Of a DNA stretch of 64,000 nt, positions 1 through 64,000 are shown piece after piece. The DNA is taken from assembly GCF_025146565.1 (NCBI RefSeq), contig NZ_CP102258.1:2946001-3010000 (forward strand), written 5' to 3'. This stretch comes from Bacteroides eggerthii (GTDB taxonomy: Bacteria; Bacteroidota; Bacteroidia; Bacteroidales; Bacteroidaceae). Every line of letters begins with the position of its first letter. Position 1 is the first letter of the stretch. A program made the translations under genes and the position numbers. A model generated the notes under the pieces. The model searched no databases. It was not told the DNA's origin and was given only the letters and a program-made list of their open reading frames with translations.

Positions 1-929
1 TCAAGCAGTACCACCAAAGTCGTTATCACTGTTCCCGTAGCACAAAACAGCAACATCTTCTCCGCGCACACACGCCCCATAATCCAACTACCGGCAAAAC
101 GTCCCAACATGAACAATCCCAATCCGCCAAATGAGAGTACCAATGAAGCATCGCGAGCATTCATCCATCCTTGCTCTACTACATAATTGATAAAAAAGCT
201 GTTAATGGAAATCTCCCCGATTTCGTAAGCAAACAAAGCCAATAGACCAAATATAAAAAGCTTGTGCGACCATAGCCCTACCTTATGCCCGTCCTTGTCC
301 ACCTCCACACCATGTTCTATTTCGGGCAACTTTATCTTTGAGAAAACCAATGCTACCAGCAGCACCACTATCCCCATACCAACATAAGGCAAGGCAACAT
401 TGCCGGCACCACTATTCCCGTCTTCCGAAAACAAAAGCAGCCCTACCAATACAGGAGCGCAAATACAACCTAATCCATTGAAGGATTGTGCAAAATTCAA
501 GCGACTGGCTGCCGTCTCTTTCGCTCCCAGTTCCGTAGCATAAGGATTAGCAGCCGTTTCCAGAAATGTAAGTCCGCAACCTATGACAAAAAGAGCAAAC
601 AGAAACATATTGAACGAAAGATAATACTGTCCCGGAATGAACAACAGCGACCCAACGCCGTACAATACCAATCCAAAAACCACTCCCCTGCGATATCCAA
701 AGCGACTTATAAAAAGTCCTGCCGGAATGGCCATTACAAAATATCCCATATACATCATTGCTTGGATAAAGGCCGAATGTGCCTTTGTTATATCCAGCAA
801 CTCTTGGAAATGTTTATTCAGCACATCCAGAATAGCATGTGCAAATCCCCACAAGAAAAAGAGAGAAGTAATCAATATAAAGGGAACAAGATATTGTTCC
901 CCCACTAACGGTATTCGTTTCTGTTTCAT
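1..929 (-). CDS. FHS-family sugar:H+ symporter (fucose permease-like), 3' end cut by window edge
   Basis: This inner-membrane major facilitator protein resembles FucP-type fucose/glucose/galactose symporters. Reading leftward from the ATG at 927-929 gives about 309 residues before the window ends, so roughly the last quarter is missing. The N-terminus reads MKQKRIPLVGEQYL and is followed by closely spaced hydrophobic helices. The motif FLETAANPYATELGA matches the ETAANPY signature of the FHS family, and RFGYRRG is the cytoplasmic loop 2-3 motif of MFS proteins. The substrate cannot be settled from sequence; a neutral hexose or 6-deoxyhexose is the family expectation. It stands apart from the tRNA-Asp gene, which lies 530 bp upstream on the same strand. 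Confidence 0.85.
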   Translation of the reverse strand, partial: MKQKRIPLVGEQYLVPFILITSLFFLWGFAHAILDVLNKHFQELLDITKAHSAFIQAMMYMGYFVMAIPAGLFISRFGYRRGVVFGLVLYGVGSLLFIPGQYYLSFNMFLFALFVIGCGLTFLETAANPYATELGAKETAASRLNFAQSFNGLGCICAPVLVGLLLFSEDGNSGAGNVALPYVGMGIVVLLVALVFSKIKLPEIEHGVEVDKDGHKVGLWSHKLFIFGLLALFAYEIGEISINSFFINYVVEQGWMNARDASLVLSFGGLGLFMLGRFAGSWIMGRVCAEKMLLFCATGTVITTLVVLL

Positions 930-1402
930 AATATCTTCATCAGCCAATAAATGCGGCTGCAAAGATATACAATAAAAGCATTTCCATAATGCTATCTAAA
1001 TTAAATAATTGCCATTTCAGCGTGCAGTTATCACTATTCTTACAACACCAAAGGAAAGACAGAGTATGATATCTTGATTACATTATGCATACATTTTCCC
1101 TAAGATTTATATAAAGATAGGAATTAGAATGATTTGAAGAACTTTTAAACTCCCTTTGAGAGCTGCTTAAATGATTCTGGAAAATAAATAAAAATCGCAA
1201 TTCGTTTTGTGTTAACAGGTGCAAAATGCTCACAAAGTGATTTGGAAAAGCATCACAAAACGTTTTGCGGTTTATAAACACTGACAATCAAAGACAAATG
1301 CGTCAATTCGTGGGAGCAAAAACAGCTTTCAAAAAGTCCCACGAATAAGCCACGTGAGAACTACCTAAAACTGCTATTTTTTACCGAAGCGGAGAAAAAG
1401 AA
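930..1402. other. Gene-free AT-rich spacer
   Basis: No convincing gene is present. A 69-codon leftward frame (1078-1287) has no family features and unlikely composition. Two short inverted repeats are visible: cgttttgtg at 1203-1211 with cacaaaacg at 1254-1262, and attcgtggga at 1306-1315 with tcccacgaat at 1337-1346. They could form weak hairpins, but no function is evident. Confidence 0.5.
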
Positions 1403-1434
1403 AAAGCTCTGAAATCCTTGAATTTCAGAGCTTT
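1403..1434 (-). terminator. Rho-independent terminator of tRNA-Asp
   Basis: A perfect 13-bp stem (aaagctctgaaat with atttcagagcttt) closes a 6-nt loop. In the leftward direction it is followed by a T-rich run. It lies about 25 nt past the 3' end of the tRNA. Confidence 0.8.
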
Positions 1435-1458
1435 GCTTTAATTTGCTATTTACTTTCG

Positions 1459-1532
1459 CGGTGCGTACGGGACTCGAACCCGTGACCCCATGCGTGACAG
1501 GCATGTATTCTAACCAACTGAACTAACGCACC
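1459..1532 (-). tRNA. tRNA-Asp(GTC)
   Basis: The leftward strand folds as a 74-nt cloverleaf. The acceptor is GGTGCGT paired with ACGCACC plus discriminator G. The anticodon loop CTGTCAC carries GTC, and the T-loop is TTCGAGT. No CCA is encoded. A two-box promoter lies upstream and a hairpin terminator downstream, so it is a single-gene unit. Confidence 0.97.
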
Positions 1533-1574
1533 ATGATTTCATTTTTCCGTCGCTATCTCTCTCGATTGCGGTTG

Positions 1575-1604
1575 CAAAGGTAGATGTTTTTTTTAAATCT
1601 GCAA
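1575..1604 (-). promoter_or_regulatory. Bacteroides-type promoter of tRNA-Asp
   Basis: On the leftward strand, TTG (1602-1604) is followed after 19 nt by TACCTTTG (1575-1582). This matches the Bacteroides -33/-7 consensus TTG and TAnnTTTG. Confidence 0.85.
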
Positions 1605-1644
1605 TAGTATAAAAGAAAAAAAATCATCTTTTTTTTAACATTGG

Positions 1645-1673
1645 TTGATTATAAGAGATTTATACTACCTTTG
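1645..1673 (+). promoter_or_regulatory. Bacteroides-type promoter of the aminotransferase gene
   Basis: TTG at 1645-1647 is followed after 18 nt by TACCTTTG at 1666-1673. The box lies 23 nt before the ATG at 1697, so the leader is very short. Confidence 0.8.
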
Positions 1674-1696
1674 CAGAGATAAAAAAAATAGAAATC

Positions 1697-3013
1697 ATGA
1701 AAAATACCCCTATTGAACGTAGATTAATCGATGAGACTATCGAAGATTTTCATATTGCAGACTTTGCAAAAGCTACTATCCGCGAAGTAAAAGCCATTGC
1801 AGCTAAAGCAGAGGCGGCTTCAGGTGTGGAATTCATAAAGATGGAGATGGGTGTCCCCGGACTCCCGCCCTCGGCCGTAGGCGTAAAGGCGGAGATCGAC
1901 GCACTGCAGCAAGGAATAGCAAGCCTTTATCCGGACATCAACGGGTTGCCTGCATTGAAAGAAGAAGCATCCCGTTTCATCAAAGCATTCATCAATGTAG
2001 ATGTGGCGCCGGAAGGCTGTGTGCCCGTAACCGGCTCCATGCAGGGAACTTTTGCCTCATTCCTTACATGCAGCCAGTGTGATGAGAAAAAAGATACAAT
2101 CCTGTTTATCGACCCCGGTTTCCCCGTACAAAAGCAGCAATTGGTGGTAATGGGACAGAAATATGAAACTTTTGACGTGTATGATTATCGTGGCGACAAA
2201 CTGAAAGAAAAGTTGGAAAGTTATCTCAAGAAAGGCAATATTTCCGCCATTGTTTACTCCAACCCGAACAATCCGAGCTGGATATGCCTGAAAGAAGAGG
2301 AGCTCCGTATTATCGGTGAACTTGCCACTCAATACGACGTAATCGTTTTGGAAGACCTCGCCTATTTTGCTATGGATTTCCGTCAGGATTTAAGCAAGCC
2401 GTTCCAAGCACCGTATCAGCCTTCCGTAGCTCATTACACCGACCATTACGTATTACTCATCTCGGGCTCCAAAGCATTCAGCTATGCAGGACAACGCATC
2501 GGAGTGAGTTGTATATCTGATAAGCTTTATCACCGGACATATTCAGGGCTGACAAAGCGTTACGGCGGTGGTACATTCGGCACCGTATTCATTCATCGTG
2601 TCCTGTACGCTCTTTCTTCCGGAACCAGCCATTCTGCCCAATATGCACTTGCTGCTATGTTGAAAGCGGCCAATGAAGGCAAATATAACTTCCTGAACGA
2701 AGTAAAAGTGTACGGAGAACGGGCACGACGGCTGAAAGAGATTTTCCTGCGTCATGGTTTCCATTTGGTATACGACAATGACCTCGGAGAGCCCGTAGCA
2801 GACGGGTTTTATTTCACTATCGGCTATCCGGGCATGAGCAGCGGTGAACTTGCCAAGGAGCTGATGTACTACGGAGTGAGTGCCATTTCCCTGGTCACTA
2901 CCGGAAGCCACCAGCAAGGTTTGCGTGCTTGCACTTCATTCATTCAGGATCATCAATACGCCCAGTTGGACGAGCGTATGGCAGTTTTTGCAGAAAATCA
3001 TCCGATAAAATAG
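1697..3013 (+). CDS. PLP-dependent class I/II aminotransferase
   Basis: This is a fold-type I aminotransferase of 438 residues, probably acting on an amino acid in the cytoplasm. Visible family features are NPNNPSW at about residues 189-195 (cofactor/substrate loop), an acidic residue in VLEDLAYF near 220 that would contact the pyridine nitrogen, and SGSKAFSYAGQRIG with the likely Schiff-base lysine at about 259 and a phosphate-binding arginine at 267. The length fits single-domain aspartate-type aminotransferases. The gene has its own promoter and is followed by a hairpin at 3026-3063, so it is probably monocistronic. Substrate is not deducible; no pathway partner is adjacent. Confidence 0.88.
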   Translation: MKNTPIERRLIDETIEDFHIADFAKATIREVKAIAAKAEAASGVEFIKMEMGVPGLPPSAVGVKAEIDALQQGIASLYPDINGLPALKEEASRFIKAFINVDVAPEGCVPVTGSMQGTFASFLTCSQCDEKKDTILFIDPGFPVQKQQLVVMGQKYETFDVYDYRGDKLKEKLESYLKKGNISAIVYSNPNNPSWICLKEEELRIIGELATQYDVIVLEDLAYFAMDFRQDLSKPFQAPYQPSVAHYTDHYVLLISGSKAFSYAGQRIGVSCISDKLYHRTYSGLTKRYGGGTFGTVFIHRVLYALSSGTSHSAQYALAAMLKAANEGKYNFLNEVKVYGERARRLKEIFLRHGFHLVYDNDLGEPVADGFYFTIGYPGMSSGELAKELMYYGVSAISLVTTGSHQQGLRACTSFIQDHQYAQLDERMAVFAENHPIK

Positions 3014-3025
3014 ATATACACCGTC

Positions 3026-3063
3026 ACTGCCGGTACCTTTTCCCAGATAAAGATACCGGCAGT
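3026..3063 (+). terminator. Hairpin after the aminotransferase gene
   Basis: A 10-bp stem (actgccggta with taccggcagt) sits 13 nt after the stop codon. The following run is A/T-rich rather than a clean T-tract, so it is only a probable terminator. Confidence 0.5.
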
Positions 3064-3153
3064 AAAATTCTAAAATCTCCCAAAAGACACTTTTTCTCAT
3101 AAAAAAGAGAAATATAATTTGCTCTTTTATAGAAAAACACTTAATTTGGGGGC

Positions 3154-3747
3154 ATGTATATCAATACAGACATATTCAAAATAGAAACTAACCATATAGT
3201 TCCTACACAAGGAAAGATTCTTATATCCGAACCTTTTTTGTGCGACCATATGTTCGGGCGTTCTGTCATCTTATTAGTGGACCATGCACAGGACGGAACA
3301 ATGGGACTAATACTGAACAAACCATTACCTCTTTTTCTGAATGATTTACTAAGTGAGATAGACTGCCGGGAAAATATCCCTATCTATAAAGGCGGACCAA
3401 TCAGCACAGATACCCTTTTCTACCTGCACACGCTGGAAAACATAGCAGACTCATTCCCGGTAGCCAACGGAATCTACCTGAACGGTGATTTTGCCGCTAT
3501 CAGGCAATTCATGGCAGAAGGAAATTCCATTAAAGGAAAAATACGTTTCTTCCTCGGCTATTCCGGCTGGGAACCCGGACAGTTGAAGCAGGAGATAGAA
3601 GAAAACACCTGGCTGGTAGACAATGCGGACTTTTCCTCACTCATGGACGAAAAATCCGAAAAAAATACGTGGAAGAATGCACTTAGCAATCTTGGCGGAA
3701 AATATGAAATGTGGTCACGTTTTCCACAAATACCCACTTTTAACTGA
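3154..3747 (+). CDS. YqgE/AlgH family protein (DUF179)
   Basis: This 197-residue cytoplasmic protein belongs to the YqgE/AlgH family. Visible conserved blocks are [19 protein letters not shown] near the N-terminus, [11 protein letters not shown] at about 50-60, and YKGGPI near 86. A later [13 protein letters not shown] segment is also typical. The length is normal for the family. Its molecular role is not established; AlgH was linked to alginate regulation in Pseudomonas. The gene stands alone between the aminotransferase unit and a convergent operon. Confidence 0.9.
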
Positions 3748-3770
3748 CGGTAATCAGGCTTTCTCCCCGG

Positions 3771-4325
3771 CTACTCTTTATCCAACGCACTCTTCTCAGG
3801 ACGGATACGCTGCATCAAGATGACATCTTTAAACTTTCCACCCACAAACCACCACTCTTTCAGCAGCCCGCAGCGTACAAAGCCCAAAGAACCGAACAGG
3901 CGCAGACTCACTTCATTGTCAGCCGCAACGTGGACTATAAGCTGTTTCAGAAACAGAAAGCCGAAAGCATAGTCACACAAAAGCCTCAATGCATCGGAAG
4001 CATATCCTTTACCCTGGTATTCCCTGCGCACCGCAATCCCCACCTCACCACGAGAATGCATCGGGGCAAAATCCGTAATATCGATAGTGCCCACTACGGC
4101 ATTATCTTCACAACGCACAATCATCATGCGCAACTGACGGTCGGCAAACATATCACACTGGGAATTCTCCATGTATTGCTTCAACACATATTTGGAGTAT
4201 GGTACAGAAAAGTTTGTGACATCCCACGTTTGCGGGTCATTCTCCATAGCATACATTGTCTCCAAGTCCTCCGGCTCCATGGCACGAAGGCGTATGCGTT
4301 CACTTACAAAATAAGAAGGTTTCAT
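3771..4325 (-). CDS. GNAT N-acetyltransferase, RimJ/RimL type
   Basis: A 184-residue acetyl-CoA-dependent N-acetyltransferase. It begins with the ERIRLRAMEPEDLE block common in RimJ/RimL-like enzymes, and has VGIAVRREYQGKGYASDAL at about 115-133, the acetyl-CoA pyrophosphate loop (R/Q-x-x-G-K/Y-G). It is followed by the LIVHVAADNEVSLRLFGSLG block. The substrate could be a ribosomal-protein N-terminus or a small amine; sequence does not decide. It is the last gene of a leftward run with the membrane-protein gene 16 bp upstream and recR. Confidence 0.85.
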   Translation of the reverse strand: MKPSYFVSERIRLRAMEPEDLETMYAMENDPQTWDVTNFSVPYSKYVLKQYMENSQCDMFADRQLRMMIVRCEDNAVVGTIDITDFAPMHSRGEVGIAVRREYQGKGYASDALRLLCDYAFGFLFLKQLIVHVAADNEVSLRLFGSLGFVRCGLLKEWWFVGGKFKDVILMQRIRPEKSALDKE

Positions 4326-4341
4326 TCTGAATAAGAAGGCT

Positions 4342-4794
4342 TCATTGTTCTTTATCTATATGCAATTCCTCACGCAAACGTTTTTCTCCGGGCAGGCAGA
4401 ATAATGACGCAGTCAAAGCTATCAAAGCGCAGAGCACCCCTTTATTACTCAATACCATATAATAAGTGAGGAATCCCGCCACCACCGGTATGGCAAGCAG
4501 AGCCAGACGCACCCCACTCCACAGCACATACAAACGCAGTGCATCGGAGATGGAGACAGCATCTATCTTCCTGACCAGCACCCACGAAAAGAGCTTCAGG
4601 GATGCAGGAACCGATAGGGCTGTAAGCAGAATTGTGATAGTCTCCGCAAAATACGCAGCACGTACATCTCCCGCATAAAGGCCGACCCATGCCCCACCCG
4701 TTTCACCGAATATCACGAGAAATACAGGCAGCAGCCAAAAATATACAAATGACATCTTCACGCGGGATGCCGCCCGCTTTATCTTTTCTTCCAT
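4342..4794 (-). CDS. Small integral membrane protein of unknown function
   Basis: The 150-residue product has four likely membrane spans at about residues 15-35, 45-70, 85-110 and 112-130, with a basic N-terminus (MEEKIKRAASRVK) that should stay in the cytoplasm. I do not recognise a named family with certainty; similar proteins of this size occur between recR and a GNAT gene in Bacteroides. Spacing of 16 bp to the GNAT gene and 21 bp to recR implies co-transcription. Confidence 0.75.
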   Translation of the reverse strand: MEEKIKRAASRVKMSFVYFWLLPVFLVIFGETGGAWVGLYAGDVRAAYFAETITILLTALSVPASLKLFSWVLVRKIDAVSISDALRLYVLWSGVRLALLAIPVVAGFLTYYMVLSNKGVLCALIALTASLFCLPGEKRLREELHIDKEQ

Positions 4795-4815
4795 GTACTT
4801 AGTTTTTGAATTATG

Positions 4816-5433
4816 TCATACCGAACCCGTAAATGGGGTGCGGTTCACGATACTACGTCCGAGAGTAACCTCGTCTGCATATTCCAACTCGTCTCCCACA
4901 GAGATGCCACGCGCTATCACAGACAGCTTGACCCCCAACTTCTCCAGCTTACGGTAAATATAAAAGTTAGTCGTATCACCCTCCATTGTAGTGCTGAGGG
5001 CAAATACAACTTCCTTAATGCCGCCGCCGGCCACCCGCTGCACCAAGCTCTCTATTTCCAAATCACCGGGGCCTATTCCATCCATCGGTGAAATCACTCC
5101 ACCCAATACATGATACAGTCCGCGAAATTGCTGCGTCGCTTCCACCGCCATCACATCACGTATATTTTCCACCACGCAAATTACGGAAGAATCACGCTGA
5201 GGGTTGGAGCAGATGCGGCAAGTCTCCGTATCAGAAATATTATGGCACACTTTGCAGTATTTCACTTCATGTTTCAATGTAACAATAGCGTTGCCAAAAG
5301 CCTCCACCACTGCCGTATCCTGGCGCAGCAGATGAAGCACCAGCCGCATGGCCGTCTTTCGGCCCACACCCGGCAATTTGGCGAACTCATTCACCGCTTT
5401 CTCCAGTAATATTGAGGGAAATTGTCCATTCAT
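4816..5433 (-). CDS. recR: Recombination mediator RecR
   Basis: RecR acts with RecO (and RecF) to load RecA at gaps. The 205-residue product has the N-terminal helix-hairpin-helix ([12 protein letters not shown], about residues 20-31), a four-cysteine zinc site (Cys60, 63, 72, 75) and a Toprim domain starting at [15 protein letters not shown]. An in-frame extension of 23 codons upstream to 5502 is possible, but MNGQFPS is the usual family start, and the extension would overlap the upstream promoter-like box CAAAGATA (leftward TATCTTTG, 5458-5465). It leads the leftward operon recR - membrane protein - GNAT. Confidence 0.95.
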
Positions 5434-5667
5434 ATTTAAAAATCTCCTAATTGCGGACAAAGATAATGCAAACCGAGAGCAGAATAAAATGAACTTGTTC
5501 ATTTTTTATGCCGAGGTGCGGCTTATCTTCACTTTTGATGCAAAGATAGTGCAAATTGAGTGCAATTCAATCAGGTCCACTTGAAATTGTACTGCCGAAA
5601 TACAGCCCATTCCATTTAAAGATAGAGAGAATTCCCCCTTAAGAACAAAGTTTTTTGAAATAAGTAT

Positions 5668-5675
5668 TACCTTTG
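5668..5675 (+). promoter_or_regulatory. -7 box TACCTTTG upstream of engB; decides the start codon
   Basis: TACCTTTG fits the Bacteroides -7 consensus. It overlaps an in-frame TTG at 5673 that would otherwise extend engB by 12 codons, so translation must begin at the ATG at 5709. No well-placed -33 TTG is seen. Confidence 0.6.
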
Positions 5676-5708
5676 CAAGAAGAAACAATTATAAAAAGAG
5701 ACAATCGA

Positions 5709-6317
5709 ATGGAGATAACAAGCGCTGAATTCGTCATCAGCAATACAGACGTAAATAAATGCCCCGGCGGGACATTCCCCGAATACGCCTTCATCGGACG
5801 TTCCAACGTTGGAAAATCCAGCCTTATCAATATGCTGACAGGAAGGAAAGGGCTTGCCATGACATCCGCAACCCCCGGAAAAACAATGCTCATCAATCAT
5901 TTCCTGATCAACAAGAACTGGTATATCGTCGACCTTCCCGGCTATGGTTACGCCAGACGCGGACAGAAAGGACAGGAGCAAATTCAGCGCATCATAGAGA
6001 CCTATATCTTGCAACGCGAGCAAATGACCAGCCTCTTTGTCCTCGTCGACAGCCGCCATGAGCCGCAAGCCATCGACCTTTCCTTTATAGAATGGCTGGG
6101 CGAGAACGGAGTGCCTTTTGCCATCGTTTTCACCAAAGCCGACAAGCTGAAAGGCGGCAAGATAAACAGCAATATCCGCCACTATCTGGAGAAGCTGCAC
6201 GAACAATGGGAAGAGCTTCCCCCTTATTTCGTCACATCCTCCGAAAACCGAATGGGCCGGGAAGAACTGCTGAACTACATTGAACAGATAAACAAAAACA
6301 TCAATTCCAAACCGTAA
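5709..6317 (+). CDS. engB: Ribosome biogenesis GTPase EngB/YsxC (YihA)
   Basis: This is a TRAFAC-class GTPase needed for large ribosomal subunit assembly. In the 202-residue product the P-loop GRSNVGKS lies at 30-37, followed by the G2 threonine in TSATPGKT, G3 DLPGYGYA, G4 TKADK and G5 SSE. The G3 variant DLPGYGYA is diagnostic for EngB. The start at 5709 is chosen because the upstream in-frame codons overlap the promoter box. It is transcribed away from recR and followed 14 bp later by the DUF4923 gene. Confidence 0.95.
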
Positions 6318-6331
6318 TTATTATAACCAAA

Positions 6332-6928
6332 ATGAAAAAATTTGTTTTTTGGCACATATTTGTTGCCGCATTGCTAATGGCCTCCAACAGTCAGGCGCAA
6401 TCACTGAAAGACTTATTCAATAAAGAGAACATCGAAAAGGTGGTGAATTCCGTAACCGGCAAAAGCACTGCCAGCATGGAAGGGACATGGGTGTATACCG
6501 GTTCGGCCATTGAGTTCGAGTCGGATAACCTGTTGCAGAAAGCAGGCGGTTCGGTTGCCGCTAATGCCGCCGAAAACAAACTGAACGAGCAGTTGGCAAA
6601 AGTGGGCATCACAGCCGGACAAATGTCTTTTACTTTTAATGCAGACAGCACTTTCACCGCCAAAGTCGGTGCAAAATCCCTGAAAGGGACTTATTCATAC
6701 GACGCTTCCGAGCAAAAAGCGAATTTGAAATTCATGAAACTGATTCCACTCAATGCCAAAGTGAACTGCACTTCCACCAATATGGATTTGCTGTTCAACT
6801 CGGACAAACTCCTAAAACTGATAACCTTGATTTCCAGTAAAAGCAACAGCACCACCCTGAAAACGATCGGTTCGCTTGCAGACAATTACGACGGCATGAT
6901 GCTCGGCTTCTCCTTGAAAAAGGAATGA
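6332..6928 (+). CDS. Secreted DUF4923 family protein (lipocalin-like fold)
   Basis: A Bacteroidetes-specific exported protein of 198 residues. The N-terminus is a signal peptide (FVFWHIFVAALLMASNSQA, cleavage probably after AQA near residue 23). The rest is rich in beta-prone segments: EGTWVYTGSAIEFES, a duplicated pattern of Thr/Phe strands and a C-terminal MMLGFSLKK. This pattern matches DUF4923, whose role is unknown. It lies 14 bp after engB and is likely co-transcribed; the bidirectional hairpin at 6969-7000 follows. Confidence 0.82.
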   Translation: MKKFVFWHIFVAALLMASNSQAQSLKDLFNKENIEKVVNSVTGKSTASMEGTWVYTGSAIEFESDNLLQKAGGSVAANAAENKLNEQLAKVGITAGQMSFTFNADSTFTAKVGAKSLKGTYSYDASEQKANLKFMKLIPLNAKVNCTSTNMDLLFNSDKLLKLITLISSKSNSTTLKTIGSLADNYDGMMLGFSLKKE

Positions 6929-6968
6929 GCCCTCCCCTATTGCTGAAAACCAAAAAATAAAACAAAAA

Positions 6969-7000
6969 AAATCCCCATAAGCGAATACTTACGGGGATTT
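6969..7000. terminator. Bidirectional terminator between DUF4923 gene and tRNA cluster
   Basis: A 13-bp stem with one mismatch (aaatccccataag with cttacggggattt) and a 6-nt loop. Its A-run on the left serves leftward tRNA transcription and its T-run on the right serves the rightward gene. Confidence 0.8.
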
Positions 7001-7018
7001 CTTGTTTGTTATAGAAAG

Positions 7019-7091
7019 AGCGGAAAACGAGACTCGAACTCGCGACCCTAACCTTGGCAAGGTTATGCTCTACCAACTGAGCTATTTCCGC
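7019..7091 (-). tRNA. tRNA-Gly(GCC), copy 3 in transcription order
   Basis: 73-nt cloverleaf with acceptor GCGGAAA/TTTCCGC, discriminator T, anticodon loop TTGCCAA carrying GCC, and T-loop TTCGAGT. It is identical to the two other glycine copies in the cluster and is the last gene before the terminator. Confidence 0.97.
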
Positions 7092-7118
7092 AAAATGATG
7101 CCCTTCCAATAAAGAGCG

Positions 7119-7200
7119 TGCCCAGAACAGGACTCGAACCTGCATGCCTCTCGACACACGCACCTGAAACGTGCGCGTCTACCAATTCCGCCACCTGGGC
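7119..7200 (-). tRNA. tRNA-Leu(CAG), copy 2
   Basis: 82-nt class II tRNA with acceptor GCCCAGG/TCTGGGC and discriminator A. The anticodon loop TTCAGGT carries CAG, and there is a long variable arm. It is identical to the copy at 7432-7513. Confidence 0.96.
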
Positions 7201-7221
7201 AATCATTAAATCAAAGAAAAG

Positions 7222-7294
7222 AGCGGAAAACGAGACTCGAACTCGCGACCCTAACCTTGGCAAGGTTATGCTCTACCAACTGAGCTATTTCCGC
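7222..7294 (-). tRNA. tRNA-Gly(GCC), copy 2
   Basis: Identical in sequence to the glycine tRNAs at 7019-7091 and 7540-7612. Anticodon GCC. Confidence 0.97.
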
Positions 7295-7305
7295 AAAATG
7301 ATATG

Positions 7306-7389
7306 TGAAGAGAAGGAGACTCGAACTCCCACGACATAATTGTCACTACCCCCTCAAAGTAGCGCGTCTACCAATTCCGCCACCTCTCC
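7306..7389 (-). tRNA. tRNA-Leu(GAG)
   Basis: 84-nt class II tRNA with acceptor GGAGAGG/TCTCTTC (with G-T pairs) and discriminator A. Anticodon loop TTGAGGG carries GAG. It is the only single-copy member of the cluster, and lies 11 nt upstream of a glycine copy. Confidence 0.95.
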
Positions 7390-7431
7390 GACATATTCTA
7401 AACATTTCATAGAACGTTGCTCCTACCTTTG

Positions 7432-7513
7432 TGCCCAGAACAGGACTCGAACCTGCATGCCTCTCGACACACGCACCTGAAACGTGCGCGTCTACCAATT
7501 CCGCCACCTGGGC
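7432..7513 (-). tRNA. tRNA-Leu(CAG), copy 1
   Basis: Same 82-nt class II sequence as 7119-7200, anticodon CAG, long variable arm. Second gene of the transcript. Confidence 0.96.
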
Positions 7514-7539
7514 ATTAGGTAATTGCAACCAAAACGTTG

Positions 7540-7612
7540 AGCGGAAAACGAGACTCGAACTCGCGACCCTAACCTTGGCAAGGTTATGCTCTACCAACTG
7601 AGCTATTTCCGC
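7540..7612 (-). tRNA. tRNA-Gly(GCC), copy 1
   Basis: First gene of the cluster, 73 nt, anticodon GCC. It begins 11 nt after the cluster promoter box. Confidence 0.97.
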
Positions 7613-7623
7613 GTTTGCGGTTG

Positions 7624-7653
7624 CAAAGGTAGATATTTTCCTTAAACCTGCAA
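7624..7653 (-). promoter_or_regulatory. Promoter of the six-tRNA cluster
   Basis: On the leftward strand, TTG (7651-7653) and TACCTTTG (7624-7631) are separated by 19 nt. The -7 box and spacing equal those of the tRNA-Asp promoter. Confidence 0.85.
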
Positions 7654-7722
7654 ACATTCCGCGCACTTTTTTCACACATAAAATTGGACATTCCATCCAA
7701 AAAGAAAGCAGACTTTTGATTA

Positions 7723-8868
7723 TCAACTCATTCGGTCACGATAATCTTCGTAAGAAAATTGCTTGAACAGGTCTGCTTTCCCCTCCTTTGTCCACATGGC
7801 AATGGTGGGATGGTGAATTCCATTGAACATATTCGTCTTTACCATTGTATAGTGTATCATGTCCTCAAAAATAATTCTCTCTCCGATTTGCAGCTCATGG
7901 TCGAAACTCCACATCCCCATATAGTCGCCGCTCAGGCAAGAATTGCCACCCAGACGATAGACATACGGACCGTCATTTCCCATTTCAGCCCCCCGGACAA
8001 CCGGCTGATAGGGCATCTCCAGACAATCCGGCATATGGCAGGTGAAACTGACATTCAGAATAGCGGTACGTATGCCGCGGTTTTCCACAAGATCCACCAC
8101 TTCAGAGGTCAGCACTCCCGTCTGCCAGGTAAATGCAGATCCCGGCTCCAGAATAATGCGCAAATGAGGATAACGCTCTTTCAATCCGCGAAGCAGGCGA
8201 ATCAGATGTTCCACATCGTAATCCTTGCGTGTCATTAAATGTCCTCCCCCCAGGTTCAGCCATTTTAGTTGCGGAAACCAACGGGAGAATTTCGCTTCCA
8301 AATGCTCCAGCGTACGCTCCAACTCATAAGAAGACGATTCGCAATGGCAATGGCAGTGGAACCCGTCAATTCCCTGCGGCAGCACATCGGAGAGTTGTTC
8401 GGCCATCACACCGAAGCGGGTGCCGGGAGCGCATGGGTTGTACAGTTCGGTTTCCACCTCCGAATATTCCGGGTTGACGCGTATGCCGCAGGATATGCCC
8501 TGCCCGTCCGCCTGAATCATGGGATAGAAACGCCGGAACTGAGCCAATGAATTGAATGTGATATGGCTGCTGCATCGCATAATCTCCGGAAAACCGGCTT
8601 CCGTATATGCCGGAGAATAGGTGTGGGCCTTACTGCCGAATTCTTCCAGCGCCAAGCGGGCTTCGTAGACGGAACTTGCCGTAGAATGTTCCACGTACTC
8701 CCGGAAGATAGGAAACGAACGCCACATGGCAAAGGACTTGAAAGCAAGAATAATCTCCACTCCTGCCCGGTCGGCAACACTCTTTATCAGTTCGAGGTTC
8801 TTCCTCAACAGCTCTTCTTCCATGATGTAACAAGGAGAAGGAAAAAGGTCGAAATCTTTATCTGTCAT
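7723..8868 (-). CDS. nspC: Carboxynorspermidine decarboxylase
   Basis: NspC decarboxylates carboxynorspermidine/carboxyspermidine, the last step of the alternative spermidine route used by gut Bacteroides. It is a fold-type III (alanine-racemase-like) PLP enzyme. In the 381-residue product the likely PLP lysine is Lys44 in ILAFKSFAMW. The NLGGGH glycine-rich phosphate-binding loop, the EPGSAF segment, and the C-terminal GGNSCLSGDYMG cysteine motif contributed across the dimer are all present. Its usual partner, carboxynorspermidine dehydrogenase, is not in this window. A 22-bp-phased palindrome array lies in the spacer upstream (8941-9038). Confidence 0.93.
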   Translation of the reverse strand: MTDKDFDLFPSPCYIMEEELLRKNLELIKSVADRAGVEIILAFKSFAMWRSFPIFREYVEHSTASSVYEARLALEEFGSKAHTYSPAYTEAGFPEIMRCSSHITFNSLAQFRRFYPMIQADGQGISCGIRVNPEYSEVETELYNPCAPGTRFGVMAEQLSDVLPQGIDGFHCHCHCESSSYELERTLEHLEAKFSRWFPQLKWLNLGGGHLMTRKDYDVEHLIRLLRGLKERYPHLRIILEPGSAFTWQTGVLTSEVVDLVENRGIRTAILNVSFTCHMPDCLEMPYQPVVRGAEMGNDGPYVYRLGGNSCLSGDYMGMWSFDHELQIGERIIFEDMIHYTMVKTNMFNGIHHPTIAMWTKEGKADLFKQFSYEDYRDRMS

Positions 8869-8940
8869 ATTCTTCGTTGTATATTTTTTTCTTATTAGTA
8901 TCTATTCCTCTACACCCGCCGCCAACAAAGGCTTTTCGGG

Positions 8941-9038
8941 TCATTAATAAATTCCGGTGGAATTTTACTAAAATTCTTCCGGAGTTTTAGTAAATCGTCA
9001 GTCGAATTTTAGTAAAACGGAACCAAGTTTTATTAATG
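8941..9038. repeat. 22-bp-phased palindrome array A (5 units)
   Basis: Five copies of an AT-rich palindromic core related to ttttaNtaaaa are centred at 8947, 8968, 8990, 9012 and 9033 (steps 21, 22, 22, 21). The first and last units are inverted versions of each other (tcattaataaa and tttattaatga). The 10-12 nt between cores are GC-richer (ttccggtgg, cgtcagtcg, cggaacc). The array lies 3' of the uvrD-type gene and 5' of nspC, both leftward. Confidence 0.85.
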
Positions 9039-9081
9039 AGCTATTTTATGTAAGCAAATATTGAAATTTATATCAAGAGTA

Positions 9082-9114
9082 TCTGCCATTCTTCGCTACG
9101 CTCCTAATGGCAGA
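9082..9114 (-). terminator. Possible terminator after the uvrD-type gene
   Basis: A 9-bp perfect inverted repeat (tctgccatt with aatggcaga) around a 15-nt loop, 9 nt past the stop codon. There is no clear T-run in the leftward direction, so termination is only possible. Confidence 0.35.
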
Positions 9115-9122
9115 CAGTTCTT

Positions 9123-11405
9123 TCACCCTATCACTTTAAAACGTGCGAAACGCAAAAGAAGTTGCTTGTCTCCCGCATTTTTGAAACGGATGGTGGCTTT
9201 TGCATTATCGCCCTCGCCTTCCACCTTCATCACTTCGCCCAGACCAAAACGTTCGTGTTCTATCAGTTGCCCCTGTTGCACGATGTTGCCGACTGTGCCT
9301 GCCGGCGAAGAAGATGCCGTTCCCATGGAAGGGGTCACACGTTTTAGGTTACGGGGGACGGTCGGAGCAATGACTTCCTGCCGGGTGCGAGAACGGAAAG
9401 ATGCGGCACTCTCGTCCACCCTGCGCCCCAACCCGGCATCCTGCGGCAATTTGAGGAAACGCACATCAATATCCTTCAAAAAGCGGCTGGGACTTCCAAA
9501 TTCCATTTTGCCATAGCGGTAGCGGCTCTTGGCATAGGTAAGGAAGCAGTGGTCTTCCGCACGAGTGATGGCCACGTAGAACAAACGCCGTTCTTCTTCC
9601 AACGCCCTGGGAGAGTCGCCCACCATACCGCTGGGAAACAGGTTCTCTTCCATGCCCACCACAAAAACATTCCTGAACTCCAGTCCTTTGGCAGAATGTA
9701 CGGTCATCAGGGTTATCTTTTCATCGTCCCCGTCTTTGTCCGAATCCTGATCTGTCAGCAAAGAAACTTCCGAAAGGAAATCGCCCAGTGTGATGTTGTT
9801 GTTGCCTTCCTCCTGCCGCTGTGCGCAAAAGTCGCTCATGCCGTTTGCAAGCTCTTCGATGTTCTCCTTGCGGCTGAGGTTTTCGGGAGAGTTGTCCTGA
9901 CAGACGTCACCGATGATGCCCGACTGGCGAATGATCTCCGTACCAAGTTCATAGGCGTTTTTCTCGGAAACGCTCTCAATAAAGCCGGTCATCAGATCAC
10001 GGAAACTTTGCAGTTTGGTCACTGTCCCCTTGTTTATATTCACTCCGTAGGTCAGCGGCTCGCAAAGCACAGTCCACAGACTTACATTGTGGTCGGTAGC
10101 GGCAGCGGTGATTTTGCTTACAGTAGTGTCGCCTATTCCACGTGCGGGATAGTTGATGATACGCTTAAAGGCTTCTTCATCATTCGGATTGACAGTGAGG
10201 CGGAAATAGGCGATTGTGTCTTTTATCTCCTTACGCTGGTAGAAGGACAAACCTCCATAGATGCGGTACGGCATACTGCGTTTGCGCATGGCTTCCTCGA
10301 AAACGCGGCTCTGCGCATTCGTGCGGTATAATATGGCAAAGTCCGAATAGGCATAGTTTCCCTGCCTGCGCAATTCGGCTATCTTATTGATCACGATATC
10401 GCCTTCCTCCACATCACTGTACGCCTGATACACTCCGATAGCTTCTCCTTTTTCTTTTTCCGAAAAGACTTCCTTGCGGATTTGCCTTTGGTTCTTTTCT
10501 ATCAGACTGTTGGCTGCAGAAACGATTGTTTGGGTGGAGCGGTAGTTCTGTTCCAGTTTAAAGACCTTCGTGCCCGGATATACTTTTGTGAAATACAGTA
10601 TGTTGTCAATATCCGCTCCCCGGAAAGAATAAATGCTCTGTGCATCATCGCCCACCACACAGACGTGCCGGTGCTCCTTGGCCAGTTGGAGCACGATACT
10701 GTGCTGGGCGAAGTTCGTGTCCTGATACTCGTCTACCAGAATGTAACGGAACTGCGACTGATAACGGGCAAGCACATCCGGATGATCGCGGAAAAGCAGG
10801 AAAGTGTAAAACAGCAAATCATCGAAATCCATTGCATCCGCCTGCCGGCAACGCTCCCAGTAACGGCGGTAAATATCGCGTATGGCAGGCATCTTGGCAG
10901 CACAGTCGCCTTCGTAAGCCTCTTTATTGTTGGCATAGCCCGCAGGAGACACAAGGTGATTCTTGGCATTGGAAATGCGGGCCTGCACCGTCCCCGGTTT
11001 GTACACCTTTTCATCCAACCCCATCTCCTTGATGATAGAGCGCAACAGGCTTTTGCTGTCTGCCGTATCATAAATGGTGAATCTTGAGGTAAATCCTATC
11101 TGTGCGGCTTCCGCATGCAAAATACGTAAGAATATGGAATGGAATGTCCCCATCCAAAGGTGGCGGGCACGCTCCACACCCACCTGCCGGGCAATACGCT
11201 CCTTCATTTCACGAGCTGCCTTATTGGTAAATGTGAGTGCAAGAATGTTCCAGGGCTGGTAATCGTTTTCCAGCAGATAAGCTATTTTGTAGGTCAGCAC
11301 ACGAGTTTTTCCCGAACCCGCACCGGCTATCACCAGCGAAGGACCGTCGTTGTAGAGCACCGCAGCACGCTGTCCTTCATTCAGTTCTTGTATATAATCG
11401 GACAT
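9123..11405 (-). CDS. UvrD/PcrA-type superfamily 1 DNA helicase
   Basis: An ATP-driven 3'-5' DNA helicase for excision repair and for clearing replication or recombination blocks. The 760-residue product shows the SF1A motifs in order: Q motif LNEGQRAAV, Walker A GAGSGKT (28-34), Walker B DEYQDTN, motif III GDDAQSIYSFRGA, motif IV EQNYRST, motif V LMTVHSAKGLEF and motif VI VAITRAED. The C-terminal tail LIEHERFGLGEVMKVEG resembles the Tudor-like domain of PcrA that binds RNA polymerase. Which of the names uvrD or pcrA applies is a matter of convention. It stands as a single leftward gene, divergent from sod. Confidence 0.93.
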   Translation of the reverse strand: MSDYIQELNEGQRAAVLYNDGPSLVIAGAGSGKTRVLTYKIAYLLENDYQPWNILALTFTNKAAREMKERIARQVGVERARHLWMGTFHSIFLRILHAEAAQIGFTSRFTIYDTADSKSLLRSIIKEMGLDEKVYKPGTVQARISNAKNHLVSPAGYANNKEAYEGDCAAKMPAIRDIYRRYWERCRQADAMDFDDLLFYTFLLFRDHPDVLARYQSQFRYILVDEYQDTNFAQHSIVLQLAKEHRHVCVVGDDAQSIYSFRGADIDNILYFTKVYPGTKVFKLEQNYRSTQTIVSAANSLIEKNQRQIRKEVFSEKEKGEAIGVYQAYSDVEEGDIVINKIAELRRQGNYAYSDFAILYRTNAQSRVFEEAMRKRSMPYRIYGGLSFYQRKEIKDTIAYFRLTVNPNDEEAFKRIINYPARGIGDTTVSKITAAATDHNVSLWTVLCEPLTYGVNINKGTVTKLQSFRDLMTGFIESVSEKNAYELGTEIIRQSGIIGDVCQDNSPENLSRKENIEELANGMSDFCAQRQEEGNNNITLGDFLSEVSLLTDQDSDKDGDDEKITLMTVHSAKGLEFRNVFVVGMEENLFPSGMVGDSPRALEEERRLFYVAITRAEDHCFLTYAKSRYRYGKMEFGSPSRFLKDIDVRFLKLPQDAGLGRRVDESAASFRSRTRQEVIAPTVPRNLKRVTPSMGTASSSPAGTVGNIVQQGQLIEHERFGLGEVMKVEGEGDNAKATIRFKNAGDKQLLLRFARFKVIG

Positions 11406-11527
11406 ATTCCTAATAATCTATCGGGTAAAGTTCTGTGCAAAGATAGAAAAAGGTTCGGACACCAGCGAACAATTCCATAGGTTATCACGTTAGTATAATA
11501 AAGTTTCAAAACTAAATAATTGAACTT

Positions 11528-12148
11528 ATGAATACGTTATTAATGTCTTTAATGATAATGATTATGTCACATGAAATGCCAAAACTTCCTTACGCCAACA
11601 ACGCGCTGGAACCTGTAATCAGTCAGCAAACAATAGATTACCATTACGGTAAACATCTACAAACATACGTAAACAACCTGAACAATCTTGTTCCGGGTAC
11701 AGAGTATGAGAAAAAGGATTTAGTTACCATCGTAGCTACCGCACCCGACGGTGCCATATTTAATAATGCCGGGCAAGTGCTGAACCATACATTGTATTTC
11801 CTGCAATTCTCTCCCAAACCTTCGCAAAGCGAACCCACCGGGAAACTGGCAGAAGCCATCAAACGTGACTTCGGCAGCTTTGAGAACTTCAAGAAAGAAT
11901 TCAATGCAGCGGCAGTCGGCCTGTTCGGCTCCGGCTGGGCATGGCTGTCGGTGGATAAAAACGGAAAACTGCATATCACCAAAGAAGCGAACGGAAGCAA
12001 CCCCGTACGTTCAGGACTGACTCCGCTGCTGGGCTTCGATGTCTGGGAACATGCATACTATCTGGATTATCAGAACAAACGCGCCGACCACGTCAACGCT
12101 CTTTGGAGCATCGTAGACTGGGATGCTGTGGGCAAACGAATGAAATAA
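11528..12148 (+). CDS. sodB: Iron/manganese superoxide dismutase
   Basis: It converts superoxide to oxygen and hydrogen peroxide in the cytoplasm. The metal ligands are visible: His in YHYGKHLQTY, His in GQVLNHTLYF, and Asp/His in LGFDVWEHAYYLDY. The LFGSGWAWL block with the second-sphere residues is intact. The first ATG gives 206 residues. Family members usually begin near MSHEMPKLPY, corresponding to the ATG at 11564 (194 residues); the extra 12 hydrophobic residues lack charge and are not a good signal peptide, so the shorter start is quite possible. A strong terminator follows at 12168. Confidence 0.93.
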   Translation: MNTLLMSLMIMIMSHEMPKLPYANNALEPVISQQTIDYHYGKHLQTYVNNLNNLVPGTEYEKKDLVTIVATAPDGAIFNNAGQVLNHTLYFLQFSPKPSQSEPTGKLAEAIKRDFGSFENFKKEFNAAAVGLFGSGWAWLSVDKNGKLHITKEANGSNPVRSGLTPLLGFDVWEHAYYLDYQNKRADHVNALWSIVDWDAVGKRMK

Positions 12149-12167
12149 TCCCCTTATAAAATCCTGT

Positions 12168-12212
12168 AAAAGCGCATCTATAAGCCGTAAAAGGCAACGC
12201 AGATGCGCTTTT
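12168..12212 (+). terminator. Rho-independent terminator of sod
   Basis: A 12-bp perfect stem (aaaagcgcatct with agatgcgctttt) with a 21-nt loop, followed by T-rich sequence. The A-run on the left could also serve the convergent kinase gene. Confidence 0.8.
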
Positions 12213-12243
12213 TATATGCCTATGAAGGGACAGCAACGGCTGA

Positions 12244-13128
12244 TTAAAACTTACCGTATTCCATATACTCAAGTTTGGCGGGCAGCGTAAAATAAAACGT
12301 GGATCCTTCCCCTTTCTTAGACTCTACGCCAATGCCGCCACCGTAATGTTCTATTATAGATTTACAAATAGAAAGCCCCAAACCTGTTCCGCGAATATTA
12401 TAGTTCATCTTGACAAAACGCTCAAAGATTGCACGCCTGCTCTCCTCTTCAATGCCACACCCGGTATCGGCCACGTAGAAATAGAAGTTCTGATTGCTCA
12501 ACCTTCGGCAGCCGACCTTCACACAACCTTGCTCGGTAAACTTCAACGCATTCCGTATCAGATTACCGACTACCTGCCCGAAGCGCACCCGGTCAATCCT
12601 CAAACGGCATTGGGGAAGCTTTTCTACAAACTCCGCCTGTATGCCCGGCAGACGGGAATGAGCATTCTCGGCTATGCACGTCTCCAGAATCAATGCGTTC
12701 ACATCCACCTCACCATCGTTATACTCCATTGTGTTGGCTTCAATCTTGGAGTAGTCCAGCAAATCATTCACCAGCTGCAGCAGAACATCCTTGTTTTCAT
12801 TGATCTCTTTCAGAAATGCCACACGCTGCTCCTTGTCCAAATTATCGGTTTCGGCAAGAATCGTGGTAAATCCAACAATCACATTCAAAGGAGTACGTAT
12901 CTCATGGGTCATATTTGCAATAAAGGCATTTTGCAACTGACGGCTCTCTTCTGCAACTTCGTTCATTCGCTTCAAGGCCTGGACATGCTTTGACTTACTG
13001 ATAGAAATAAAAATCATGATAAACAACAGCAGGAGGACTATTACTGCAAGACAGATTACCAATATTTCATTTTTCTGATAGAAATCATTTACTAAATCTG
13101 CAAAAACAGCAGTATATGTCAGCTTCAT
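12244..13128 (-). CDS. Membrane-anchored histidine kinase without a periplasmic sensor
   Basis: A 294-residue sensor kinase. One membrane helix spans about residues 22-44, preceded by only about 20 residues outside. It is followed by a short linker and a HisKA domain with the phospho-acceptor His75 in NMTHEIRTPLN. The HATPase domain has the N box (GNLIRNALKFTE), G1 (DTGCGIEEES), F (FERFVKM) and G2 (GTGLGLSICKSI). No response regulator is adjacent, so it is an orphan here. Sensing through the membrane, or via a partner, is inferred from the lack of a sensory domain. The preceding ppdK gene ends in its own hairpin. Confidence 0.9.
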   Translation of the reverse strand: MKLTYTAVFADLVNDFYQKNEILVICLAVIVLLLLFIMIFISISKSKHVQALKRMNEVAEESRQLQNAFIANMTHEIRTPLNVIVGFTTILAETDNLDKEQRVAFLKEINENKDVLLQLVNDLLDYSKIEANTMEYNDGEVDVNALILETCIAENAHSRLPGIQAEFVEKLPQCRLRIDRVRFGQVVGNLIRNALKFTEQGCVKVGCRRLSNQNFYFYVADTGCGIEEESRRAIFERFVKMNYNIRGTGLGLSICKSIIEHYGGGIGVESKKGEGSTFYFTLPAKLEYMEYGKF

Positions 13129-13244
13129 AGTAATTTATTTGTTTTATGAGGAAGTGTATGTGCATGCAAAGATAGGAAAGAAAATACAAAATGCAGAAAA
13201 GAAAATACAATTATTAAAATCGGAAATTCATATTCTTACAAATA

Positions 13245-13287
13245 AATTAGGCCGCAACCTTATAAAAATAAGATTTACGGCCTAATT
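13245..13287 (-). terminator. Terminator of ppdK
   Basis: A 10-bp perfect stem (aattaggccg with cggcctaatt) around a 23-nt loop, 40 nt past the ppdK stop codon. In the leftward direction it runs into tttattt. Confidence 0.65.
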
Positions 13288-13326
13288 CACCCTATCCAGT
13301 TCGCCTTACGGCGCCCATTTCATTTC

Positions 13327-16047
13327 TTAGCCTTCAATGGCAGCCTGTGCCGCTGCGAGTCTTGCAATAGGCACGCGGAACGGAGAACAACTGACATAAT
13401 TCAAACCTACCTTATGGCAGAATTTAACCGACGAAGGTTCACCGCCATGTTCACCGCAGATGCCACACTTCAAGTCCGGACGGATAGCGCGACCTTTTTC
13501 GGTAGCCATACGCACCAATTGCCCTACTCCGTTCTGATCGAGCACTTGGAACGGGTCTACTTTCAGGATCTTCTTTTCCAGATAAATCGGCAGGAAAGAA
13601 GCGATGTCGTCGCGTGAATAACCGAAAGTCATCTGCGTCAAGTCATTCGTACCGAATGAGAAGAATTCAGCAGAAGAAGCAATACGGTCTGCCGTAAGAG
13701 CCGCACGCGGGATCTCAATCATTGTACCTACTTTGAATTCAATGCTATCGCCTACTTCAGCAAACAACTTGGCGGCTTCAGCGCGGATAACCTCTTCCTG
13801 TTGCTTGAATTCGTACAGAATACCCGTCAACGGAACCATGATTTCGGGATGTGTCTCCACACCTTCTTTCTTCAATTCCAAAGCGGCACCGAGGATGGCA
13901 CGCGTCTGCATCTGTGTGATTTCCGGATAAGTATTACCCAAACGGCAACCGCGGTGTCCCAGCATAGGATTGTGTTCGCAAAGAGCCTCTACACGTTGCT
14001 GGATATACTGCAAACTTACACCCATGGTATCTGCCATTTCCTGTTGTCCTTTCAAATCATGAGGAACAAACTCGTGCAAAGGCGGGTCAAGCAGACGAAC
14101 AGTCACCGGACAACCCTCCATAGCCTTGAAGATACCCTTGAAGTCAGCCTGCTGATATGGCAAAATCTTAGCCAATGCCTTGCGACGTCCTTCCGCATCT
14201 TCCGCCAGAATCATTTCACGCATGGCTTTGATTTTCTCACCCTCAAAGAACATGTGTTCCGTACGGCAAAGACCGATTCCTACCGCACCGAAATTACGTG
14301 CCACCTGAGCATCATGCGGAGTATCCGCATTGGTGCGTACCTGCAATCTCGTATATTTATCAGCCAACTGCATCAACTCGGCAAAATCACCGGAAAGCTC
14401 GGCTGCTTTTGTTTCCACCTTTCCTTTATAAACCTCACCGGTGCTACCGTTCAAGGAAATGAAATCTCCCTCTTTCAGCACCACACCGTCCACTTCAACC
14501 GTACGGGCTTTATAGTCGATGTTCAATGCTCCGGCACCGGACACACAACACTTACCCATGCCACGAGCCACAACAGCAGCGTGCGATGTCATGCCGCCAC
14601 GTGCGGTCAGGATACCTTCGGCAACAGCCATACCTGCCAAATCTTCCGGAGAAGTTTCTATACGCACCATCACCACGCGCTTACCGCCGGCATGCCATTC
14701 GGCAGCATCTTCGGCAAAGAACACAATCTGTCCGCAAGCTGCACCCGGAGAAGCCGGAAGGCCGCGAGTCAAAACCTTGGCCTGCTTCAAAGCCGTCTTG
14801 TCAAACACAGGGTGAAGCAATTCATCCAACTTATTGGGTTCGCAACGCAGCAAAGCCGTCTTTTCGTCAATCATACCTTGATGCAGCAAGTCGGTGGCAA
14901 TCTTCACCATAGCCGCGCCGGTACGCTTGCCGTTACGTGTCTGGAGGAACCAGAGTTTACCTTCCTGTACGGTGAACTCCATGTCCTGCATATCTCTATA
15001 ATGGTTTTCCAGCTTGGTCTGCAAAGCATCCAGTTCCTTATATATTTCGGGCATTGCCTCTTCCATAGAAGGATATTTGGCCGCACGTTCTTCTTCACTC
15101 ACACCGGCAAGTTCGGCCCAACGCTTCGAACCGATAATAGTGATCTGTTGCGGAGTACGGATACCGGCCACAACGTCTTCACCCTGCGCGTTAATCAGAT
15201 ATTCGCCGTTGAAGAGGTCTTCGCCCGTAGCAGCATCGCGGCTAAAGCAAACTCCTGTAGCGGAAGTGTCTCCCATATTGCCGAACACCATTGCCTGAAC
15301 GCTTACAGCCGTACCCCATTCATCAGGAATTCCCTCCATTTTACGATACAGGATAGCGCGTTCGTTCATCCACGAGTTGAATACGGCGCAGATAGCTCCC
15401 CACAACTGTTCGTAGGCACAGGTCGGGAAGTCTTTTCCGGTCTGTTCCTTTACGGCAGCCTTGAATCTCTTTACAAGCTCCTTGAGGTCTTCCACTTCCA
15501 GTTCATTATCCAGCTTCACGCCTTTAGCATGCTTCACATCTTCTATAATGGCTTCAAACGGATCGACATCTTCTTTGTTGACCGGCTTCATACCCAATAC
15601 TACATCGCCGTACATCTGCACGAAACGACGGTATGAATCCCATGCGAAACGGGCATTGCCGGTCTTGCGGATCAACCCTTCTACAACTTCATCGTTCAAA
15701 CCGAGGTTAAGGATTGTATCCATCATGCCGGGCATGGAAGCACGTGCACCCGAACGTACGGAAACCAACAACGGATTATCTATGTCGCCGAATTTGGAAC
15801 GCATCAGCGTTTCTACGTGTGCAATGGCATTTTCTACTTCCTGCTTCAACAAGGCAACAACCTTGTCCTGCCCCATTTCATAATATTCTGTGCAAACTTC
15901 TGTTGTAATTGTAAAGCCCGGAGGAACCGGAACTCCGATAAGGTTCATCTCTGCCAAGTTGGCCCCCTTACCTCCCAAAAGGTTTCTCATGCCGGCTTTT
16001 CCTTCTGCCTGACCGTTACCAAAGGTATAAACTCTTTTTTTGTCCAT
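13327..16047 (-). CDS. ppdK: Pyruvate, phosphate dikinase
   Basis: It interconverts pyruvate + ATP + phosphate with PEP + AMP + pyrophosphate, allowing PPi-linked glycolysis or gluconeogenesis in anaerobes. The 906-residue product has the N-terminal ATP-grasp domain (GGKGANLAEM at 25-34, VSVRSGARASMPGMMDT near 100), the swivelling phosphohistidine domain with His489 in GGMTSHAAVVARGMG, and the C-terminal TIM barrel with the catalytic cysteine in CGICGEHGGEP. The 906-residue length is normal. It is a single leftward gene with a terminator at 13245-13287; the next rightward gene diverges from it. Confidence 0.97.
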   Translation of the reverse strand: MDKKRVYTFGNGQAEGKAGMRNLLGGKGANLAEMNLIGVPVPPGFTITTEVCTEYYEMGQDKVVALLKQEVENAIAHVETLMRSKFGDIDNPLLVSVRSGARASMPGMMDTILNLGLNDEVVEGLIRKTGNARFAWDSYRRFVQMYGDVVLGMKPVNKEDVDPFEAIIEDVKHAKGVKLDNELEVEDLKELVKRFKAAVKEQTGKDFPTCAYEQLWGAICAVFNSWMNERAILYRKMEGIPDEWGTAVSVQAMVFGNMGDTSATGVCFSRDAATGEDLFNGEYLINAQGEDVVAGIRTPQQITIIGSKRWAELAGVSEEERAAKYPSMEEAMPEIYKELDALQTKLENHYRDMQDMEFTVQEGKLWFLQTRNGKRTGAAMVKIATDLLHQGMIDEKTALLRCEPNKLDELLHPVFDKTALKQAKVLTRGLPASPGAACGQIVFFAEDAAEWHAGGKRVVMVRIETSPEDLAGMAVAEGILTARGGMTSHAAVVARGMGKCCVSGAGALNIDYKARTVEVDGVVLKEGDFISLNGSTGEVYKGKVETKAAELSGDFAELMQLADKYTRLQVRTNADTPHDAQVARNFGAVGIGLCRTEHMFFEGEKIKAMREMILAEDAEGRRKALAKILPYQQADFKGIFKAMEGCPVTVRLLDPPLHEFVPHDLKGQQEMADTMGVSLQYIQQRVEALCEHNPMLGHRGCRLGNTYPEITQMQTRAILGAALELKKEGVETHPEIMVPLTGILYEFKQQEEVIRAEAAKLFAEVGDSIEFKVGTMIEIPRAALTADRIASSAEFFSFGTNDLTQMTFGYSRDDIASFLPIYLEKKILKVDPFQVLDQNGVGQLVRMATEKGRAIRPDLKCGICGEHGGEPSSVKFCHKVGLNYVSCSPFRVPIARLAAAQAAIEG

Positions 16048-16254
16048 AATATAAATTTAAAGTTTCTGATTGTGATTTTTTCCATTTTTCTGTTCGCAAA
16101 TCTAAGTATATTTCACAGACTAGAAAACTTTTTGAGAAAAAACTTTAATGCAAAATGCAATTTCGACATTGCAATATTTAATCTTTCAATTCATAGAGAG
16201 AAATCCCGAAAAAATACCTATTTTTGCCACTGAATTTATTATACTGGTGTAAAA

Positions 16255-17682
16255 GTGGCAAGAAAGAGAAAAGAACTTCCCCTATTAGAGAAGGTGGAAA
16301 TAACGGATGTGGCTGCCGAAGGAAAAGCCATTGCAAAGGTCAATGATTTGGTAATTTTCGTACCATATGTCGTTCCGGGTGATGTAGTAGACCTGCAAAT
16401 TAAGAGAAAGAAACATCATTATGCTGAAGCTGAAGCGGTGAAGTTCCATGAATACTCCCCCGTAAGAGCAGTCCCGTTCTGCCAGCACTACGGTGTTTGC
16501 GGCGGTTGCAAATGGCAGGTGCTCCCCTATTCTGAGCAGATACGATATAAGCAAAAACAAGTAACGGACAACCTTACCCGCATCGGGAAAATAGAACTTC
16601 CGGAAATATTGCCGATACTCGGTTCCGAAAAAACGGAGTTCTACCGGAATAAACTCGAGTACACTTTTTCCAACAAACGCTGGCTGACGACGGAAGAAGT
16701 CCGGCAGAATGTAGTGTATGAGCAAATGAATGCGGTGGGTTTCCACATACCCAATGCGTTTGACAAAGTATTGGCCATAGAGAAATGTTGGCTGCAGGAT
16801 GACATATCCAACCGCATCCGCAATGCCGTACGCGACTTTGCTTACGAGCACGATTATTCGTTCATCAATCTGCGCACTCAGGAAGGAATGTTACGCAACA
16901 TGATTGTACGCACTTCCAGTACCGGCGAACTGATGGTTATCCTCATCTGCAAAATAGAGAAAGACGAGGAAATGGCTTTGTTCAATCAGTTATTGCAATA
17001 TGTGGCAGATACTTTCCCCGAAATAACGTCTTTGCTATACATTATTAATAATAAATGCAACGACACCATCACCGACCTCGACGTACATACCTTCAAAGGC
17101 AAAGATCACATCTTTGAGGAAATGGAGGGACTGCGCTTCAAGATAGGCCCCAAGTCTTTCTACCAGACTAATTCCGAACAGGCATACAACCTATACAAAG
17201 TTGCCCGTAACTTTGCCGGACTCACCGGTAACGAATTGGTCTACGACCTTTATACCGGTACAGGAACCATTGCCAACTTCGTATCCAAGCAAGCACGCCA
17301 GGTCATCGGGATTGAATATGTGCCCGAAGCCATTGAAGACGCCAAAGTCAATTCGGAAATCAACGGCATACAAAACACATTGTTCTTTGCCGGCGACATG
17401 AAAGACATGCTGACGCAGGATTTCATCAATGAATACGGACGCCCGGATGTAATTATCACCGACCCTCCCCGCGCAGGCATGCATCAGGATGTGATTGACG
17501 TTATCCTGTTTGCAGAGCCCAAACGGATTGTATACGTAAGCTGCAACCCGGCCACCCAGGCAAGAGACTTACAGTTGCTCGATGCAAAATACAAAGTAAA
17601 AGCTGTCCAACCGGTGGATATGTTCCCGCATACTCATCATGTGGAAAACGTGGTATTGCTTGAGTTGAAAAATCCGGCATAA
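16255..17682 (+). CDS. 23S rRNA (uracil-5-)-methyltransferase, RlmD/RumA family
   Basis: A SAM-dependent RNA m5U methyltransferase with an iron-sulfur cluster. It starts at GTG 16255. The N-terminal TRAM-type OB domain (about 10-65) is followed by cluster ligands Cys76, Cys82 and Cys85 (CQHYGVCGGC) and a fourth cysteine in IEKCW near 182. The SAM site VYDLYTGTGTIANFV is near 335, DPPRAGM near 400, and the catalytic cysteine in YVSCNPATQARDL near 430. Whether it modifies U1939 or U747 type sites cannot be told from sequence. The rluA-type gene follows 88 bp later, after a two-unit phased repeat. Confidence 0.92.
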   Translation: MARKRKELPLLEKVEITDVAAEGKAIAKVNDLVIFVPYVVPGDVVDLQIKRKKHHYAEAEAVKFHEYSPVRAVPFCQHYGVCGGCKWQVLPYSEQIRYKQKQVTDNLTRIGKIELPEILPILGSEKTEFYRNKLEYTFSNKRWLTTEEVRQNVVYEQMNAVGFHIPNAFDKVLAIEKCWLQDDISNRIRNAVRDFAYEHDYSFINLRTQEGMLRNMIVRTSSTGELMVILICKIEKDEEMALFNQLLQYVADTFPEITSLLYIINNKCNDTITDLDVHTFKGKDHIFEEMEGLRFKIGPKSFYQTNSEQAYNLYKVARNFAGLTGNELVYDLYTGTGTIANFVSKQARQVIGIEYVPEAIEDAKVNSEINGIQNTLFFAGDMKDMLTQDFINEYGRPDVIITDPPRAGMHQDVIDVILFAEPKRIVYVSCNPATQARDLQLLDAKYKVKAVQPVDMFPHTHHVENVVLLELKNPA

Positions 17683-17695
17683 AGAGAAGGGAAAT

Positions 17696-17733
17696 CTAAA
17701 GTAGTACTTTAGGAAGCTGAAATAGAACTTTAG
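17696..17733. repeat. Two-unit phased palindrome repeat (E)
   Basis: A perfect odd palindrome (ctaaagta-g-tactttag, centre 17704) is followed by a 14/17 matching copy (ctgaaatagaactttag, centre 17725), 21 bp centre to centre. It looks like a short form of the five-unit arrays elsewhere in the window and, like them, lies between two genes of the same direction. Confidence 0.5.
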
Positions 17734-17770
17734 AGAGCTATTAAATCATTAATCACAAATTATTATTCTC

Positions 17771-18682
17771 GTGGCAAAAGAAAAAATTAGAGCAAGAGCA
17801 CGCACGCAATATACGGACTATATGGTGAAGGAGCCTATGGAACTGATGGAATTCCTGGCTGCCAAAATGCCGGATGCCAGTCGTACCAAGCTGAAATCAT
17901 TATTGAGCAAGCGCATTGTATATGTAGACAGTGTTATCACCACACAATACAATTTCCCTTTGAAACCCGGCATGAAAGTGCAAATCAGTCGTGAGAAAGG
18001 GCGCAAAGAGTTCAGCAACAGACTGCTGAAAATAGTATATGAGGATGCTTATATCATTGTTGTCGAGAAGATGCAGGGGCTGTTGTCCGTCAATACGGAA
18101 AGGCAGAAGGAACGCACTGCCTACACCATATTAAACGAATACGTTCAACGGTCGGGCAGGCAACATCGCGTATATATCGTGCACCGTTTGGATCGTGACA
18201 CGTCGGGATTGATGATGTTTGCCAAAGACGAAAAGACACAGAACACATTGCGTGACAACTGGCATAACATTGTAACAGACCGACGCTATGTAGCTGTTGT
18301 TGCAGGTGAAATGGAAAACAATGCCGGCATGGTAAGATCATGGCTTACCGACCGCAAACTTTACGTATATTCCAGTCCGACGGACGATGGCGGAAAAGAG
18401 TCTGTTACTCATTATCGTACTATAAAACGTGCCAACGGCTTCTCGCTTGTAGAATTGGTTCTGGAAACGGGACGCAAGAACCAAATTCGTGTACATATGC
18501 AGGATTTGGGACATCCCATTATAGGCGACGGACGATATGGACTGGAAGAGGTAAATCCCATCAACCGACTGGCGCTGCACGCTTTCAAGCTCTGTTTCCA
18601 TCATCCAGTAACCGGAGAACTGATGCAGTTTGAAACACCTTATCCGGGGGAGTTCAAGAAATTGTTTCTAAAACAGAAATAA
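17771..18682 (+). CDS. RluA-family RNA pseudouridine synthase
   Basis: It isomerises specific uridines in rRNA or tRNA. The 303-residue product starts at GTG 17771. An S4-like RNA-binding domain occupies about 25-90 (MPDASRTKLKSLLSKRIVYV). The catalytic domain carries VHRLDRDTSGLMMFAKD with the catalytic aspartate, the conserved GRKNQIRVHM block and a closing GRYG...LALHA motif. The exact target site is not deducible. It is probably transcribed with, or just after, the methyltransferase gene upstream, another rRNA modification enzyme; a bidirectional terminator follows. Confidence 0.92.
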   Translation: MAKEKIRARARTQYTDYMVKEPMELMEFLAAKMPDASRTKLKSLLSKRIVYVDSVITTQYNFPLKPGMKVQISREKGRKEFSNRLLKIVYEDAYIIVVEKMQGLLSVNTERQKERTAYTILNEYVQRSGRQHRVYIVHRLDRDTSGLMMFAKDEKTQNTLRDNWHNIVTDRRYVAVVAGEMENNAGMVRSWLTDRKLYVYSSPTDDGGKESVTHYRTIKRANGFSLVELVLETGRKNQIRVHMQDLGHPIIGDGRYGLEEVNPINRLALHAFKLCFHHPVTGELMQFETPYPGEFKKLFLKQK

Positions 18683-18712
18683 AGCGGTTCCGCACGATAC
18701 AGTTCAAAACAT

Positions 18713-18752
18713 AAAAAAAGGAAGGCTGCCATGAAACAGCCTTCCTTTTTTT
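18713..18752. terminator. Strong bidirectional terminator
   Basis: A 16-bp perfect stem (aaaaaaaggaaggctg with cagccttccttttttt) and 8-nt loop, between the convergent RluA-type gene and the small lipoprotein gene. Both flanks give T-runs. Confidence 0.92.
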
Positions 18753-18755
18753 ATA

Positions 18756-19148
18756 TCAATATCCCACTCGACGCAAGACTAAGGAAATACCATCATAGCC
18801 CTCCAAATAGTCTTCGTAATAATCATAATACCAACCGGAAAGAGAGACGCGGTCGGCCCATGAACCCGCAATACATGCTCTATCATTATGGCCGAAGTCC
18901 AATATTATTGTACCGGACGGCGCATCCCAATATTGTTCATCTTCAAAATACCAGTCGAAAGTACCGGAGTCTCCCCCTTCTATCCGATAACTGCCGGTTC
19001 TGTTCTCGTTGAAGATAAAAGAAGCATCACGAGCTCCGACTTGCCCTGCCCATGTACCAGACAACCAATATTCCGTATCATCCGTTTCACAAGAACTTAA
19101 TCCCAATACCAGAATACATAGAAGCAACACTCTCGAATATTTCATCAT
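18756..19148 (-). CDS. Small lipoprotein of unknown function (paralogue of the next)
   Basis: The 130-residue product has a basic start and hydrophobic core (VLLLCILVLGLSSC) ending in a lipobox with the acylated cysteine near residue 20, so it should be an exported lipoprotein. The mature part shows GTWAGQ, NENRTGSYRIEGGDSGTFDW and a closing LSGWYYDY pattern, as in lipocalin-like Bacteroidetes lipoproteins. Two adjacent ATG codons could both serve as start. It lies 18 bp after the similar gene upstream; both share a layout of short alternating strands, which suggests an old duplication. Confidence 0.75.
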   Translation of the reverse strand: MMKYSRVLLLCILVLGLSSCETDDTEYWLSGTWAGQVGARDASFIFNENRTGSYRIEGGDSGTFDWYFEDEQYWDAPSGTIILDFGHNDRACIAGSWADRVSLSGWYYDYYEDYLEGYDGISLVLRRVGY

Positions 19149-19166
19149 ATTATTCCTTATCCTTTA

Positions 19167-19577
19167 CTATTTATAATTCGCATCTACCAACATCATCACT
19201 TCTCCGTTCAGTTTTCCGGACAAATAATGTTCACGTACCCATACATTCTCAAATATCTTGGCTGTGTTATCGGCAAAAGTCAATCGTATAGCCTCCTTAC
19301 TCTCATCCAGCCAACGCCATGAAAATTCCCGGTCAACAGTAACCTTACCACCGGCTTCATAGGTTATCGTAACTTCCTGCCCCTTATTGTTTGCACCGAA
19401 CTTAAGCAGATAGGTATATGCTTCACCATCTTCTCCCGATTCATCCACCCAATTCTTTCCACATAATTTCTCATCACTATTCTGTATTGTAGTATAATAA
19501 ATATCATCTCCACAAGAAGCCATTCCCATAGTTATTACACACAACAGCATTATTTTCGCAAAATCTAAAATCTTCAT
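19167..19577 (-). CDS. Small lipoprotein of unknown function
   Basis: Starting at the ATG at 19577 the product has 136 residues; a TTG nine bases further upstream is less likely. A signal segment (IMLLCVITMGMASC) ends in a lipobox cysteine. The mature part has beta-strand-like pieces (YLLKFGANNKGQEVTITYEA, DREFSWRWLDE, LSGKLNGEVMMLVD) in the same order as those of the downstream lipoprotein: GxW, F..N..G, F.W.., L.F, LSG. This supports paralogy. I do not recognise a characterised family. The two genes likely form one leftward transcript. Confidence 0.75.
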   Translation of the reverse strand: MKILDFAKIMLLCVITMGMASCGDDIYYTTIQNSDEKLCGKNWVDESGEDGEAYTYLLKFGANNKGQEVTITYEAGGKVTVDREFSWRWLDESKEAIRLTFADNTAKIFENVWVREHYLSGKLNGEVMMLVDANYK

Positions 19578-19633
19578 GTTTATCAAGTTTAGTTAATATT
19601 TATGGGCAAACATACATAAAAATATTGAAACAC

Positions 19634-20776
19634 TTAATACTTCGCCTGAAATTTCTTGTAGAAGACAGCGAATAAAACAAAACCCACCAACGCAAAAGGC
19701 ACACCTGCCAAAGCCGGATAACGGTATCCGCCGCTAAGAGCCAATCCACCTACGTATGCTCCGATAGCATTACCCAAATTGAACGCTATTTGCACACAAG
19801 CGCCACCCAGCATCTCTCCGCCGGGAGCAACACGAATAATCAACACCTGTTCGGGACTTGAAACAGCAAACAACCCTGCTGTACAAAGTGCCATCAGAAT
19901 GGCAGAACACCATGGGTTGGGCGACAGGAAAAATATCATCAGCAACAAGATACAAATCATACCTTGCACTACCGTACCAACCTTACCCGGAGTATATCTG
20001 TCGGAAAGTCTGCCACTCACAAGATTGCCGACCACCATGCCAAAGCCTGCCAGAACCATCAATGCCGTCACGCTTTCAGCGCTAAAACCTGAGACATTTG
20101 TCAGCAACGGTGTAATGTAACTATACCAACAGAAAACCCCGCCATTGCCCAAAGCAGTCGCCCCCAATATCAACCAGGGAGCAGGTGTCTTTAAGAAGCG
20201 AAATTGACCTTTGAAACCGGTATCTTTCAGTCCCTCTATCACAGGAACCCACCGCCATATATAATAAAGGACGATCAGCCCCCAACAACCCACCAGCAAG
20301 AATGTCACCCGCCAAGAGAGCATATGGCTCAATGAAGTACCCAGCGGTACGCCAAACAAATTGGCAACCGTCATGCCTGCTATCATAATGGATACGGCTT
20401 CCGAGCTTTTTCCCTCATCCGCCAGCTTGCCTGCCACAATAGATGCAACTCCAAAATATGCCCCATGCGGCAAGCCCGAAATGAAACGCGCTGCCAACAG
20501 CAACCAGTAATCGGGAGCCATTGCGGCACCCAGATTCCCCACCAGCATCAAGGCCATCAACACCAGCAGAATATGTTTCAACGGACGTTTGCGTGCCACA
20601 ATCAGCATAGGGGCACCGGCACACACTCCCAGTGCGTAGGCAGAAATGAAATGTCCCGCAACCGGAATACTAATATTTAAATCTCGGGCAACATAAGGCA
20701 AAATACCCATCATTGTGAATTCGGCAATACCCAATCCTAACGTACCGAATGCTAATGCAATAAGACTCTTCTTCAT
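19634..20776 (-). CDS. AraJ-type MFS transporter (DHA1-like exporter)
   Basis: A 380-residue inner-membrane protein with 12 predicted helices. The N-terminus LGIAEFTMMGILPYVARDL is typical of AraJ/NepI/YdhP-like DHA1 exporters, and the ARFISGLPHGAYFGVASIVA segment of helix 4 is characteristic of that group. RLSDRYTPGKVG is the second-half copy of the loop 2-3 motif. These proteins export sugars, purine nucleosides or drugs; the substrate here is unknown. The gene is single, divergent from the outer-membrane protein gene. Confidence 0.85.
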   Translation of the reverse strand: MKKSLIALAFGTLGLGIAEFTMMGILPYVARDLNISIPVAGHFISAYALGVCAGAPMLIVARKRPLKHILLVLMALMLVGNLGAAMAPDYWLLLAARFISGLPHGAYFGVASIVAGKLADEGKSSEAVSIMIAGMTVANLFGVPLGTSLSHMLSWRVTFLLVGCWGLIVLYYIWRWVPVIEGLKDTGFKGQFRFLKTPAPWLILGATALGNGGVFCWYSYITPLLTNVSGFSAESVTALMVLAGFGMVVGNLVSGRLSDRYTPGKVGTVVQGMICILLLMIFFLSPNPWCSAILMALCTAGLFAVSSPEQVLIIRVAPGGEMLGGACVQIAFNLGNAIGAYVGGLALSGGYRYPALAGVPFALVGFVLFAVFYKKFQAKY

Positions 20777-20875
20777 CTGAAAAAATACAACCTATATAAC
20801 AATCTTTTTACCGCCGCAAAAGTAATATATTGTACGTTCTTAAACTATTTATTTTATAAAAAACCAACTAAAAAT

Positions 20876-20906
20876 TTGTACAGCACAAATATAACCTATA
20901 CTTTTG
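20876..20906 (+). promoter_or_regulatory. Promoter of the outer-membrane barrel gene
   Basis: TTG at 20876-20878 and TACTTTTG at 20899-20906, separated by 20 nt. This leaves a leader of about 75 nt before the ATG at 20987. Confidence 0.6.
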
Positions 20907-20986
20907 GCCCTCCGAAAATATAGGACTTCTCCTATATATTACAATTCAATAACTAATTTGTATAACTAAAAGTTAAGAAGAAAAAG

Positions 20987-21499
20987 ATGAAAAAGTTTGT
21001 AATCTTATTATTTGTTGCAATGGCTGCTTTATCAGCAAAAGCGCAGGTTTATGTTGGTGGAACAGTGGCTTTATGGCACAATGACGACCTTGACGCAACA
21101 ACTTTTGCGTTGAATCCGGAAGTAGGATACAACCTGAACGAGAAACTGGCTATCGGTGGTGTATTGACATTTGCACACAGCAAGCTGGATGAAGGAAAAT
21201 ACAATGCCTTCGCCCTTGCACCATACGCACGTTACTCTTATTATGAAAACAAAGTTGTCCGTCTTTTCATTGACGGAGGACTGGGCTTCTCCACTCAAAA
21301 GGTAAAAGGTTTGGATTCCGTAAACGGTTTTGAAATCGGTTTCAAACCGGGTATCGCCATCAAACTGAATGACAAGTTCAGCGTACTTGCCAAATGCGGT
21401 TTCCTGGGTTACAGAGACGATTATATGGATACGGAAAGCGGTTATGGCTTTGGCTTCACCAGCGAGGACCTTTCAGTAGGTTTCCACTATGAGTTCTGA
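20987..21499 (+). CDS. Small outer-membrane beta-barrel protein (porin-like, OMP_b-brl)
   Basis: The 170-residue product has a signal peptide (FVILLFVAMAALSAKA, cleavage near residue 19-20 before QVYVGG) and then about eight amphipathic strands of alternating polarity: VYVGGTVALW, EVGYNLNEKLAIGGVLTF, FALAPYARYSYY, VRLFIDGGLGFST, FEIGFKPGIAIKL, FSVLAKCGFLGY, GFGFTSEDLSVGFHYEF. It ends in a phenylalanine, the usual C-terminal signal for barrel insertion. This fits an 8-strand OmpX/OmpW-size barrel. Function is unknown. It has its own promoter and terminator. Confidence 0.85.
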   Translation: MKKFVILLFVAMAALSAKAQVYVGGTVALWHNDDLDATTFALNPEVGYNLNEKLAIGGVLTFAHSKLDEGKYNAFALAPYARYSYYENKVVRLFIDGGLGFSTQKVKGLDSVNGFEIGFKPGIAIKLNDKFSVLAKCGFLGYRDDYMDTESGYGFGFTSEDLSVGFHYEF

Positions 21500-21523
21500 T
21501 TCATACCAAACATTGATATGTCA

Positions 21524-21554
21524 AAGGGGTGTTCCGCAGGAGCATCCCTTTTTT
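21524..21554 (+). terminator. Terminator of the barrel protein gene
   Basis: Stem aaggggtgttcc with ggagcatccctt (two G-T pairs), 3-nt loop, followed by TTTT. It lies 24 nt after the stop codon. Confidence 0.8.
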
Positions 21555-21702
21555 ATTACCATGCCATCAACGGCACAAGACACACGCACCCTGAGAAGAA
21601 AAAAACAAGGAAAAGGCGGTTCCGATAAATGTTTTTCCGCTTCCGATGGTACAAGCGCCTGCAATATTGTGTACTTTTGCAGTATCATAAAAAGAAAATG
21701 CA

Positions 21703-22557
21703 ATGAAAAAGTTCGTAAAAGGAGTCCGGTTTACTCCTAAAAATTATTCCGATGAAGTAGAAGCCAAAATTCAACATTATAAAAGAGAAGGTTACAAACT
21801 ACCGTCAAGACATTTATTGCGTACAGAAGAACAACTGGCAGGCATACGCGAAAGTGCAAAAATAAACACCGCATTGCTCGATTACATTTCAGAGAATATT
21901 CGCGAAGGGATGTCTACCGCAGAAATAGACCACATGGTATATTGCTTCACGACAGACCATGATGCCATTCCCGCCCCTTTCCTGTACGAGGGGTTCCCAA
22001 AAAGCGTATGCGTCAGCATCAATGACGTAGTGTGCCATGGCATCCCCAGCACCAAAGAATTTCTGCGCAGCGGAGATATTGTCAACGTAGATGTATCTAC
22101 CATATATAAAGGATATTTCTCCGACGCCTCGCGCATGTATATGATCGGAGAGGTAAGCCCGGAGATGCAACGCCTCGTACAAGTAACCAAAGAATGTCGC
22201 GACCTCGGCATACAAGCTGCCCGGCCTTGGGTACGACTGGGCGACGTCGGCGCCGCCATTCAAGAACACGCCGAGAAGAACGGTTACAGTGTAGTGCGCG
22301 ACCTCTGCGGACATGGCGTAGGCGTCAAGTTCCATGAAGAGCCGGATGTGGAACACTTCGGCAAGCGTGGTACGGGCATGCTGATAGTACCGGGAATGAC
22401 GTTCACCATCGAACCGATGATCAACATGGGCACTTACGATGTTTTCATTGACGAAGCCGACGGCTGGACAGTATGCACAGACGACGGCCTGCCTTCCGCC
22501 CAATGGGAAAGCATGATCCTTATTACCGAAGACGGAAACGAGATACTGACGCAATAA
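21703..22557 (+). CDS. map: Type I methionine aminopeptidase
   Basis: It removes the initiator methionine from new proteins. All five metal ligands of the pita-bread fold are visible: Asp130 (NVDVS), Asp141 (FSDAS), His204 (LCGHGVG), Glu237 (FTIEPM) and Glu269 (AQWES). An N-terminal extension of about 40 residues precedes the catalytic core, as in MAP type 1 forms with a ribosome-binding leader. A box TACTTTTG at 21672-21679 lies 23 nt upstream of the ATG and is the likely -7 element. A 22-bp-phased array follows in the spacer before rmuC. Confidence 0.94.
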   Translation: MKKFVKGVRFTPKNYSDEVEAKIQHYKREGYKLPSRHLLRTEEQLAGIRESAKINTALLDYISENIREGMSTAEIDHMVYCFTTDHDAIPAPFLYEGFPKSVCVSINDVVCHGIPSTKEFLRSGDIVNVDVSTIYKGYFSDASRMYMIGEVSPEMQRLVQVTKECRDLGIQAARPWVRLGDVGAAIQEHAEKNGYSVVRDLCGHGVGVKFHEEPDVEHFGKRGTGMLIVPGMTFTIEPMINMGTYDVFIDEADGWTVCTDDGLPSAQWESMILITEDGNEILTQ

Positions 22558-22603
22558 GCATAAGCCCGCAGGCCGCAGGATATTCCCCGGTGCGGTACTC
22601 TCC

Positions 22604-22708
22604 GTACCAACCGTTGGTATTCCTTGTACCACACTTTGGTATTCCTTGTACCAACCGTTGGTATTATCGGTACCCAACGTTGGTACAACGGATACCACCC
22701 TTTGAAAC
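22604..22708. repeat. 22-bp-phased palindrome array B (5 units)
   Basis: Five 17-bp units, best form gtaccaaccgttggtat, begin at 22604, 22626, 22648, 22670 and 22692, exactly 22 bp apart. Units 1 and 3 are identical; units 2, 4 and 5 differ by a few bases, mostly keeping the inverted symmetry (taccaa with ttggta). The 5-nt gaps are tcctt, tcctt, tatcg, aacgg. A half-unit may precede at about 22591-22598 (gcggtac). It lies between map and rmuC, both rightward. Confidence 0.92.
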
Positions 22709-22750
22709 AGAATTTTCAGTTCATTGCAACTATATTTCCCATACATCATT

Positions 22751-24193
22751 ATGAATATCGTACTATTAGTCGTTGGAATTATCGCAGGAGCCATTATCGG
22801 CTATTTGACAGCCGGCAGAAAAGCCGCTGCCCTAAAAACACAAGTAGAAGCCGCCGAAGAGCGTGAAGCCCTACTGAATCGCACCGCCGAAGAACGTATC
22901 ACCCGCGAACGTTCCATTGCGGAAGAACGCTTGCAGGAGGCTAACCGCCAAGCCTCGGAACGCCTTAGCGCACAAGAACGGCTCTTTGCCGAACGCATTT
23001 CCGAACAGGCACGCAATCTCAATGAACGCCTTGCCCAGCAGGAACGTTCTTTCTGCGAACGCCTTGCCGAGCAGCAAAAGCAATGGGAACAGCGCCTCAC
23101 CCAACAGAAGGAAGAGGCCGAAGCCCTGCACAAACGCATGAATACGGAGTTTGAGAACCTTTCAAACCGCATCTTCCAAAGCAAAACCGAAGATTTCACC
23201 AAACTAAATGCCGAACATCTGGGCAACCTGCTGCGTCCGTTGGACGAAAAGATAAAAGATTTCAAGGAAAAGGTAGAGCAAGTGTACAGCACCGAAGCCA
23301 AAGAGCGCTTCTCCTTAGGCGAGCGCATCAAGGAACTGGTGGAGCTGAACAACCGTCTCAGCGAAGACGCCAACAACCTGACACGCGCCCTGAAGGGAGA
23401 CTCCAAAATGCAAGGCAACTGGGGTGAGATGATTTTAGAGCGCCTGCTGCAAGCATCAGGCCTGATTGAAGGCGAGCACTATTTCCGTCAGGAGTTTCTG
23501 AAAGACGAACGAGGGGAAGCTATTGTCAGTGAAGAAAGCGGACAAAAGATGCAGCCGGACATCCTTATCAAATACCCAGATGAACGCGAAATGATAATAG
23601 ACTCCAAAGTGTCTCTCACTGCCTACGCAGCCTATACATCTGCCGAAGACCGGGAAGAGCAGGCACGTTGGCTCAAGGCGCATTTGCAGTCTGTCCGCAG
23701 CCACATCGATGAACTCAGCCGGAAGGATTATTCGCACTATGACATCAAATCGCCGGACTTCGTAATGATGTTCATTCCCACCGAAGGCGCTTATCTGCTT
23801 GCCATACAGAGCGATGCCAACCTTTGGGAATACGCCTACAATAAGAAAGTCGTATTGATGAGCCCCACCAACCTCATCAGCGCCCTGCGTCTCTCGCTCG
23901 ACCTGTGGAAACGGGAAAACCAAGTGAAAAACGTACAGGCTATCATCAAACGCGGTACGGCCCTGTATGAAAAGATAGTAGGCTTCACCGACACTTTCCT
24001 CACCCTCGGCGACCGCATGGCGACTTTGCAAAAAGACTATGACAAGGCGCTCAACCAATTGTCCGAAGGAAACGGAAGTGTAGTCCGCCAAGCAGAAATG
24101 CTGAAAGATATGAGCCTCACCCCCAAAAAGCGTATCTCGGCAAGACTGCTGCCTAAAGAAGAGATACAGGAAGAAACGGAAGATGAAGAATAA
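22751..24193 (+). CDS. rmuC: DNA recombination protein RmuC
   Basis: RmuC limits recombination between inverted repeats and has a restriction-nuclease-like core. The ATG at 22751 gives 480 residues; a TTG 27 bases upstream is rejected because [19 protein letters not shown] is the standard N-terminal membrane anchor. A long Glu/Arg/Gln-rich coiled coil follows (about 20-150). The RmuC core has the [13 protein letters not shown] block and the active-site-like segment with [14 protein letters not shown], both typical of the family. The C-terminus is acidic. It is convergent with nhaA, 23 bp apart. Confidence 0.93.
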
Positions 24194-24216
24194 AACTCAA
24201 GGCCAGCCAAAGGAAG

Positions 24217-25530
24217 TTATTCAGCTTTCGGCAACACTATGTTCAGCACCACATATCCCAATACCCCAGCGAGCAACGTTCCTAAAAGCACGCCGAATTT
24301 TGCTTGGTTCAACAGTTCCGGATATGCATCTGCAAACGAAAGGTTGGCTATAAACAAAGATACCGTAAAGCCGATGCCTCCCAGCAGGGAAACGCCTGCT
24401 ATATTTTTCCAATTCATGCCGGCAGGCATCAGGGCCAAACCACTTTTTATCGATAGCCACGTAAACAGATATATACCCAGGAATTTGCCCAAAAGCAGAC
24501 CGGCAGCCACAGCCATACTTACATCTCCCACAATATTGCCGCTACCGCTGAATACCACACCGGCATTGGCAAAGGCAAACAAAGGTAAAATCACAAAGTT
24601 CACAGCCCCATGCAAATTGTCCTCCAACGACTGCAACGGGCTGATAACATGATCGGACGCACGTTCCACCTGTTTCAACGTAGCAATCTGCGCATTTGTC
24701 AGCACTATATTATCCGATTTGGAGGCAGGGAACTCCCCTATAATATCACGAATTCGCTTGATATATTTACCGGCATCCAGACGGGGACGGGCCGGTATCA
24801 CGAATGCCAGTATCACCCCGGAAATAGTGCTATGTATGCCCGACTGCAAGAAGAGGTACCAAATTATTATACCGAAGAACAAAAAGAAAATCTTCTGCGT
24901 CACCCCCAACTTGCCCATATAATAAAGGAATATATACAGGATAGCCGCTACAATCAGGTATCCGTATGCCACGTCAGTACTATAAAACAGTGCAATCACC
25001 AATATTCCCCCGATGTCATCAACCACAGCAAAAGCAGTCAGGAATATCTTCAGGCTCAACGGAACACGCTTGCCCAGCAAACTGAGCACCCCCAAAGAAA
25101 ACGCAATATCCGTGGCCATAGGAATGGCCATTCCCCTGGTTTCAGGAGTACCGGAAATAACCAATAACGAATAAATCAGAACCGGAACCACCATGCCGCC
25201 ACATGCCGCGACAAAAGGTAAAGCAGCCTTCCGGAAAGAAGACAGTTCCCCTACCAGCAACTCACGCTTTATCTCCAACCCCACTGCCAGAAAGAACACT
25301 GTCATCAGACAGTCATTGATGAATTCTATCATTTTCAACGGATGCCCGCCATGCGAAAGTAAATTGAAATTACCGACACGCAGATGAAGTTCCTGAAGCA
25401 GGAAGTCCTGATATATCGGCGACAAAGAAGAGTTGGCTATGAGAGCAGCCAGAATAGCGGTCAGAAACAAAAGGATACTCGCCACTATATTCAGCGAGGA
25501 AATGTGTTTCACAGTACGTAGAATAATCAT
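24217..25530 (-). CDS. nhaA: Na+/H+ antiporter NhaA
   Basis: An electrogenic 2H+/Na+ antiporter of the inner membrane with 12 helices, important for sodium and pH balance. The 437-residue product has FFLAVGLEIKRELLVGEL, the two-aspartate ion site in the equivalent of helix V (AIPMATDIAFSLGVLSLL and FAVVDDIGGILVIALFY), and the C-terminal GGIGFTVSLFIANLSF block. An insert near residue 270 (IGEFPASKSDNIVLTNAQI) is typical of Bacteroidetes forms. It lies alone, with a foldback element upstream at 25567-25806. Confidence 0.95.
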   Translation of the reverse strand: MIILRTVKHISSLNIVASILLFLTAILAALIANSSLSPIYQDFLLQELHLRVGNFNLLSHGGHPLKMIEFINDCLMTVFFLAVGLEIKRELLVGELSSFRKAALPFVAACGGMVVPVLIYSLLVISGTPETRGMAIPMATDIAFSLGVLSLLGKRVPLSLKIFLTAFAVVDDIGGILVIALFYSTDVAYGYLIVAAILYIFLYYMGKLGVTQKIFFLFFGIIIWYLFLQSGIHSTISGVILAFVIPARPRLDAGKYIKRIRDIIGEFPASKSDNIVLTNAQIATLKQVERASDHVISPLQSLEDNLHGAVNFVILPLFAFANAGVVFSGSGNIVGDVSMAVAAGLLLGKFLGIYLFTWLSIKSGLALMPAGMNWKNIAGVSLLGGIGFTVSLFIANLSFADAYPELLNQAKFGVLLGTLLAGVLGYVVLNIVLPKAE

Positions 25531-25566
25531 AAGTATTTGATTTAAGATTTTATCCTTCTCCGGAAA

Positions 25567-25806
25567 GAAGGTGTGTCAAAACTAACATTAACTATCATTT
25601 TACTCTGTCATTAGCTTCGCTCAAAACCTCTTCTGCCTTTTTCATTAAGGTATAGTCAGAGCGAAGCGAAGAACCTACTCTCTTTGTGAGTAGGAGAAGA
25701 GATGCTTCACTACGTTCTGCATGACAGACTATACATTAGCGTAAGAAATAAAAAGATATTTTGAGCGAAGCTAATGATATGCTTGTCAGAGTTTTGACAC
25801 ACCCTC
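25567..25806. mobile_element. MITE-like foldback element with nested inverted repeats
   Basis: About 240 bp bounded by a 17-bp imperfect terminal repeat: gaaggtgtgtcaaaact (25567-25583) and agttttgacacaccctc (25790-25806), 16/17 matching. Inside are a perfect 19-bp inverted repeat (tcattagcttcgctcaaaa 25608-25626 with its complement 25759-25777), then tatagtc/gactata (25651-25657, 25727-25733), then a central hairpin cctactc/gagtagg (25674-25694). It holds no gene. The ends resemble IS-type termini. No clear target duplication is seen. It sits 3' of lepA and 5' of nhaA. Confidence 0.65.
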
Positions 25807-25899
25807 CCTATAAACCTGACAGCGCCACTTTCCTCACCCACAACACAAATATAGCTGTTAAAATTAAATCAAGCACTATGTATGTGAATTATTTAGCAG

Positions 25900-27684
25900 C
25901 TAATCCAATTTCAGCACAGCCAGGAATGCTTTCTGCGGAACTTCTACGTTACCGATTTGCTTCATCCTTTTCTTACCTCTCTTCTGCTTTTCAAGCAGCT
26001 TGCGTTTACGGCTTACGTCACCTCCATAACATTTTGCAGTAACATCCTTACGAACTGCCTTTATTGTTTCGCGGGAAATAATCTTAGCCCCGATAGCCGC
26101 CTGAATGGCAATATCAAACTGCTGCCTTGGAATCAGGTCTTTCAGTTTCTCGCACATCCGGCGTCCCAACTCGTAGGCGTTATCAAAGTGAGTCAAGGTA
26201 GAAAGCGCATCCACCGGTTCGCCATTCAACAGAATATCCAGCTTTACCAGTTTGGACGGACGGAATCCGTTTGCATGATAGTCAAAAGAAGCATACCCTT
26301 TGGAAATACTTTTCAGCTTATCGTAAAAGTCGATAACGATTTCTCCAAGCGGCATGTCATAGTATATCTCCACACGATTACCGGAAATATATTCCTGTTT
26401 CACCAACTCACCGCGCTTACCCAGGCATAGCGTCATAATCGGTCCGATATAGTCCGTAGTAGTAATCACAGATGCGCGGATGTAGGGCTCTTCAATGCGG
26501 TCTATCAACGTTGGATCGGGCATGCTGCCGGGATTATGCACCTCGGTCATGTGTCCCTGCTTGTCATAAATGTTATAAGACACGTTAGGCACAGTAGTGA
26601 TGACATTCATATCGAACTCGCGGTCCAAACGCTCCTGCACAATCTCCATATGAAGCAGTCCCAGGAACCCGCAACGGAAACCAAAACCCAGCGCCAATGA
26701 AGACTCCGGCTGGAAAGTCAATGAAGCATCATTCAGTTGCAATTTCTCCAACGAAGAGCGCAAATCTTCAAAATCTTCCGCCTCAATAGGATATACACCG
26801 GCAAAAACCATTGGTTTCACTTCCTCAAACCCGGCAATAGCTTCCTTACATGGACGGGCTATGTGGGTAATCGTATCACCTACCTTTACTTCTTTGGAAG
26901 TCTTGATGCCCGATATGATATAACCTACGTCACCCGTACGCAATTCCTGCCGGGCCACCATATCCATTTTCAAAACACCTATTTCGTCCGCATCGTATTC
27001 CTTGCCCGTATTGAAGAACTTCACCTTGTCTCCCTTCCGGATGACACCGTTCACAATCTTGAAGTAAGCAATAATGCCCCGGAAAGAGTTGAATACAGAA
27101 TCGAAGATCAGAGCCTGCAACGGTGCTTCCTCATCACCTTCGGGATGCGGAACACGCTCAACGACTGCCTCAAGAATCTCCTCAACCCCCATTCCCGTCT
27201 TACCGGAAGCGCGGATTATCTCCTCACGCTTACAGCCAAGCAACTCTACAATTTCATCCTCTACTTCTTCGGGCATGGCGCTCGCCATATCACACTTATT
27301 GATAACCGGAATAATCTCCAAGTCATGCTCGATGGCCATGTAGAGATTGGAAATGGTTTGCGCCTGCACGCCTTGAGACGCATCCACAATGAGCAACGCC
27401 CCCTCACAAGCGGCAATAGAGCGAGACACCTCGTATGAGAAGTCCACATGTCCCGGGGTGTCTATCAGGTTCAGAATATACTTCTCCCCCTTGTACATAT
27501 ACTCCATCTGGATAGCATGGCTCTTAATGGTGATACCTCTCTCCTTCTCCAAGTCCATATCATCCAACATCTGTCCTTCAGTCACTTGAATAGTATTGGT
27601 GAACTCCAGCAGACGGTCAGCTAAAGTTGATTTACCATGATCGATATGGGCAATGATGCAAAAGTTACGTATATTCTTTTTCAT
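25900..27684 (-). CDS. lepA: Elongation factor 4 (LepA)
   Basis: A translational GTPase that back-translocates or rescues stalled ribosomes and aids 30S assembly. The 594-residue product has the G domain with [10 protein letters not shown] (about 13-22), switch [21 protein letters not shown], then EF-G-like domains II, III and V, and the LepA-specific C-terminal domain ending with [23 protein letters not shown] split over the tail. The length is normal. The leftward box TATCTTTG (27707-27714) is a plausible promoter element. It is a single gene following the wHTH gene's terminator. Confidence 0.97.
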
Positions 27685-27734
27685 TTGTTTCTAAAATTTT
27701 GGTGTGCAAAGATACTAAAAGGAGAAGACAAAAA

Positions 27735-27774
27735 AAAATGCGTTGATAACATATCAAATGTATCAACGCATTTT
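27735..27774. terminator. Terminator between wHTH gene and lepA
   Basis: A 14-bp perfect stem (aaaatgcgttgata with tatcaacgcatttt) with a 12-nt loop. The leftward flank gives a long T-run, so it ends the winged-helix transcript upstream of lepA. Confidence 0.88.
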
Positions 27775-27796
27775 TTATAACATTCCAATCTCTTTC

Positions 27797-27997
27797 TTAG
27801 TTCAGTTTTACAAACAGTTCGCCTTCAACTTCTTGAGTAGAAATTTTATCTTCTCTCAACAACCAGCCAAGACCCAGGAACAAATCTTTGTCTACCAATT
27901 TCGTAGCTTTCTTGATTTGCTTAGCAGTTAAACCTTCAGTTCCATTCAGTACATTCCAAATTTTTCCTGCAGTTTCACCAGCTTTCTCTTTCAACAT
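27797..27997 (-). CDS. Small winged helix-turn-helix protein (DUF2582 type)
   Basis: A 66-residue basic protein reading GKIWNVLNGTEGLTAKQIKKA followed by DLFLGLGWLLREDKI and a short beta wing (VEGELFVKLN). This is the compact winged-helix fold of the DUF2582 family found widely in Bacteroidetes. DNA binding is expected from the fold but no target is known. It has a promoter-like box TATCTTTG at 28072-28079 on the leftward strand and a strong terminator, so it is probably a single-gene unit. Confidence 0.85.
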   Translation of the reverse strand: MLKEKAGETAGKIWNVLNGTEGLTAKQIKKATKLVDKDLFLGLGWLLREDKISTQEVEGELFVKLN

Positions 27998-28153
27998 TTT
28001 CTCTTTATTTTTAGTTAGACATGCTTAAAAATCCGTTTCCCACAAAGAAGAATCAGATTTTATTTCAGCGGCAAAGATAGTTATTTTTATGTTATATAAC
28101 ACGTTAACTACCTTTTTTTTCGCTTTTCTGTCATAAAAACGGCTAATTTCTGC

Positions 28154-28612
28154 TTATTTCTGCTGTTTTTCCAAATACTCGGCCCATATTGTCGCCGCCT
28201 CTTCCACCATTTTCGCACAAGGACGCTTGGCATAATATTGTTCCGTACGCGCTTCGGGAGTGGAAGAACCTTCCGGTTTCTTCAATCCCAGCAACTCAGC
28301 GCAGATCATTGAACCGTTACGCTTCTTGAACTCTTCTGCAAGTTCCTGCACCAACGCATAATTGGCGGCTTTTCCCTCGCGGTCTTTACCGTCGACGGCG
28401 CCTTTTTCCAGTCCCGCCAGCAAAAACATACCACAGGCGGCGCCACAAGTCTGACGCATCCGTCCGATGCCCCCACCAAAGGAAGCAGACATCCGCAATG
28501 CCTGTTCTTCCGTAAAGCCATACATGTCTGCAAAAGCAGCCACTACCGATTGTGAGCAGTTGTACCCGCTTTTAAACAGTCCAACAGCTTTTTCTATTCT
28601 GTCATTCGTCAT
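28154..28612 (-). CDS. C_GCAxxG_C_C family redox-type protein
   Basis: A 152-residue protein with the family cysteines: YNCSQSV near residue 20 (first C), QTCGAACG near 63-70 (the C-GCAxxG core in modified form), and later ICAELLG and RPCAKM cysteines. The GGGIGRMRQTCGA segment is diagnostic. Members are thought to be redox or metal proteins, but the reaction is unknown. It lies 3 bp after the exonuclease III gene and is the last of four leftward genes (mntH, ogt, xth and this one). Confidence 0.85.
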   Translation of the reverse strand: MTNDRIEKAVGLFKSGYNCSQSVVAAFADMYGFTEEQALRMSASFGGGIGRMRQTCGAACGMFLLAGLEKGAVDGKDREGKAANYALVQELAEEFKKRNGSMICAELLGLKKPEGSSTPEARTEQYYAKRPCAKMVEEAATIWAEYLEKQQK

Positions 28613-28615
28613 ATC

Positions 28616-29380
28616 TCAATCTGCTATTTCCAACATCATAGGACAATGATCCGAGTGTACTGCATCATTCAGGATACGCGCATCTTTCAGCATCGGACGC
28701 ACCGGCTCATTCACCATACAATAATCTATACGCCAACCTTTATTCTTCGCCCGCGAATTGAAACGATAGCTCCACCATGTATACTCCTGCTTGTCGGGAT
28801 GAAGCAGGCGGAAAGTATCTATGAAACCTTCATTCAGAAAACGGGTCATCCATTCCCTCTCCTCCGGCAAGAAACCACTATTCGTGGCGTTACGGACGGG
28901 ATCGTGAATGTCTATTGCTTCATGGCAGATATTATAATCTCCGCAAAGGATTAATTTAGGACGGGTGCGCTGCAGCTCCACTACATATTGACGGAACTTT
29001 TCCAACCACACCATCTTAAATGCCTGCCGTTCGTCACCGCTTGTTCCCGAAGGATGATAAACACTCACAATGGACAAGTCGCCATAATCGGCACGCATAA
29101 AGCGCCCTTCACTATCATATTCCTCCATGCCCATGCCATATTCCACATGGTCCGGTTCACGTTTGGTCAGGATGGCTACTCCGCTATACCCTTTCTTCCG
29201 GGCCGAATACAAATAATGCTTGTATCCCAATGCGTCCAACGCCTCTGCCGGATACTGCTCCGGCTGCAATTTGGTTTCCTGCAGGCACAACACATCCGGT
29301 TGTTCGTTTGCCAGCCATTCGGGAAGTCCCTTAGTTACGGCAGCCCGCAAACCGTTTACATTATAGGTTATAATCTTCAT
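28616..29380 (-). CDS. xth: Exodeoxyribonuclease III
   Basis: An AP endonuclease/3'-5' exonuclease of base-excision repair. The 254-residue product has the ExoIII/APE1 residues in order: YNVNGLRAA, LQETKLQPEQ (metal Glu), YSGVAILTK, SVYHPSG, LCGDYNICHEAIDIHDP (catalytic Asp/Asn), RIDYCMV and the closing SDHCPMMLEI with the catalytic His. The length is normal. It is 22 bp after the DNA methyltransferase-repair gene, so base-excision and alkylation repair are transcribed together here. Confidence 0.95.
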   Translation of the reverse strand: MKIITYNVNGLRAAVTKGLPEWLANEQPDVLCLQETKLQPEQYPAEALDALGYKHYLYSARKKGYSGVAILTKREPDHVEYGMGMEEYDSEGRFMRADYGDLSIVSVYHPSGTSGDERQAFKMVWLEKFRQYVVELQRTRPKLILCGDYNICHEAIDIHDPVRNATNSGFLPEEREWMTRFLNEGFIDTFRLLHPDKQEYTWWSYRFNSRAKNKGWRIDYCMVNEPVRPMLKDARILNDAVHSDHCPMMLEIAD

Positions 29381-29402
29381 ATCTGTATATTGTTGAATCC
29401 AC

Positions 29403-29990
29403 TTATTCAGCTTTTTTGTGTTGCTTTTCCCATTCCAGCAATTGTACCTTATGTTCCAATCCCCAATGGTAACCGCCCAACGTCCCGTCGGTACGTAGCA
29501 CCCGGTGGCAGGGAATCAATACGGCAACCGGATTATCCCCAATTGCCGTACCTACGGCCCGATACGCCTTCGGATTTTGCAATGCTGCAGCAATCTCTCC
29601 GTAAGTAGCTGTTTCACCGAAAGGTATTTTCAGCAATTCGTTCCATACACGTAACTGAAAATCAGTTCCTTTCAGATGCAAAGGCACTGTCTCCATATTT
29701 TCCTCATCCGCAGACAAAGCGGCCAGTGCCCTACGTTGATGCTCATCCGTACCTATCTCAAAAAACACTCCGGGAAATCTGTTCATCATCTCGCTCTCTG
29801 CCATATCTCTACCCCTCACTACGAAAGCCATATAGCATACGCCTTGAGGTGTTGAAGCAACCAACACTTCTCCCAGAAATGTCTCTGCAAAAGAAAACTT
29901 TACTGTCAGCCCCGGAAGTTTATGTGACAGTCCGCCGTCAGCCAACTTTTCTATTGTTATAAATCTTTCATTCAATAAGTTCCGCTCCAT
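29403..29990 (-). CDS. Methylated-DNA--protein-cysteine methyltransferase (Ada C-terminal/Ogt type)
   Basis: It repairs O6-alkylguanine by transfer to its own cysteine. The 195-residue product has the N-terminal RNase-H-like part (FSFAETFLGEVLVASTP, the form seen in the C-terminal half of Ada) and a C-terminal wHTH with FQLRVWNELLKIPFGETATY, ALQNPKAYRAVGTAI and the acceptor cysteine in VLIPCHRVLR. It lacks the Ada N-terminal zinc and AraC parts. Its start overlaps the mntH stop by one base (TAATG), so the two are translationally coupled. Confidence 0.93.
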   Translation of the reverse strand: MERNLLNERFITIEKLADGGLSHKLPGLTVKFSFAETFLGEVLVASTPQGVCYMAFVVRGRDMAESEMMNRFPGVFFEIGTDEHQRRALAALSADEENMETVPLHLKGTDFQLRVWNELLKIPFGETATYGEIAAALQNPKAYRAVGTAIGDNPVAVLIPCHRVLRTDGTLGGYHWGLEHKVQLLEWEKQHKKAE

Positions 29991-31249
29991 TATAAACTAG
30001 ATATTAATAACATAATATTCAATACAGTCACAACGATAGCAATCGTGTAAAGCACCAATGTGCTCCACCTGCTATTTACGTATTGTCCCATTACTTTGCG
30101 GGACGAAGTGAGACTTACTTGCAGGAACACCGTAAATGGTAACTGAATACTCAAAATCATCTGCGAAATCAGCAGTCCTTTAAAAGGGTCCCCAATAAAG
30201 AAAATCAACAATAATGCAATACCTAAGGAAAGAATCACCCCCACCTGGGAGTGGCTGTCCTTAATGTGGTATGACTCACCGAAAATACCGGCAAATATGG
30301 AGCCTGCCGCCATGCCGCTTGTTATTGTGGAAGATATGCCCGCCATCAACAAAGCCAGCGCAAACACTACGGCAGCACTGCTTCCCAGCAAGGGTTCCAA
30401 CAGTGACTTTGCCTGTTGCAGTTCCTCTACCTGAATTCCACTCTTAAAGAAAGTAGCGGCAGCCAGCAAAATCATCGCACTATTAATGGCCCACCCCACA
30501 ATCATCGAAAACAGCGTGTCAAACAGTTCATACTTCAAGACCTTACGAATCGAAGCATCATCCTGTTTGTTGTACTCATGGCTCTGTATCACCTCCGAGT
30601 GAAGGAACAAATTATGAGGCATCACCACAGCTCCAAGCACGCTCATTATAATAAGCATGCTCCCTTCCGGAAACGAGGGCGTCACCCACCCCTGCACAGC
30701 CACCGGCCAGTCAATCTTAACGAGAAACAGTTCATAGATGAACGAAAGCCCTATGACAGACACAAATGCAATGATGGAGCGCTCTATTTTCTTATAAGAA
30801 TTAGTGAAAAGCATTACTGAAACGAAAACCGCAGTCAGCACCGAACCCCATACAATCGGAATGTCCAGTAACATCTGCAATGCAATGGCCCCACCCAAAA
30901 TCTCGGCCAAGGAGGTGGATATGGAAGCCAGTACAGCCGTCCCCAATACAGGTCGTGACACCCACTTGGGAGTGTACTGTGTAGCTGCTTCCGACAGACA
31001 TAGCCCGGTTACGATGCCCAAGTGTGCCACATTATGCTGAAGAATAATCAGCATGACCGTAGACAAAGTGACTACCCACAGCAACGAATAACCAAATTCA
31101 GAACCTGCCGCAAAATTAGACGCCCAGTTCCCCGGATCAATAAAACCTACCGTAACCAATAATCCCGGACCGATATATTTAAATACATCCAAACCACCCA
31201 AATAGCGTTTATGGTCTTTCCGCTTTAAGTCCTTAAAAATATTCTTCAT
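29990..31249 (-). CDS. mntH: Nramp divalent metal transporter (MntH type)
   Basis: A proton-coupled Mn2+/Fe2+ importer of the inner membrane with 11 helices. The 419-residue product has the metal-site motifs: DPGNWASNFAAGS in helix 1 and MPHNLFLHSEVIQ in helix 6, both intact. It heads the leftward operon with ogt, xth and the cysteine-rich protein. A 22-bp-phased palindrome array (31351-31452) lies just upstream, in the place where a regulator such as MntR or Fur would bind, but the array does not look like either box. Confidence 0.93.
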   Translation of the reverse strand: MKNIFKDLKRKDHKRYLGGLDVFKYIGPGLLVTVGFIDPGNWASNFAAGSEFGYSLLWVVTLSTVMLIILQHNVAHLGIVTGLCLSEAATQYTPKWVSRPVLGTAVLASISTSLAEILGGAIALQMLLDIPIVWGSVLTAVFVSVMLFTNSYKKIERSIIAFVSVIGLSFIYELFLVKIDWPVAVQGWVTPSFPEGSMLIIMSVLGAVVMPHNLFLHSEVIQSHEYNKQDDASIRKVLKYELFDTLFSMIVGWAINSAMILLAAATFFKSGIQVEELQQAKSLLEPLLGSSAAVVFALALLMAGISSTITSGMAAGSIFAGIFGESYHIKDSHSQVGVILSLGIALLLIFFIGDPFKGLLISQMILSIQLPFTVFLQVSLTSSRKVMGQYVNSRWSTLVLYTIAIVVTVLNIMLLISSL

Positions 31250-31350
31250 TTCGTTGTTGTTATTTTGAGAGTGTAAAAGTACTCAAATAAAAACAAATAC
31301 ACTATAACTTGGTTCAAAACAGCAAAAGTTATCTTGCCGGCAAAAAAAAT

Positions 31351-31452
31351 CATCCCATGAGACGGATAAATTCGTCCCGTAAGACAAATTTATTCATCTC
31401 ATGGGATGAATATATTCATCTCACGAGATGATTTTTTTCACCTCGTGAGACG
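31351..31452. repeat. 22-bp-phased palindrome array C (5 units)
   Basis: Five 14-bp units begin at 31351, 31373, 31395, 31417 and 31439, exactly 22 bp apart: catcccatgagacg, cgtcccgtaagaca, catctcatgggatg, catctcacgagatg, cacctcgtgagacg. The middle ones are near-perfect palindromes. The four 8-nt gaps are nearly pure A/T (gataaatt, aatttatt, aatatatt, attttttt). It lies between the TSCPD gene end and the mntH start, both leftward. Confidence 0.92.
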
Positions 31453-31470
31453 TTTTTAAGCCACAATAGT

Positions 31471-31716
31471 CTAATATCCCATTTCGTGCAATGCTTTACA
31501 CAGCTGATCCGGGCAGGAAGTGGAACGTCCACCGCACCGTATACCTTCCAGACGGGAGATAACCTCGTTCACCGGCATCCCGGCAACCAAGCGGGACAAG
31601 CCTTGCAAATTGCCGTTGCAGCCACCCCAGAAAGCTATGTCCTTTACTATTCCGTCTTCTACTTCAAGCTCGATATTGCTACTGCACGTACCTTTAGTCT
31701 TGTAAGTATAAGTCAT
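31471..31716 (-). CDS. TSCPD domain protein (TIGR03905 family)
   Basis: An 81-residue protein with TKGTCSSNIELEVEDG, FWGGCNGNLQGLSRLVAG, and the closing IRCGGRSTSCPDQL, which contains the TSCPD signature. Four cysteines at these positions suggest metal or redox binding. The TSCPD domain is also found at the C-terminus of some ribonucleotide reductases; the stand-alone form is of unknown role. Its start overlaps the last base of yebC, so it is coupled to it. Confidence 0.88.
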   Translation of the reverse strand: MTYTYKTKGTCSSNIELEVEDGIVKDIAFWGGCNGNLQGLSRLVAGMPVNEVISRLEGIRCGGRSTSCPDQLCKALHEMGY

Positions 31717-32453
31717 TATTCTTCGCTTTCCTCAGGCTTCATATTCGTATAAACCGTCTGCACGTCGTCAAATTCTTCCAGACGTTCCACCATCTTATCA
31801 ATCGTTTCACGATGCGCCGGCTCAACATCTTTCAAGTCATTGGCAATGTAGGTAAACTCACCACCGACATCTTCAAAGCCGCCCTCTTCCAAATGTTTCT
31901 GAATAGCGGCGTAGCTCTTCGGATCACCATAAATAGTGATTGTACCCTCTTCTTCATCCTCTTCATAGTCTTCGTCAATATCAAAGTCAATCATGTCAAG
32001 AATGAATTCTTCCATGTCCATGCCGTCTTTCTTCTTGAAAGTGAACATACATTTATGGTCGAACAAGAAAGCCAGTGACCCCATTGTTCCCAAGTTTCCG
32101 CCAAACTTGTTGAATACGCTACGCACATCAGCTACCGTACGGGTAGGATTATCGGTCAGTGTATCAACGAATACGGCTACACCATGAGGACCATATCCCT
32201 CATAAGTCATGCTCTTGTAGTCGCTTTGGTCTTTACCCATTGCATTCTTGATGGCACGTTCAATATTATCCTTCGGCATGTTTTCACGCTTGCAAGTAGC
32301 GATAACCGAACGCAATGTAGGGTTGTTTTCCGGCTCAGGTCCGCCGGCTTTCACTGCAATAGCAATTTGTTTACCCAGTCTTGTAAAGGTCTTAGCCATG
32401 TGACCCCATCTTTTCAATTTGGCAGCTTTTCTATATTCAAACGCTCTTCCCAT
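31716..32453 (-). CDS. yebC: YebC/PmpR family protein
   Basis: A 245-residue protein of the YebC/PmpR/TACO1 family. The N-terminal block MGRAFEYRKAAKLKRWGHMAKTF differs from the usual AGHSKW opening but fits Bacteroidetes forms; a middle block KDNIERAIKNAMGK and YEGYGPHGVAV (about 85-90) are diagnostic. The acidic loop near 155-165 (IDEDYEEDEEEG) is long. Family members act as transcription regulators and/or as ribosome-associated factors that relieve stalling. It precedes the TSCPD gene with a one-base overlap and follows pheT by 46 bp. Confidence 0.92.
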   Translation of the reverse strand: MGRAFEYRKAAKLKRWGHMAKTFTRLGKQIAIAVKAGGPEPENNPTLRSVIATCKRENMPKDNIERAIKNAMGKDQSDYKSMTYEGYGPHGVAVFVDTLTDNPTRTVADVRSVFNKFGGNLGTMGSLAFLFDHKCMFTFKKKDGMDMEEFILDMIDFDIDEDYEEDEEEGTITIYGDPKSYAAIQKHLEEGGFEDVGGEFTYIANDLKDVEPAHRETIDKMVERLEEFDDVQTVYTNMKPEESEE

Positions 32454-32499
32454 TGGAACTAAATATTTATGATTTATGATTTTATTCTTAATACTTTCC

Positions 32500-34962
32500 T
32501 TAACGCAGTTTCGCTCCCAGCTTATCTTCCAGATTCTTCACCAGTTTAGACATGATTTTATCAATCATTTTGTCGTTTAAAGTCTGGTTTTCATCCTGCA
32601 ATAAGAAACTTACGGCATACGATTTCTTACCGGCTTCCAGATTCTTGCCTTCGTAAACATCGAAGAGAGATACTTCTTTCAGCAGCTTCTTCTCTGTTTC
32701 ATAAGCAATCTTCTCGATTTCGGCAAACTGTACTTTCTTGTCAAGCAACAAAGCGAGGTCACGTTTCACAGCCGGGAACTTGGAGATTTCGGTATAATTT
32801 ACCTTTACGTTCTTGATAGCCTTCATCAGCTCTTTCCAGTTCAGGTCGGCATAGTACACCTCGTTATCTATGTCAAACGCTTTCAGGAGTTTTCTTGTCA
32901 CCACACCGAAAGTAGCCAGACGTTTGCCGCCTCTTGTCTGTACGGACAGCGCAGCAGCATAGATGTCATCGGTCAGATTACCGACTACCAAATCGTGCAT
33001 CTTCAGTCCCAGACGGGCAAAGATATTTTCAACATACGCCTTCAGTTCGTATACCGAACTATCCTCGTCTTGATGCGCCCACGAGTTGGAAACTCTTTTA
33101 CCGGTAACCCACAAGCCCAGATGATAATCTTCCGAGTAAGGAGCGAGCGCTTTTTCAGGATTGCGCTTCTCTTCGTTGAAGTAATAGCAGTTACCGAATT
33201 CAAAGAACCTCAAATCCGAATTCTTACGGTTGGCATTGTGAGAAATACTCTCCAATCCGCCAAAGAGCAGCGACTGGCGCATAGCGTTCAAATCGGCGCT
33301 AAGCGGATTCATCAACATCACAAGGTTCTTGGCAGGATAGGATTCCAAACCGTCGTAATATGCGGCACGCGTCAACGAGTTATTCAGGATTTCATTGAAA
33401 CCGCATCCCACCAACTGTTCGGCAACCAGATTCTGCAGTCGGTTGGACTTGTCCCACTCACCTTTCGTTGTCAGGCTGGACTTCAATGCAGTCGGAATCT
33501 CTACATTATTATAACCGTAAATACGGAGAATATCTTCTATCACGTCACAATCGCGCTGCACATCCACACGATAAGGCGGTACATCCAGTGTCAGGCCTTC
33601 TGCCGTTTCGGCTACAATCTTCATTTCCAGACTCGCCACGATACTCTTTACTGTCTCTGCCGAAATCACCTTACCTATCAGTGAATGAACCTTCTCATAG
33701 GAAAGTTCCACCCGGAAGTCTTGGGCAGGAGCAGCACACACATCCTTTATATCGGAAGATATAGTACCGCCGGCAAGCTCTTTCACCATTATTGCAGCCA
33801 GTTTCAGGCAATAAAGAGTAATATTCGGATCGACACCTCTTTCAAAACGGAAAGAAGCATCTGTATTCAAGCCATGACGACGGGCGGTCTTGCGCACCCA
33901 GGTAGGATGAAAATAAGCACTTTCGAGGAATATATCTTTGGTATCTTCCGTAGAACCGGAATCCAATCCGCCAAACACTCCGGCGATACACATGGCCTCT
34001 TCTTTGTTGCAGATCATCAGGTCGCGTTCGCTCAACTTGCGTTCTACACCGTCCAAAGTGACAAAAGGGGTACCTTCAGGCATTGTCTTCACAACGACTT
34101 CACCGCCCTTAATCTTGTCGGCATCGAAGCAGTGAAGCGGCTGACCGAATGCATGAACAATATAGTTCGTGATATCCACCACATTATTAATGGGACGCAG
34201 GCCGATGATACGGAGCTTGTTTTGCAACCACTCCGGACTCTCCTTTACGGTTACACCTTTTACGGTAACTCCGGCATAACGCGGACAAGCCTCGCTGTTT
34301 TCCACCGTAACCTTGATGTCCAAATCGTGGTTCTCAACGGCAAAAGCATCCACAGACGGCTTTTTCAAAGAAGTCGGCAGGCCGTTCTGTACCAGATAAG
34401 CGTACAAGTCGCGAGCCACACCGTAATGTGAACAAGCATCGGCGCGGTTGGGAGTGATATCCACTTCCAGCACATAGTCGCTCTTGATGTTATAATAGTC
34501 TTTGGCAAGTGTGCCCGGCACAGCCGTTTCCGGCAATACGATGATACCTGCATGGTCTGTACCGATACCGATTTCATCTTCCGCACAAATCATACCGTTG
34601 GACTCTACGCCGCGAAGCTTTGATTTCTTGATTGTAAAACATTCATCACCGTCGTAAAGTTTTGCACCCAAAGTAGCTACCACCACTTTCTGTCCGGCTG
34701 CCACATTAGGCGCACCGCATACTATCTGCACAGGCTCGCCCTGTCCCAGATTTACGGTAGTGATGTGCATGTGGTCTGAATTAGGATGAGCTTCGCATGT
34801 CAGGACTTCTCCAATGACCAAACCTTCCAGTCCACCTTTAATGGTTTGCACTTCTTCCACGCTTCCAGTTTCCAATCCAATGGAAGTAAGTGCAGCGGCA
34901 ACTTCATCCGGTGTCAAATCAAAATCGACATACTCTTTCAACCAATTATAAGAGATATTCAT
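32500..34962 (-). CDS. pheT: Phenylalanine--tRNA ligase beta subunit
   Basis: It forms the (alpha-beta)2 PheRS. The 820-residue product shows the domains in order: N-terminal MNISYNWLKEYVDFDLTP, the EMAP-like tRNA-binding OB domain (about 40-150, VIGEVLTCEAHPNSDHM), B3/B4 editing domain (about 210-385), B5 (about 405-475), the catalytic-like core, and the C-terminal FDX-ACB anticodon-binding domain (about 725-820, ISKFPAVKRDLALLLDKKV). The length is typical. The alpha subunit is not adjacent, which is usual in Bacteroides. Confidence 0.97.
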   Translation of the reverse strand: MNISYNWLKEYVDFDLTPDEVAAALTSIGLETGSVEEVQTIKGGLEGLVIGEVLTCEAHPNSDHMHITTVNLGQGEPVQIVCGAPNVAAGQKVVVATLGAKLYDGDECFTIKKSKLRGVESNGMICAEDEIGIGTDHAGIIVLPETAVPGTLAKDYYNIKSDYVLEVDITPNRADACSHYGVARDLYAYLVQNGLPTSLKKPSVDAFAVENHDLDIKVTVENSEACPRYAGVTVKGVTVKESPEWLQNKLRIIGLRPINNVVDITNYIVHAFGQPLHCFDADKIKGGEVVVKTMPEGTPFVTLDGVERKLSERDLMICNKEEAMCIAGVFGGLDSGSTEDTKDIFLESAYFHPTWVRKTARRHGLNTDASFRFERGVDPNITLYCLKLAAIMVKELAGGTISSDIKDVCAAPAQDFRVELSYEKVHSLIGKVISAETVKSIVASLEMKIVAETAEGLTLDVPPYRVDVQRDCDVIEDILRIYGYNNVEIPTALKSSLTTKGEWDKSNRLQNLVAEQLVGCGFNEILNNSLTRAAYYDGLESYPAKNLVMLMNPLSADLNAMRQSLLFGGLESISHNANRKNSDLRFFEFGNCYYFNEEKRNPEKALAPYSEDYHLGLWVTGKRVSNSWAHQDEDSSVYELKAYVENIFARLGLKMHDLVVGNLTDDIYAAALSVQTRGGKRLATFGVVTRKLLKAFDIDNEVYYADLNWKELMKAIKNVKVNYTEISKFPAVKRDLALLLDKKVQFAEIEKIAYETEKKLLKEVSLFDVYEGKNLEAGKKSYAVSFLLQDENQTLNDKMIDKIMSKLVKNLEDKLGAKLR

Positions 34963-35037
34963 ATCATTATTTTTTTATTGTTTCCAAAAGTGACCCGCAA
35001 AGTTAATAAGATTTTTCGAGTAGATAAGGCAAATGCT

Positions 35038-35640
35038 TCAAGAAATCTTTGATAAGATATATTCTTTCACCTGTTCCCAAGACTTATTAATCAACATATC
35101 CGGCATCGGTTCCTTTTCCGCATCGTCAAAATACACCAAACTTTTCATTGCCATGAAAACAGAGCCATCATCATATTTAGTAGAATAGAAGTCTAAAATT
35201 TCATTTAAAGAAAAATGATGCAATAAAAAAGAAATATCAATAAAATCCTTTTTAGTTCCCCTACCAATAACAGCCGTTACTTTCATAGCAGCAATATCTT
35301 TAATTCCAGCCATGCGTATTCCTTGGTCTACAACTGGTTTATCAAGCCATTGATACCTGTAATTTACAATATCAACTTTAATCCCATCAACCAAATAAAT
35401 ATGTATATGGGGAGATTCTTTCAATACAATAAGAGAGGCTACGGTTTTTATTGCACTTATAAGTTCTTCCGCTTCACAAGTAATAGTTCCGAAGAAATCC
35501 AAATCAACAGATTTCCGGTGTCCCAATTGCAAAGCCAGAGCGGTTCCTCCTACCAAACGTGTATCGCGCAATATCGGTAAACTTTGCAACTTTCTTAAAA
35601 GTTCCAGTGTTGAATATTCGACTGTTTCCAGATGTAACAT
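35038..35640 (-). CDS. AbiEii/AbiGii-type nucleotidyltransferase toxin
   Basis: A 200-residue DUF1814-type nucleotidyltransferase. The active-site motif appears as LVGGTALALQLGHRKSVDLDFFG (about 30-52), with the GG-x-aliphatic and D-x-D pattern of the polymerase-beta superfamily. A lysine-containing block (IKDIAAMKVTAVIGRGTKKDFID) near 130 matches AbiEii. In known AbiE systems such toxins modify tRNA ends and mediate phage abortive infection. Its 5' end overlaps the upstream partner gene by 46 bp, as expected for a toxin-antitoxin operon. It is short relative to many AbiEii proteins but seems intact. Confidence 0.87.
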   Translation of the reverse strand: MLHLETVEYSTLELLRKLQSLPILRDTRLVGGTALALQLGHRKSVDLDFFGTITCEAEELISAIKTVASLIVLKESPHIHIYLVDGIKVDIVNYRYQWLDKPVVDQGIRMAGIKDIAAMKVTAVIGRGTKKDFIDISFLLHHFSLNEILDFYSTKYDDGSVFMAMKSLVYFDDAEKEPMPDMLINKSWEQVKEYILSKIS

Positions 35641-35900
35641 CTAAATTGCTCTTTAGGGGTTTTAGAAACTGCAGATATATATGCTAAGGCACGAGGCTCT
35701 AAATCTCTTAATTCTTTCGCCACCTCCACAATTTTAGACAAGCCATAATATTGCCGGATAAGATTCCAGTCTTCCAACAAGCCATATTCCAAGACTCTTT
35801 TTATAATGTATTGGGCATGCTCATCAAAATCGACATCTTCTTTACGCACATCCCAAAAAAGATGGGCTGAAAACATATTTATATATTCATTACCTGACAT
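35595..35900 (-). CDS. Antitoxin-like partner of the AbiEii protein (DUF6922 type)
   Basis: A 101-residue protein reading FSAHLFWDVRKEDVDFDEHAQYIIKRVLEYG, followed by IRQYYGLSKIVEVAKELRDLEPRALAYIS. Its composition and position match a Bacteroidetes family that precedes AbiEii-like nucleotidyltransferases. It is not the usual AbiEi wHTH antitoxin, so an antitoxin role is inferred from context. It overlaps the toxin start by 46 bp and is preceded by AT-rich sequence and the terminator of the polysaccharide operon. Confidence 0.75.
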   Translation of the reverse strand: MSGNEYINMFSAHLFWDVRKEDVDFDEHAQYIIKRVLEYGLLEDWNLIRQYYGLSKIVEVAKELRDLEPRALAYISAVSKTPKEQFRCYIWKQSNIQHWNF

Positions 35901-35992
35901 TCTTATACTTTATATATTATTTCAAGATTATACTAACTCTCTGCAAAAATAAAACTTTCTAATCAATAAGCCTTCATTATCACAATAAAAAA

Positions 35993-36027
35993 CAGCCGGA
36001 ACCACTCAAACTAAGTAATTCCGGCTG
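35993..36027 (-). terminator. Terminator of the polysaccharide operon
   Basis: A 9-bp perfect stem (cagccggaa with ttccggctg), 17-nt loop, followed in the leftward direction by TTTTTTATT. It lies 48 bp after the last small gene of the locus. Confidence 0.85.
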
Positions 36028-36074
36028 CGCCTAAAACAAAATAACCGCTGTTACCTGTCTTTATTATAAAAATG

Positions 36075-36311
36075 TCACTCTAAATTTGTAGAGGAGTCTC
36101 TTCTCTTACATACCACTGTTGGTGCCCCCAATTCTTCTCGTTCTAATACATCAATGATCCCCTCCTGTTCCAACTCGAAGAGTGCGGGATATACCCGCAG
36201 TTTGTCAGCACCGGAATTCCGAATGATATCCTCTACCCTAATTTCTCCTGAAAAGGAATTTATGTAGTCTATGATTTTCTGAGTATCAATAAGTTTATAA
36301 TTTACATCCAT
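36075..36311 (-). CDS. Small winged-helix-like protein at the end of the polysaccharide locus
   Basis: A 78-residue protein: TQKIIDYINSFSGEIRVEDIIRNSGADKLRVYPALFELEQEGIIDVLEREELGAP split over two halves, which reads like a compact winged helix with a beta hairpin. I do not recognise a named family. It lies 17 bp after the last glycosyltransferase gene and before the operon terminator, so it belongs to the same transcript. A regulatory role is a guess from fold only. Confidence 0.65.
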   Translation of the reverse strand: MDVNYKLIDTQKIIDYINSFSGEIRVEDIIRNSGADKLRVYPALFELEQEGIIDVLEREELGAPTVVCKRRDSSTNLE

Positions 36312-36328
36312 TATATATATATTGTTTT

Positions 36329-37411
36329 TTATTCATTATATAATATCTCATATTGTTGTGCAATAACTTCCCACCGATAACGTCTTTGAGCAATCTCTAT
36401 CATATTATTTGCATTTGATTGAAAAGTTGAATATGGCAATTCTAATAACTTTACTAAATCATCAACTGAAGAAAAATAATTAGCTTTTTGCTCTGTCGTT
36501 TCCCTATTATATATGACGTCAAAAGCCAATATCGGTTTTTGGAAGAACATAGCTTCTACCAACGAAGGATTAGTCCCCCCTGCACTATGCCCATGTATAT
36601 AAAAAGAGCAATGACTTCTCAATACATTCAATATTTTCAAGTCATATATAGGAGATAATAGATGAATATTCTCGCAGTCAGCATAGGTTTCCAATAATTC
36701 TTTCCCATATAAACTTCTTTCCCAATTTCCGACAAAAACCAGTCTTTTACCGGATACTTTGAAAGCGTCTAATGTTATATGTACATTATTTTCCGGTTCT
36801 ATTCTACAAAGTGAAAAAGAGTATTCTTCTCTTTTCAGTTCATATTTTTCTAATACTTCATTTTCAATATCCGAAATATCACACAACACATGATTACCTC
36901 CATAAGCTATCAATGCCGTTTTCTTGCCATACTCTTCCGCTACATAATCTTGAATGCCTTTATTATCTGCCACTATCACATCACCATACCTTAAGGCCAT
37001 CTTCTCCGAAAACTTCAAAAAACGTCTTGTCCATTTTCCCCATTTGTCGCGCTTATGTTCCAAACCGTCAATATTGATAACTAAGCGTTTTCTGGAGAAC
37101 AAGCGATATACAGGAAGGAAACAACAGCCGGACACTCCCAGAACAAGGATAACATCACTACTTCTTGTGGCCTTCAGCAAAGAGATAATATCATATAAGA
37201 TACTCTGGCTTCCATTGGCATTCAACGGAATATACTTCAATTTTGCATTCTTATAAGAAAGAAGCTTTTGAGAGTAATTCTTACTACTGCAATAAATAAT
37301 ATAATGAATGTTTTTTGAAGAATTATCACCAATAATATTTTCTACTAAAGACTCAAAACCACCATAATTGGCAGGTACTCCGACCGTGCCTATAATTGAA
37401 ACTTTAATCAT
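36329..37411 (-). CDS. Glycosyltransferase with DUF1972 N-terminus (rhamnosyltransferase-like GT4)
   Basis: A 360-residue GT-B enzyme. The N-terminal IIGTVGVPANYGGFESLVENI is the DUF1972 signature of Cps2T-like rhamnosyltransferases. LVINIDGLEHKRDKWGKW matches the same group. The donor-site part reads SFYIHGHSAGGTNPSLVEAMFFQKPILAFDVIYNRETT, with the E-x7-E-like GTNPSLVEAM motif. It adds a sugar, perhaps a deoxyhexose, to the polysaccharide repeat on the cytoplasmic face. It overlaps the previous gene by 8 bp. Confidence 0.85.
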   Translation of the reverse strand: MIKVSIIGTVGVPANYGGFESLVENIIGDNSSKNIHYIIYCSSKNYSQKLLSYKNAKLKYIPLNANGSQSILYDIISLLKATRSSDVILVLGVSGCCFLPVYRLFSRKRLVINIDGLEHKRDKWGKWTRRFLKFSEKMALRYGDVIVADNKGIQDYVAEEYGKKTALIAYGGNHVLCDISDIENEVLEKYELKREEYSFSLCRIEPENNVHITLDAFKVSGKRLVFVGNWERSLYGKELLETYADCENIHLLSPIYDLKILNVLRSHCSFYIHGHSAGGTNPSLVEAMFFQKPILAFDVIYNRETTEQKANYFSSVDDLVKLLELPYSTFQSNANNMIEIAQRRYRWEVIAQQYEILYNE

Positions 37412-38513
37412 TAATTAGCTGTAGGTATTTTAACATTACTTTATCAATCGAGAATCGTCTAACAGCCAACTCTCTACTTTTACGCCCCATCTCCAACATT
37501 TTTTCATCGGACAAATTACAAATAGAAAAGATTGCATCATACAGGCTCTCCACATCTTTAGGCTTTACTAAATACCCGTTTTCATTATTTATCACCATGT
37601 CTCTACAACCTTTGTTATTGGTAGTTACTATAACTTTCCCCATCGATATAGCCTCCATTAAAGATCTATTCATCCCTTCATTATAAAAAGAAGGAAGAAC
37701 AAAACAATCACATTTTCCTAAAATAGATGGAATATCAGTCACTGTTCCTAAGTATTTTATGTATCCACACTTTTGATCTTTTAAAACGACACTTCTAGGC
37801 ACTTTATGAGGATGATTAGTATCAAGATAACCAAGTAACAGAAATTCACTTTCTGGATAATGCTGCTTAATTCTCTTTGCAACTTCCACATATTCATAAT
37901 ATCCTTTATCGTATAATACTCTGGCAACCATTATAAACTTCCTATGATGATTTGGCTTATACTCTGTATCAGGACAATAATATTCCGTATCAACACCTTC
38001 ACCGCCATCCAAAACAATCACCTGCGACGGATTAACAAATCTTTCAGAAATCAATGTTTGTTCATCCTCGCTATTTAGTAATAAAATCTTCTTTGCAAAA
38101 GAAAGTGACAGACGCATCAAAAGTAATGCAACACAATACTTAAATTTTTTCTTACTCCCAAATAATTCTCCAGTTCCTGCCAACATACCTACAGAAGGAA
38201 TTGAGAGCAATCTCGCTATTATACTTCCATATAACACAGGCTTAGTGGTATAATGAAAGATGAACTCCGGCTTATACTTTTTATAAATTCGATATAAATC
38301 TTTTATATATATCGCTTCATTTATCAACCCCTGATTGGTTCTATCCAATTTAGGGTATACGTATTCTACTCCATACAATAAAGTATCTTCATCAATATCT
38401 TCATAAGGAGCGACAATAATAATTTCATGCCCTGCATTTTTCAGACCTTTAATAATTTTTCCTCTAAAATGCAATAAAGACCATAAATTATTGTCTGAAA
38501 ATATTAATTTCAT
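37404..38513 (-). CDS. Glycosyltransferase family 4
   Basis: A 369-residue GT-B enzyme. The N-terminal acceptor half has NNLWSLLHFRGKIIKGLKNAGHEI and YTTKPVLYGSIIARLLSIPSV, the form common in capsule and O-antigen GT4 enzymes. The donor half has VARVLYDKGYYEYVEVA and VLPSFYNEGMNRSLMEAISMGK, the E-x7-E element. It is expected to build the repeat unit in the cytoplasm. It overlaps its neighbours by 4 and 8 bp. Confidence 0.87.
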   Translation of the reverse strand: MKLIFSDNNLWSLLHFRGKIIKGLKNAGHEIIIVAPYEDIDEDTLLYGVEYVYPKLDRTNQGLINEAIYIKDLYRIYKKYKPEFIFHYTTKPVLYGSIIARLLSIPSVGMLAGTGELFGSKKKFKYCVALLLMRLSLSFAKKILLLNSEDEQTLISERFVNPSQVIVLDGGEGVDTEYYCPDTEYKPNHHRKFIMVARVLYDKGYYEYVEVAKRIKQHYPESEFLLLGYLDTNHPHKVPRSVVLKDQKCGYIKYLGTVTDIPSILGKCDCFVLPSFYNEGMNRSLMEAISMGKVIVTTNNKGCRDMVINNENGYLVKPKDVESLYDAIFSICNLSDEKMLEMGRKSRELAVRRFSIDKVMLKYLQLIND

Positions 38514-39760
38514 TTATTCCTAAGCATTACATATTTATATAGTTCCATCAATTTTTGATAATACACCTTATTATCAAACCTTTCTCTTGCCATTTTAATG
38601 GAGAACTTACATAATGATTCATACTCTTCAGTGCTCAAATCTTCTGCCCGCTTTAAAGCTTCTTTCAAGGACAGCTCATCCTTAGGATTATGTAAGAATC
38701 CATTTTTACCTTCAACTATTAATTCCGGAATCCCGCCAATATCACTTCCAATAACAGGAGTTCCCAAAGCTAAAGATTCTATTATAGACAAAGGATTATT
38801 TTCATACCATTCCGAAGGAACCATTGTGAATCGTGCAGCAGAAACAATATTAAGAAGTTTTTCTCCTGAGACGAATCCTAGAAACTCAATATTTGAAAGA
38901 CCAAGCTTTTGTACATATTCCTTCAGTTCATCTTCAGCAATTCCTGTCCCCACTATTTTCAAACATAAGTGCGACTTTTTCCGAAAGACATCAATCAAAG
39001 TTTTAATACCTTTTTCATTGGAGAGTCGACCTAAATACAAATAACATCTTTCCTTACAACATACAGGAATTACGAATTTCTCATAATATTCCACATCTAT
39101 CGAATTGTATATTTGGTAGCACTTCGAAGCAATCTGTGGGAAATATTCTATATGTTTCTTCTCAATAAACCGACTAACCATAACGAAAGCAGAAATATTC
39201 TTCTGGTAGTTATAAAAACGATCTCTTACAAAGCACTCAATTGAGGCTATTACACTCATTGTGAAACTTCCCTTAATGCATCGTTTTGAAATACATGATA
39301 ATTTGAAAGTACTCATAGCACATCTTTCACAAACCCTAAGGTGCATATCGAGACAAGTGTAGGCAGGACACAATAATCTGAATTCATGTACACTTTGTAT
39401 CATAGGAATCTGATGCTTGTGCAATACATCAATGATTGCATTACTCAAATTACCATAGAAAATGTGCAAATGGGCCACATCTGGATGAAAATCGTTTAAA
39501 TAAGAATCTAATTGCCTGGCGACTTGGAGGTTGTAAATAAAATCACAAACGCCTTTCAGTTTTCCAATCAAGCCTTTTGCATTCCTCCAACTTTGGATAC
39601 CTACAGCATATCCCTCACATAATTCTTCATTTTTCGGATCTGCAGTACTGAAGTACCTTACTTGATGACCATTCGCCTTAAGTAATTCTATTGTTACTTG
39701 ATAGACTTTCTCAGAACCACCTTTAAGATAATTGTAATTGTTGATTTGTAGTATTTTCAT
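38510..39760 (-). CDS. Glycosyltransferase family 4
   Basis: A 416-residue GT-B enzyme. It opens with INNYNYLKGGSEKVYQVTIELL (Glyco_transf_4 domain), has a cysteine-rich insert near 145-175 (CPAYTCLDMHLRVCERCAM type spacing, Cys-x2-Cys pairs) that is common in this subgroup, and a donor half with YLGRLSNEKGIKTLIDVFRK and MVPSEWYENNPLSIIESLALGTPVIGSD. The cysteine insert may bind a metal. It overlaps the polymerase gene by 38 bp. Confidence 0.88.
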   Translation of the reverse strand: MKILQINNYNYLKGGSEKVYQVTIELLKANGHQVRYFSTADPKNEELCEGYAVGIQSWRNAKGLIGKLKGVCDFIYNLQVARQLDSYLNDFHPDVAHLHIFYGNLSNAIIDVLHKHQIPMIQSVHEFRLLCPAYTCLDMHLRVCERCAMSTFKLSCISKRCIKGSFTMSVIASIECFVRDRFYNYQKNISAFVMVSRFIEKKHIEYFPQIASKCYQIYNSIDVEYYEKFVIPVCCKERCYLYLGRLSNEKGIKTLIDVFRKKSHLCLKIVGTGIAEDELKEYVQKLGLSNIEFLGFVSGEKLLNIVSAARFTMVPSEWYENNPLSIIESLALGTPVIGSDIGGIPELIVEGKNGFLHNPKDELSLKEALKRAEDLSTEEYESLCKFSIKMARERFDNKVYYQKLMELYKYVMLRNK

Positions 39761-41024
39761 TAGTTTGAGTAGTAACTAATTTATTGTGTACAATAGCAAG
39801 AAAAATCCAAAAGAAAACTGCAAAGGTTTTGACCACTACAATTTGATTAGCAAATGAAATAAATATAATTAAAAAAAATAACCACTTTACAATACAGCTA
39901 TAGTCAAACTTTGAATCAGAATATCTTTTATTTGCTGTAGTCTTGAATAAATTATAGTATAAGTAAATTATAAGCATCAAACCAACAATACCATGATACA
40001 CCAATAAAGCAATCCAGTAAACATCACCGAGAGCACTAATGTCACCATCCTCCGAAGCAGCCAACATTAAAACTGTATCTTGATAACTATTTACTTTATC
40101 AAGGACGACATAACCATCGCAGCCCACTCCCCAAAAAGTATCAATACTAAATTCTGAAATAAAATCCGGACCAGTCAAAGTTAACATTCCTAACCGACTC
40201 AATTTCGTATTCTCAATGATTTCATCAACAAAATACCAATATTGAATTATCAAGAATCCCAATATTAACACAACAATAAATATAAAAATCCATCTAATAA
40301 TATATTTTTTTTGAGTTAGTTTAAAAAGGGCTATAATCACAAACGCAACAGTTGCAGTAGCCGAACCTGTTTTAAAAACCGGAAAAAAAAACAATATTGT
40401 CAATAATAATATTCGGGATTTAGCCTTGTAGACAAATATTGTATACAATATGAGTAAAACAAATGCAAAGTCAACTGTATTAGCAAAAACACCGGCATAA
40501 TTCCCATTTTGTGTTTCTCTCAATCCTGTAGCAGTTTCTGGCAATATAGGTAAAAGTATCTCTGCTTTCTCACCTAGTGCAATACATATATATCCAACAA
40601 GAAGTAATATAATTGTTACAATTTTTAAATGCTTAATAATAGCATCATTTATATTAATATTCTTATTTATAGAAACAATGCTACAGGCCAAGGGAATATA
40701 ACGAACTAAAGCTCCATAATGAGCCAAACACCCTCCTATGCTACCGTTATGCCTAGCATTACTTAACAGCAATAACGCAAGTATACATATACACAAAATC
40801 CAAAATTGCAATGTATCCACAAACATCTCTTTCGTATTAATCCTAAAAGATGGATTAGACAAGAACCACATTATCAGAGGTAATACATCAAAAGTCGCTA
40901 ATAATATAAAACCTAATTCATTTGAAATTCCTATGTATTTAAACACAACACCGGCAAATAACATAACATAAATATAACCTATCAGTAACCGATAAGCCAA
41001 TTTATACTTATTAAGGCTTAACAT
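39723..41024 (-). CDS. O-antigen/capsule polymerase (Wzy-like)
   Basis: A 433-residue membrane protein with about 10-12 hydrophobic helices and a large exposed loop (about residues 265-330, with FSIDTFWGVGCDGYVVLDK) between late helices, as in Wzy polymerases. Sequence identity within this class is always low, so the call rests on topology, size, and position among glycosyltransferase genes. It would link lipid-bound repeat units on the periplasmic face. It is the only polymerase candidate in the locus. It overlaps both neighbours. Confidence 0.75.
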   Translation of the reverse strand: MLSLNKYKLAYRLLIGYIYVMLFAGVVFKYIGISNELGFILLATFDVLPLIMWFLSNPSFRINTKEMFVDTLQFWILCICILALLLLSNARHNGSIGGCLAHYGALVRYIPLACSIVSINKNININDAIIKHLKIVTIILLLVGYICIALGEKAEILLPILPETATGLRETQNGNYAGVFANTVDFAFVLLILYTIFVYKAKSRILLLTILFFFPVFKTGSATATVAFVIIALFKLTQKKYIIRWIFIFIVVLILGFLIIQYWYFVDEIIENTKLSRLGMLTLTGPDFISEFSIDTFWGVGCDGYVVLDKVNSYQDTVLMLAASEDGDISALGDVYWIALLVYHGIVGLMLIIYLYYNLFKTTANKRYSDSKFDYSCIVKWLFFLIIFISFANQIVVVKTFAVFFWIFLAIVHNKLVTTQTNENTTNQQLQLS

Positions 41025-41775
41025 TGTAATTAATAACAGATTTATAAACGTCCTTTAAACGTTTCGAGAAGGCATAGAATTTCTCTCCCAATATTTTTCT
41101 AATTTTCAATTTAAATTTAACAGATTTAGGTAACCATGTACCTGCAAAATGATGAATACAATATGTATTTGAAGTGATATTGATTTCGCCGGTATGATAT
41201 GATTTAGGCGAGAAGAATTCTTTGGGATATATCCAGATTCCACCAATATATTGCTCTGTGGATATGTTCCGGAGTCCTTTATTAACAAGTAAATCGGTCG
41301 TATATTCAACTACTGTTTTCAGATTCAATCCCCCATCAACACACTTAAAGTGCAATCCACTATACAACTCCAGGATTTCCGCATACAGGCCAAGCCCCGG
41401 ATTACATCCCAGGCCAAGCCCCGGAGCGACAGCTAATGCAGTCGCTCCGGGCTTCGCTTCATTTTCACACCCCATAAACGCTCCACGTCCCACAAGGTCA
41501 TCCATCGGTCGTATCACCTCCACATCCGTGTCGAAGTACAGCCCTCCATGATGATACAAGATATAAAAGCGGGCATAGTCGCTCACAAAGGCATATTTCC
41601 CTACCTCGTAGGCTTCACGAGTATAAGGAACAATATTTATATCAAAATTATCTTCATTCCACTCTTTTATTGTGTAGTCGGGCAGATACTTCTTCCATGA
41701 CTCAATACACTTTACAGCCAGTGGCGGAAGTGGTTTTCTTCCGAACCAACAATAATGAATTATTTTAGGTATCAT
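41011..41775 (-). CDS. Glycosyltransferase with DXD motif (GT32/capsular synthesis type)
   Basis: The ATG at 41775 gives 254 residues starting MIPKIIHYCWFGRKPLPP, the standard opening of the Gly_transf_sug/GT32-like family; an upstream TTG is not needed. The middle holds DYARFYILYHHGGLYFDTDVEVI with the DTD metal site near 90-92. A later HHFAGTW is also typical. It transfers a hexose from a nucleotide sugar. It overlaps the polymerase gene by 14 bp. Confidence 0.87.
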   Translation of the reverse strand: MIPKIIHYCWFGRKPLPPLAVKCIESWKKYLPDYTIKEWNEDNFDINIVPYTREAYEVGKYAFVSDYARFYILYHHGGLYFDTDVEVIRPMDDLVGRGAFMGCENEAKPGATALAVAPGLGLGCNPGLGLYAEILELYSGLHFKCVDGGLNLKTVVEYTTDLLVNKGLRNISTEQYIGGIWIYPKEFFSPKSYHTGEINITSNTYCIHHFAGTWLPKSVKFKLKIRKILGEKFYAFSKRLKDVYKSVINYNVKP

Positions 41776-41793
41776 ACAATTACATTTATGCAA

Positions 41794-42927
41794 TTAATTT
41801 TTGAGCCAATCTTTAAAATTTAAAGCTATTTCCTCACGTTTATCACTCAATAGTGCGTTTACAGGGGAAAAATCAATTTCCGACAATAGAATATCCAAGT
41901 TATCTTTATAAATGCGAGATTTTAGTTTCAACATAGACAGAATATCATAAATTCTTCCATTCATGCGCACAAACGAACCTGCTAAAGGAATAACAATAAA
42001 AGGGGCATTCATTATAATACTAAATGCCATGCCATGAAAAGAATTGGTTATAACATATTTAGCATTCTCTATTAACTGAATCCAGTCTTCTATTGTAGGA
42101 TATTCTTTTTTAAAGCTATCTACTCTTCCTTGACTTGAAACATATTTTACTTCCAAATTATATCTCGCGGCCCATTCAAAGACATCCTTAACATCAAAAT
42201 CTATTTTATTTCCTAATAGATATAAAAAAATATAATCATTAACTGGTTTTGTCTGTGTAGACTTATACAGCAGTCTATAATCGTCCTTGGAAAGTAGAAA
42301 AGTAGGATCAAGAACCAATTGTACATCCTCTCTTCCCAATAGCTTACAAATATCGACTCCAGATTTTTCTCGAACAGTAACAACATCAAATTTAGAAAGA
42401 TAAAATTTCAATATTTTAGAATTAGTTTTAGACAACTGAAATCCACCAAACGACGGTGCATAAGCTATACATTTTTTCCCTTTAGATACCCAATCTAAGA
42501 AATAGACAGGATCTATTCCTCCCCATACTTGGTCACTCCCAACAATATAAATATCAAAAGCAGGAGGAGTATGATATAATTCTTTCTTATTATAAATTAA
42601 TGGTAAAGCCTTTATATATTGTTCTTTAAATTTAGAAAAACATCTAGGATGTTTTCTATTCTCTTCACTGGCAAGTTTTTCAAATTCCTTAAATTCTTGC
42701 CAAATTTTATCGTCCTTCTTGTTAAGAACTATAGATAATACCTTTCTAAGAATCTTATGAGGCAATGACAAAAGCCACAATAAATCTTTTCCATTTCTTG
42801 AAGCGTCATATTTTATTAAATAAGTTTCATGTCCCATGCTATTTAAATAAAATTGTAAAGCATAGCATTGGAGAACCTGTCCATAATTATCTTCTGTTGA
42901 ACAAAACGTTAAAACACCTATTTTCAT
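41794..42927 (-). CDS. Polysaccharide pyruvyltransferase family protein
   Basis: Starting at the ATG at 42927 the product has 377 residues (MKIGVLTFCSTEDNYGQVLQCYALQFYL); a GTG 27 bases upstream is possible but unusual. Conserved blocks are DIYIVGSDQVWG near 130, IAYAPSFGG, VTVREKSGVDICKLLG, LVLDPTFLL, and ITNSFHGMAFSIIM near 310, all of the PS_pyruv_trans family. It would add a PEP-derived pyruvate ketal to a sugar. A 200-bp gap with no gene separates it from the Fe-S protein gene upstream. Confidence 0.88.
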   Translation of the reverse strand: MKIGVLTFCSTEDNYGQVLQCYALQFYLNSMGHETYLIKYDASRNGKDLLWLLSLPHKILRKVLSIVLNKKDDKIWQEFKEFEKLASEENRKHPRCFSKFKEQYIKALPLIYNKKELYHTPPAFDIYIVGSDQVWGGIDPVYFLDWVSKGKKCIAYAPSFGGFQLSKTNSKILKFYLSKFDVVTVREKSGVDICKLLGREDVQLVLDPTFLLSKDDYRLLYKSTQTKPVNDYIFLYLLGNKIDFDVKDVFEWAARYNLEVKYVSSQGRVDSFKKEYPTIEDWIQLIENAKYVITNSFHGMAFSIIMNAPFIVIPLAGSFVRMNGRIYDILSMLKLKSRIYKDNLDILLSEIDFSPVNALLSDKREEIALNFKDWLKN

Positions 42928-43133
42928 TTCCCTATTCGTTTTTAATAAATTCACAACTCTTGTATCGCAAGCAGTTCGTCAATATCAGAAAATGAGTCCA
43001 ATTTTGACACATCACATTAGGCAAGCCTCCAGAGGGCGCTTATCCATTAAATAAGTTCAAAAAAGAGTTGATTTTTAAAGTTTATCAGTAATCTTCCTGT
43101 TGAATTATGCGATACGGCATTTTCGGACACTAA

Positions 43134-44366
43134 TCATCTTTTTATCATTTTTCTGAGTAACAGATACACTCCCATCCATTGTAATAGATGTATTATTTTA
43201 GCTTTGATACTTTTATCAGGAAAAGTTGCATATCTGCTGATTGTCTGTACCACACTACTTCCATTATATATATCTGAAAAAAAATCAGAACGTTTGGAAG
43301 GTATGATAGGGGAAACAAAGCAACTCTGGTTATTAACCTTTATAAAATCCATACTTACAGAATGCAAGTCTAATGAAGACAAACAGACATCAAATCGATT
43401 ATTTTTTAGTATACATAAGCTATATCCCCTATCATCATCCAGTTTCGGATATATGGATTGTAATCCCCAGCAATCTGCAAGGGTGAGATCTGAAGAACTC
43501 CTGAATTCTCTTACCTTACAGGCATAGCAAGACGGACGTAAATAAAGATTGCTCATAAAACCTCGTAAAAATATATTTTTGGTTAATGGTTCAGAGAGCA
43601 AAACTGTATTTTTGTCTCCACTCCTACCAGTCGTGGAGAGGGAAAGAGCAAAACTGAATTTTTTCCAACCTAATCTCTTATTTCTGAACGAGATACCCTT
43701 TATATGGGTATTTCTTCTAGAAATAGGGAAAGACAAAACTGAATTTTTTTCGCACTGACGTGCGATTGTTTCATCCAAAAACATTCTCCACACCATAGGA
43801 CTTGGAACACCATGACAAATAAAATCAACTGTCAGTAAGTTTTCATATTCTTTTCGCAAAAAGTGTTTCAATCCAGATATTTGACAAGGAGTACCAGAAA
43901 AAAGTACCTTACGTCCTCCTTTTAAAAACCGTTCTACCTCTTTATAGTTATCTTCCATACGACCCTGTACATACTTAGAACCCCGAAAATCGTCCAACCC
44001 TTCCTTAGTTTCTGTAAAGCTATGACACACTTCCCAATTTTCATCAAACTTTGCTCCAAATACTACACCACCAGTGTTAATTACAGACTCAGCTATTAAA
44101 GTAAAAATACCACCAGAAGAACTTTGTTTTCGAGTTTCTTCATCAGGATTGGCTGTGGCGTAAATACGGAATGTAGAATTTATTTCTCCTCTATTGATAA
44201 TTGGACAAACTTTTTCGCAAATATTACAGCCAATACATTTTTCTATATCTACTATTGGATACAGAAACCCTTCTTCATCCTCTCTCATACAAATACATCG
44301 TTGAGGACAGCGCTCGGCACAAGCAGTACAACCACAACAGTCTTGCTTATTATTAATTGAAATCAT
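43134..44366 (-). CDS. Ferredoxin-F420-hydrogenase beta subunit-like protein
   Basis: A 410-residue protein with two [4Fe-4S] motifs at the N-terminus (CCGCTACAERCPQRC at about 8-22 and CIGCNICEKVCP near 40-51), then FrhB_FdhB N- and C-terminal domains (SSGGIFTLIAESVI, VLFSGTPCQISGLKHFL, DFICHGVPSPMVW, CRDLTLADCWG-like DLTLADCWG near 305). Such proteins recur in polysaccharide loci beside pyruvyltransferases. The reaction is unknown; a flavin- or ferredoxin-type redox step on a sugar is suspected. It could also donate electrons to RfbH, since no RfbI reductase is present; that is inference only. Confidence 0.87.
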   Translation of the reverse strand: MISINNKQDCCGCTACAERCPQRCICMREDEEGFLYPIVDIEKCIGCNICEKVCPIINRGEINSTFRIYATANPDEETRKQSSSGGIFTLIAESVINTGGVVFGAKFDENWEVCHSFTETKEGLDDFRGSKYVQGRMEDNYKEVERFLKGGRKVLFSGTPCQISGLKHFLRKEYENLLTVDFICHGVPSPMVWRMFLDETIARQCEKNSVLSFPISRRNTHIKGISFRNKRLGWKKFSFALSLSTTGRSGDKNTVLLSEPLTKNIFLRGFMSNLYLRPSCYACKVREFRSSSDLTLADCWGLQSIYPKLDDDRGYSLCILKNNRFDVCLSSLDLHSVSMDFIKVNNQSCFVSPIIPSKRSDFFSDIYNGSSVVQTISRYATFPDKSIKAKIIHLLQWMGVYLLLRKMIKR

Positions 44367-44374
44367 ACAGATCT

Positions 44375-45403
44375 TTATTTACGAAAAGAGCGTTTAATAA
44401 ACTTAAACAGATATAAAGATTCCCCAAACAAACGTCCACCCAATAACATGAACTTATTGTTATAAAACCACAATAACCATTTAGAAAAAGCATCTGGCTT
44501 ATCGTATTCAAGTTGTTTTAATTTCTGTTCATATATGTCTAGCTCTCCTAGATAAACTGCCAATTTAAACAATTTCCATAGACTATAGCGGATCACTTTA
44601 ATCATGTCTAAATGTAGTAGTTCAGCAACTAATAACCGATGCCTCAAATATCGAAATGCGAAATCTAATTGTTGTTCAGGAGTTTCAAAATGACAGAGTG
44701 AACTGTTCAATACCCGATAGGCTACCATTATTTCCGGAATAAAGCGAAAATAACCAGACATACACATTGAAATATTCAAAATAGTACCCTCACCAGCACT
44801 ATAAGGAGTTGAAATCAGAGGTTCATATTTTTTACATCCTTGTAGATAGTTTTCTCTTCTAAAGCAGGCAGAACTTCCCAAAGGATAAGATACCTCATCC
44901 AATGCGAAAGAAAGAGCACTTTCTTTACCTTTCTTGTTTACAGCCACACTATTCCAATACTTGATTTCATGCAATATCTTTCCAGTCTCATCATCAAACT
45001 GTCGGTAACCAGTATAAACAATAGATACATCCTCATTATTTTCCAATATATTTATTTGACGCTGAAGTTTATCCTCAGCAATCCAATAATCATCACCATC
45101 TAATGTAGCTATATATTTCCCTCTAGCTATTTTAATGGCATTGATATAATTATAGGTCACCATCAAGTTTATATCATTGAAAACAAGCATGACAGACGAT
45201 GAATATTTCCTTTGTAATTCACGTAAAAGTTCACGTTCCCCATCATTACTTCCATCATCTGCTATTATCACTTCAAATGAAAAATTGCATTTCTGTGCCA
45301 AAACAGAAAGAAGCGTTTTCTCTATAAAACGGACTTGATTATAAGTAGCTATAACAACAGATACTAATGGATAGGATACTAATTCTGAAGAAACTATTAT
45401 CAT
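44375..45403 (-). CDS. Glycosyltransferase family 2
   Basis: A 342-residue GT-A enzyme. [22 protein letters not shown] at about 10-31, [13 protein letters not shown] near 45, and [12 protein letters not shown] near 95 give the nucleotide-sugar and DXD sites. The C-terminal half is helical and basic, possibly membrane-associated. It would extend the repeat unit. Its start overlaps the aminotransferase stop by 4 bp (ATGA). Confidence 0.9.
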
Positions 45404-46515
45404 AAGGAAGAATTATATCGGTTCAACACGCAAATTATTGTCTCTACCTGTTCATCTGTCAAAACAGAAGATATAGGAATAGAGAGAATTTCCTTCTGGA
45501 TTTTCTCCGCTACCGGACATGAAATTTGGTTATAGGATTTATAGCATTGTTGCTTATGTACAGGAATAGGATAATGAATAAGCGACTGAATATTGTTTTC
45601 TGTCAGATAAGACTGCAGGTGTTCACGATTCTGAGTACGTACAACAAACAAATGAAAGACATGACTATCCGGATTCTTATTCACTATAATCGGCAATTTT
45701 ATGGCAGGATTTCTTATACTTTCCATATATTGCCTAGCTATTCTTTTACGAATGTTGTTACGTTCGTCAATATACTTCAGTTTTACCGAAAGAAAAGCTG
45801 CCTGCATCTCATCCATCCGGCTATTCAATCCTGCATAACCATGAACATAACGCACTACAGATCCGTAATTGGCCAATGCTCTTACAATATGAGCCAACTC
45901 CTCATCATTTGTAGCGATAGCCCCACTGTCACCCAACGCACCCAGATTTTTACCTGGATAAAAACTAAATCCAGCCGCGTCACCCAAGTTACCAGTGTGG
46001 ATGCCATGCCATTTTGCACCGATAGCTTGAGCATTGTCTTCTATTATTTTCAGATTATATTTCTGTTTCAATTCATTCAGTTTATCCGACCAACAGGCTT
46101 GACCGTATAAATGTACCACAGTTATCGCTTTGGTATGCGGGGTTATTACTTTTTCTATTTTATCAATGTCTATATTATATGTTTCTTCAGCCGGATCAAT
46201 AAAGACCGGTTTCAGATTATTGTCTGTAATAGCTAAAACAGTAGCAATATATGTATTAGCAGGGACAATCACTTCATCCCCGTCCTTCATAATTCCCATT
46301 TCCTTATAGGCCCGGAATATAAGGCGTAACGCGTCCAATCCATTCCCACAAGGTATTACATATTTGCACCCTATATATTTCTCCAGATTTCCGGCAAAGG
46401 TATCATTCCATTTTCCATTCAAAAACCAACCTTCTTCTATAACCTGAGAAGCCATGGATTTTAATTCGTCTGCATATAGGGCATTCACTTTTTGTAAATC
46501 CAAAAACTTTATCAT
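45400..46515 (-). CDS. DegT/DnrJ/EryC1/StrS sugar aminotransferase (FdtB-like)
   Basis: A PLP-dependent sugar aminotransferase of 371 residues. Blocks: [60 protein letters not shown], and [22 protein letters not shown] with the Schiff-base lysine near 185. Next to a WxcM/FdtA-type ketoisomerase this best fits FdtB/QdtB, which converts a dTDP-3-keto-6-deoxyhexose to the 3-amino sugar. RmlA and RmlB, needed for the precursor, are not in this window. It overlaps both neighbours by 4 bp. Confidence 0.9.
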
Positions 46516-47393
46516 GTTCTTTCTATTTTAAAATTCAGATAATCTTCATAATGACGGATATAGTCTTTTTCATTGTAATGTTCGGAAGCCAAAACCAGAC
46601 ATGTAGCTCCTGCCGAAAAATTAACAAGATCACGCCAAATACCAGGAGGTATTAATAAACCATAGTACGGTCTGTTCAGTGTGAAAGTTCTTCTGTTATA
46701 ACCATCATCCAAAGTTATGTCAAAACTTCCGCCCACGGAAACAATGAATTGCTGTAGCTCCTTATGAGCATGCGCTCCCCTTGATTGCCCACCGGGAATA
46801 TCATACAGATAATAACTCCTTTTTATGTCAAAAGGGATTGAATGCAGGTTTTCCACTACCGAAAGATTTCCAAGTTCACTTGTATGCTTGTCTAACTCCA
46901 GTAACGTGCAATCAAAAACAGAAGTCTTCCTGGCATCATAACATTGCATTGCTAACACCTGCCCTGACAAATCATTTTTTGTCAGAACTTTACTATAGGC
47001 ACGACCTTGATACACTTTATAATTGTCGATATAGTCGGTCACATCAAAGTAAGTAGACGAAAGCACTAATGCCAGCGAATTTGTGGAGAAATTGCATAAT
47101 TCCCGCCATGTACCAGCCGGTACGTAAAGACCGTAATAAGAACGGTTCAAAGAAACCGTCTTATTTCCGCCATGCTCATGGAGAATGACATCAAAGCTAC
47201 CAGACATGGCCACAATAAACTCTTGTGTCTCTATATAAGCATGACCGCCACGAGTCTGACCACCCGGAACATCATAAATCCAATGCGCCCGTTTAATTTC
47301 AAACGGAATGTGTCGGAGACTCTCTATGAAAGACAAATTACCACGCTTATCCAAAATTTTGGGTAACTCTATAATCTTACTTTTTTCTTCCAT
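46512..47393 (-). CDS. Tandem FdtA/WxcM-like sugar 3,4-ketoisomerase (two cupin domains)
   Basis: A 293-residue protein made of two copies of the 140-residue FdtA cupin. Copy 1 (about 5-135) reads [25 protein letters not shown]; copy 2 (about 145-285) reads [29 protein letters not shown]. The family's catalytic pair is the H-x-H of RGxHAH. Copy 2 keeps both histidines, copy 1 has HAY, so only the second site is likely active. FdtA converts dTDP-4-keto-6-deoxyglucose to the 3-keto isomer for the aminotransferase encoded next. Single-domain forms are the norm. Confidence 0.9.
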
Positions 47394-48867
47394 TCAATTT
47401 CGATTTTATAAAAGAAGTCAAATCCATTAAAGAGTTAAGTCTATTGTATGAATACAGTCCCACAAGTATACATACACAAAAGTCCAATGTATATATAATC
47501 CATGTCACCAACTGAAAAGAATGAAAAATAATGACAGTTACAATCACGACTCCCATCCCAAGCAATTCCAATATAGTCCTGACCTTATAATTGATTTGAT
47601 ATTTGCGATTTATATACCAATAAGAAACAGAGGCATCAAAGATATGTGACAATAGAAATGAAATCCCCAAGCCTTTAATACCCCACACGCTATACAACAG
47701 CATATTCATTCCCAAATAGAATAAAGCAGACAATATGGAAAAATAAAAGTACGCTTTAGATTCTCTTTTAGGGATAAGAATACATCCAAAACACCAATTG
47801 GGAACTTTAAAAAGCATACCTAATCCTCCCCAATAAATCATCTCAATCATCGGATAAAATTGAGAAGAATACAATATCAATATCATCAATTTTCCAAATA
47901 TAACAAAGAGAACTATCAATGGAAAAAGGAGTAATATAGACATCTCTATCTGCTGATTGATAACAAGTTCTAACTGATGGTCATCATCAGAGACAGCTGA
48001 TAATCGTGGAATATAATCCGTACTCATGGCAGTAAATATCATCCCCACATAACCATTCAGGATTGCAAATCCTGCAGAAAAAAGACCGACATCTGTCAAT
48101 CCCCCATTATTGGATATAAATGTACGTATATAAAAAGACGCTATAAGTGGAAAAAATTCGGCAGCGGAAAAAGCGATACCCGCAATCAATATGTCTTTTG
48201 AAATTTCTTTAAATTCTCCTCGTTCAGTTCTTATCTGTACCAGCCTAAGCCTGCTACGATAGAAATATGCACACAGAAAAGTAGATATTGAAAACAGTAT
48301 TAAAGCAGGAACTATAGCATCAATGCCCAACCAAAAATAAAGAGGTACTGTAATGAAGAGGCTTAAAAAATTACCCCATACATTTGCTTTTGCATAATAA
48401 TTAATATTACGGCATCCTTTTAAAATCAATAAATTACCATTAGTCAATTGCGTCAAGAGCAACGAAATGGAGAGAAAGGCAAAACTTATAGTAAAGTCTG
48501 TATTACCAAATGTCCATTGGCTCAACTGTCGACATAATGATAAACAAACAATTGCTCCCAATAATCCCGTAGTCCAAATACAGCGCTGTAATACATAAAG
48601 TACTTTTCCTAAAGTAGTATAGTCCCCTTTCTCATAAGCTGAAGCGATGTTCTTTATTGCACTAAAGGTAATTCCCAAATTGGTAAATCCTGTAATTGTA
48701 CCGGTTGCAGAGGTTAGCAGTCCCATAATACCCATACCTGCGGGTCCCAATAAAATTGAAATACATTTGTTACGTACTACTGCAATAAGTATATTAAATA
48801 GCTGCACGCTACCCAATATGGCTGTTGCCTTGAATACCCCTCTATATTCCCCTCGTTTTTTGCTCAT
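47377..48867 (-). CDS. O-antigen/polysaccharide flippase (Wzx-like)
   Basis: A 496-residue membrane protein with 12-14 helices of the MATE/MviN/Wzx type. The N-terminal RGVFKATAILGSVQLFNILIAV and GPAGMGIMGLLTSATGTITGF patterns match Bacteroidetes O-antigen translocases. It would flip undecaprenyl-linked repeat units to the periplasm for polymerisation by the Wzy-like protein. It is the sole flippase in the locus. It overlaps the GT61 gene by 4 bp and the ketoisomerase gene by 17 bp. Confidence 0.9.
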   Translation of the reverse strand: MSKKRGEYRGVFKATAILGSVQLFNILIAVVRNKCISILLGPAGMGIMGLLTSATGTITGFTNLGITFSAIKNIASAYEKGDYTTLGKVLYVLQRCIWTTGLLGAIVCLSLCRQLSQWTFGNTDFTISFAFLSISLLLTQLTNGNLLILKGCRNINYYAKANVWGNFLSLFITVPLYFWLGIDAIVPALILFSISTFLCAYFYRSRLRLVQIRTERGEFKEISKDILIAGIAFSAAEFFPLIASFYIRTFISNNGGLTDVGLFSAGFAILNGYVGMIFTAMSTDYIPRLSAVSDDDHQLELVINQQIEMSILLLFPLIVLFVIFGKLMILILYSSQFYPMIEMIYWGGLGMLFKVPNWCFGCILIPKRESKAYFYFSILSALFYLGMNMLLYSVWGIKGLGISFLLSHIFDASVSYWYINRKYQINYKVRTILELLGMGVVIVTVIIFHSFQLVTWIIYTLDFCVCILVGLYSYNRLNSLMDLTSFIKSKLNGRKK

Positions 48868-50123
48868 ACTGGAATTCCATGATGTTTACAAGCACGTTCT
48901 ATTTTCTCTAAAGGGATATAATAGGAACAATGGGCAAGATTACCCGTATTTGTATCTTGACCGGTAACCAGCAACATGTCCATACCAAAATATTGTTCAT
49001 GCATACATAACCAACTTTCAAAAGCTCTGTTATAATTAGTAAACATCAATACTTTTGTTCCAAATTTAGAAAATATCATATTTGAGAATGCACTACTAAA
49101 AGGACCTACTATCACCTCCGCATTATTAAATATTCTTATCTTTTCCTCCAAAGAGACCGTATGAGGTTCGAAGATAAAATAGCCTCTGTCTTTAAAATAT
49201 TGTTCAACCTCATCATTATTGGTTAGATTTCTGTATTTACCATTCTTTCGCGAAAGATATAGTTTGTATTTGGGAGTGGTTTCCAAACCAGAGAGTGAAG
49301 ATAAATAAGGATTTACCAGATTTTGCTTAATTATATCTGATACAATCTTGGGTTGAACGCTATCTCCGATCTCAACGTAATCTTCATGATCAGTAAATTT
49401 ACATGGCCTTTCTACATAATATGCAATTGGGGTACGAACAGCCTCATTCTCATTTACAATAATAATCTCTACATTTGTATACTTATTTATTTCTTTATAG
49501 ATTACTTCTTTAAGCTGATCATCTTTATAATTAGGAACTAAAATAGCCACTCTGCACTTTGCGTCATCCAAAACTAACTGAAGCTGAGATAGTTTAGTAA
49601 AATACTCAGATAATGCATGTGACCAAACATGACTATGCACTCCAATTAGAGTAAAAGCCACATCCACATTTATTATTCTATATGGTTTCCTTATATATAA
49701 GATATTGTTCTCCCTACGTATCAAAAACTTGTCGCAAGGATAATTTTTAGTAAAATTGTAAGCATAAAACTTATGCCAAATCAATTGATTATTCGTAAGG
49801 ATAAAATCCGAACTATAAAATAGTGTAGCATTATCAATCTTCCACACTGCTATTTCCGGATATTTCACAATAAATTCTCCAGATTGTATAAAATCAAAGA
49901 TTTTAAGTGTATGTACCCTTTCCTCCGTTTCAGGTTTAAAAACACCGATTTTAGATGCTACTTGTTCTATAGGTACAATTGGATATCCTTCATATTCTCC
50001 ATTTTTCAAAGCTATTCGAAAAGAATAATCCCTAAAAAGTGTCTTTGCCTTATCTCCCCAAATAACAATATTCCTATATGAAAATGAGGCACATTTATAT
50101 ACTACGTTGTTTAAAAAAGACAT
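48864..50123 (-). CDS. Glycosyltransferase family 61 protein
   Basis: A 419-residue protein of the DUF563/GT61 type. Diagnostic parts are HVWSHALSEYFTKLSQL near 185, KLYLSRKNGKYRNLTNNDEV near 280 (the LSR block) and EVIVGPFSSAFSNMIFSKFG near 340-359. The N-terminal 150 residues are less conserved. It probably adds one sugar of the repeat. The gene is clearly AT-rich, like its neighbours. It overlaps the flippase gene by 4 bp and follows rfbE by 1 bp. Confidence 0.85.
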   Translation of the reverse strand: MSFLNNVVYKCASFSYRNIVIWGDKAKTLFRDYSFRIALKNGEYEGYPIVPIEQVASKIGVFKPETEERVHTLKIFDFIQSGEFIVKYPEIAVWKIDNATLFYSSDFILTNNQLIWHKFYAYNFTKNYPCDKFLIRRENNILYIRKPYRIINVDVAFTLIGVHSHVWSHALSEYFTKLSQLQLVLDDAKCRVAILVPNYKDDQLKEVIYKEINKYTNVEIIIVNENEAVRTPIAYYVERPCKFTDHEDYVEIGDSVQPKIVSDIIKQNLVNPYLSSLSGLETTPKYKLYLSRKNGKYRNLTNNDEVEQYFKDRGYFIFEPHTVSLEEKIRIFNNAEVIVGPFSSAFSNMIFSKFGTKVLMFTNYNRAFESWLCMHEQYFGMDMLLVTGQDTNTGNLAHCSYYIPLEKIERACKHHGIPV

Positions 50124-50124
50124 T

Positions 50125-51144
50125 TCAACAATTTTTTATTAACCAATTAATCATCAAATTCAATCCTTCTTCTTTAGTAGTCTTAGGTTTCCAATTAAAA
50201 AAATTCGCAGCCTTATTAATATCAGCCACAAACACCTTTTGGTCACTTTCTCGCCAAGGCAATTGAGTATATTGCATTTTAATGCCCAATTTTTGCTCAA
50301 GCAACTTAAACAATTCCAATAACGATAAACTGTTATTTATTCCTCCACCAATATTGAACACTTGTCCGTACGCTTTTTCTACATCCTTTGCGGAAAAGTA
50401 TAAATTTACAATATCCTCACCGTGAAGCACATCACGTACTTGTTTCCCTGTACCGGAAATTGTAAAAGGTTCTTTTAATGTTCCGTTTTTTATTTCCAAA
50501 GCCTTTTGGCAAAACCAGCCTATCCACCCTTGATCATAGGTGGCATGCTGATTACTGCCATACATGGATGAATGGCGGAACACGATTGTCTTTAGACCAT
50601 AAATACGATGAAAATCTAACAGATACTGGTCTGCACATCCTTTGGAACAACCATAGGGTGAATGGAAATCTAACGATATTGTCTCTGGAAAACCGTTAGG
50701 ATATTCTTCACAGACATATCGAGTCTTGTCTTCCCTGAAAGACAAATATTCAAAATCACCATATACCTTGTTAGTAGAGGAATATAATATTACCGTATCC
50801 GGTGAATATTTGCGGACTGAATCAAGCACATTGAATGTACCAATGGCATTCGTCTCAAGATCAAGCCGAGGGTTGTCTATTGACGTTGTCATTGCAACTT
50901 GACCTGCCAAATGAAAAATATAATTGGGTTTTACCGCCTTTATGACAGTTTCCACATCATTTATATTACGTGTATCATAAGGATAATACTTGAATTCCCC
51001 TTGAGAACGTAACCAAGTTAAATTCTCATTACTTCCATGACGGAATAAATTATCGATAATAAACAATTCCTCTCCGCGTTTTAAAACTTCAGCAGCCAAG
51101 TTACTACCTACAAAACCACAGCCTCCAGTTATTAAATATCTCAT
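50125..51144 (-). CDS. rfbE: CDP-paratose 2-epimerase (CDP-tyvelose synthase)
   Basis: It inverts C2 of CDP-paratose to give CDP-tyvelose. The 339-residue extended SDR has LITGGCGFVGSNLAAEVL (NAD site), FHLAGQVAMTTSIDNPRLD, YSSTNKVYGD, LDFHSPYGCSKGCADQYLLD (catalytic Tyr and Lys), FRHSSMYG, and YDQGWIGWFCQKALEIKNG. These blocks match the known Salmonella and Yersinia Tyv protein throughout as I recall it, so the call is stronger than for a generic epimerase. The gene follows a CDP-dideoxyhexose set, which supports the substrate. Confidence 0.92.
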   Translation of the reverse strand: MRYLITGGCGFVGSNLAAEVLKRGEELFIIDNLFRHGSNENLTWLRSQGEFKYYPYDTRNINDVETVIKAVKPNYIFHLAGQVAMTTSIDNPRLDLETNAIGTFNVLDSVRKYSPDTVILYSSTNKVYGDFEYLSFREDKTRYVCEEYPNGFPETISLDFHSPYGCSKGCADQYLLDFHRIYGLKTIVFRHSSMYGSNQHATYDQGWIGWFCQKALEIKNGTLKEPFTISGTGKQVRDVLHGEDIVNLYFSAKDVEKAYGQVFNIGGGINNSLSLLELFKLLEQKLGIKMQYTQLPWRESDQKVFVADINKAANFFNWKPKTTKEEGLNLMINWLIKNC

Positions 51145-51149
51145 ATTCT

Positions 51150-52046
51150 CTATTTTTTCAAATTATCCAATAAACATTCTTTCAATTTAGTTACGCCAAT
51201 GATACGATTCAATTTCCCTATATCACATCTCAAGTCCATCGCTTCATTCGCACGATAAGGCAAAGCCCCATAGCAGATTTTTGAAGTCGAATGTAGTTCG
51301 ATTTTATAGAATTCTATAATTTCTCTTAGTGAAATGCTACTCCCACTACTTACATTCACTATTTCTCCCACGCACTTTTCTGAATTATCCAGCAGACCAT
51401 GAATAGATTTTGCAAAGTCATCCGCATAAATAAAATCACGTTTCTGTTTACATGGGGAGACATTCAACGGTTCACCTTTTTTCAATTGGTCTATTACGTA
51501 AGGTATAAATTTACTCTTGTTTTGTCCCGGACCAAAAAGATTGCCGGGACGAACTACCATGACAGGAAAACCATAATTGCGATGAAGCATTATCGATGTA
51601 TTTGTTGTCAATTGTTTCACTAAAGCGTAAGGAGAATTGGGGTTTTCTCGATTTTCTTCCTTAAATGGAGAATTTTCAGAACCATACTCTTCGGAACTTC
51701 CAAATTGGATAAACATTTTCAACCTTTTATCATCTCTAAACCGTTCGAATAAGTTCAACAAAATCTTCAGATTGGAAGATATCAGGATGTCAAAAAGAGA
51801 CAAATCTCTTTCTGCTGTTACAACAGATGCCAGATTAATTATGAACTCCGGTACAGGATAGTTAGTCGGAACTTTGTCTATAACAAGATCCAATCTACAC
51901 GTTTGTACCTGAGGATAATTACTGAAAAATTGTGTATCTATATATTTGTCGAATACAGTAATACCATAAAAAGGAGATAAACAACGTACCAGATTTTTTC
52001 CTATAAAACCGCTGCCGCCTATCAAATAAAGAGTTTCTTTCTTCAT
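51150..52046 (-). CDS. CDP-paratose/abequose synthase-like NAD-dependent reductase
   Basis: A 298-residue extended SDR. It has YLIGGSGFIGKNLVRCLSP (NAD site), FGSSEEYGSENSPF, SPYALVKQ (Tyr-x3-Lys) and GPGQNKSKFIPYVIDQLKKG followed by KRDFIYADDFAKSIHGLL, closely like RfbJ/RfbS, which reduce CDP-4-keto-3,6-dideoxyglucose at C4. Because rfbE (tyvelose) follows, paratose synthase (RfbS/Prt) is more likely than abequose synthase. Its ATG would overlap the stop of the upstream gene (TGATG) if the poly-G tract there had eight rather than nine G. Confidence 0.83.
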   Translation of the reverse strand: MKKETLYLIGGSGFIGKNLVRCLSPFYGITVFDKYIDTQFFSNYPQVQTCRLDLVIDKVPTNYPVPEFIINLASVVTAERDLSLFDILISSNLKILLNLFERFRDDKRLKMFIQFGSSEEYGSENSPFKEENRENPNSPYALVKQLTTNTSIMLHRNYGFPVMVVRPGNLFGPGQNKSKFIPYVIDQLKKGEPLNVSPCKQKRDFIYADDFAKSIHGLLDNSEKCVGEIVNVSSGSSISLREIIEFYKIELHSTSKICYGALPYRANEAMDLRCDIGKLNRIIGVTKLKECLLDNLKK

Positions 52047-52079
52047 CAGGCAGCAAAGTTTAAGTTAGAACATAAATAC

Positions 52080-52988
52080 TTACAAATTACCCCCCCCCGA
52101 ATTGTTAAATAAAGCTAATCCATTAAGCGGTTTTACAGAAGGATGCCAATTGGGTAATTGAGAGTAAACTGTAGTAGGGTTCATTACTTCTCTTTTCTTA
52201 TATGGTCTGCTACCCCAGTTTACTTTAATTTTCTTATCCATCACTTTTTCAAATTCTACCACAATCTGTTTCAAGGTTAATCGGTTACCCGTATACACTC
52301 CATAAATTCCATTGGATATATCGTTATTTGTAACAAGATATTCAAAAGCTTTTAGATAAGCGGAACAAACATCCGAGATATGTACTATGTCAAGGTATTG
52401 ACTACCAGGAGACATATCAATACTTTTATCTGTACCTGCTATTCCTTTCAACAAATTCAATAACTTCGGACGTTGGTCATCTTCGCCATATACGTCAAAT
52501 AAACGTAGAGTGATAGCACGAAACAAATGGGCATCGACATAATATTGAAGTATTTTCTCAAATGCCTCTTTGGTTGCCGCATACAAATCTACAGGATTAT
52601 AAATATCCGAATTACAATTCTGCCAATATGAACCGGTACTTACAAATAAACGAGTAGAACTGTATTTCATCGCTTCCAATATTTCTGTTCCAAACTGAAT
52701 ATTGCTCTGGATCAAAATAGAAACTTGCTCCGGCTTATAGTCTGTTATGACTGCTGCCGCCAGATGAAAAACAACCTCCGCATTGACAGACCTGAAATAA
52801 TTTATCAAAGAATTAATATCATGATCATATTCAAAAATATGTATTTTATCTTTTACATCTTCGATATTAGCATAGCCAAATTCCGGCTGTGATATAATAC
52901 GAACTTCCCATCCTTGTTCTAATAAATATTTCACCAAATGAGAACCTATATAACCGGTAGCACCGGTAATAATACATGAATGTTTCAT
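52080..52988 (-). CDS. NAD-dependent epimerase/reductase with a 3' poly-G tract
   Basis: A 302-residue extended SDR: IITGATGYIGSHLVKYLLEQG (NAD site), VSTGSYWQNCNSDIYNP, LYAATKEAFEKIL (Tyr-x3-Lys), LRLFDVYGEDDQRPKLLNLL and a closing KKREVMNPTTVYSQLPNWHP. It lies in the CDP-dideoxyhexose group and could be a second C4 reductase or an epimerase; the exact step is open. Nine G residues (52090-52098, coding strand) near the end give the tail SGGGNL. Loss of one G would add about 12 residues and end at a TGATG junction with the next gene. It overlaps rfbG by 4 bp. Confidence 0.83.
   Translation of the reverse strand: MKHSCIITGATGYIGSHLVKYLLEQGWEVRIISQPEFGYANIEDVKDKIHIFEYDHDINSLINYFRSVNAEVVFHLAAAVITDYKPEQVSILIQSNIQFGTEILEAMKYSSTRLFVSTGSYWQNCNSDIYNPVDLYAATKEAFEKILQYYVDAHLFRAITLRLFDVYGEDDQRPKLLNLLKGIAGTDKSIDMSPGSQYLDIVHISDVCSAYLKAFEYLVTNNDISNGIYGVYTGNRLTLKQIVVEFEKVMDKKIKVNWGSRPYKKREVMNPTTVYSQLPNWHPSVKPLNGLALFNNSGGGNL
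52090..52098. repeat. Homopolymer tract, nine C (nine G in the coding strand)
   Basis: Long G runs are uncommon in this AT-rich operon. The tract sits in the last codons of the 52080-52988 gene. With nine G the stop is TAA at 52080-52082; with eight the frame reaches TGA at 52046-52048, overlapping the next ATG; with ten a TAA comes at once. Confidence 0.9.
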
Positions 52989-54061
52989 TTTTCCAAATAT
53001 TGATTTATTTCACCCACGCACAACTGATATACTGCTCCGGACTGATATTTCCTATACCAGTCTACCACCAACTTCATGCATTGTTCTATATTCATCCTCG
53101 GCTCCCATCCCAACCGGAACTTCGCCTTGCTGATATCCAGCATCAGCAGCTTGGCTTCATGTAACGCATTAGGAACTGAAATATCTATCAGTTCACCACT
53201 GCCATAGTTTTTAACTACTTTAGTCGCCACACCCCAAACCGTAGAGATACTTTCCGCCCTCGGCCCGAAATTCCAACCCTCACAATATTTTGTAGGTTCG
53301 TCCCACATCTTTTGCGCAAGAAGCATATAGCCACTAAGAGGTTCGAGCACGTGCTGCCACGGACGAATGGCTTGAGGACTACGGATTTCAATAGGTTTGC
53401 CCATTTCCAATGCCCTGATACAATCTGGAATAATACGATCCAGCGCCCAATCACCGCCACCTATCACATTACCGGCTCTAACACTGGCTATACTCTTACC
53501 ATGCTTTTCATATTCTTCTGGATTGAAAAAACTCCTGCGCCACGAAGCAATCGCTATCTCGGCTGCACCCTTACTGCTGGAGTAAGGATCGTAGCCACCC
53601 ATAGGTTCGTTTTCGCGATAACCCCAAATCTGTTCCTTATTCTCGTAACACTTATCAGTGGTTATCATCACGCTTACTTTAACACTATCCGTAACACGAA
53701 TTGCTTCGAGAATGTTAATAGTACCCATAACGTTGGTTCGGTAAGTTTCTACGGGTATGTCGTAACTAAGGCGCACCAATGGTTGGGCTGCCAAATGAAA
53801 CACAATATCCGGGCGGTATTCGCGAAAAATAGCTTTCATCCGTTCACCGTCGCAAATATCGGCACGAATGTCAGCTTTAATCCGTTTTCCGATGCCGGAA
53901 AGGACAAAGTTGTCACGTTCACTGAAAGGTTCTTGAGCTACACCTATAACCTCTGCACCAAGCTCATGTAACCAGATGGAAAGCCAGCTCCCCTTGAAAC
54001 CGGTATGACCAGTGACAAGTACACGCTTTCCATGATAGAAGGCACTGAAAATGTCTATCAT
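52985..54061 (-). CDS. rfbG: CDP-glucose 4,6-dehydratase
   Basis: It converts CDP-glucose to CDP-4-keto-6-deoxyglucose. The 358-residue SDR has RVLVTGHTGFKGSWLSIWL (NAD site with the family's GHTGFKGSW), FHLAAQPLVRLSYDIPVETY, TTDKCYENKE, YDPYSSSKGAAE (Tyr-x3-Lys) and VRAGNVIGGGDWALDR. These blocks define RfbG/DdhB. It follows rfbF, but an antitoxin-like gene and a broken toxin gene now separate the two. It overlaps the downstream reductase gene by 4 bp. Confidence 0.95.
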   Translation of the reverse strand: MIDIFSAFYHGKRVLVTGHTGFKGSWLSIWLHELGAEVIGVAQEPFSERDNFVLSGIGKRIKADIRADICDGERMKAIFREYRPDIVFHLAAQPLVRLSYDIPVETYRTNVMGTINILEAIRVTDSVKVSVMITTDKCYENKEQIWGYRENEPMGGYDPYSSSKGAAEIAIASWRRSFFNPEEYEKHGKSIASVRAGNVIGGGDWALDRIIPDCIRALEMGKPIEIRSPQAIRPWQHVLEPLSGYMLLAQKMWDEPTKYCEGWNFGPRAESISTVWGVATKVVKNYGSGELIDISVPNALHEAKLLMLDISKAKFRLGWEPRMNIEQCMKLVVDWYRKYQSGAVYQLCVGEINQYLEK

Positions 54062-54090
54062 GAATAAAATAGAATAAGTAAAATGGATGA

Positions 54091-54378
54091 TTAATGTTGT
54101 TTCATCATGGTAGCACGAATGGCCACTATATAAAGAGTACTTTTCGTAAAACGATATACTATACGATATTTTGGATGAAGAAGGAAGCTATAATACTTGT
54201 TTTTGATGTAGAATATTGCTCATCCAATAGTCCAATAAACGGGGAATGCGACAATGTAGAAAGACATTATAGACGTCATCAACAAAATGCTGTGTGCTGT
54301 ATTATTTACTTCACACATATACCATTCCGCCACTTTCTGAATAGTACTCAAAGCTCTTTTACGTACAACGATATTCAG
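54091..54378 (-). pseudogene. Frameshifted ParE/RelE-like toxin
   Basis: Conceptual leftward translation needs three reading frames. It opens with NIVVRKRALSTIQKVAEWY (from about 54375), then HFVDDVYN in a second frame, then TLSHSPFIGLLDEQYSTSK in a third, and closes with YYSFLLHPKYRIVYRFTKS and a tail IRATMMKQH, stop at 54091-54093. The joined product of about 95 residues has the ParE/RelE layout. No ATG is found at the start; a CTG overlaps the antitoxin stop. The indels should inactivate it. Confidence 0.75.
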
Positions 54379-54632
54379 TGTCCCCATTGTGCAAAAAAAG
54401 CATTCACTTCTGCCTTTGTAGCATTACCTCCCGATTCCGACAACCGAAGTTCTTCCGCAAACTCTTCATCAGAATAGATACCAGGCATTTCATCTGCATG
54501 CAGCAGTACCAAACATTCCTGCAACTTCCTTTCATCAGTAGTGGTATCAAGAGAAGCTATTATCCTATTCTTCAAGCTTTGGAGATAAGGAGCATTATAT
54601 GCTACTGCTGGTTCGGATACTTTCATTTTCAT
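54375..54632 (-). CDS. Antitoxin-like protein of a decayed toxin-antitoxin pair
   Basis: An 85-residue protein (MKMKVSEPAVAYNAPYLQ, then DEMPGIYSDEEFAEELRLSES and a tail TKAEVNAFFAQWGH). The acidic, helix-rich make-up, the size and its position directly before a ParE/RelE-like remnant suggest an antitoxin. No DNA-binding motif is obvious. The stop codon overlaps the presumed toxin start. It reads in the same direction as the operon but has no role in sugar synthesis; it splits rfbF from rfbG and was probably inserted later. Confidence 0.7.
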   Translation of the reverse strand: MKMKVSEPAVAYNAPYLQSLKNRIIASLDTTTDERKLQECLVLLHADEMPGIYSDEEFAEELRLSESGGNATKAEVNAFFAQWGH

Positions 54633-54717
54633 GGCAACATGCCTTTATTTATTATTAGACAAATAACGGTATTTTATCCGACACTAACAAATATTTCAAA
54701 TAGTATTGTTCAATTTG

Positions 54718-55497
54718 TCACCAGACTTTCCAAGGAGCATGATTTCTATCCCACATCTCATTCAACTCCGTATTATCACGAAGTGTATCCATAGGTTTCC
54801 AAAATCCCGTATGACGATAAGCATGCATCTTACCATCGCCGGCTATACGTTCCAAAGGAGTACGTTCAAATATAGCCGTATCGTCATTCTCTGGAATATA
54901 ATCGAACACCTCAGGCTCACAAACAAAATAACCTGCATTAATCCAATTACGGTCGCCATCAGGTTTTTCTTGAAAAGAAAGTACCTTGTCAGTACTCAGG
55001 TCTATCTGCAAAGCACCAAATTTACCTCCCGGTTTATATGCTGTCAATGAGAGAATAGCCCCCGATGTTTCATGTACGGCAATAGTATCAGTAATATTCA
55101 AATCTGCAACTCCGTCTCCATATGTCAGCAAAAAACGTTCGTTACCAATGTATTTCTGAACCCGTTTAATGCGTCCGCCAGTTTGAGTATTCAAACCTGT
55201 ATCCACCATGGTTACTTTCCAGTTCTCCGAATGGTTGTCAAGAATTGTAGTGGTATTATTAGACAAATCCACAGTCATATCACTATTATGCCGGAAATAA
55301 TTGGCAAAGTATTCTTTAATGACATACTGTTTGTACCCGCAACAGATTACAAATTCATTGATTCCATAATGACTATATGTCTTCATTATATGCCAAAGGA
55401 TAGGTTTCCCACCTATTTCAACCATAGGTTTAGGAATAAGGTTGGTGGCTTCACTCAGACGTGTACCGAGCCCACCAGCAAGTATTACTGCTTTCAT
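54718..55497 (-). CDS. rfbF: Glucose-1-phosphate cytidylyltransferase
   Basis: It makes CDP-glucose from CTP and glucose-1-phosphate, the first step to CDP-dideoxyhexoses. The 259-residue product has MKAVILAGGLGTRLSEAT (nucleotide loop), KPMVEIGGKPILWHIMKTY, FVICCGYKQYVIKEYF, LTYGDGVADLNI, and WINAGYFVCEPEVFDYI, followed by TPLERIAGDGKMHAYRH. All are typical of RfbF/DdhA, and the length is normal. It overlaps rfbH by 4 bp. Confidence 0.96.
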   Translation of the reverse strand: MKAVILAGGLGTRLSEATNLIPKPMVEIGGKPILWHIMKTYSHYGINEFVICCGYKQYVIKEYFANYFRHNSDMTVDLSNNTTTILDNHSENWKVTMVDTGLNTQTGGRIKRVQKYIGNERFLLTYGDGVADLNITDTIAVHETSGAILSLTAYKPGGKFGALQIDLSTDKVLSFQEKPDGDRNWINAGYFVCEPEVFDYIPENDDTAIFERTPLERIAGDGKMHAYRHTGFWKPMDTLRDNTELNEMWDRNHAPWKVW

Positions 55498-56828
55498 TTC
55501 ACAAACTCCTTGATAGTGGTTATCATATAATCAAGCATCTCATGAGTCATACCCGGATAGACACCTATCCAAAGTGTGTTGTTCATGATAAAGTCTGTAC
55601 CGTCCAACTTACCGACGACACGAAATCCCTCACCCGAACGACGCATCTCGTCAAAAGCCGGATGCTTCAACAAATTACCGGCAAAGAGATTGCGGGTCTG
55701 TATCTTCTTGCTTTCCAGATATTGGGAGAACTCGTTGCGAGTGAATCCCGCATCCGCTTTCACCGAAATCAGAAAGCCGAACCAGCTTGGATTTGAGTTC
55801 TTCTGCGCTTCAGGAAGTATCAAACCTTGAGTACCTTCAAGTCCTTGTTTCAAATAAGAAAAATTCTTGCGGCGTGCTTCAACAATTCCATCCAGTTTAT
55901 CCAATTGCGCACAACCGATGGCAGCCTGCATATCAGTCACTTTCAAATTATAACCGAAATGGGAATAGACATATTTATGATCGTAACCCAAAGGGAGCTC
56001 ACCGAATTGTCTGGTAAAACGACAACCGCAAGTATTGTCCACACCGCCTACACACCAACAGTCACGTCCCCAATCTCGGAATGAATTCACAATCTTATGC
56101 AATTGGGGATTGTTTGTATAAACAGCACCACCTTCTCCCATAGTCATGTGGTGGGGAGGATAAAAACTACTCGTACCTATATCTCCAATTGTACCTGTCT
56201 TCTTTTCCTCACCATTAATTATATAAGTTGAACCTAAAGCGTCACAGTTATCCTCTACCAGCCAAAGATTATACTTGTCACAAAAGGACTTTACAGCCTC
56301 CAGATTAAAAGGATTACCTAATGAATGTGCAATCATAACAGCTTTTGTCCTGGCAGAGTATGCAGCCTCCAATTGTGTCACATCAATATTATATTCAGGA
56401 ACAGTGACATCTACAAACACTGGAACAGCCCCATACTGAATACAGGGAGTTACAGTGGTAGGAAAACCGCAAGCTACTGTAATCACTTCATCACCACGCT
56501 TGACTTGGCGTTCCCCCAATAAGGGTGAAGTTAGCGCTGAAAAAGCTAACAGATTTGCTGAAGAACCGGAATTTGTCAAAGAACAATACCTTACTCCCAA
56601 CCATTCTGCAAAGCCTTTCTCAAATTTACGTGCCCATGGCCCGGCAGTTAACCAAAAATCAAGGGAAGAGTCAACCAAATTAACAAGTTCATTCTCATCA
56701 AAATAACGCCCTCCATAATTCACAAAAGTCTTACCGGGTTCAAAAGATTTTTCTTGTCCATGAACTTCTGCATAATATTCTTTGGCCAAAGCCAAGATTT
56801 GCTGTTTAAGTTCGTCTTTTCTATTCAT
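55494..56828 (-). CDS. rfbH: CDP-4-keto-6-deoxyglucose 3-dehydrase (E1)
   Basis: A PMP- and [2Fe-2S]-dependent dehydrase that removes the C3 hydroxyl, giving the 3,6-dideoxy sugar. The 444-residue product has the aminotransferase fold, but the Schiff-base lysine is replaced by histidine in FYPPHHMTMGEGG, the hallmark of E1/RfbH/DdhC. Its iron-sulfur cysteines are seen in CWCVGGVDNTCGC near 245-257. It normally needs a separate reductase (RfbI/DdhD), which I do not find in this window. Confidence 0.95.
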   Translation of the reverse strand: MNRKDELKQQILALAKEYYAEVHGQEKSFEPGKTFVNYGGRYFDENELVNLVDSSLDFWLTAGPWARKFEKGFAEWLGVRYCSLTNSGSSANLLAFSALTSPLLGERQVKRGDEVITVACGFPTTVTPCIQYGAVPVFVDVTVPEYNIDVTQLEAAYSARTKAVMIAHSLGNPFNLEAVKSFCDKYNLWLVEDNCDALGSTYIINGEEKKTGTIGDIGTSSFYPPHHMTMGEGGAVYTNNPQLHKIVNSFRDWGRDCWCVGGVDNTCGCRFTRQFGELPLGYDHKYVYSHFGYNLKVTDMQAAIGCAQLDKLDGIVEARRKNFSYLKQGLEGTQGLILPEAQKNSNPSWFGFLISVKADAGFTRNEFSQYLESKKIQTRNLFAGNLLKHPAFDEMRRSGEGFRVVGKLDGTDFIMNNTLWIGVYPGMTHEMLDYMITTIKEFVK

Positions 56829-56840
56829 AAATACAACTTT

Positions 56841-57947
56841 TTATTTCTTATCTCTCAAATAATCCCACCACAGATTCAGCCCTATCCAAATCACGATATC
56901 AGCCACCAGCAGCACCGTATTATTTACATCAGGTACTAACAGAATATTGGCCGCACTAAAAGAACAAGACATGAAAAGCAAACTCAGCATTGCCTTTCTC
57001 GGCGACAACCCTATCGCCAGTAATTTATGGTGGATATGATTCTTATCCGGTTCAAAAGGGCTATGTCCCTCACGAATACGGACCAAAACAACACGTACCA
57101 CATCGAACGCCGGAATAATCATAGTGCTGAAAGCTATGATAAAAGCTCCTTCGGTATACGGCATTATATCCGCATTGTGCTGACTGTACTTTATGGCAAG
57201 GAAGCTAAGCGTATAACCTAAAGTAAGGCTGCCCGTATCTCCCATAAAAATCTTACGGGCACGCTCCACACTGCCAAATACGTTGTAATAAAAAAACGGG
57301 ACAAGCACACCGAAAGTGCCTGCAGCGAGCATGGCATAACTCCAAAGTCCTTTCTCTATAAAAAGAAAAGTGAAAATCAATAATGCCACGCTGCTTAAAC
57401 CGGAAGCAAGACCATCAATTCCGTCTATCAGATTAATGGCGTTGGTGATGAAAACTACTGTCAGTATGGTGAAAGGTATACCTACATAGACCGAAAGTTC
57501 ATGTATACCGAATAAACCATACAAATCGTTTATCCAAAGTCCTGACAAAGGAAAAAGGCAGGCACAGAAGATTTGAATAACGAACTTCTGACGATAACGG
57601 ACGCCAACAAGATCATCAGCAATACCTGTCAGATAAAGTAAAGTCATACCGCAGGCAAATAACAATAACTCCGGTAACAGATAGCTTGCATAAAGTGTTG
57701 AAACACTGTCACCTCCTAACAAACGGAAAGTATAAACAAGACAGAAAGCAAATAAGGTGGTGGGGAAAAAAGACACGCCACCTAAACGCGGAATAGCTCT
57801 CTTATGTACCTTGCGATCATCCGGAATGTCAAAAAGTTTCTTGCGCAGGGATATCAATAAAATACGCGGTATCAGGATACGGGCGATAACTGCCGATATC
57901 AGAAATATCAGAATTATAAAAATGAAGTTCACTACAATAAATGTCAA
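56841..57947 (-). CDS. WecA/TagO-type undecaprenyl-phosphate sugar-1-phosphate transferase
   Basis: The polyprenyl-phosphate transferase that starts repeat-unit synthesis in the inner membrane. The 368-residue product has about 11 helices, with YLTGIADDLVGVRYRQK (DD motif), NAINLIDGIDGLASGLS (the third aspartate motif) and KIFMGDTGSLTLGY, and near the C-terminus DKNHIHHKLLAIGLS with the HIHH carbohydrate-recognition motif. The start appears to be TTG at 57947, with GTG five codons later as an alternative. It is the first enzyme gene after upxZ; in many Bacteroides loci the initiating enzyme is last. Confidence 0.92.
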   Translation of the reverse strand: MTFIVVNFIFIILIFLISAVIARILIPRILLISLRKKLFDIPDDRKVHKRAIPRLGGVSFFPTTLFAFCLVYTFRLLGGDSVSTLYASYLLPELLLFACGMTLLYLTGIADDLVGVRYRQKFVIQIFCACLFPLSGLWINDLYGLFGIHELSVYVGIPFTILTVVFITNAINLIDGIDGLASGLSSVALLIFTFLFIEKGLWSYAMLAAGTFGVLVPFFYYNVFGSVERARKIFMGDTGSLTLGYTLSFLAIKYSQHNADIMPYTEGAFIIAFSTMIIPAFDVVRVVLVRIREGHSPFEPDKNHIHHKLLAIGLSPRKAMLSLLFMSCSFSAANILLVPDVNNTVLLVADIVIWIGLNLWWDYLRDKK

Positions 57948-57953
57948 ACAGAA

Positions 57954-58430
57954 TTAATCTATAACCTCAAAAGGATATTGATTCTCTTCTAAATTTCTTA
58001 ACTCACCGATTATTTCAGTTTGTTCGGAAGTCAATGAAGATATATCCCAAGTATCAATAATGGAATGAGCTTCTTTGGCTAATTCTTCCTCATAAACCTC
58101 ACCATAGCAGCAGGTAAGCAGGCGAACTTTCAGAAGCGAAACAGGAAGTCTATCAAGAACATTCCAACAACGGTCGAGAAGATGCTGGATATATTGTTGT
58201 TTGCGGCCATTATCATAAAAAGTAGCATTTAGGGCTACTAAAATAGAAAGGCAAAGCCTGGCTTCTTCTTCCGGAGTGTCACCTTCCGGAGCGCTATACA
58301 GTCTAAGAGCTTGTTCATAAACTTCGCGATTCAAACGGGCGAAGTGGCCGCTGTAAATGGGACTATCGTCCATGCCCAAGTTCAGAAGTTCATGGGCAAG
58401 AGTGTACAAAGATGAAACGTGATCGTTCAT
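57954..58430 (-). CDS. upxZ: UpxZ family inhibitor of non-cognate antitermination
   Basis: In B. fragilis UpxZ proteins block the UpxY of other capsule loci, so that one locus dominates. This 158-residue, mostly helical acidic protein reads LYTLAHELLNLGMDDSPIYSGHFARLNREVY, split by low-conservation parts, followed by EEEARLCLSILVALNATFY and LLDRCWNVLDRLPVSLLKVRLL. These segments, size and position 36 bp after upxY match the family. It lies 6 bp before the transferase gene. Confidence 0.9.
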   Translation of the reverse strand: MNDHVSSLYTLAHELLNLGMDDSPIYSGHFARLNREVYEQALRLYSAPEGDTPEEEARLCLSILVALNATFYDNGRKQQYIQHLLDRCWNVLDRLPVSLLKVRLLTCCYGEVYEEELAKEAHSIIDTWDISSLTSEQTEIIGELRNLEENQYPFEVID

Positions 58431-58466
58431 TTTTCTAAGATATAGAAGTTATTGATTTACAAATAT

Positions 58467-59066
58467 TCAGATATTTTCTATCGGTTCTATCAGTGAGGAA
58501 TGGATGAATGTAGTAGCAACTGCCATAACACCTTCTATATTCACCACTACACGACGGTCGTGACGGAGACGCACAAACTCGCCAACAGCTCCTTCAAAAA
58601 CTCCGCCTGTGATGCGTACTTTAGTACCTTTCACTAACTTCAGTTCTTCCGGTTCCACATAAATAACAGCCTCATCGTACGTGCCCGCAACTAATATGAA
58701 ACTGCGCATCTGTGCATCCGGAATAATGACAGGCTGACGAGTTTCCCGATTCATAATATAACGGACAGGAATATTCAGAGCATAATTATTTTTAATTTCG
58801 TCAATACATGCACGCGTGGAACGGATAAAGACTAAATTGTGTATGGCAGGGACAAGCTTGCGAACACGACGTTCGTTTCTCATGATATATTCATAATGCA
58901 TGGGAATGAAATTCTCTATATCCGCCTTATCCAAATAGTCTTTGAGAGACAATTCACGACTGTAAGTTACGCGGACAACATACCAATGTAATTGGCAATC
59001 TCTCTTTAATTGACAATTAGAAATATACTGCGATTCAGATTGAATATTTTCTGATGAACGTGGCAT
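58467..59066 (-). CDS. upxY: UpxY-type transcription antiterminator (NusG paralogue)
   Basis: UpxY lets RNA polymerase read through the long leader of its own capsule operon. The 199-residue product (from the ATG at 59066; a TTG two codons upstream is possible) has an NGN domain (HWYVVRVTYSRELSLKDYL to about 130) and a C-terminal KOW domain (LVKGTKVRITGGVFEGAVGEF near 145-165). It is the first gene of the operon, 260 nt from the predicted start of transcription, which fits an antitermination leader. Confidence 0.93.
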   Translation of the reverse strand: MPRSSENIQSESQYISNCQLKRDCQLHWYVVRVTYSRELSLKDYLDKADIENFIPMHYEYIMRNERRVRKLVPAIHNLVFIRSTRACIDEIKNNYALNIPVRYIMNRETRQPVIIPDAQMRSFILVAGTYDEAVIYVEPEELKLVKGTKVRITGGVFEGAVGEFVRLRHDRRVVVNIEGVMAVATTFIHSSLIEPIENI

Positions 59067-59309
59067 TACCAAGTAATAATCGTAAGGTTTCGGATAAAAT
59101 AAAGTCGTGTGAAAAGGATATTCTTTGGGGACACCGGAGTAACAAAGTACCTTCCGATCAATTCATGTAATGCAATTATTTCCAATAGTTTAGTCTGCAT
59201 CCATATTATCCCAAAATTCCCCACTATCACAGAAAGAGAATGTTGAAACAGTTATGTGATCAATAAGCTCTTTTAAGGAGCTGAAAACTAATAATTTAAA
59301 AACAAATAT
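59067..59309 (-). promoter_or_regulatory. Leader region of the polysaccharide operon
   Basis: About 240 transcribed, untranslated bases precede upxY. One compact hairpin is visible, agctc with gagct around a 7-nt loop (59266-59282). UpxY-type factors act on such leaders; which element is recognised cannot be seen here. Confidence 0.55.
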
Positions 59310-59540
59310 GTGTTTTTAGACGTTCGTTTAATAAACGCAAAGATATGGTAGTTTTTTGTATTGGCAAAATGTTTGATAGGAAATCTTTGGATTTTATAGC
59401 TAGCATATAAGTTAAATGCCTGTTTATTAGATAATAATCATTTGTAATTATATCAGTCAACTTTTGCGTTTTTTCATATATTTCCACTTTATATCGTTTG
59501 CTTCTGAAAGGTGTTTATTAAACGAACGTTTAAAAAACAC
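59310..59540. other. Invertible promoter segment flanked by inverted repeats
   Basis: Inverted repeats of about 29-30 bp lie at 59310-59338 and 59511-59540. They share a perfect 17-bp core acgttcgtttaataaac (59320-59336) and its complement (59513-59529), with near matches on both sides. The core contains AGACGTTCGT on the left and AAACGTTCGT on the right, agreeing with the ARACGTWCGT consensus I recall for Mpi-inverted capsule promoters of B. fragilis. The segment between (about 172 bp) carries a promoter at its upxY end. No invertase gene is in this window. Confidence 0.88.
59338..59367 (-). promoter_or_regulatory. Capsule promoter, currently in the ON orientation
   Basis: On the leftward strand, TTG (59365-59367) and TATCTTTG (59338-59345) are 19 nt apart, a full Bacteroides promoter. 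It lies just inside the left repeat and points toward upxY. Inversion of the segment would turn it toward lipB and silence the operon. Confidence 0.87.
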
Positions 59541-59607
59541 TTCTCAAGCCTATCTTCCCCCTATTTTTCAATATTAGCAAAGTAGAATCAAAAAAGCCCG
59601 CAATGAA

Positions 59608-59704
59608 GTTAACATCATTGACTATAATAAGTTAACATCATGCAAACAGCAAGTTAACTTATTACAATACAAGAAGTTAACATCATTACAAAGAAGATGT
59701 TAAC
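59608..59704. repeat. 22/23-bp-phased palindrome array D (5 units)
   Basis: Five units with core gttaac start at 59608, 59631, 59653, 59676 and 59699 (steps 23, 22, 23, 23). The fuller unit is aagttaacatcatt; unit 3 continues into cttatt and unit 5 begins gatgttaac, which keeps inverted symmetry. It lies 3' of lipB and outside the invertible segment, upstream of the polysaccharide promoter. Confidence 0.88.
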
Positions 59705-59731
59705 TAACTATATTTTCATTGATTACATATC

Positions 59732-60388
59732 TTAAAGCAGTTCTTTCAATTCATTGCAAAGCCGTTTCTTTACCTCTTCTATCGGCACTTCCTTTCCCAA
59801 CTCTTTTTGAAGCGAAGTTACCCCTTTATCTATAAATCCGCAAGGATTGATATAGCTGAAATAGCATAAATCGGTATTAACATTGAGGGCCAGGCCATGC
59901 ATTGTGACATAATGGCTACTACGCACACCGATAGCACAGATTTTACGGGCACGTGGAGAGTTTCCATCCAACCATACACCGGTAGCTTTCTCCACACGAC
60001 CGGCAGTTATCCCATAAGAAGCACAGACACGTATCACCGCTTCTTCCAGCAAGTGCACATACTCTTTCAAACCCAAAGAAAACTCTTCTAAATTCAGGAT
60101 AGGATAACAAACAAGCTGTCCCGGCCCATGATAAGTAATATCACCTCCCCGGTCTATATGATACAACGAAGCTCCTACTGCACTAAGTTGTTCTTCACTC
60201 AGCAGCATATTGCCTTCCTTGCCACTGCGCCCCAGCGTATATACATGCGGATGCTCACAGAGTATAATATGATTTACATACTCCTCTCCCACTTGTTTGG
60301 CATGCACAAGCGCATCAAAACAAGCCGTCTGTCTGTCCCATGCCTCAGCATAGGGAACGTTTCTCCAATCAGATATTTCCAGTCTCAT
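59732..60388 (-). CDS. lipB: Octanoyl-[acyl-carrier-protein]:protein octanoyltransferase
   Basis: LipB moves octanoate from ACP to lipoyl domains. The 218-residue product has HPHVYTLGRSGKEGN, RGGDITYHGPGQLVCYP near 80-96, KICAIGVRSSHYVTMHGLALNV with the catalytic lysine near 142, and INPCGFIDKGVTSLQKEL with the acyl-carrying cysteine near 185. The length is normal. lipA is not adjacent. It is leftward with no visible close neighbour; the phased array D lies just after its stop. Confidence 0.95.
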   Translation of the reverse strand: MRLEISDWRNVPYAEAWDRQTACFDALVHAKQVGEEYVNHIILCEHPHVYTLGRSGKEGNMLLSEEQLSAVGASLYHIDRGGDITYHGPGQLVCYPILNLEEFSLGLKEYVHLLEEAVIRVCASYGITAGRVEKATGVWLDGNSPRARKICAIGVRSSHYVTMHGLALNVNTDLCYFSYINPCGFIDKGVTSLQKELGKEVPIEEVKKRLCNELKELL

Positions 60389-60709
60389 AGAGCAAATGTA
60401 CTACATTTATTTCATACTCCGTATATCACCAAATCACATAATTTATGATTAAGGGCTATGTTTGAGCCTCAATTAAACTAATGCAAAAGCACGATATTCC
60501 AAAAAGGGACATCATATTAGTAGTAAATTTCAGCATTTTATATCATTTTGCAACAACAAATTTATATAGAAATATAACACTGAATTTGATTTTTTCATAA
60601 TTTTGCAACTACCAAGGCATAGAGACAAGTCTCATTCTTATTAAAAGCGCATATCACATTTTTGTATTTTAATAACTTTGTGCCTCAGATACTATAAACA
60701 CAAAATAAC
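60389..60709. promoter_or_regulatory. Divergent spacer with a -7 box for the glycerate kinase gene
   Basis: A 320-bp AT-rich spacer between divergent lipB and the glycerate kinase gene. TAACTTTG at 60673-60680 is a good -7 box 30 nt before the ATG; the -33 TTG is not well placed. I see no gene, terminator or phased array in it. Confidence 0.5.
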
Positions 60710-61873
60710 ATGAAAGACATGAAAAAAATTATTGTAGCATCGGATTCATTTAAAGGCTCATTAACTTCAATAGAAGTGGCTAATGCTGTGGAAATAGGAA
60801 TTAAGAACGTTTTTCCACAGTGTAATGTTATCAAAACAAATGTAGCGGACGGTGGCGAAGGAACAGTAGAGGCCATTATTAAATCTTTAGGAGGGGATCT
60901 GTATACAACTGCTGTTACAGACCCTTTAGGAAGACCGATAGAAGCAGAATATGGAGTTGTTAATTTAAACGGTGTAAAAACGGCTGTTATAGAAATGTCT
61001 TCTGCCAGTGGTCTCCCGCTATTGCTTCCTGATGAACAAAATCCCTGGATTACTTCTACATATGGAACCGGTGAAATGATTTTAGATGCATTGAACAGGG
61101 GATGCCGCAAATTCTTGGTTGGAATAGGCGGCAGTGCTACTAATGATGCAGGTACAGGCATGCTCTCTGCATTAGGAGTGAAATTCTTTGATAGCCAAGG
61201 ACAAAGGTTAAAAGGCTGTGGCAAAGATCTTAAATCCATTGCTCAGATAGATATGTCATCTCTTGTGCCCGAAGCACGAAAATCAGAATTCATTGTGGCT
61301 TGCGATGTCAATACTCCTTTTTGCGGGCTTAATGGAGCAGCACATGTTTTTGCTCCCCAAAAAGGAGCAGATCCTCAAATGGTAAAGGCTTTGGATGATG
61401 GCATGTATTCATTTGCTAAAATTATAGCAGAGCAATTCCAAAAAGACATAATACCATTGAGTGGAGCAGGTGCAGCCGGCGGATTAGGTGGTGCTTTTAA
61501 AGCCTTTTTGAATGCCAGACTAACCAAAGGTATTGAAATGGTGCTTGATGCCATTGGGTTTGATTCGATTCTTGAAGGAGCGGACCTGGTCATTACAGGA
61601 GAGGGACGGATAGATTTTCAAACTGCTACGGGCAAAACTGCAGCAGGGATATTGAGACATGCCAAACAAAAAGGGATCCCTACCCTTGCAATAGGTGGAT
61701 CAGTGGAAATATGCCAGGAACTTAAAGAAATGGGCTTTATCGGTATATATTCTATCATAAATACTCCTATAAGTCTTGAAAAAGCCATGCAGAAGGATTC
61801 GGCAACAGCCAACATGCAGTCTACGGTAGAGCAAATCCTAACCACAATAAAATATTATACTGAGAACAAATAA
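60710..61873 (+). CDS. Glycerate kinase (GlxK/GarK family)
   Basis: It phosphorylates D-glycerate with ATP, feeding it into glycolysis. The 387-residue product has IIVASDSFKGSLTSIEVANA at the N-terminus, NVADGGEGTVEAII, GIGGSATNDAGTGMLSALG near 140, ACDVNTPFCGLNGAAHVFAPQKGA, and VITGEGRIDFQTATGKT near 290, all typical of the family. A second ATG three codons downstream (MKKIIVAS) may be the real start. With the permease gene 30 bp downstream it forms a small glycerate uptake operon. Confidence 0.94.
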   Translation: MKDMKKIIVASDSFKGSLTSIEVANAVEIGIKNVFPQCNVIKTNVADGGEGTVEAIIKSLGGDLYTTAVTDPLGRPIEAEYGVVNLNGVKTAVIEMSSASGLPLLLPDEQNPWITSTYGTGEMILDALNRGCRKFLVGIGGSATNDAGTGMLSALGVKFFDSQGQRLKGCGKDLKSIAQIDMSSLVPEARKSEFIVACDVNTPFCGLNGAAHVFAPQKGADPQMVKALDDGMYSFAKIIAEQFQKDIIPLSGAGAAGGLGGAFKAFLNARLTKGIEMVLDAIGFDSILEGADLVITGEGRIDFQTATGKTAAGILRHAKQKGIPTLAIGGSVEICQELKEMGFIGIYSIINTPISLEKAMQKDSATANMQSTVEQILTTIKYYTENK

Positions 61874-61903
61874 GAATAATTTAAACTACTAATAAAATAC
61901 GAT

Positions 61904-63151
61904 ATGAACAGTGCATTAGCGGCAATGTTAGGGCTGACTTTGTCTATTATATTAATTGTCAAAAAAGTATCCCCTGTATATAGTCTTATTTTAGGTGCGT
62001 TAATCGGTGGATTACTGTCGGGATGGGGATTACAAAATACTGTTACAGAGATGATATCCGGAATAATGGAGATTTCGCCCGCCATTATACGTATATTAGC
62101 AGCGGGAGTGCTTACAGGAATGCTGGTAAAAACAGGCGCAGCTTCCACCATATCAGAAACTATCATTAAAAAACTTGGACCGAAGCGAATTTATTTAGCT
62201 CTCGCTTTGGCTGCCATGTTGCTCACCGGCATTGGAGTATTCATCGATGTAGCGGTTATCACTATTGCTCCTATTGCTCTCATTGCCGGAAGCAGGCTCA
62301 ATTTGCCTAAAAGTAAATTATTAATAGCCATGATCGGCGGAGGAAAATGCGGAAATATTATTTCACCCAATCCTAATACCATTATTGCCGCCGAGAATTT
62401 TGGAGCATCATTGCCTTCTGTTATGGCTGCCAATATAATACCGGCACTTATTGGATTGTTATTTACAGTATATGTCATAGTGCCTCTATTGCCGAAGAAT
62501 GCAACCTTGCAACCTTATAAATTGCCGGAAGAGAAAGAGCACCTTCCTTCTTTCCTAAGCAGTATGGTTGCACCGATTGTAACCGTAGCCCTACTTGCAC
62601 TCCGTCCTTTGGCTGGAATTGCCATTGATCCGTTAGTTGCTTTATCGGCAGGAGGAATAGCGGGAATTATAGCAACCCGCAATTGGCATAAGACCAATGA
62701 ATGCCTGTCCTATGGATTAGAGAAAATGTCCTCTATCGCTATACTTCTAATTGGCACAGGTGCTTTGGCAGGTATTATAAAAGCCTCGGACATTAAAGAT
62801 ATTTTAATACATCTGCTTGCCAACTGGAATGATGGCGGAGTTATTATGGCACCTCTATCAGGTATTTTGATGTGTGCCGCCACTGCATCCACCACAGCAG
62901 GGGCCACTATCGCCTCCGCTTCATTTGCTCCGTCTATACTTGGAGCAGGAGTAGCCGCCACTTGGGGAGCTGCCATGATTAATGCAGGAGCCACCGTACT
63001 GGATCATCTTCCTCATGGTTCCTTTTTCCACGCAACAGGCGGAGCAGTAGGCATGGGAGTCAAGGAATTGCTAAAACTTATTGTTTACGAAACTGCTATT
63101 GGTTTGATCTTGACAATAAGCAGCGTGTTCCTCTATTTCATTGTGATATAA
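61904..63151 (+). CDS. GntP-family permease (glycerate/gluconate type)
   Basis: A 415-residue inner-membrane symporter with about 12 helices. ALAAMLLTGIGVFIDVAVITIAPIA split by loops, GGGKCGNIISPNPNTIIAAENFG near 145-167 and the late AGATIASASFAPS and INAGATVLDHLPHGSFFHATGG blocks match GntP proteins. The neighbour glycerate kinase points to glycerate as the substrate rather than gluconate. It is 30 bp downstream of the kinase and 56 bp upstream of the GDPD-like gene. Confidence 0.9.
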   Translation: MNSALAAMLGLTLSIILIVKKVSPVYSLILGALIGGLLSGWGLQNTVTEMISGIMEISPAIIRILAAGVLTGMLVKTGAASTISETIIKKLGPKRIYLALALAAMLLTGIGVFIDVAVITIAPIALIAGSRLNLPKSKLLIAMIGGGKCGNIISPNPNTIIAAENFGASLPSVMAANIIPALIGLLFTVYVIVPLLPKNATLQPYKLPEEKEHLPSFLSSMVAPIVTVALLALRPLAGIAIDPLVALSAGGIAGIIATRNWHKTNECLSYGLEKMSSIAILLIGTGALAGIIKASDIKDILIHLLANWNDGGVIMAPLSGILMCAATASTTAGATIASASFAPSILGAGVAATWGAAMINAGATVLDHLPHGSFFHATGGAVGMGVKELLKLIVYETAIGLILTISSVFLYFIVI

Positions 63152-63207
63152 TCTTTAGCAACCTTTTATATTACTAATACGAAAACAATCAATAATAAAA
63201 AAACACT

Positions 63208-63981
63208 ATGAAACTGAAAAAACTCATTATCACTTTTTTCTTATTACCCACCACTTTCGGGTATGCACAGACACAATCCACCCAAATTGTTGCCCACCGC
63301 GGTTTTTGGAAAACCAATGGTTCGGCACAAAATTCCATAGCCGCACTGATGAAAGCCGATTCTGTCGGTTGTTACGGTTCTGAATTTGATGTATGGCTCA
63401 CCGATGATGACCAGCTGGTGGTGAACTGGAGCAGTGTTTTCAAAGGAGTAAATATGCAAGAATCAACCGTCAAAGAGTGTACAGCTATCGTATTGGATAA
63501 TGGAGAGCACCTTCCTACTTTGCAAGAATATCTGGAAAAAGCCCGTAACCTGAAAACCCGCCTCATCTTGGAATTAAAGGCTCACAAAACTCGAGAACAA
63601 GAAACGCGTGCCGTAAAAAAGATTCTAAAAATGGTAAAGGGCATGGAGTTGGAAGATCGTATGGAATACATTACTTTCTCACGTCATGTTGCCAAAGAAT
63701 TTATTCGCCTTGCCCCCAAGGGAACCCCGGTCTATTATCAAGAAGGCGACCTATCTCCCAAAGAATTAAAAGAATGGGGATGTACCGGACCAAACTACCG
63801 CTTAAATGTGTTCCGGCAACATCCCGAATGGATTAAAGAATGTCATGATTTGGGCATGAAAGTAAATGCATTCCCTATAGACAATACTGATGACATAAAA
63901 TGGCTGATAAGTCAAGGTATAGACTATATCACTACCAACGAACCGGTGAAACTGCAAGAGATAATACGGGAAAAGCAGTAG
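63208..63981 (+). CDS. Secreted GDPD-fold protein with an altered active site
   Basis: A 257-residue exported protein (signal segment LIITFFLLPTTFGYAQ, cleavage near residue 20) of the glycerophosphodiester phosphodiesterase family. VAHRGFWKTNGSAQNS keeps the first catalytic His/Arg, and SEFDVWLTDDDQLVVNW keeps the metal residues E-x-D. The family's general-acid His in the following N-H-D motif is replaced: the sequence reads NWSS. A true phosphodiesterase may therefore be weak or lost, or the substrate changed. Such proteins could release glycerol or a related alcohol to the glycerate genes upstream; that link is inference. Confidence 0.85.
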   Translation: MKLKKLIITFFLLPTTFGYAQTQSTQIVAHRGFWKTNGSAQNSIAALMKADSVGCYGSEFDVWLTDDDQLVVNWSSVFKGVNMQESTVKECTAIVLDNGEHLPTLQEYLEKARNLKTRLILELKAHKTREQETRAVKKILKMVKGMELEDRMEYITFSRHVAKEFIRLAPKGTPVYYQEGDLSPKELKEWGCTGPNYRLNVFRQHPEWIKECHDLGMKVNAFPIDNTDDIKWLISQGIDYITTNEPVKLQEIIREKQ

Positions 63982-64000
63982 GCAAACTACTATTCTTGGC

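Follow-up and report, generated by a model that had tools for sequence, protein, structure and literature searches.

Arrays of short units phased at 22 bp are confirmed as a real and general feature of intergenic DNA in Bacteroides. Each array looks like a fixed-size protein-binding lattice, usually with four or five sites spaced 22 bases, or two helix turns, apart. The sequence of the sites varies by place and by species, while their spacing is constant. No description of this array class was found in a search of open-access published papers, and the arrays appear to be undescribed chromosomal elements in a dominant genus of the human gut. If they are read by proteins, they are the sites of a hitherto unknown, lineage-variable DNA-binding system. 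They would then also offer a natural experiment in the co-evolution of sites and readers, in which position and helical register are constant and sequence is different.

Arrays in the window

The window is the whole analysed stretch of 64,000 nt from Bacteroides eggerthii (genome G000). An initial annotation had described four spacers with five units apiece, at steps of 21–23 bp and in two arrays at exactly 22, and the unit positions bear this out. It had also listed a fifth spacer with two units. These are indeed visible, although they are imperfect (period 21 by Tandem Repeats Finder) and much weaker than the other arrays. The features are as follows.

8941..9038, unstranded: array A1, family F1 (core TTTASTAAA), cores at 8943, 8964, 8986, 9008 and 9029
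17696..17733, unstranded: A5, weak two-unit element (CTAAAGTAGTACTTTAG / CTGAAATAGAACTTTAG)
21703..22557, + strand: gene upstream of A2, from the open reading frame list and gene call, presumably methionine aminopeptidase (map)
22604..22708, unstranded: array A2, family F2 (TACCA-N5-TGGTA), TACC at 22605, 22627, 22649, 22671 and 22693
22751..24193, + strand: gene downstream of A2, from the gene call, which we take to be RmuC-like
31351..31452, unstranded: array A3, family F3 (about CATCTCATGAGATG), units at 31351, 31373, 31395, 31417 and 31439
59608..59704, unstranded: array A4, family F4 (AAGTTAACATCA, asymmetric), GTTAAC at 59608, 59631, 59653, 59676 and 59699

The steps are 22 throughout in A2 and A3, 21, 22, 22 and 21 in A1, whose first and last cores are degenerate, and 23, 22, 23 and 23 in A4. 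At the right edge of A2, GAAAC-type half-sites (GAAAC at 22704 and GCAAC at 22726) lie on the array's own 11-bp grid.

Excess of lag 22 in intergenic DNA

With a pass mark of 27 matches out of 44 at lag 22, arrays occur in 27 of 565 intergenic intervals of at least 70 bp, compared with a mean of 0.3 and a maximum of 3 in 20 dinucleotide shuffles. These intervals come from 1.4 Mb of Bacteroides DNA in 70 stretches that exclude the window and were not chosen for arrays: 40 evenly spaced in G000, 10 from G021 and 20 from eight other Bacteroides. Lag 44 gave 16 arrays, lag 14 gave 9, and every remaining lag gave at most 5. The excess over shuffled intergenic sequence, which the initial annotation had proposed as a test, is therefore large, in samples rather than whole genomes. 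A larger set, in which the window is included and the choice of stretches was partly guided by known arrays, has 42 of 743 intervals at lag 22, where shuffles give 0.4. By eye, a few of the 42 look like simple-sequence false positives. No lag-22 array was found in 200 kb of E. coli.

The density of strong arrays is about 15 per Mb in G000 and 20–35 per Mb in other Bacteroides samples, the highest figure coming from a sample whose selection was partly guided by known arrays. Plain aggregate autocorrelation is weak (z of 4.7 at lag 22, 4.5 at lag 21 and 6.5 at lag 8), so a local statistic is needed.

Families of units and their phase

The idea that units match within arrays and not between them, with a different sequence at each locus, did not hold, because dispersed families recur. 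Family F1 forms eight arrays in G000 by a strict pattern, and F2 forms at least eight genome-wide; the F2 pattern admitted only periods 20–22, so this count shows dispersal and not spacing. What does stand is the broader proposal that layout is conserved, not sequence. Lag 22 dominates the intergenic repeats, and many unit sequences share the step, which is mostly 22 and sometimes 23. Moreover, at one orthologous spacer, between map and rmuC, half-sites have changed with the register kept. The palindromic units described initially are common, but some families are asymmetric, and symmetry ranges by family from compact to gapped palindromes to none.

When distances of 14–44 were allowed, 16 of the 18 F1 pairs in G000 were spaced at 22, and the others at 36 and 44. 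The reversed pattern, used as a control, gave no pairs there. It gave one or two in about thirty other genomes and nine in G073, and F1 counts of 1–3 outside G000 are thus meaningless. Among the F1 loci retrieved, 79 of 81 pairs are at 22, a pair being an exact core followed 10–35 bp further on by a second core that differs at no more than one position. The F12 family behaves similarly in an open-distance test across the genus: 83 of 118 pairs are at 22, 25 at 44, 6 at 45, 3 at 24 and 1 at 23, so that 108 are at 22 or 44. No F12 pair has any other spacing within 16–46, and the control is 0.

Nine of 158 genomes are rich in F1 (G000, G018, G064, G094, G095, G109, G112, G157 and G179), and none of them has an F12 pair. 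Conversely, F1 pairs number two or fewer in each of the 18 F12 genomes where both families were counted. Such a split would follow from a trans factor that determines the dialect, but shared ancestry alone could also produce it. The F1-rich G018 (B. gallinarum) nevertheless has a GAAAC-type array between map and rmuC, so a species is not confined to one dialect.

Array size is narrowly distributed. Among 35 F1 arrays, 24 have four units, nine have three and two have five; among 60 arrays of all families there are 27 with four, 16 with five, nine with three, six with six, one with seven and one with eight. The 35 F1 arrays also show a preferred polarity: in 21 the first core is C and the last is G, five have the opposite arrangement and nine have neither, although these counts include orthologues and so are not independent.

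Orthologous loci

Spacers orthologous to that of A2 were located in relatives with the protein of 22751..24193 as query. Between map and rmuC, B. gallinarum has GAAAC at the positions occupied by GGTA in B. clarus and in the window, in one register. Orthologues of A1 are F1 arrays in G018, G109 and G094, and A4 has orthologues in G109 and G031, the latter with five direct units. By contrast, the spacers orthologous to A3 in G031 and G109 have no array, and A5 is absent from its orthologous spacer in the same two genomes. Hence, in the comparison with relatives that the initial annotation had proposed, the step is kept wherever an array is present, but the array itself is missing at some loci.

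Thirteen pairwise comparisons, drawn from six F1 loci with orthologues, give an identity of 412/441 (93%) in the cores and 289/539 (54%) over 11 of the 13 bases between cores. Chains began from an exact core and proceeded in steps of exactly 22 with at most three mismatches, so some of the core conservation is built in and off-step units would be missed. Dispersed F1 loci likewise differ in their spacers while their cores stay alike. Thus F1 has the features of multi-site operators (conserved core, free spacer and helical phase), and F12 shares the phase.

Neighbouring genes and candidate readers

All five window arrays lie between genes called in the same direction, and the initial annotation had taken this to be the rule. 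No orientation rule applies outside the window: of the 27 lag-22 intervals in the unchosen set, 15 lie between same-direction genes, six between convergent and six between divergent genes (358, 84 and 123, respectively, among all 565 intervals). Same-direction arrays of the larger set are closer to the upstream stop in 14 of 23 cases, with no clear bias. A preference for 3′ ends, suggested by 25 chosen arrays and a crude gene caller, was not confirmed by better gene calls.

Neighbours of F1 and F2 arrays, named by eye, appear to be assorted housekeeping genes in any orientation. When 96 flanking proteins were compared with each other, the matches were same-locus orthologues and about ten more distant pairs, two HU-like proteins among them. 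HU-HIG proteins have 22 matches in G000, and two F1 arrays adjoin HU-HIG genes. In the examined stretches, an array lies beside three of ten HU-like genes, compared with 0.54 expected by gene count and 1.43 given spacer lengths; one of these three arrays is itself doubtful. Once interval length is allowed for in this way, HU-HIG as the array reader is not supported. An AAA-type ATPase beside the G462 array was dropped, as it has no relatives among 1547 predicted proteins in the examined stretches. Overall, neither neighbour comparison nor HU-HIG adjacency yielded a candidate reader protein.

An F1 pair occurs in 57 viral stretches, of which one has three units and the other 56 have two. On an informal judgement these are due to chance, and a phage origin was rejected. 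The F2 pattern occurs in two viral stretches with three units each, possibly coding DNA.

Interpretation

On balance, the arrays are probably double-stranded binding sites, under selection, for a helically phased protein complex of changeable specificity. One half-site would occupy each helical turn, on an 11-bp grid with alternating orientation that seems clearest in F2. Every 22 bp would then hold two half-sites that form one site, symmetric or nearly so, and a complex would usually span four to five sites, about 88–110 bp. A putative protein would read the sites, with different families read by related proteins, or by one of shifting specificity, on a common architecture. The arrays may begin as a 22-bp tandem duplication and then be kept by selection on core and phase. 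Given that the neighbours are assorted housekeeping genes in any orientation, our guess is that the arrays act locally on chromosome structure or as insulators between transcription units, and do not control particular genes.

The initial annotation had offered either cooperative binding or a process copying 22-bp units. Cooperative binding fits best, because F1 cores are kept while spacers drift, size is narrow and one array has little potential to fold as RNA. Copying operates too, as seen in G085 and G462, and the two ideas may belong together, with duplication as birth and binding as maintenance. Several points weigh against binding: no reader protein emerged from the candidates examined, copying by itself can yield the layout, as the arrays with identical spacers demonstrate, and one architecture must accommodate the differing symmetries of the families.

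A more specific form of the binding model is possible, and we propose it tentatively: a fixed-size protein lattice, with rows of four to five sites on an 11-bp half-site grid. The specificity of its reader, either a protein family or a single scaffold whose reading head can change, would shift by lineage, rewriting whole arrays and whole dispersed families while the architecture is inherited.

If the arrays were minisatellites, slippage would make and homogenize 22-bp copies with no bound protein, and the layout would be a by-product of a 22-bp ruler. Consistent with this, six units in G085 have identical spacers, a five-unit array in G462 is nearly homogeneous, A2 repeats the spacer TTCCTT, and the map-rmuC array of B. 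gallinarum is 44 bp, or two units, shorter than that of B. clarus. However, F1 spacers differ at orthologous and dispersed loci while cores stay alike, array length is narrow, and slippage does not explain one period regardless of sequence. We therefore consider this explanation unlikely.

It is quite unlikely that the arrays are RNA elements, that is, rows of small hairpins in transcripts that serve as terminators, in 3′ end protection or in RNA-protein binding. Folding of the five window arrays does exceed that of shuffled sequence on either strand (z −3.0 to −13.4), as does that of orthologous arrays in G018 and G109 (z −2.2 to −5.9). In addition, the outer arms (TTTTTTGGTGC / GCACCAAAAAA) of arrays after rmuC in L082 and L084 resemble a bidirectional terminator. 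However, the phased motif persists in the A4 orthologue of G031, where the fold z is 0.0 on one strand and a weak −1.7 on the other. Several families have direct asymmetric units, six of 27 arrays lie between divergent genes, and hairpins would presumably not require spacing accurate to a single base pair. Moreover, no Rfam family covers the window arrays at gathering score. Intrinsic terminators have a G+C-rich stem followed by a U run at transcript 3′ ends, and here the comparison is mixed: the window arrays fold, but the position of arrays is not 3′-specific.

Two-turn spacing is a normal way for dimers to make contact, and each family resembles a dimer site. On this view, several unrelated transcription factors would use the arrays as ordinary operators and share this spacing by coincidence. 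This is very unlikely in view of the housekeeping-like neighbours, the low recurrence of flanking proteins, the indifference to orientation and the many families with a common period and size.

Least likely are mobile palindromes like REP/BIME, carried around the genome by a Y1 transposase (RAYT) or one of another kind. In their favour, the families are dispersed and intergenic with species-specific sequence, arrays are present or absent at orthologous spacers, and a single Y1_Tnp match occurs in each of the array-bearing G018 and G031. Against them, Y1_Tnp matches are lacking in G000 and in the array-bearing G021, and the flanks of F1 arrays in G000 share just one 13-bp match.

Comparison with known systems

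To our knowledge, REP/BIME elements have no fixed 22-bp step. Like the arrays, REP/BIME and REPIN elements with RAYT are species-specific palindromic intergenic families with several sites per locus (PMC12306157), and they combine a single-strand hairpin with a RAYT partner. A hairpin per unit is common in the arrays but not constant, failing in the A4 orthologue of G031 with its direct units. A search with PF01797 (Y1_Tnp) gave no matches in G000 (one contig, 99% complete) or G021, and matches in 8 of 37 Bacteroides examined, one of the eight below the family cut-off. Identity with RAYT/REP is therefore not supported. CRISPR has unique spacers of about 25–40 bp, whereas the arrays have a period of 22–23 and, in F1, at most about 13 bases between cores.

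The BrickBuilt MITE/minisatellite of Porphyromonas gingivalis, in the same order as Bacteroides, is similarly intergenic and dispersed (19 loci), with a 23-nt tandem unit that is part conserved and part not, compared with 22–23 in the arrays. It is a single sequence family of 1 to 22.8 copies, with leader and tail segments whose terminal inverted repeats are like those of IS5-family elements (PMC4596501). The Bacteroides arrays instead comprise many families, mostly of 4–5 units, and F1 has no shared flanks: comparison of 18 flanks from nine F1 arrays in G000 (118 bp each, starting 12 bp beyond the outer cores) found no shared leader, tail or terminal inverted repeats, the one match being 13 bp long.

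The iterons of plasmid origins are short rows of phased protein-binding sites of about 22 bp. Iterons are repeated directly at a single origin that neighbours a Rep gene, whereas the arrays occur at many chromosomal loci with many sequences, and no Rep-like genes were seen by first residues among F1 and F2 neighbours. Finally, Lrp/AsnC-type octamers wrap DNA, with four dimers on phased palindromic sites. They are the kind of complex that would need rows of four, and the likeness to the arrays is one of architecture alone.

Phased arrays in the window and beyond

The window lies in the 4.2-Mb, one-contig genome of B. eggerthii, whose RmuC-like protein has its nearest named relatives in B. propionicigenes, B. 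gallinarum and B. clarus. Its intergenic arrays are listed here; F numbers denote families of unit sequence.

Arrays in the window (window coordinates)
A1, 8941..9038: F1; five units, steps 21, 22, 22, 21
A2, 22604..22708: F2, between genes that we take to be map and rmuC; five units, every step 22
A3, 31351..31452: F3; five units, every step 22
A4, 59608..59704: F4; five units, steps 23, 22, 23, 23
A5, 17696..17733: two units, a weak case

The unit positions of A1 to A4 agree with the initial annotation, which described five units in each of four spacers, at 21-23 bp steps, and two arrays stepping by exactly 22. At the gathering score, Rfam gave no family on these arrays and only tRNAs in the 64-kb window. 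Six tRNA genes stand in a row at 7019-7612 (minus strand), and their repeating scores (70.7, 47.7, 70.7, 42.7, 47.7, 70.7) suggest tandem duplication.

Phased arrays are a real, general class, apparently undescribed; a literature search found no description of it. We applied a local lag statistic (at least 27 of 44 matches) to intergenic intervals, with dinucleotide shuffles as control. In 1.4 Mb of Bacteroides DNA not picked for arrays, 27 of 565 intervals held lag-22 arrays, against a mean of 0.3 and a maximum of 3 in 20 shuffles, so the anticipated excess is present in the sampled stretches. Lag 44 gave 16 and the next, lag 14, gave 9. Plain aggregate autocorrelation gave a much weaker signal because arrays occupy just a small share of spacers. 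Three-unit chains of 11-mers likewise peaked at 22 in B. eggerthii, window included (n=11; all other lags at most 2), and numbered 6 at 22 in 400 kb from eight other Bacteroides genomes, where lag 21 came second with 3. In 200 kb of genome G021 we counted 3 at 22 and 2 at 23. There were none at 22 in 143 kb of RmuC loci outside Bacteroidaceae; 347 kb from other Bacteroidales families had 1 at 22 and 2 at 23, no higher than the remaining lags. No lag-22 array occurred in the 200 kb of E. coli K-12 scanned.

According to gene calls, all five window arrays lie between same-direction genes, as had been noted, but this rule fails outside the window: among 27 arrays in DNA not picked for arrays, 15 lie between same-direction, 6 between convergent and 6 between divergent genes, resembling intergenic DNA generally. 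The neighbours of F1 and F2 arrays resemble housekeeping genes (named by eye from their first residues).

Unit families, spacing and size

Unit sequences are many: TTTASTAAA (F1), TACCA-N5-TGGTA (F2), CATCTCATGAGATG (F3), AAGTTAACATCA (F4), GAAACTNTAGTTTC (F12), GTGCCA-N6-TGGCAC, TCACCTTATAAGGTGA, TACACCCGGGTGTA (23 bp) and others. The sequence is not different at each locus, as was first supposed, since families are dispersed. In B. eggerthii, a strict F1 pattern finds 18 core pairs at 8 distinct loci, and BLAST adds 3 degenerate loci. The F2 triple pattern, which permits periods of 20-22, has 15 matches there; the 12 matches listed, at 8 loci, are all at 22. Among 296 genomes across the phylum, only B. 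eggerthii and the distant G462 match it; G031 and G109, both outside that set, have F2-like arrays by BLAST. Of 158 Bacteroides genomes, 27 contain F1, but only nine are rich in it, with 11-43 pairs; the rest have 1-3 pairs each, the level of the reversed-pattern control. F12 occurs in 18 of 157 genomes and in none of the nine F1-rich ones. The strict F4 pattern has five matches in 3 of 157 genomes, with a spacing of 23 in four of them and 22 in the fifth.

In G462, a member of the Bacteroidota outside Bacteroidales, five near-identical 22-bp units (ACCACAAAGTGGTTGCAATTTG) immediately precede a gene that, judged by eye, encodes an AAA-type ATPase (L372, about 1500-1610); this array looks young. 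In another Bacteroidales family, a 23-bp unit, CTCACAAGTTTGTCAGTTTTTAC, forms arrays at two places less than 1.5 kb apart (L243, 8239 and 9655).

When a wide range of core-to-core distances was permitted, 16 of 18 F1 pairs in B. eggerthii lay at 22, one at 36 and one at 44. F12 pairs fell at 22 (83 of 118), 23 (1), 24 (3), 44 (25) and 45 (6), and nowhere else within 16-46. Backwards patterns gave no F1 pairs in B. eggerthii and no F12 pairs in 157 of 157 genomes.

With units extended at up to 2 mismatches and two-unit arrays left out, 35 F1 arrays from B. eggerthii and part of the loci in B. gallinarum, G094, G095 and G109 had four units in 24 cases, three in 9 and five in 2. Across all families, 60 arrays, a few possibly false, had 4 units (27), 5 (16), 3 (9), 6 (6), 7 (1) or 8 (1); this count needed at least three units and permitted steps of 20-24, of which 153 of 206 were 22 and 31 were 23.

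Conservation and turnover

Several F1 loci are common to different species. Thirteen pairwise comparisons, not independent, at six orthologous loci gave identities of 412/441 in cores and 289/539 between them (11 of 13 positions compared); these chains required an exact core start, exact 22-bp steps and at most 3 mismatches, so that core identity is partly built in. The step itself is also built in; the open count, where 79 of 81 F1 pairs lie at 22, provides evidence on it. Between-core identity is 27-42%, near chance, at the A1 locus and 77-82% at the best-conserved locus of the six (L293, L303 and L218; three species; convergent genes), where units 1-3 form a perfect inverted repeat.

Persistence in relatives, a check proposed initially, is mixed. 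A4 is present at the orthologous spacers of G031 and G109, but A1 is absent from that of G031, A2 from that of G109, and A3 and A5 from those of both. The A3-orthologous spacers contain an unrelated MITE-like inverted repeat (G031, L204 16570-16790; G109, L210 2055-2280).

Among 41 RmuC loci examined, the A2 spacer holds a lag-22 array in two, B. gallinarum and B. clarus. In B. clarus and the window, TACC recurs every 22 bp with GGTA in between, making an 11-bp grid. In B. gallinarum, the element recurring every 22 bp is GAAAC, with GTTT near alternate positions. On alignment, three of its five GAAAC sites coincide with GGTA of the other two species; at the right edge, the remaining two face GATAC and GAAAC in B. 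clarus, and GAAAC and GCAAC in the window. A length difference of 44 bp, or two units, separates the B. gallinarum array from that of B. clarus, and gap placement in such repeats is uncertain. GAAAC thus occupies GGTA positions in one register, and the grid has therefore outlived the sequence, which bears out the proposal that layout is what is conserved. In these three species, the switch may reflect a change of reader, i.e., the hypothetical binding protein, or concerted copying inside the array. Intergenic 7-bp tandem repeats occur in L010 (18529-18650) and upstream of rmuC in L032 (TAATCACTAATTA..., TAGGTATTAGG...); those of L032 are an inverted pair within this spacer.

Folding and the putative reader

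In each of the five window arrays, folding is stronger than in shuffles whichever strand is taken (z -3.0 to -13.4), which is expected of any row of palindromes. The units had been called palindromic, which is common but not universal: in the A4 orthologue of G031, five units of AAGTTAACATCA type all point the same way. Its folding equals that of shuffles on one strand (z 0.0) and is weak on the other (z -1.7); therefore, phase is constant and folding is not. Exact spacing would suit double-stranded DNA whose sites are contacted along a single face.

Phase, size, F1 core conservation, family structure and one in-register change are demonstrated at the sequence level, from which we infer a protein that would read the arrays with changing specificity. 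Cooperative binding and 22-bp copying, initially offered as alternatives, both enter the best account: arrays would be putative protein-binding sites under selection, each helical turn carrying one half-site, and would have arisen through duplication of 22-bp units. The reader was not found among the Y1_Tnp (PF01797) and HU-HIG genes examined. The HU-HIG model has 22 matches in B. eggerthii (two below cut-off) and matches in 60 of 60 Bacteroides, although it also picks up ordinary HU proteins, among them that of E. coli. Two HU-HIG genes adjoin F1 arrays, but the family is not supported as reader, since the adjacency excess is small after allowing for spacer length. Viral contigs contain 57 F1 pairs, with a third unit in one.

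Comparison with known systems

The arrays do not match REP/BIME, as initially stated: profile searches found no Y1_Tnp transposase in B. eggerthii or G021 (one match each in B. gallinarum and G031), and one array, the A4 orthologue in G031, does not fold as REP/BIME hairpins would. The closest published relative found is BrickBuilt of P. gingivalis, a 23-nt minisatellite within an IS5-related MITE (PMC4596501). The flanks of F1 arrays in B. eggerthii have just one 13-bp match in common. BrickBuilt resembles the arrays in order, period and intergenic place, but is a single sequence family that reaches 22.8 copies and has terminal repeats (PMC4596501).
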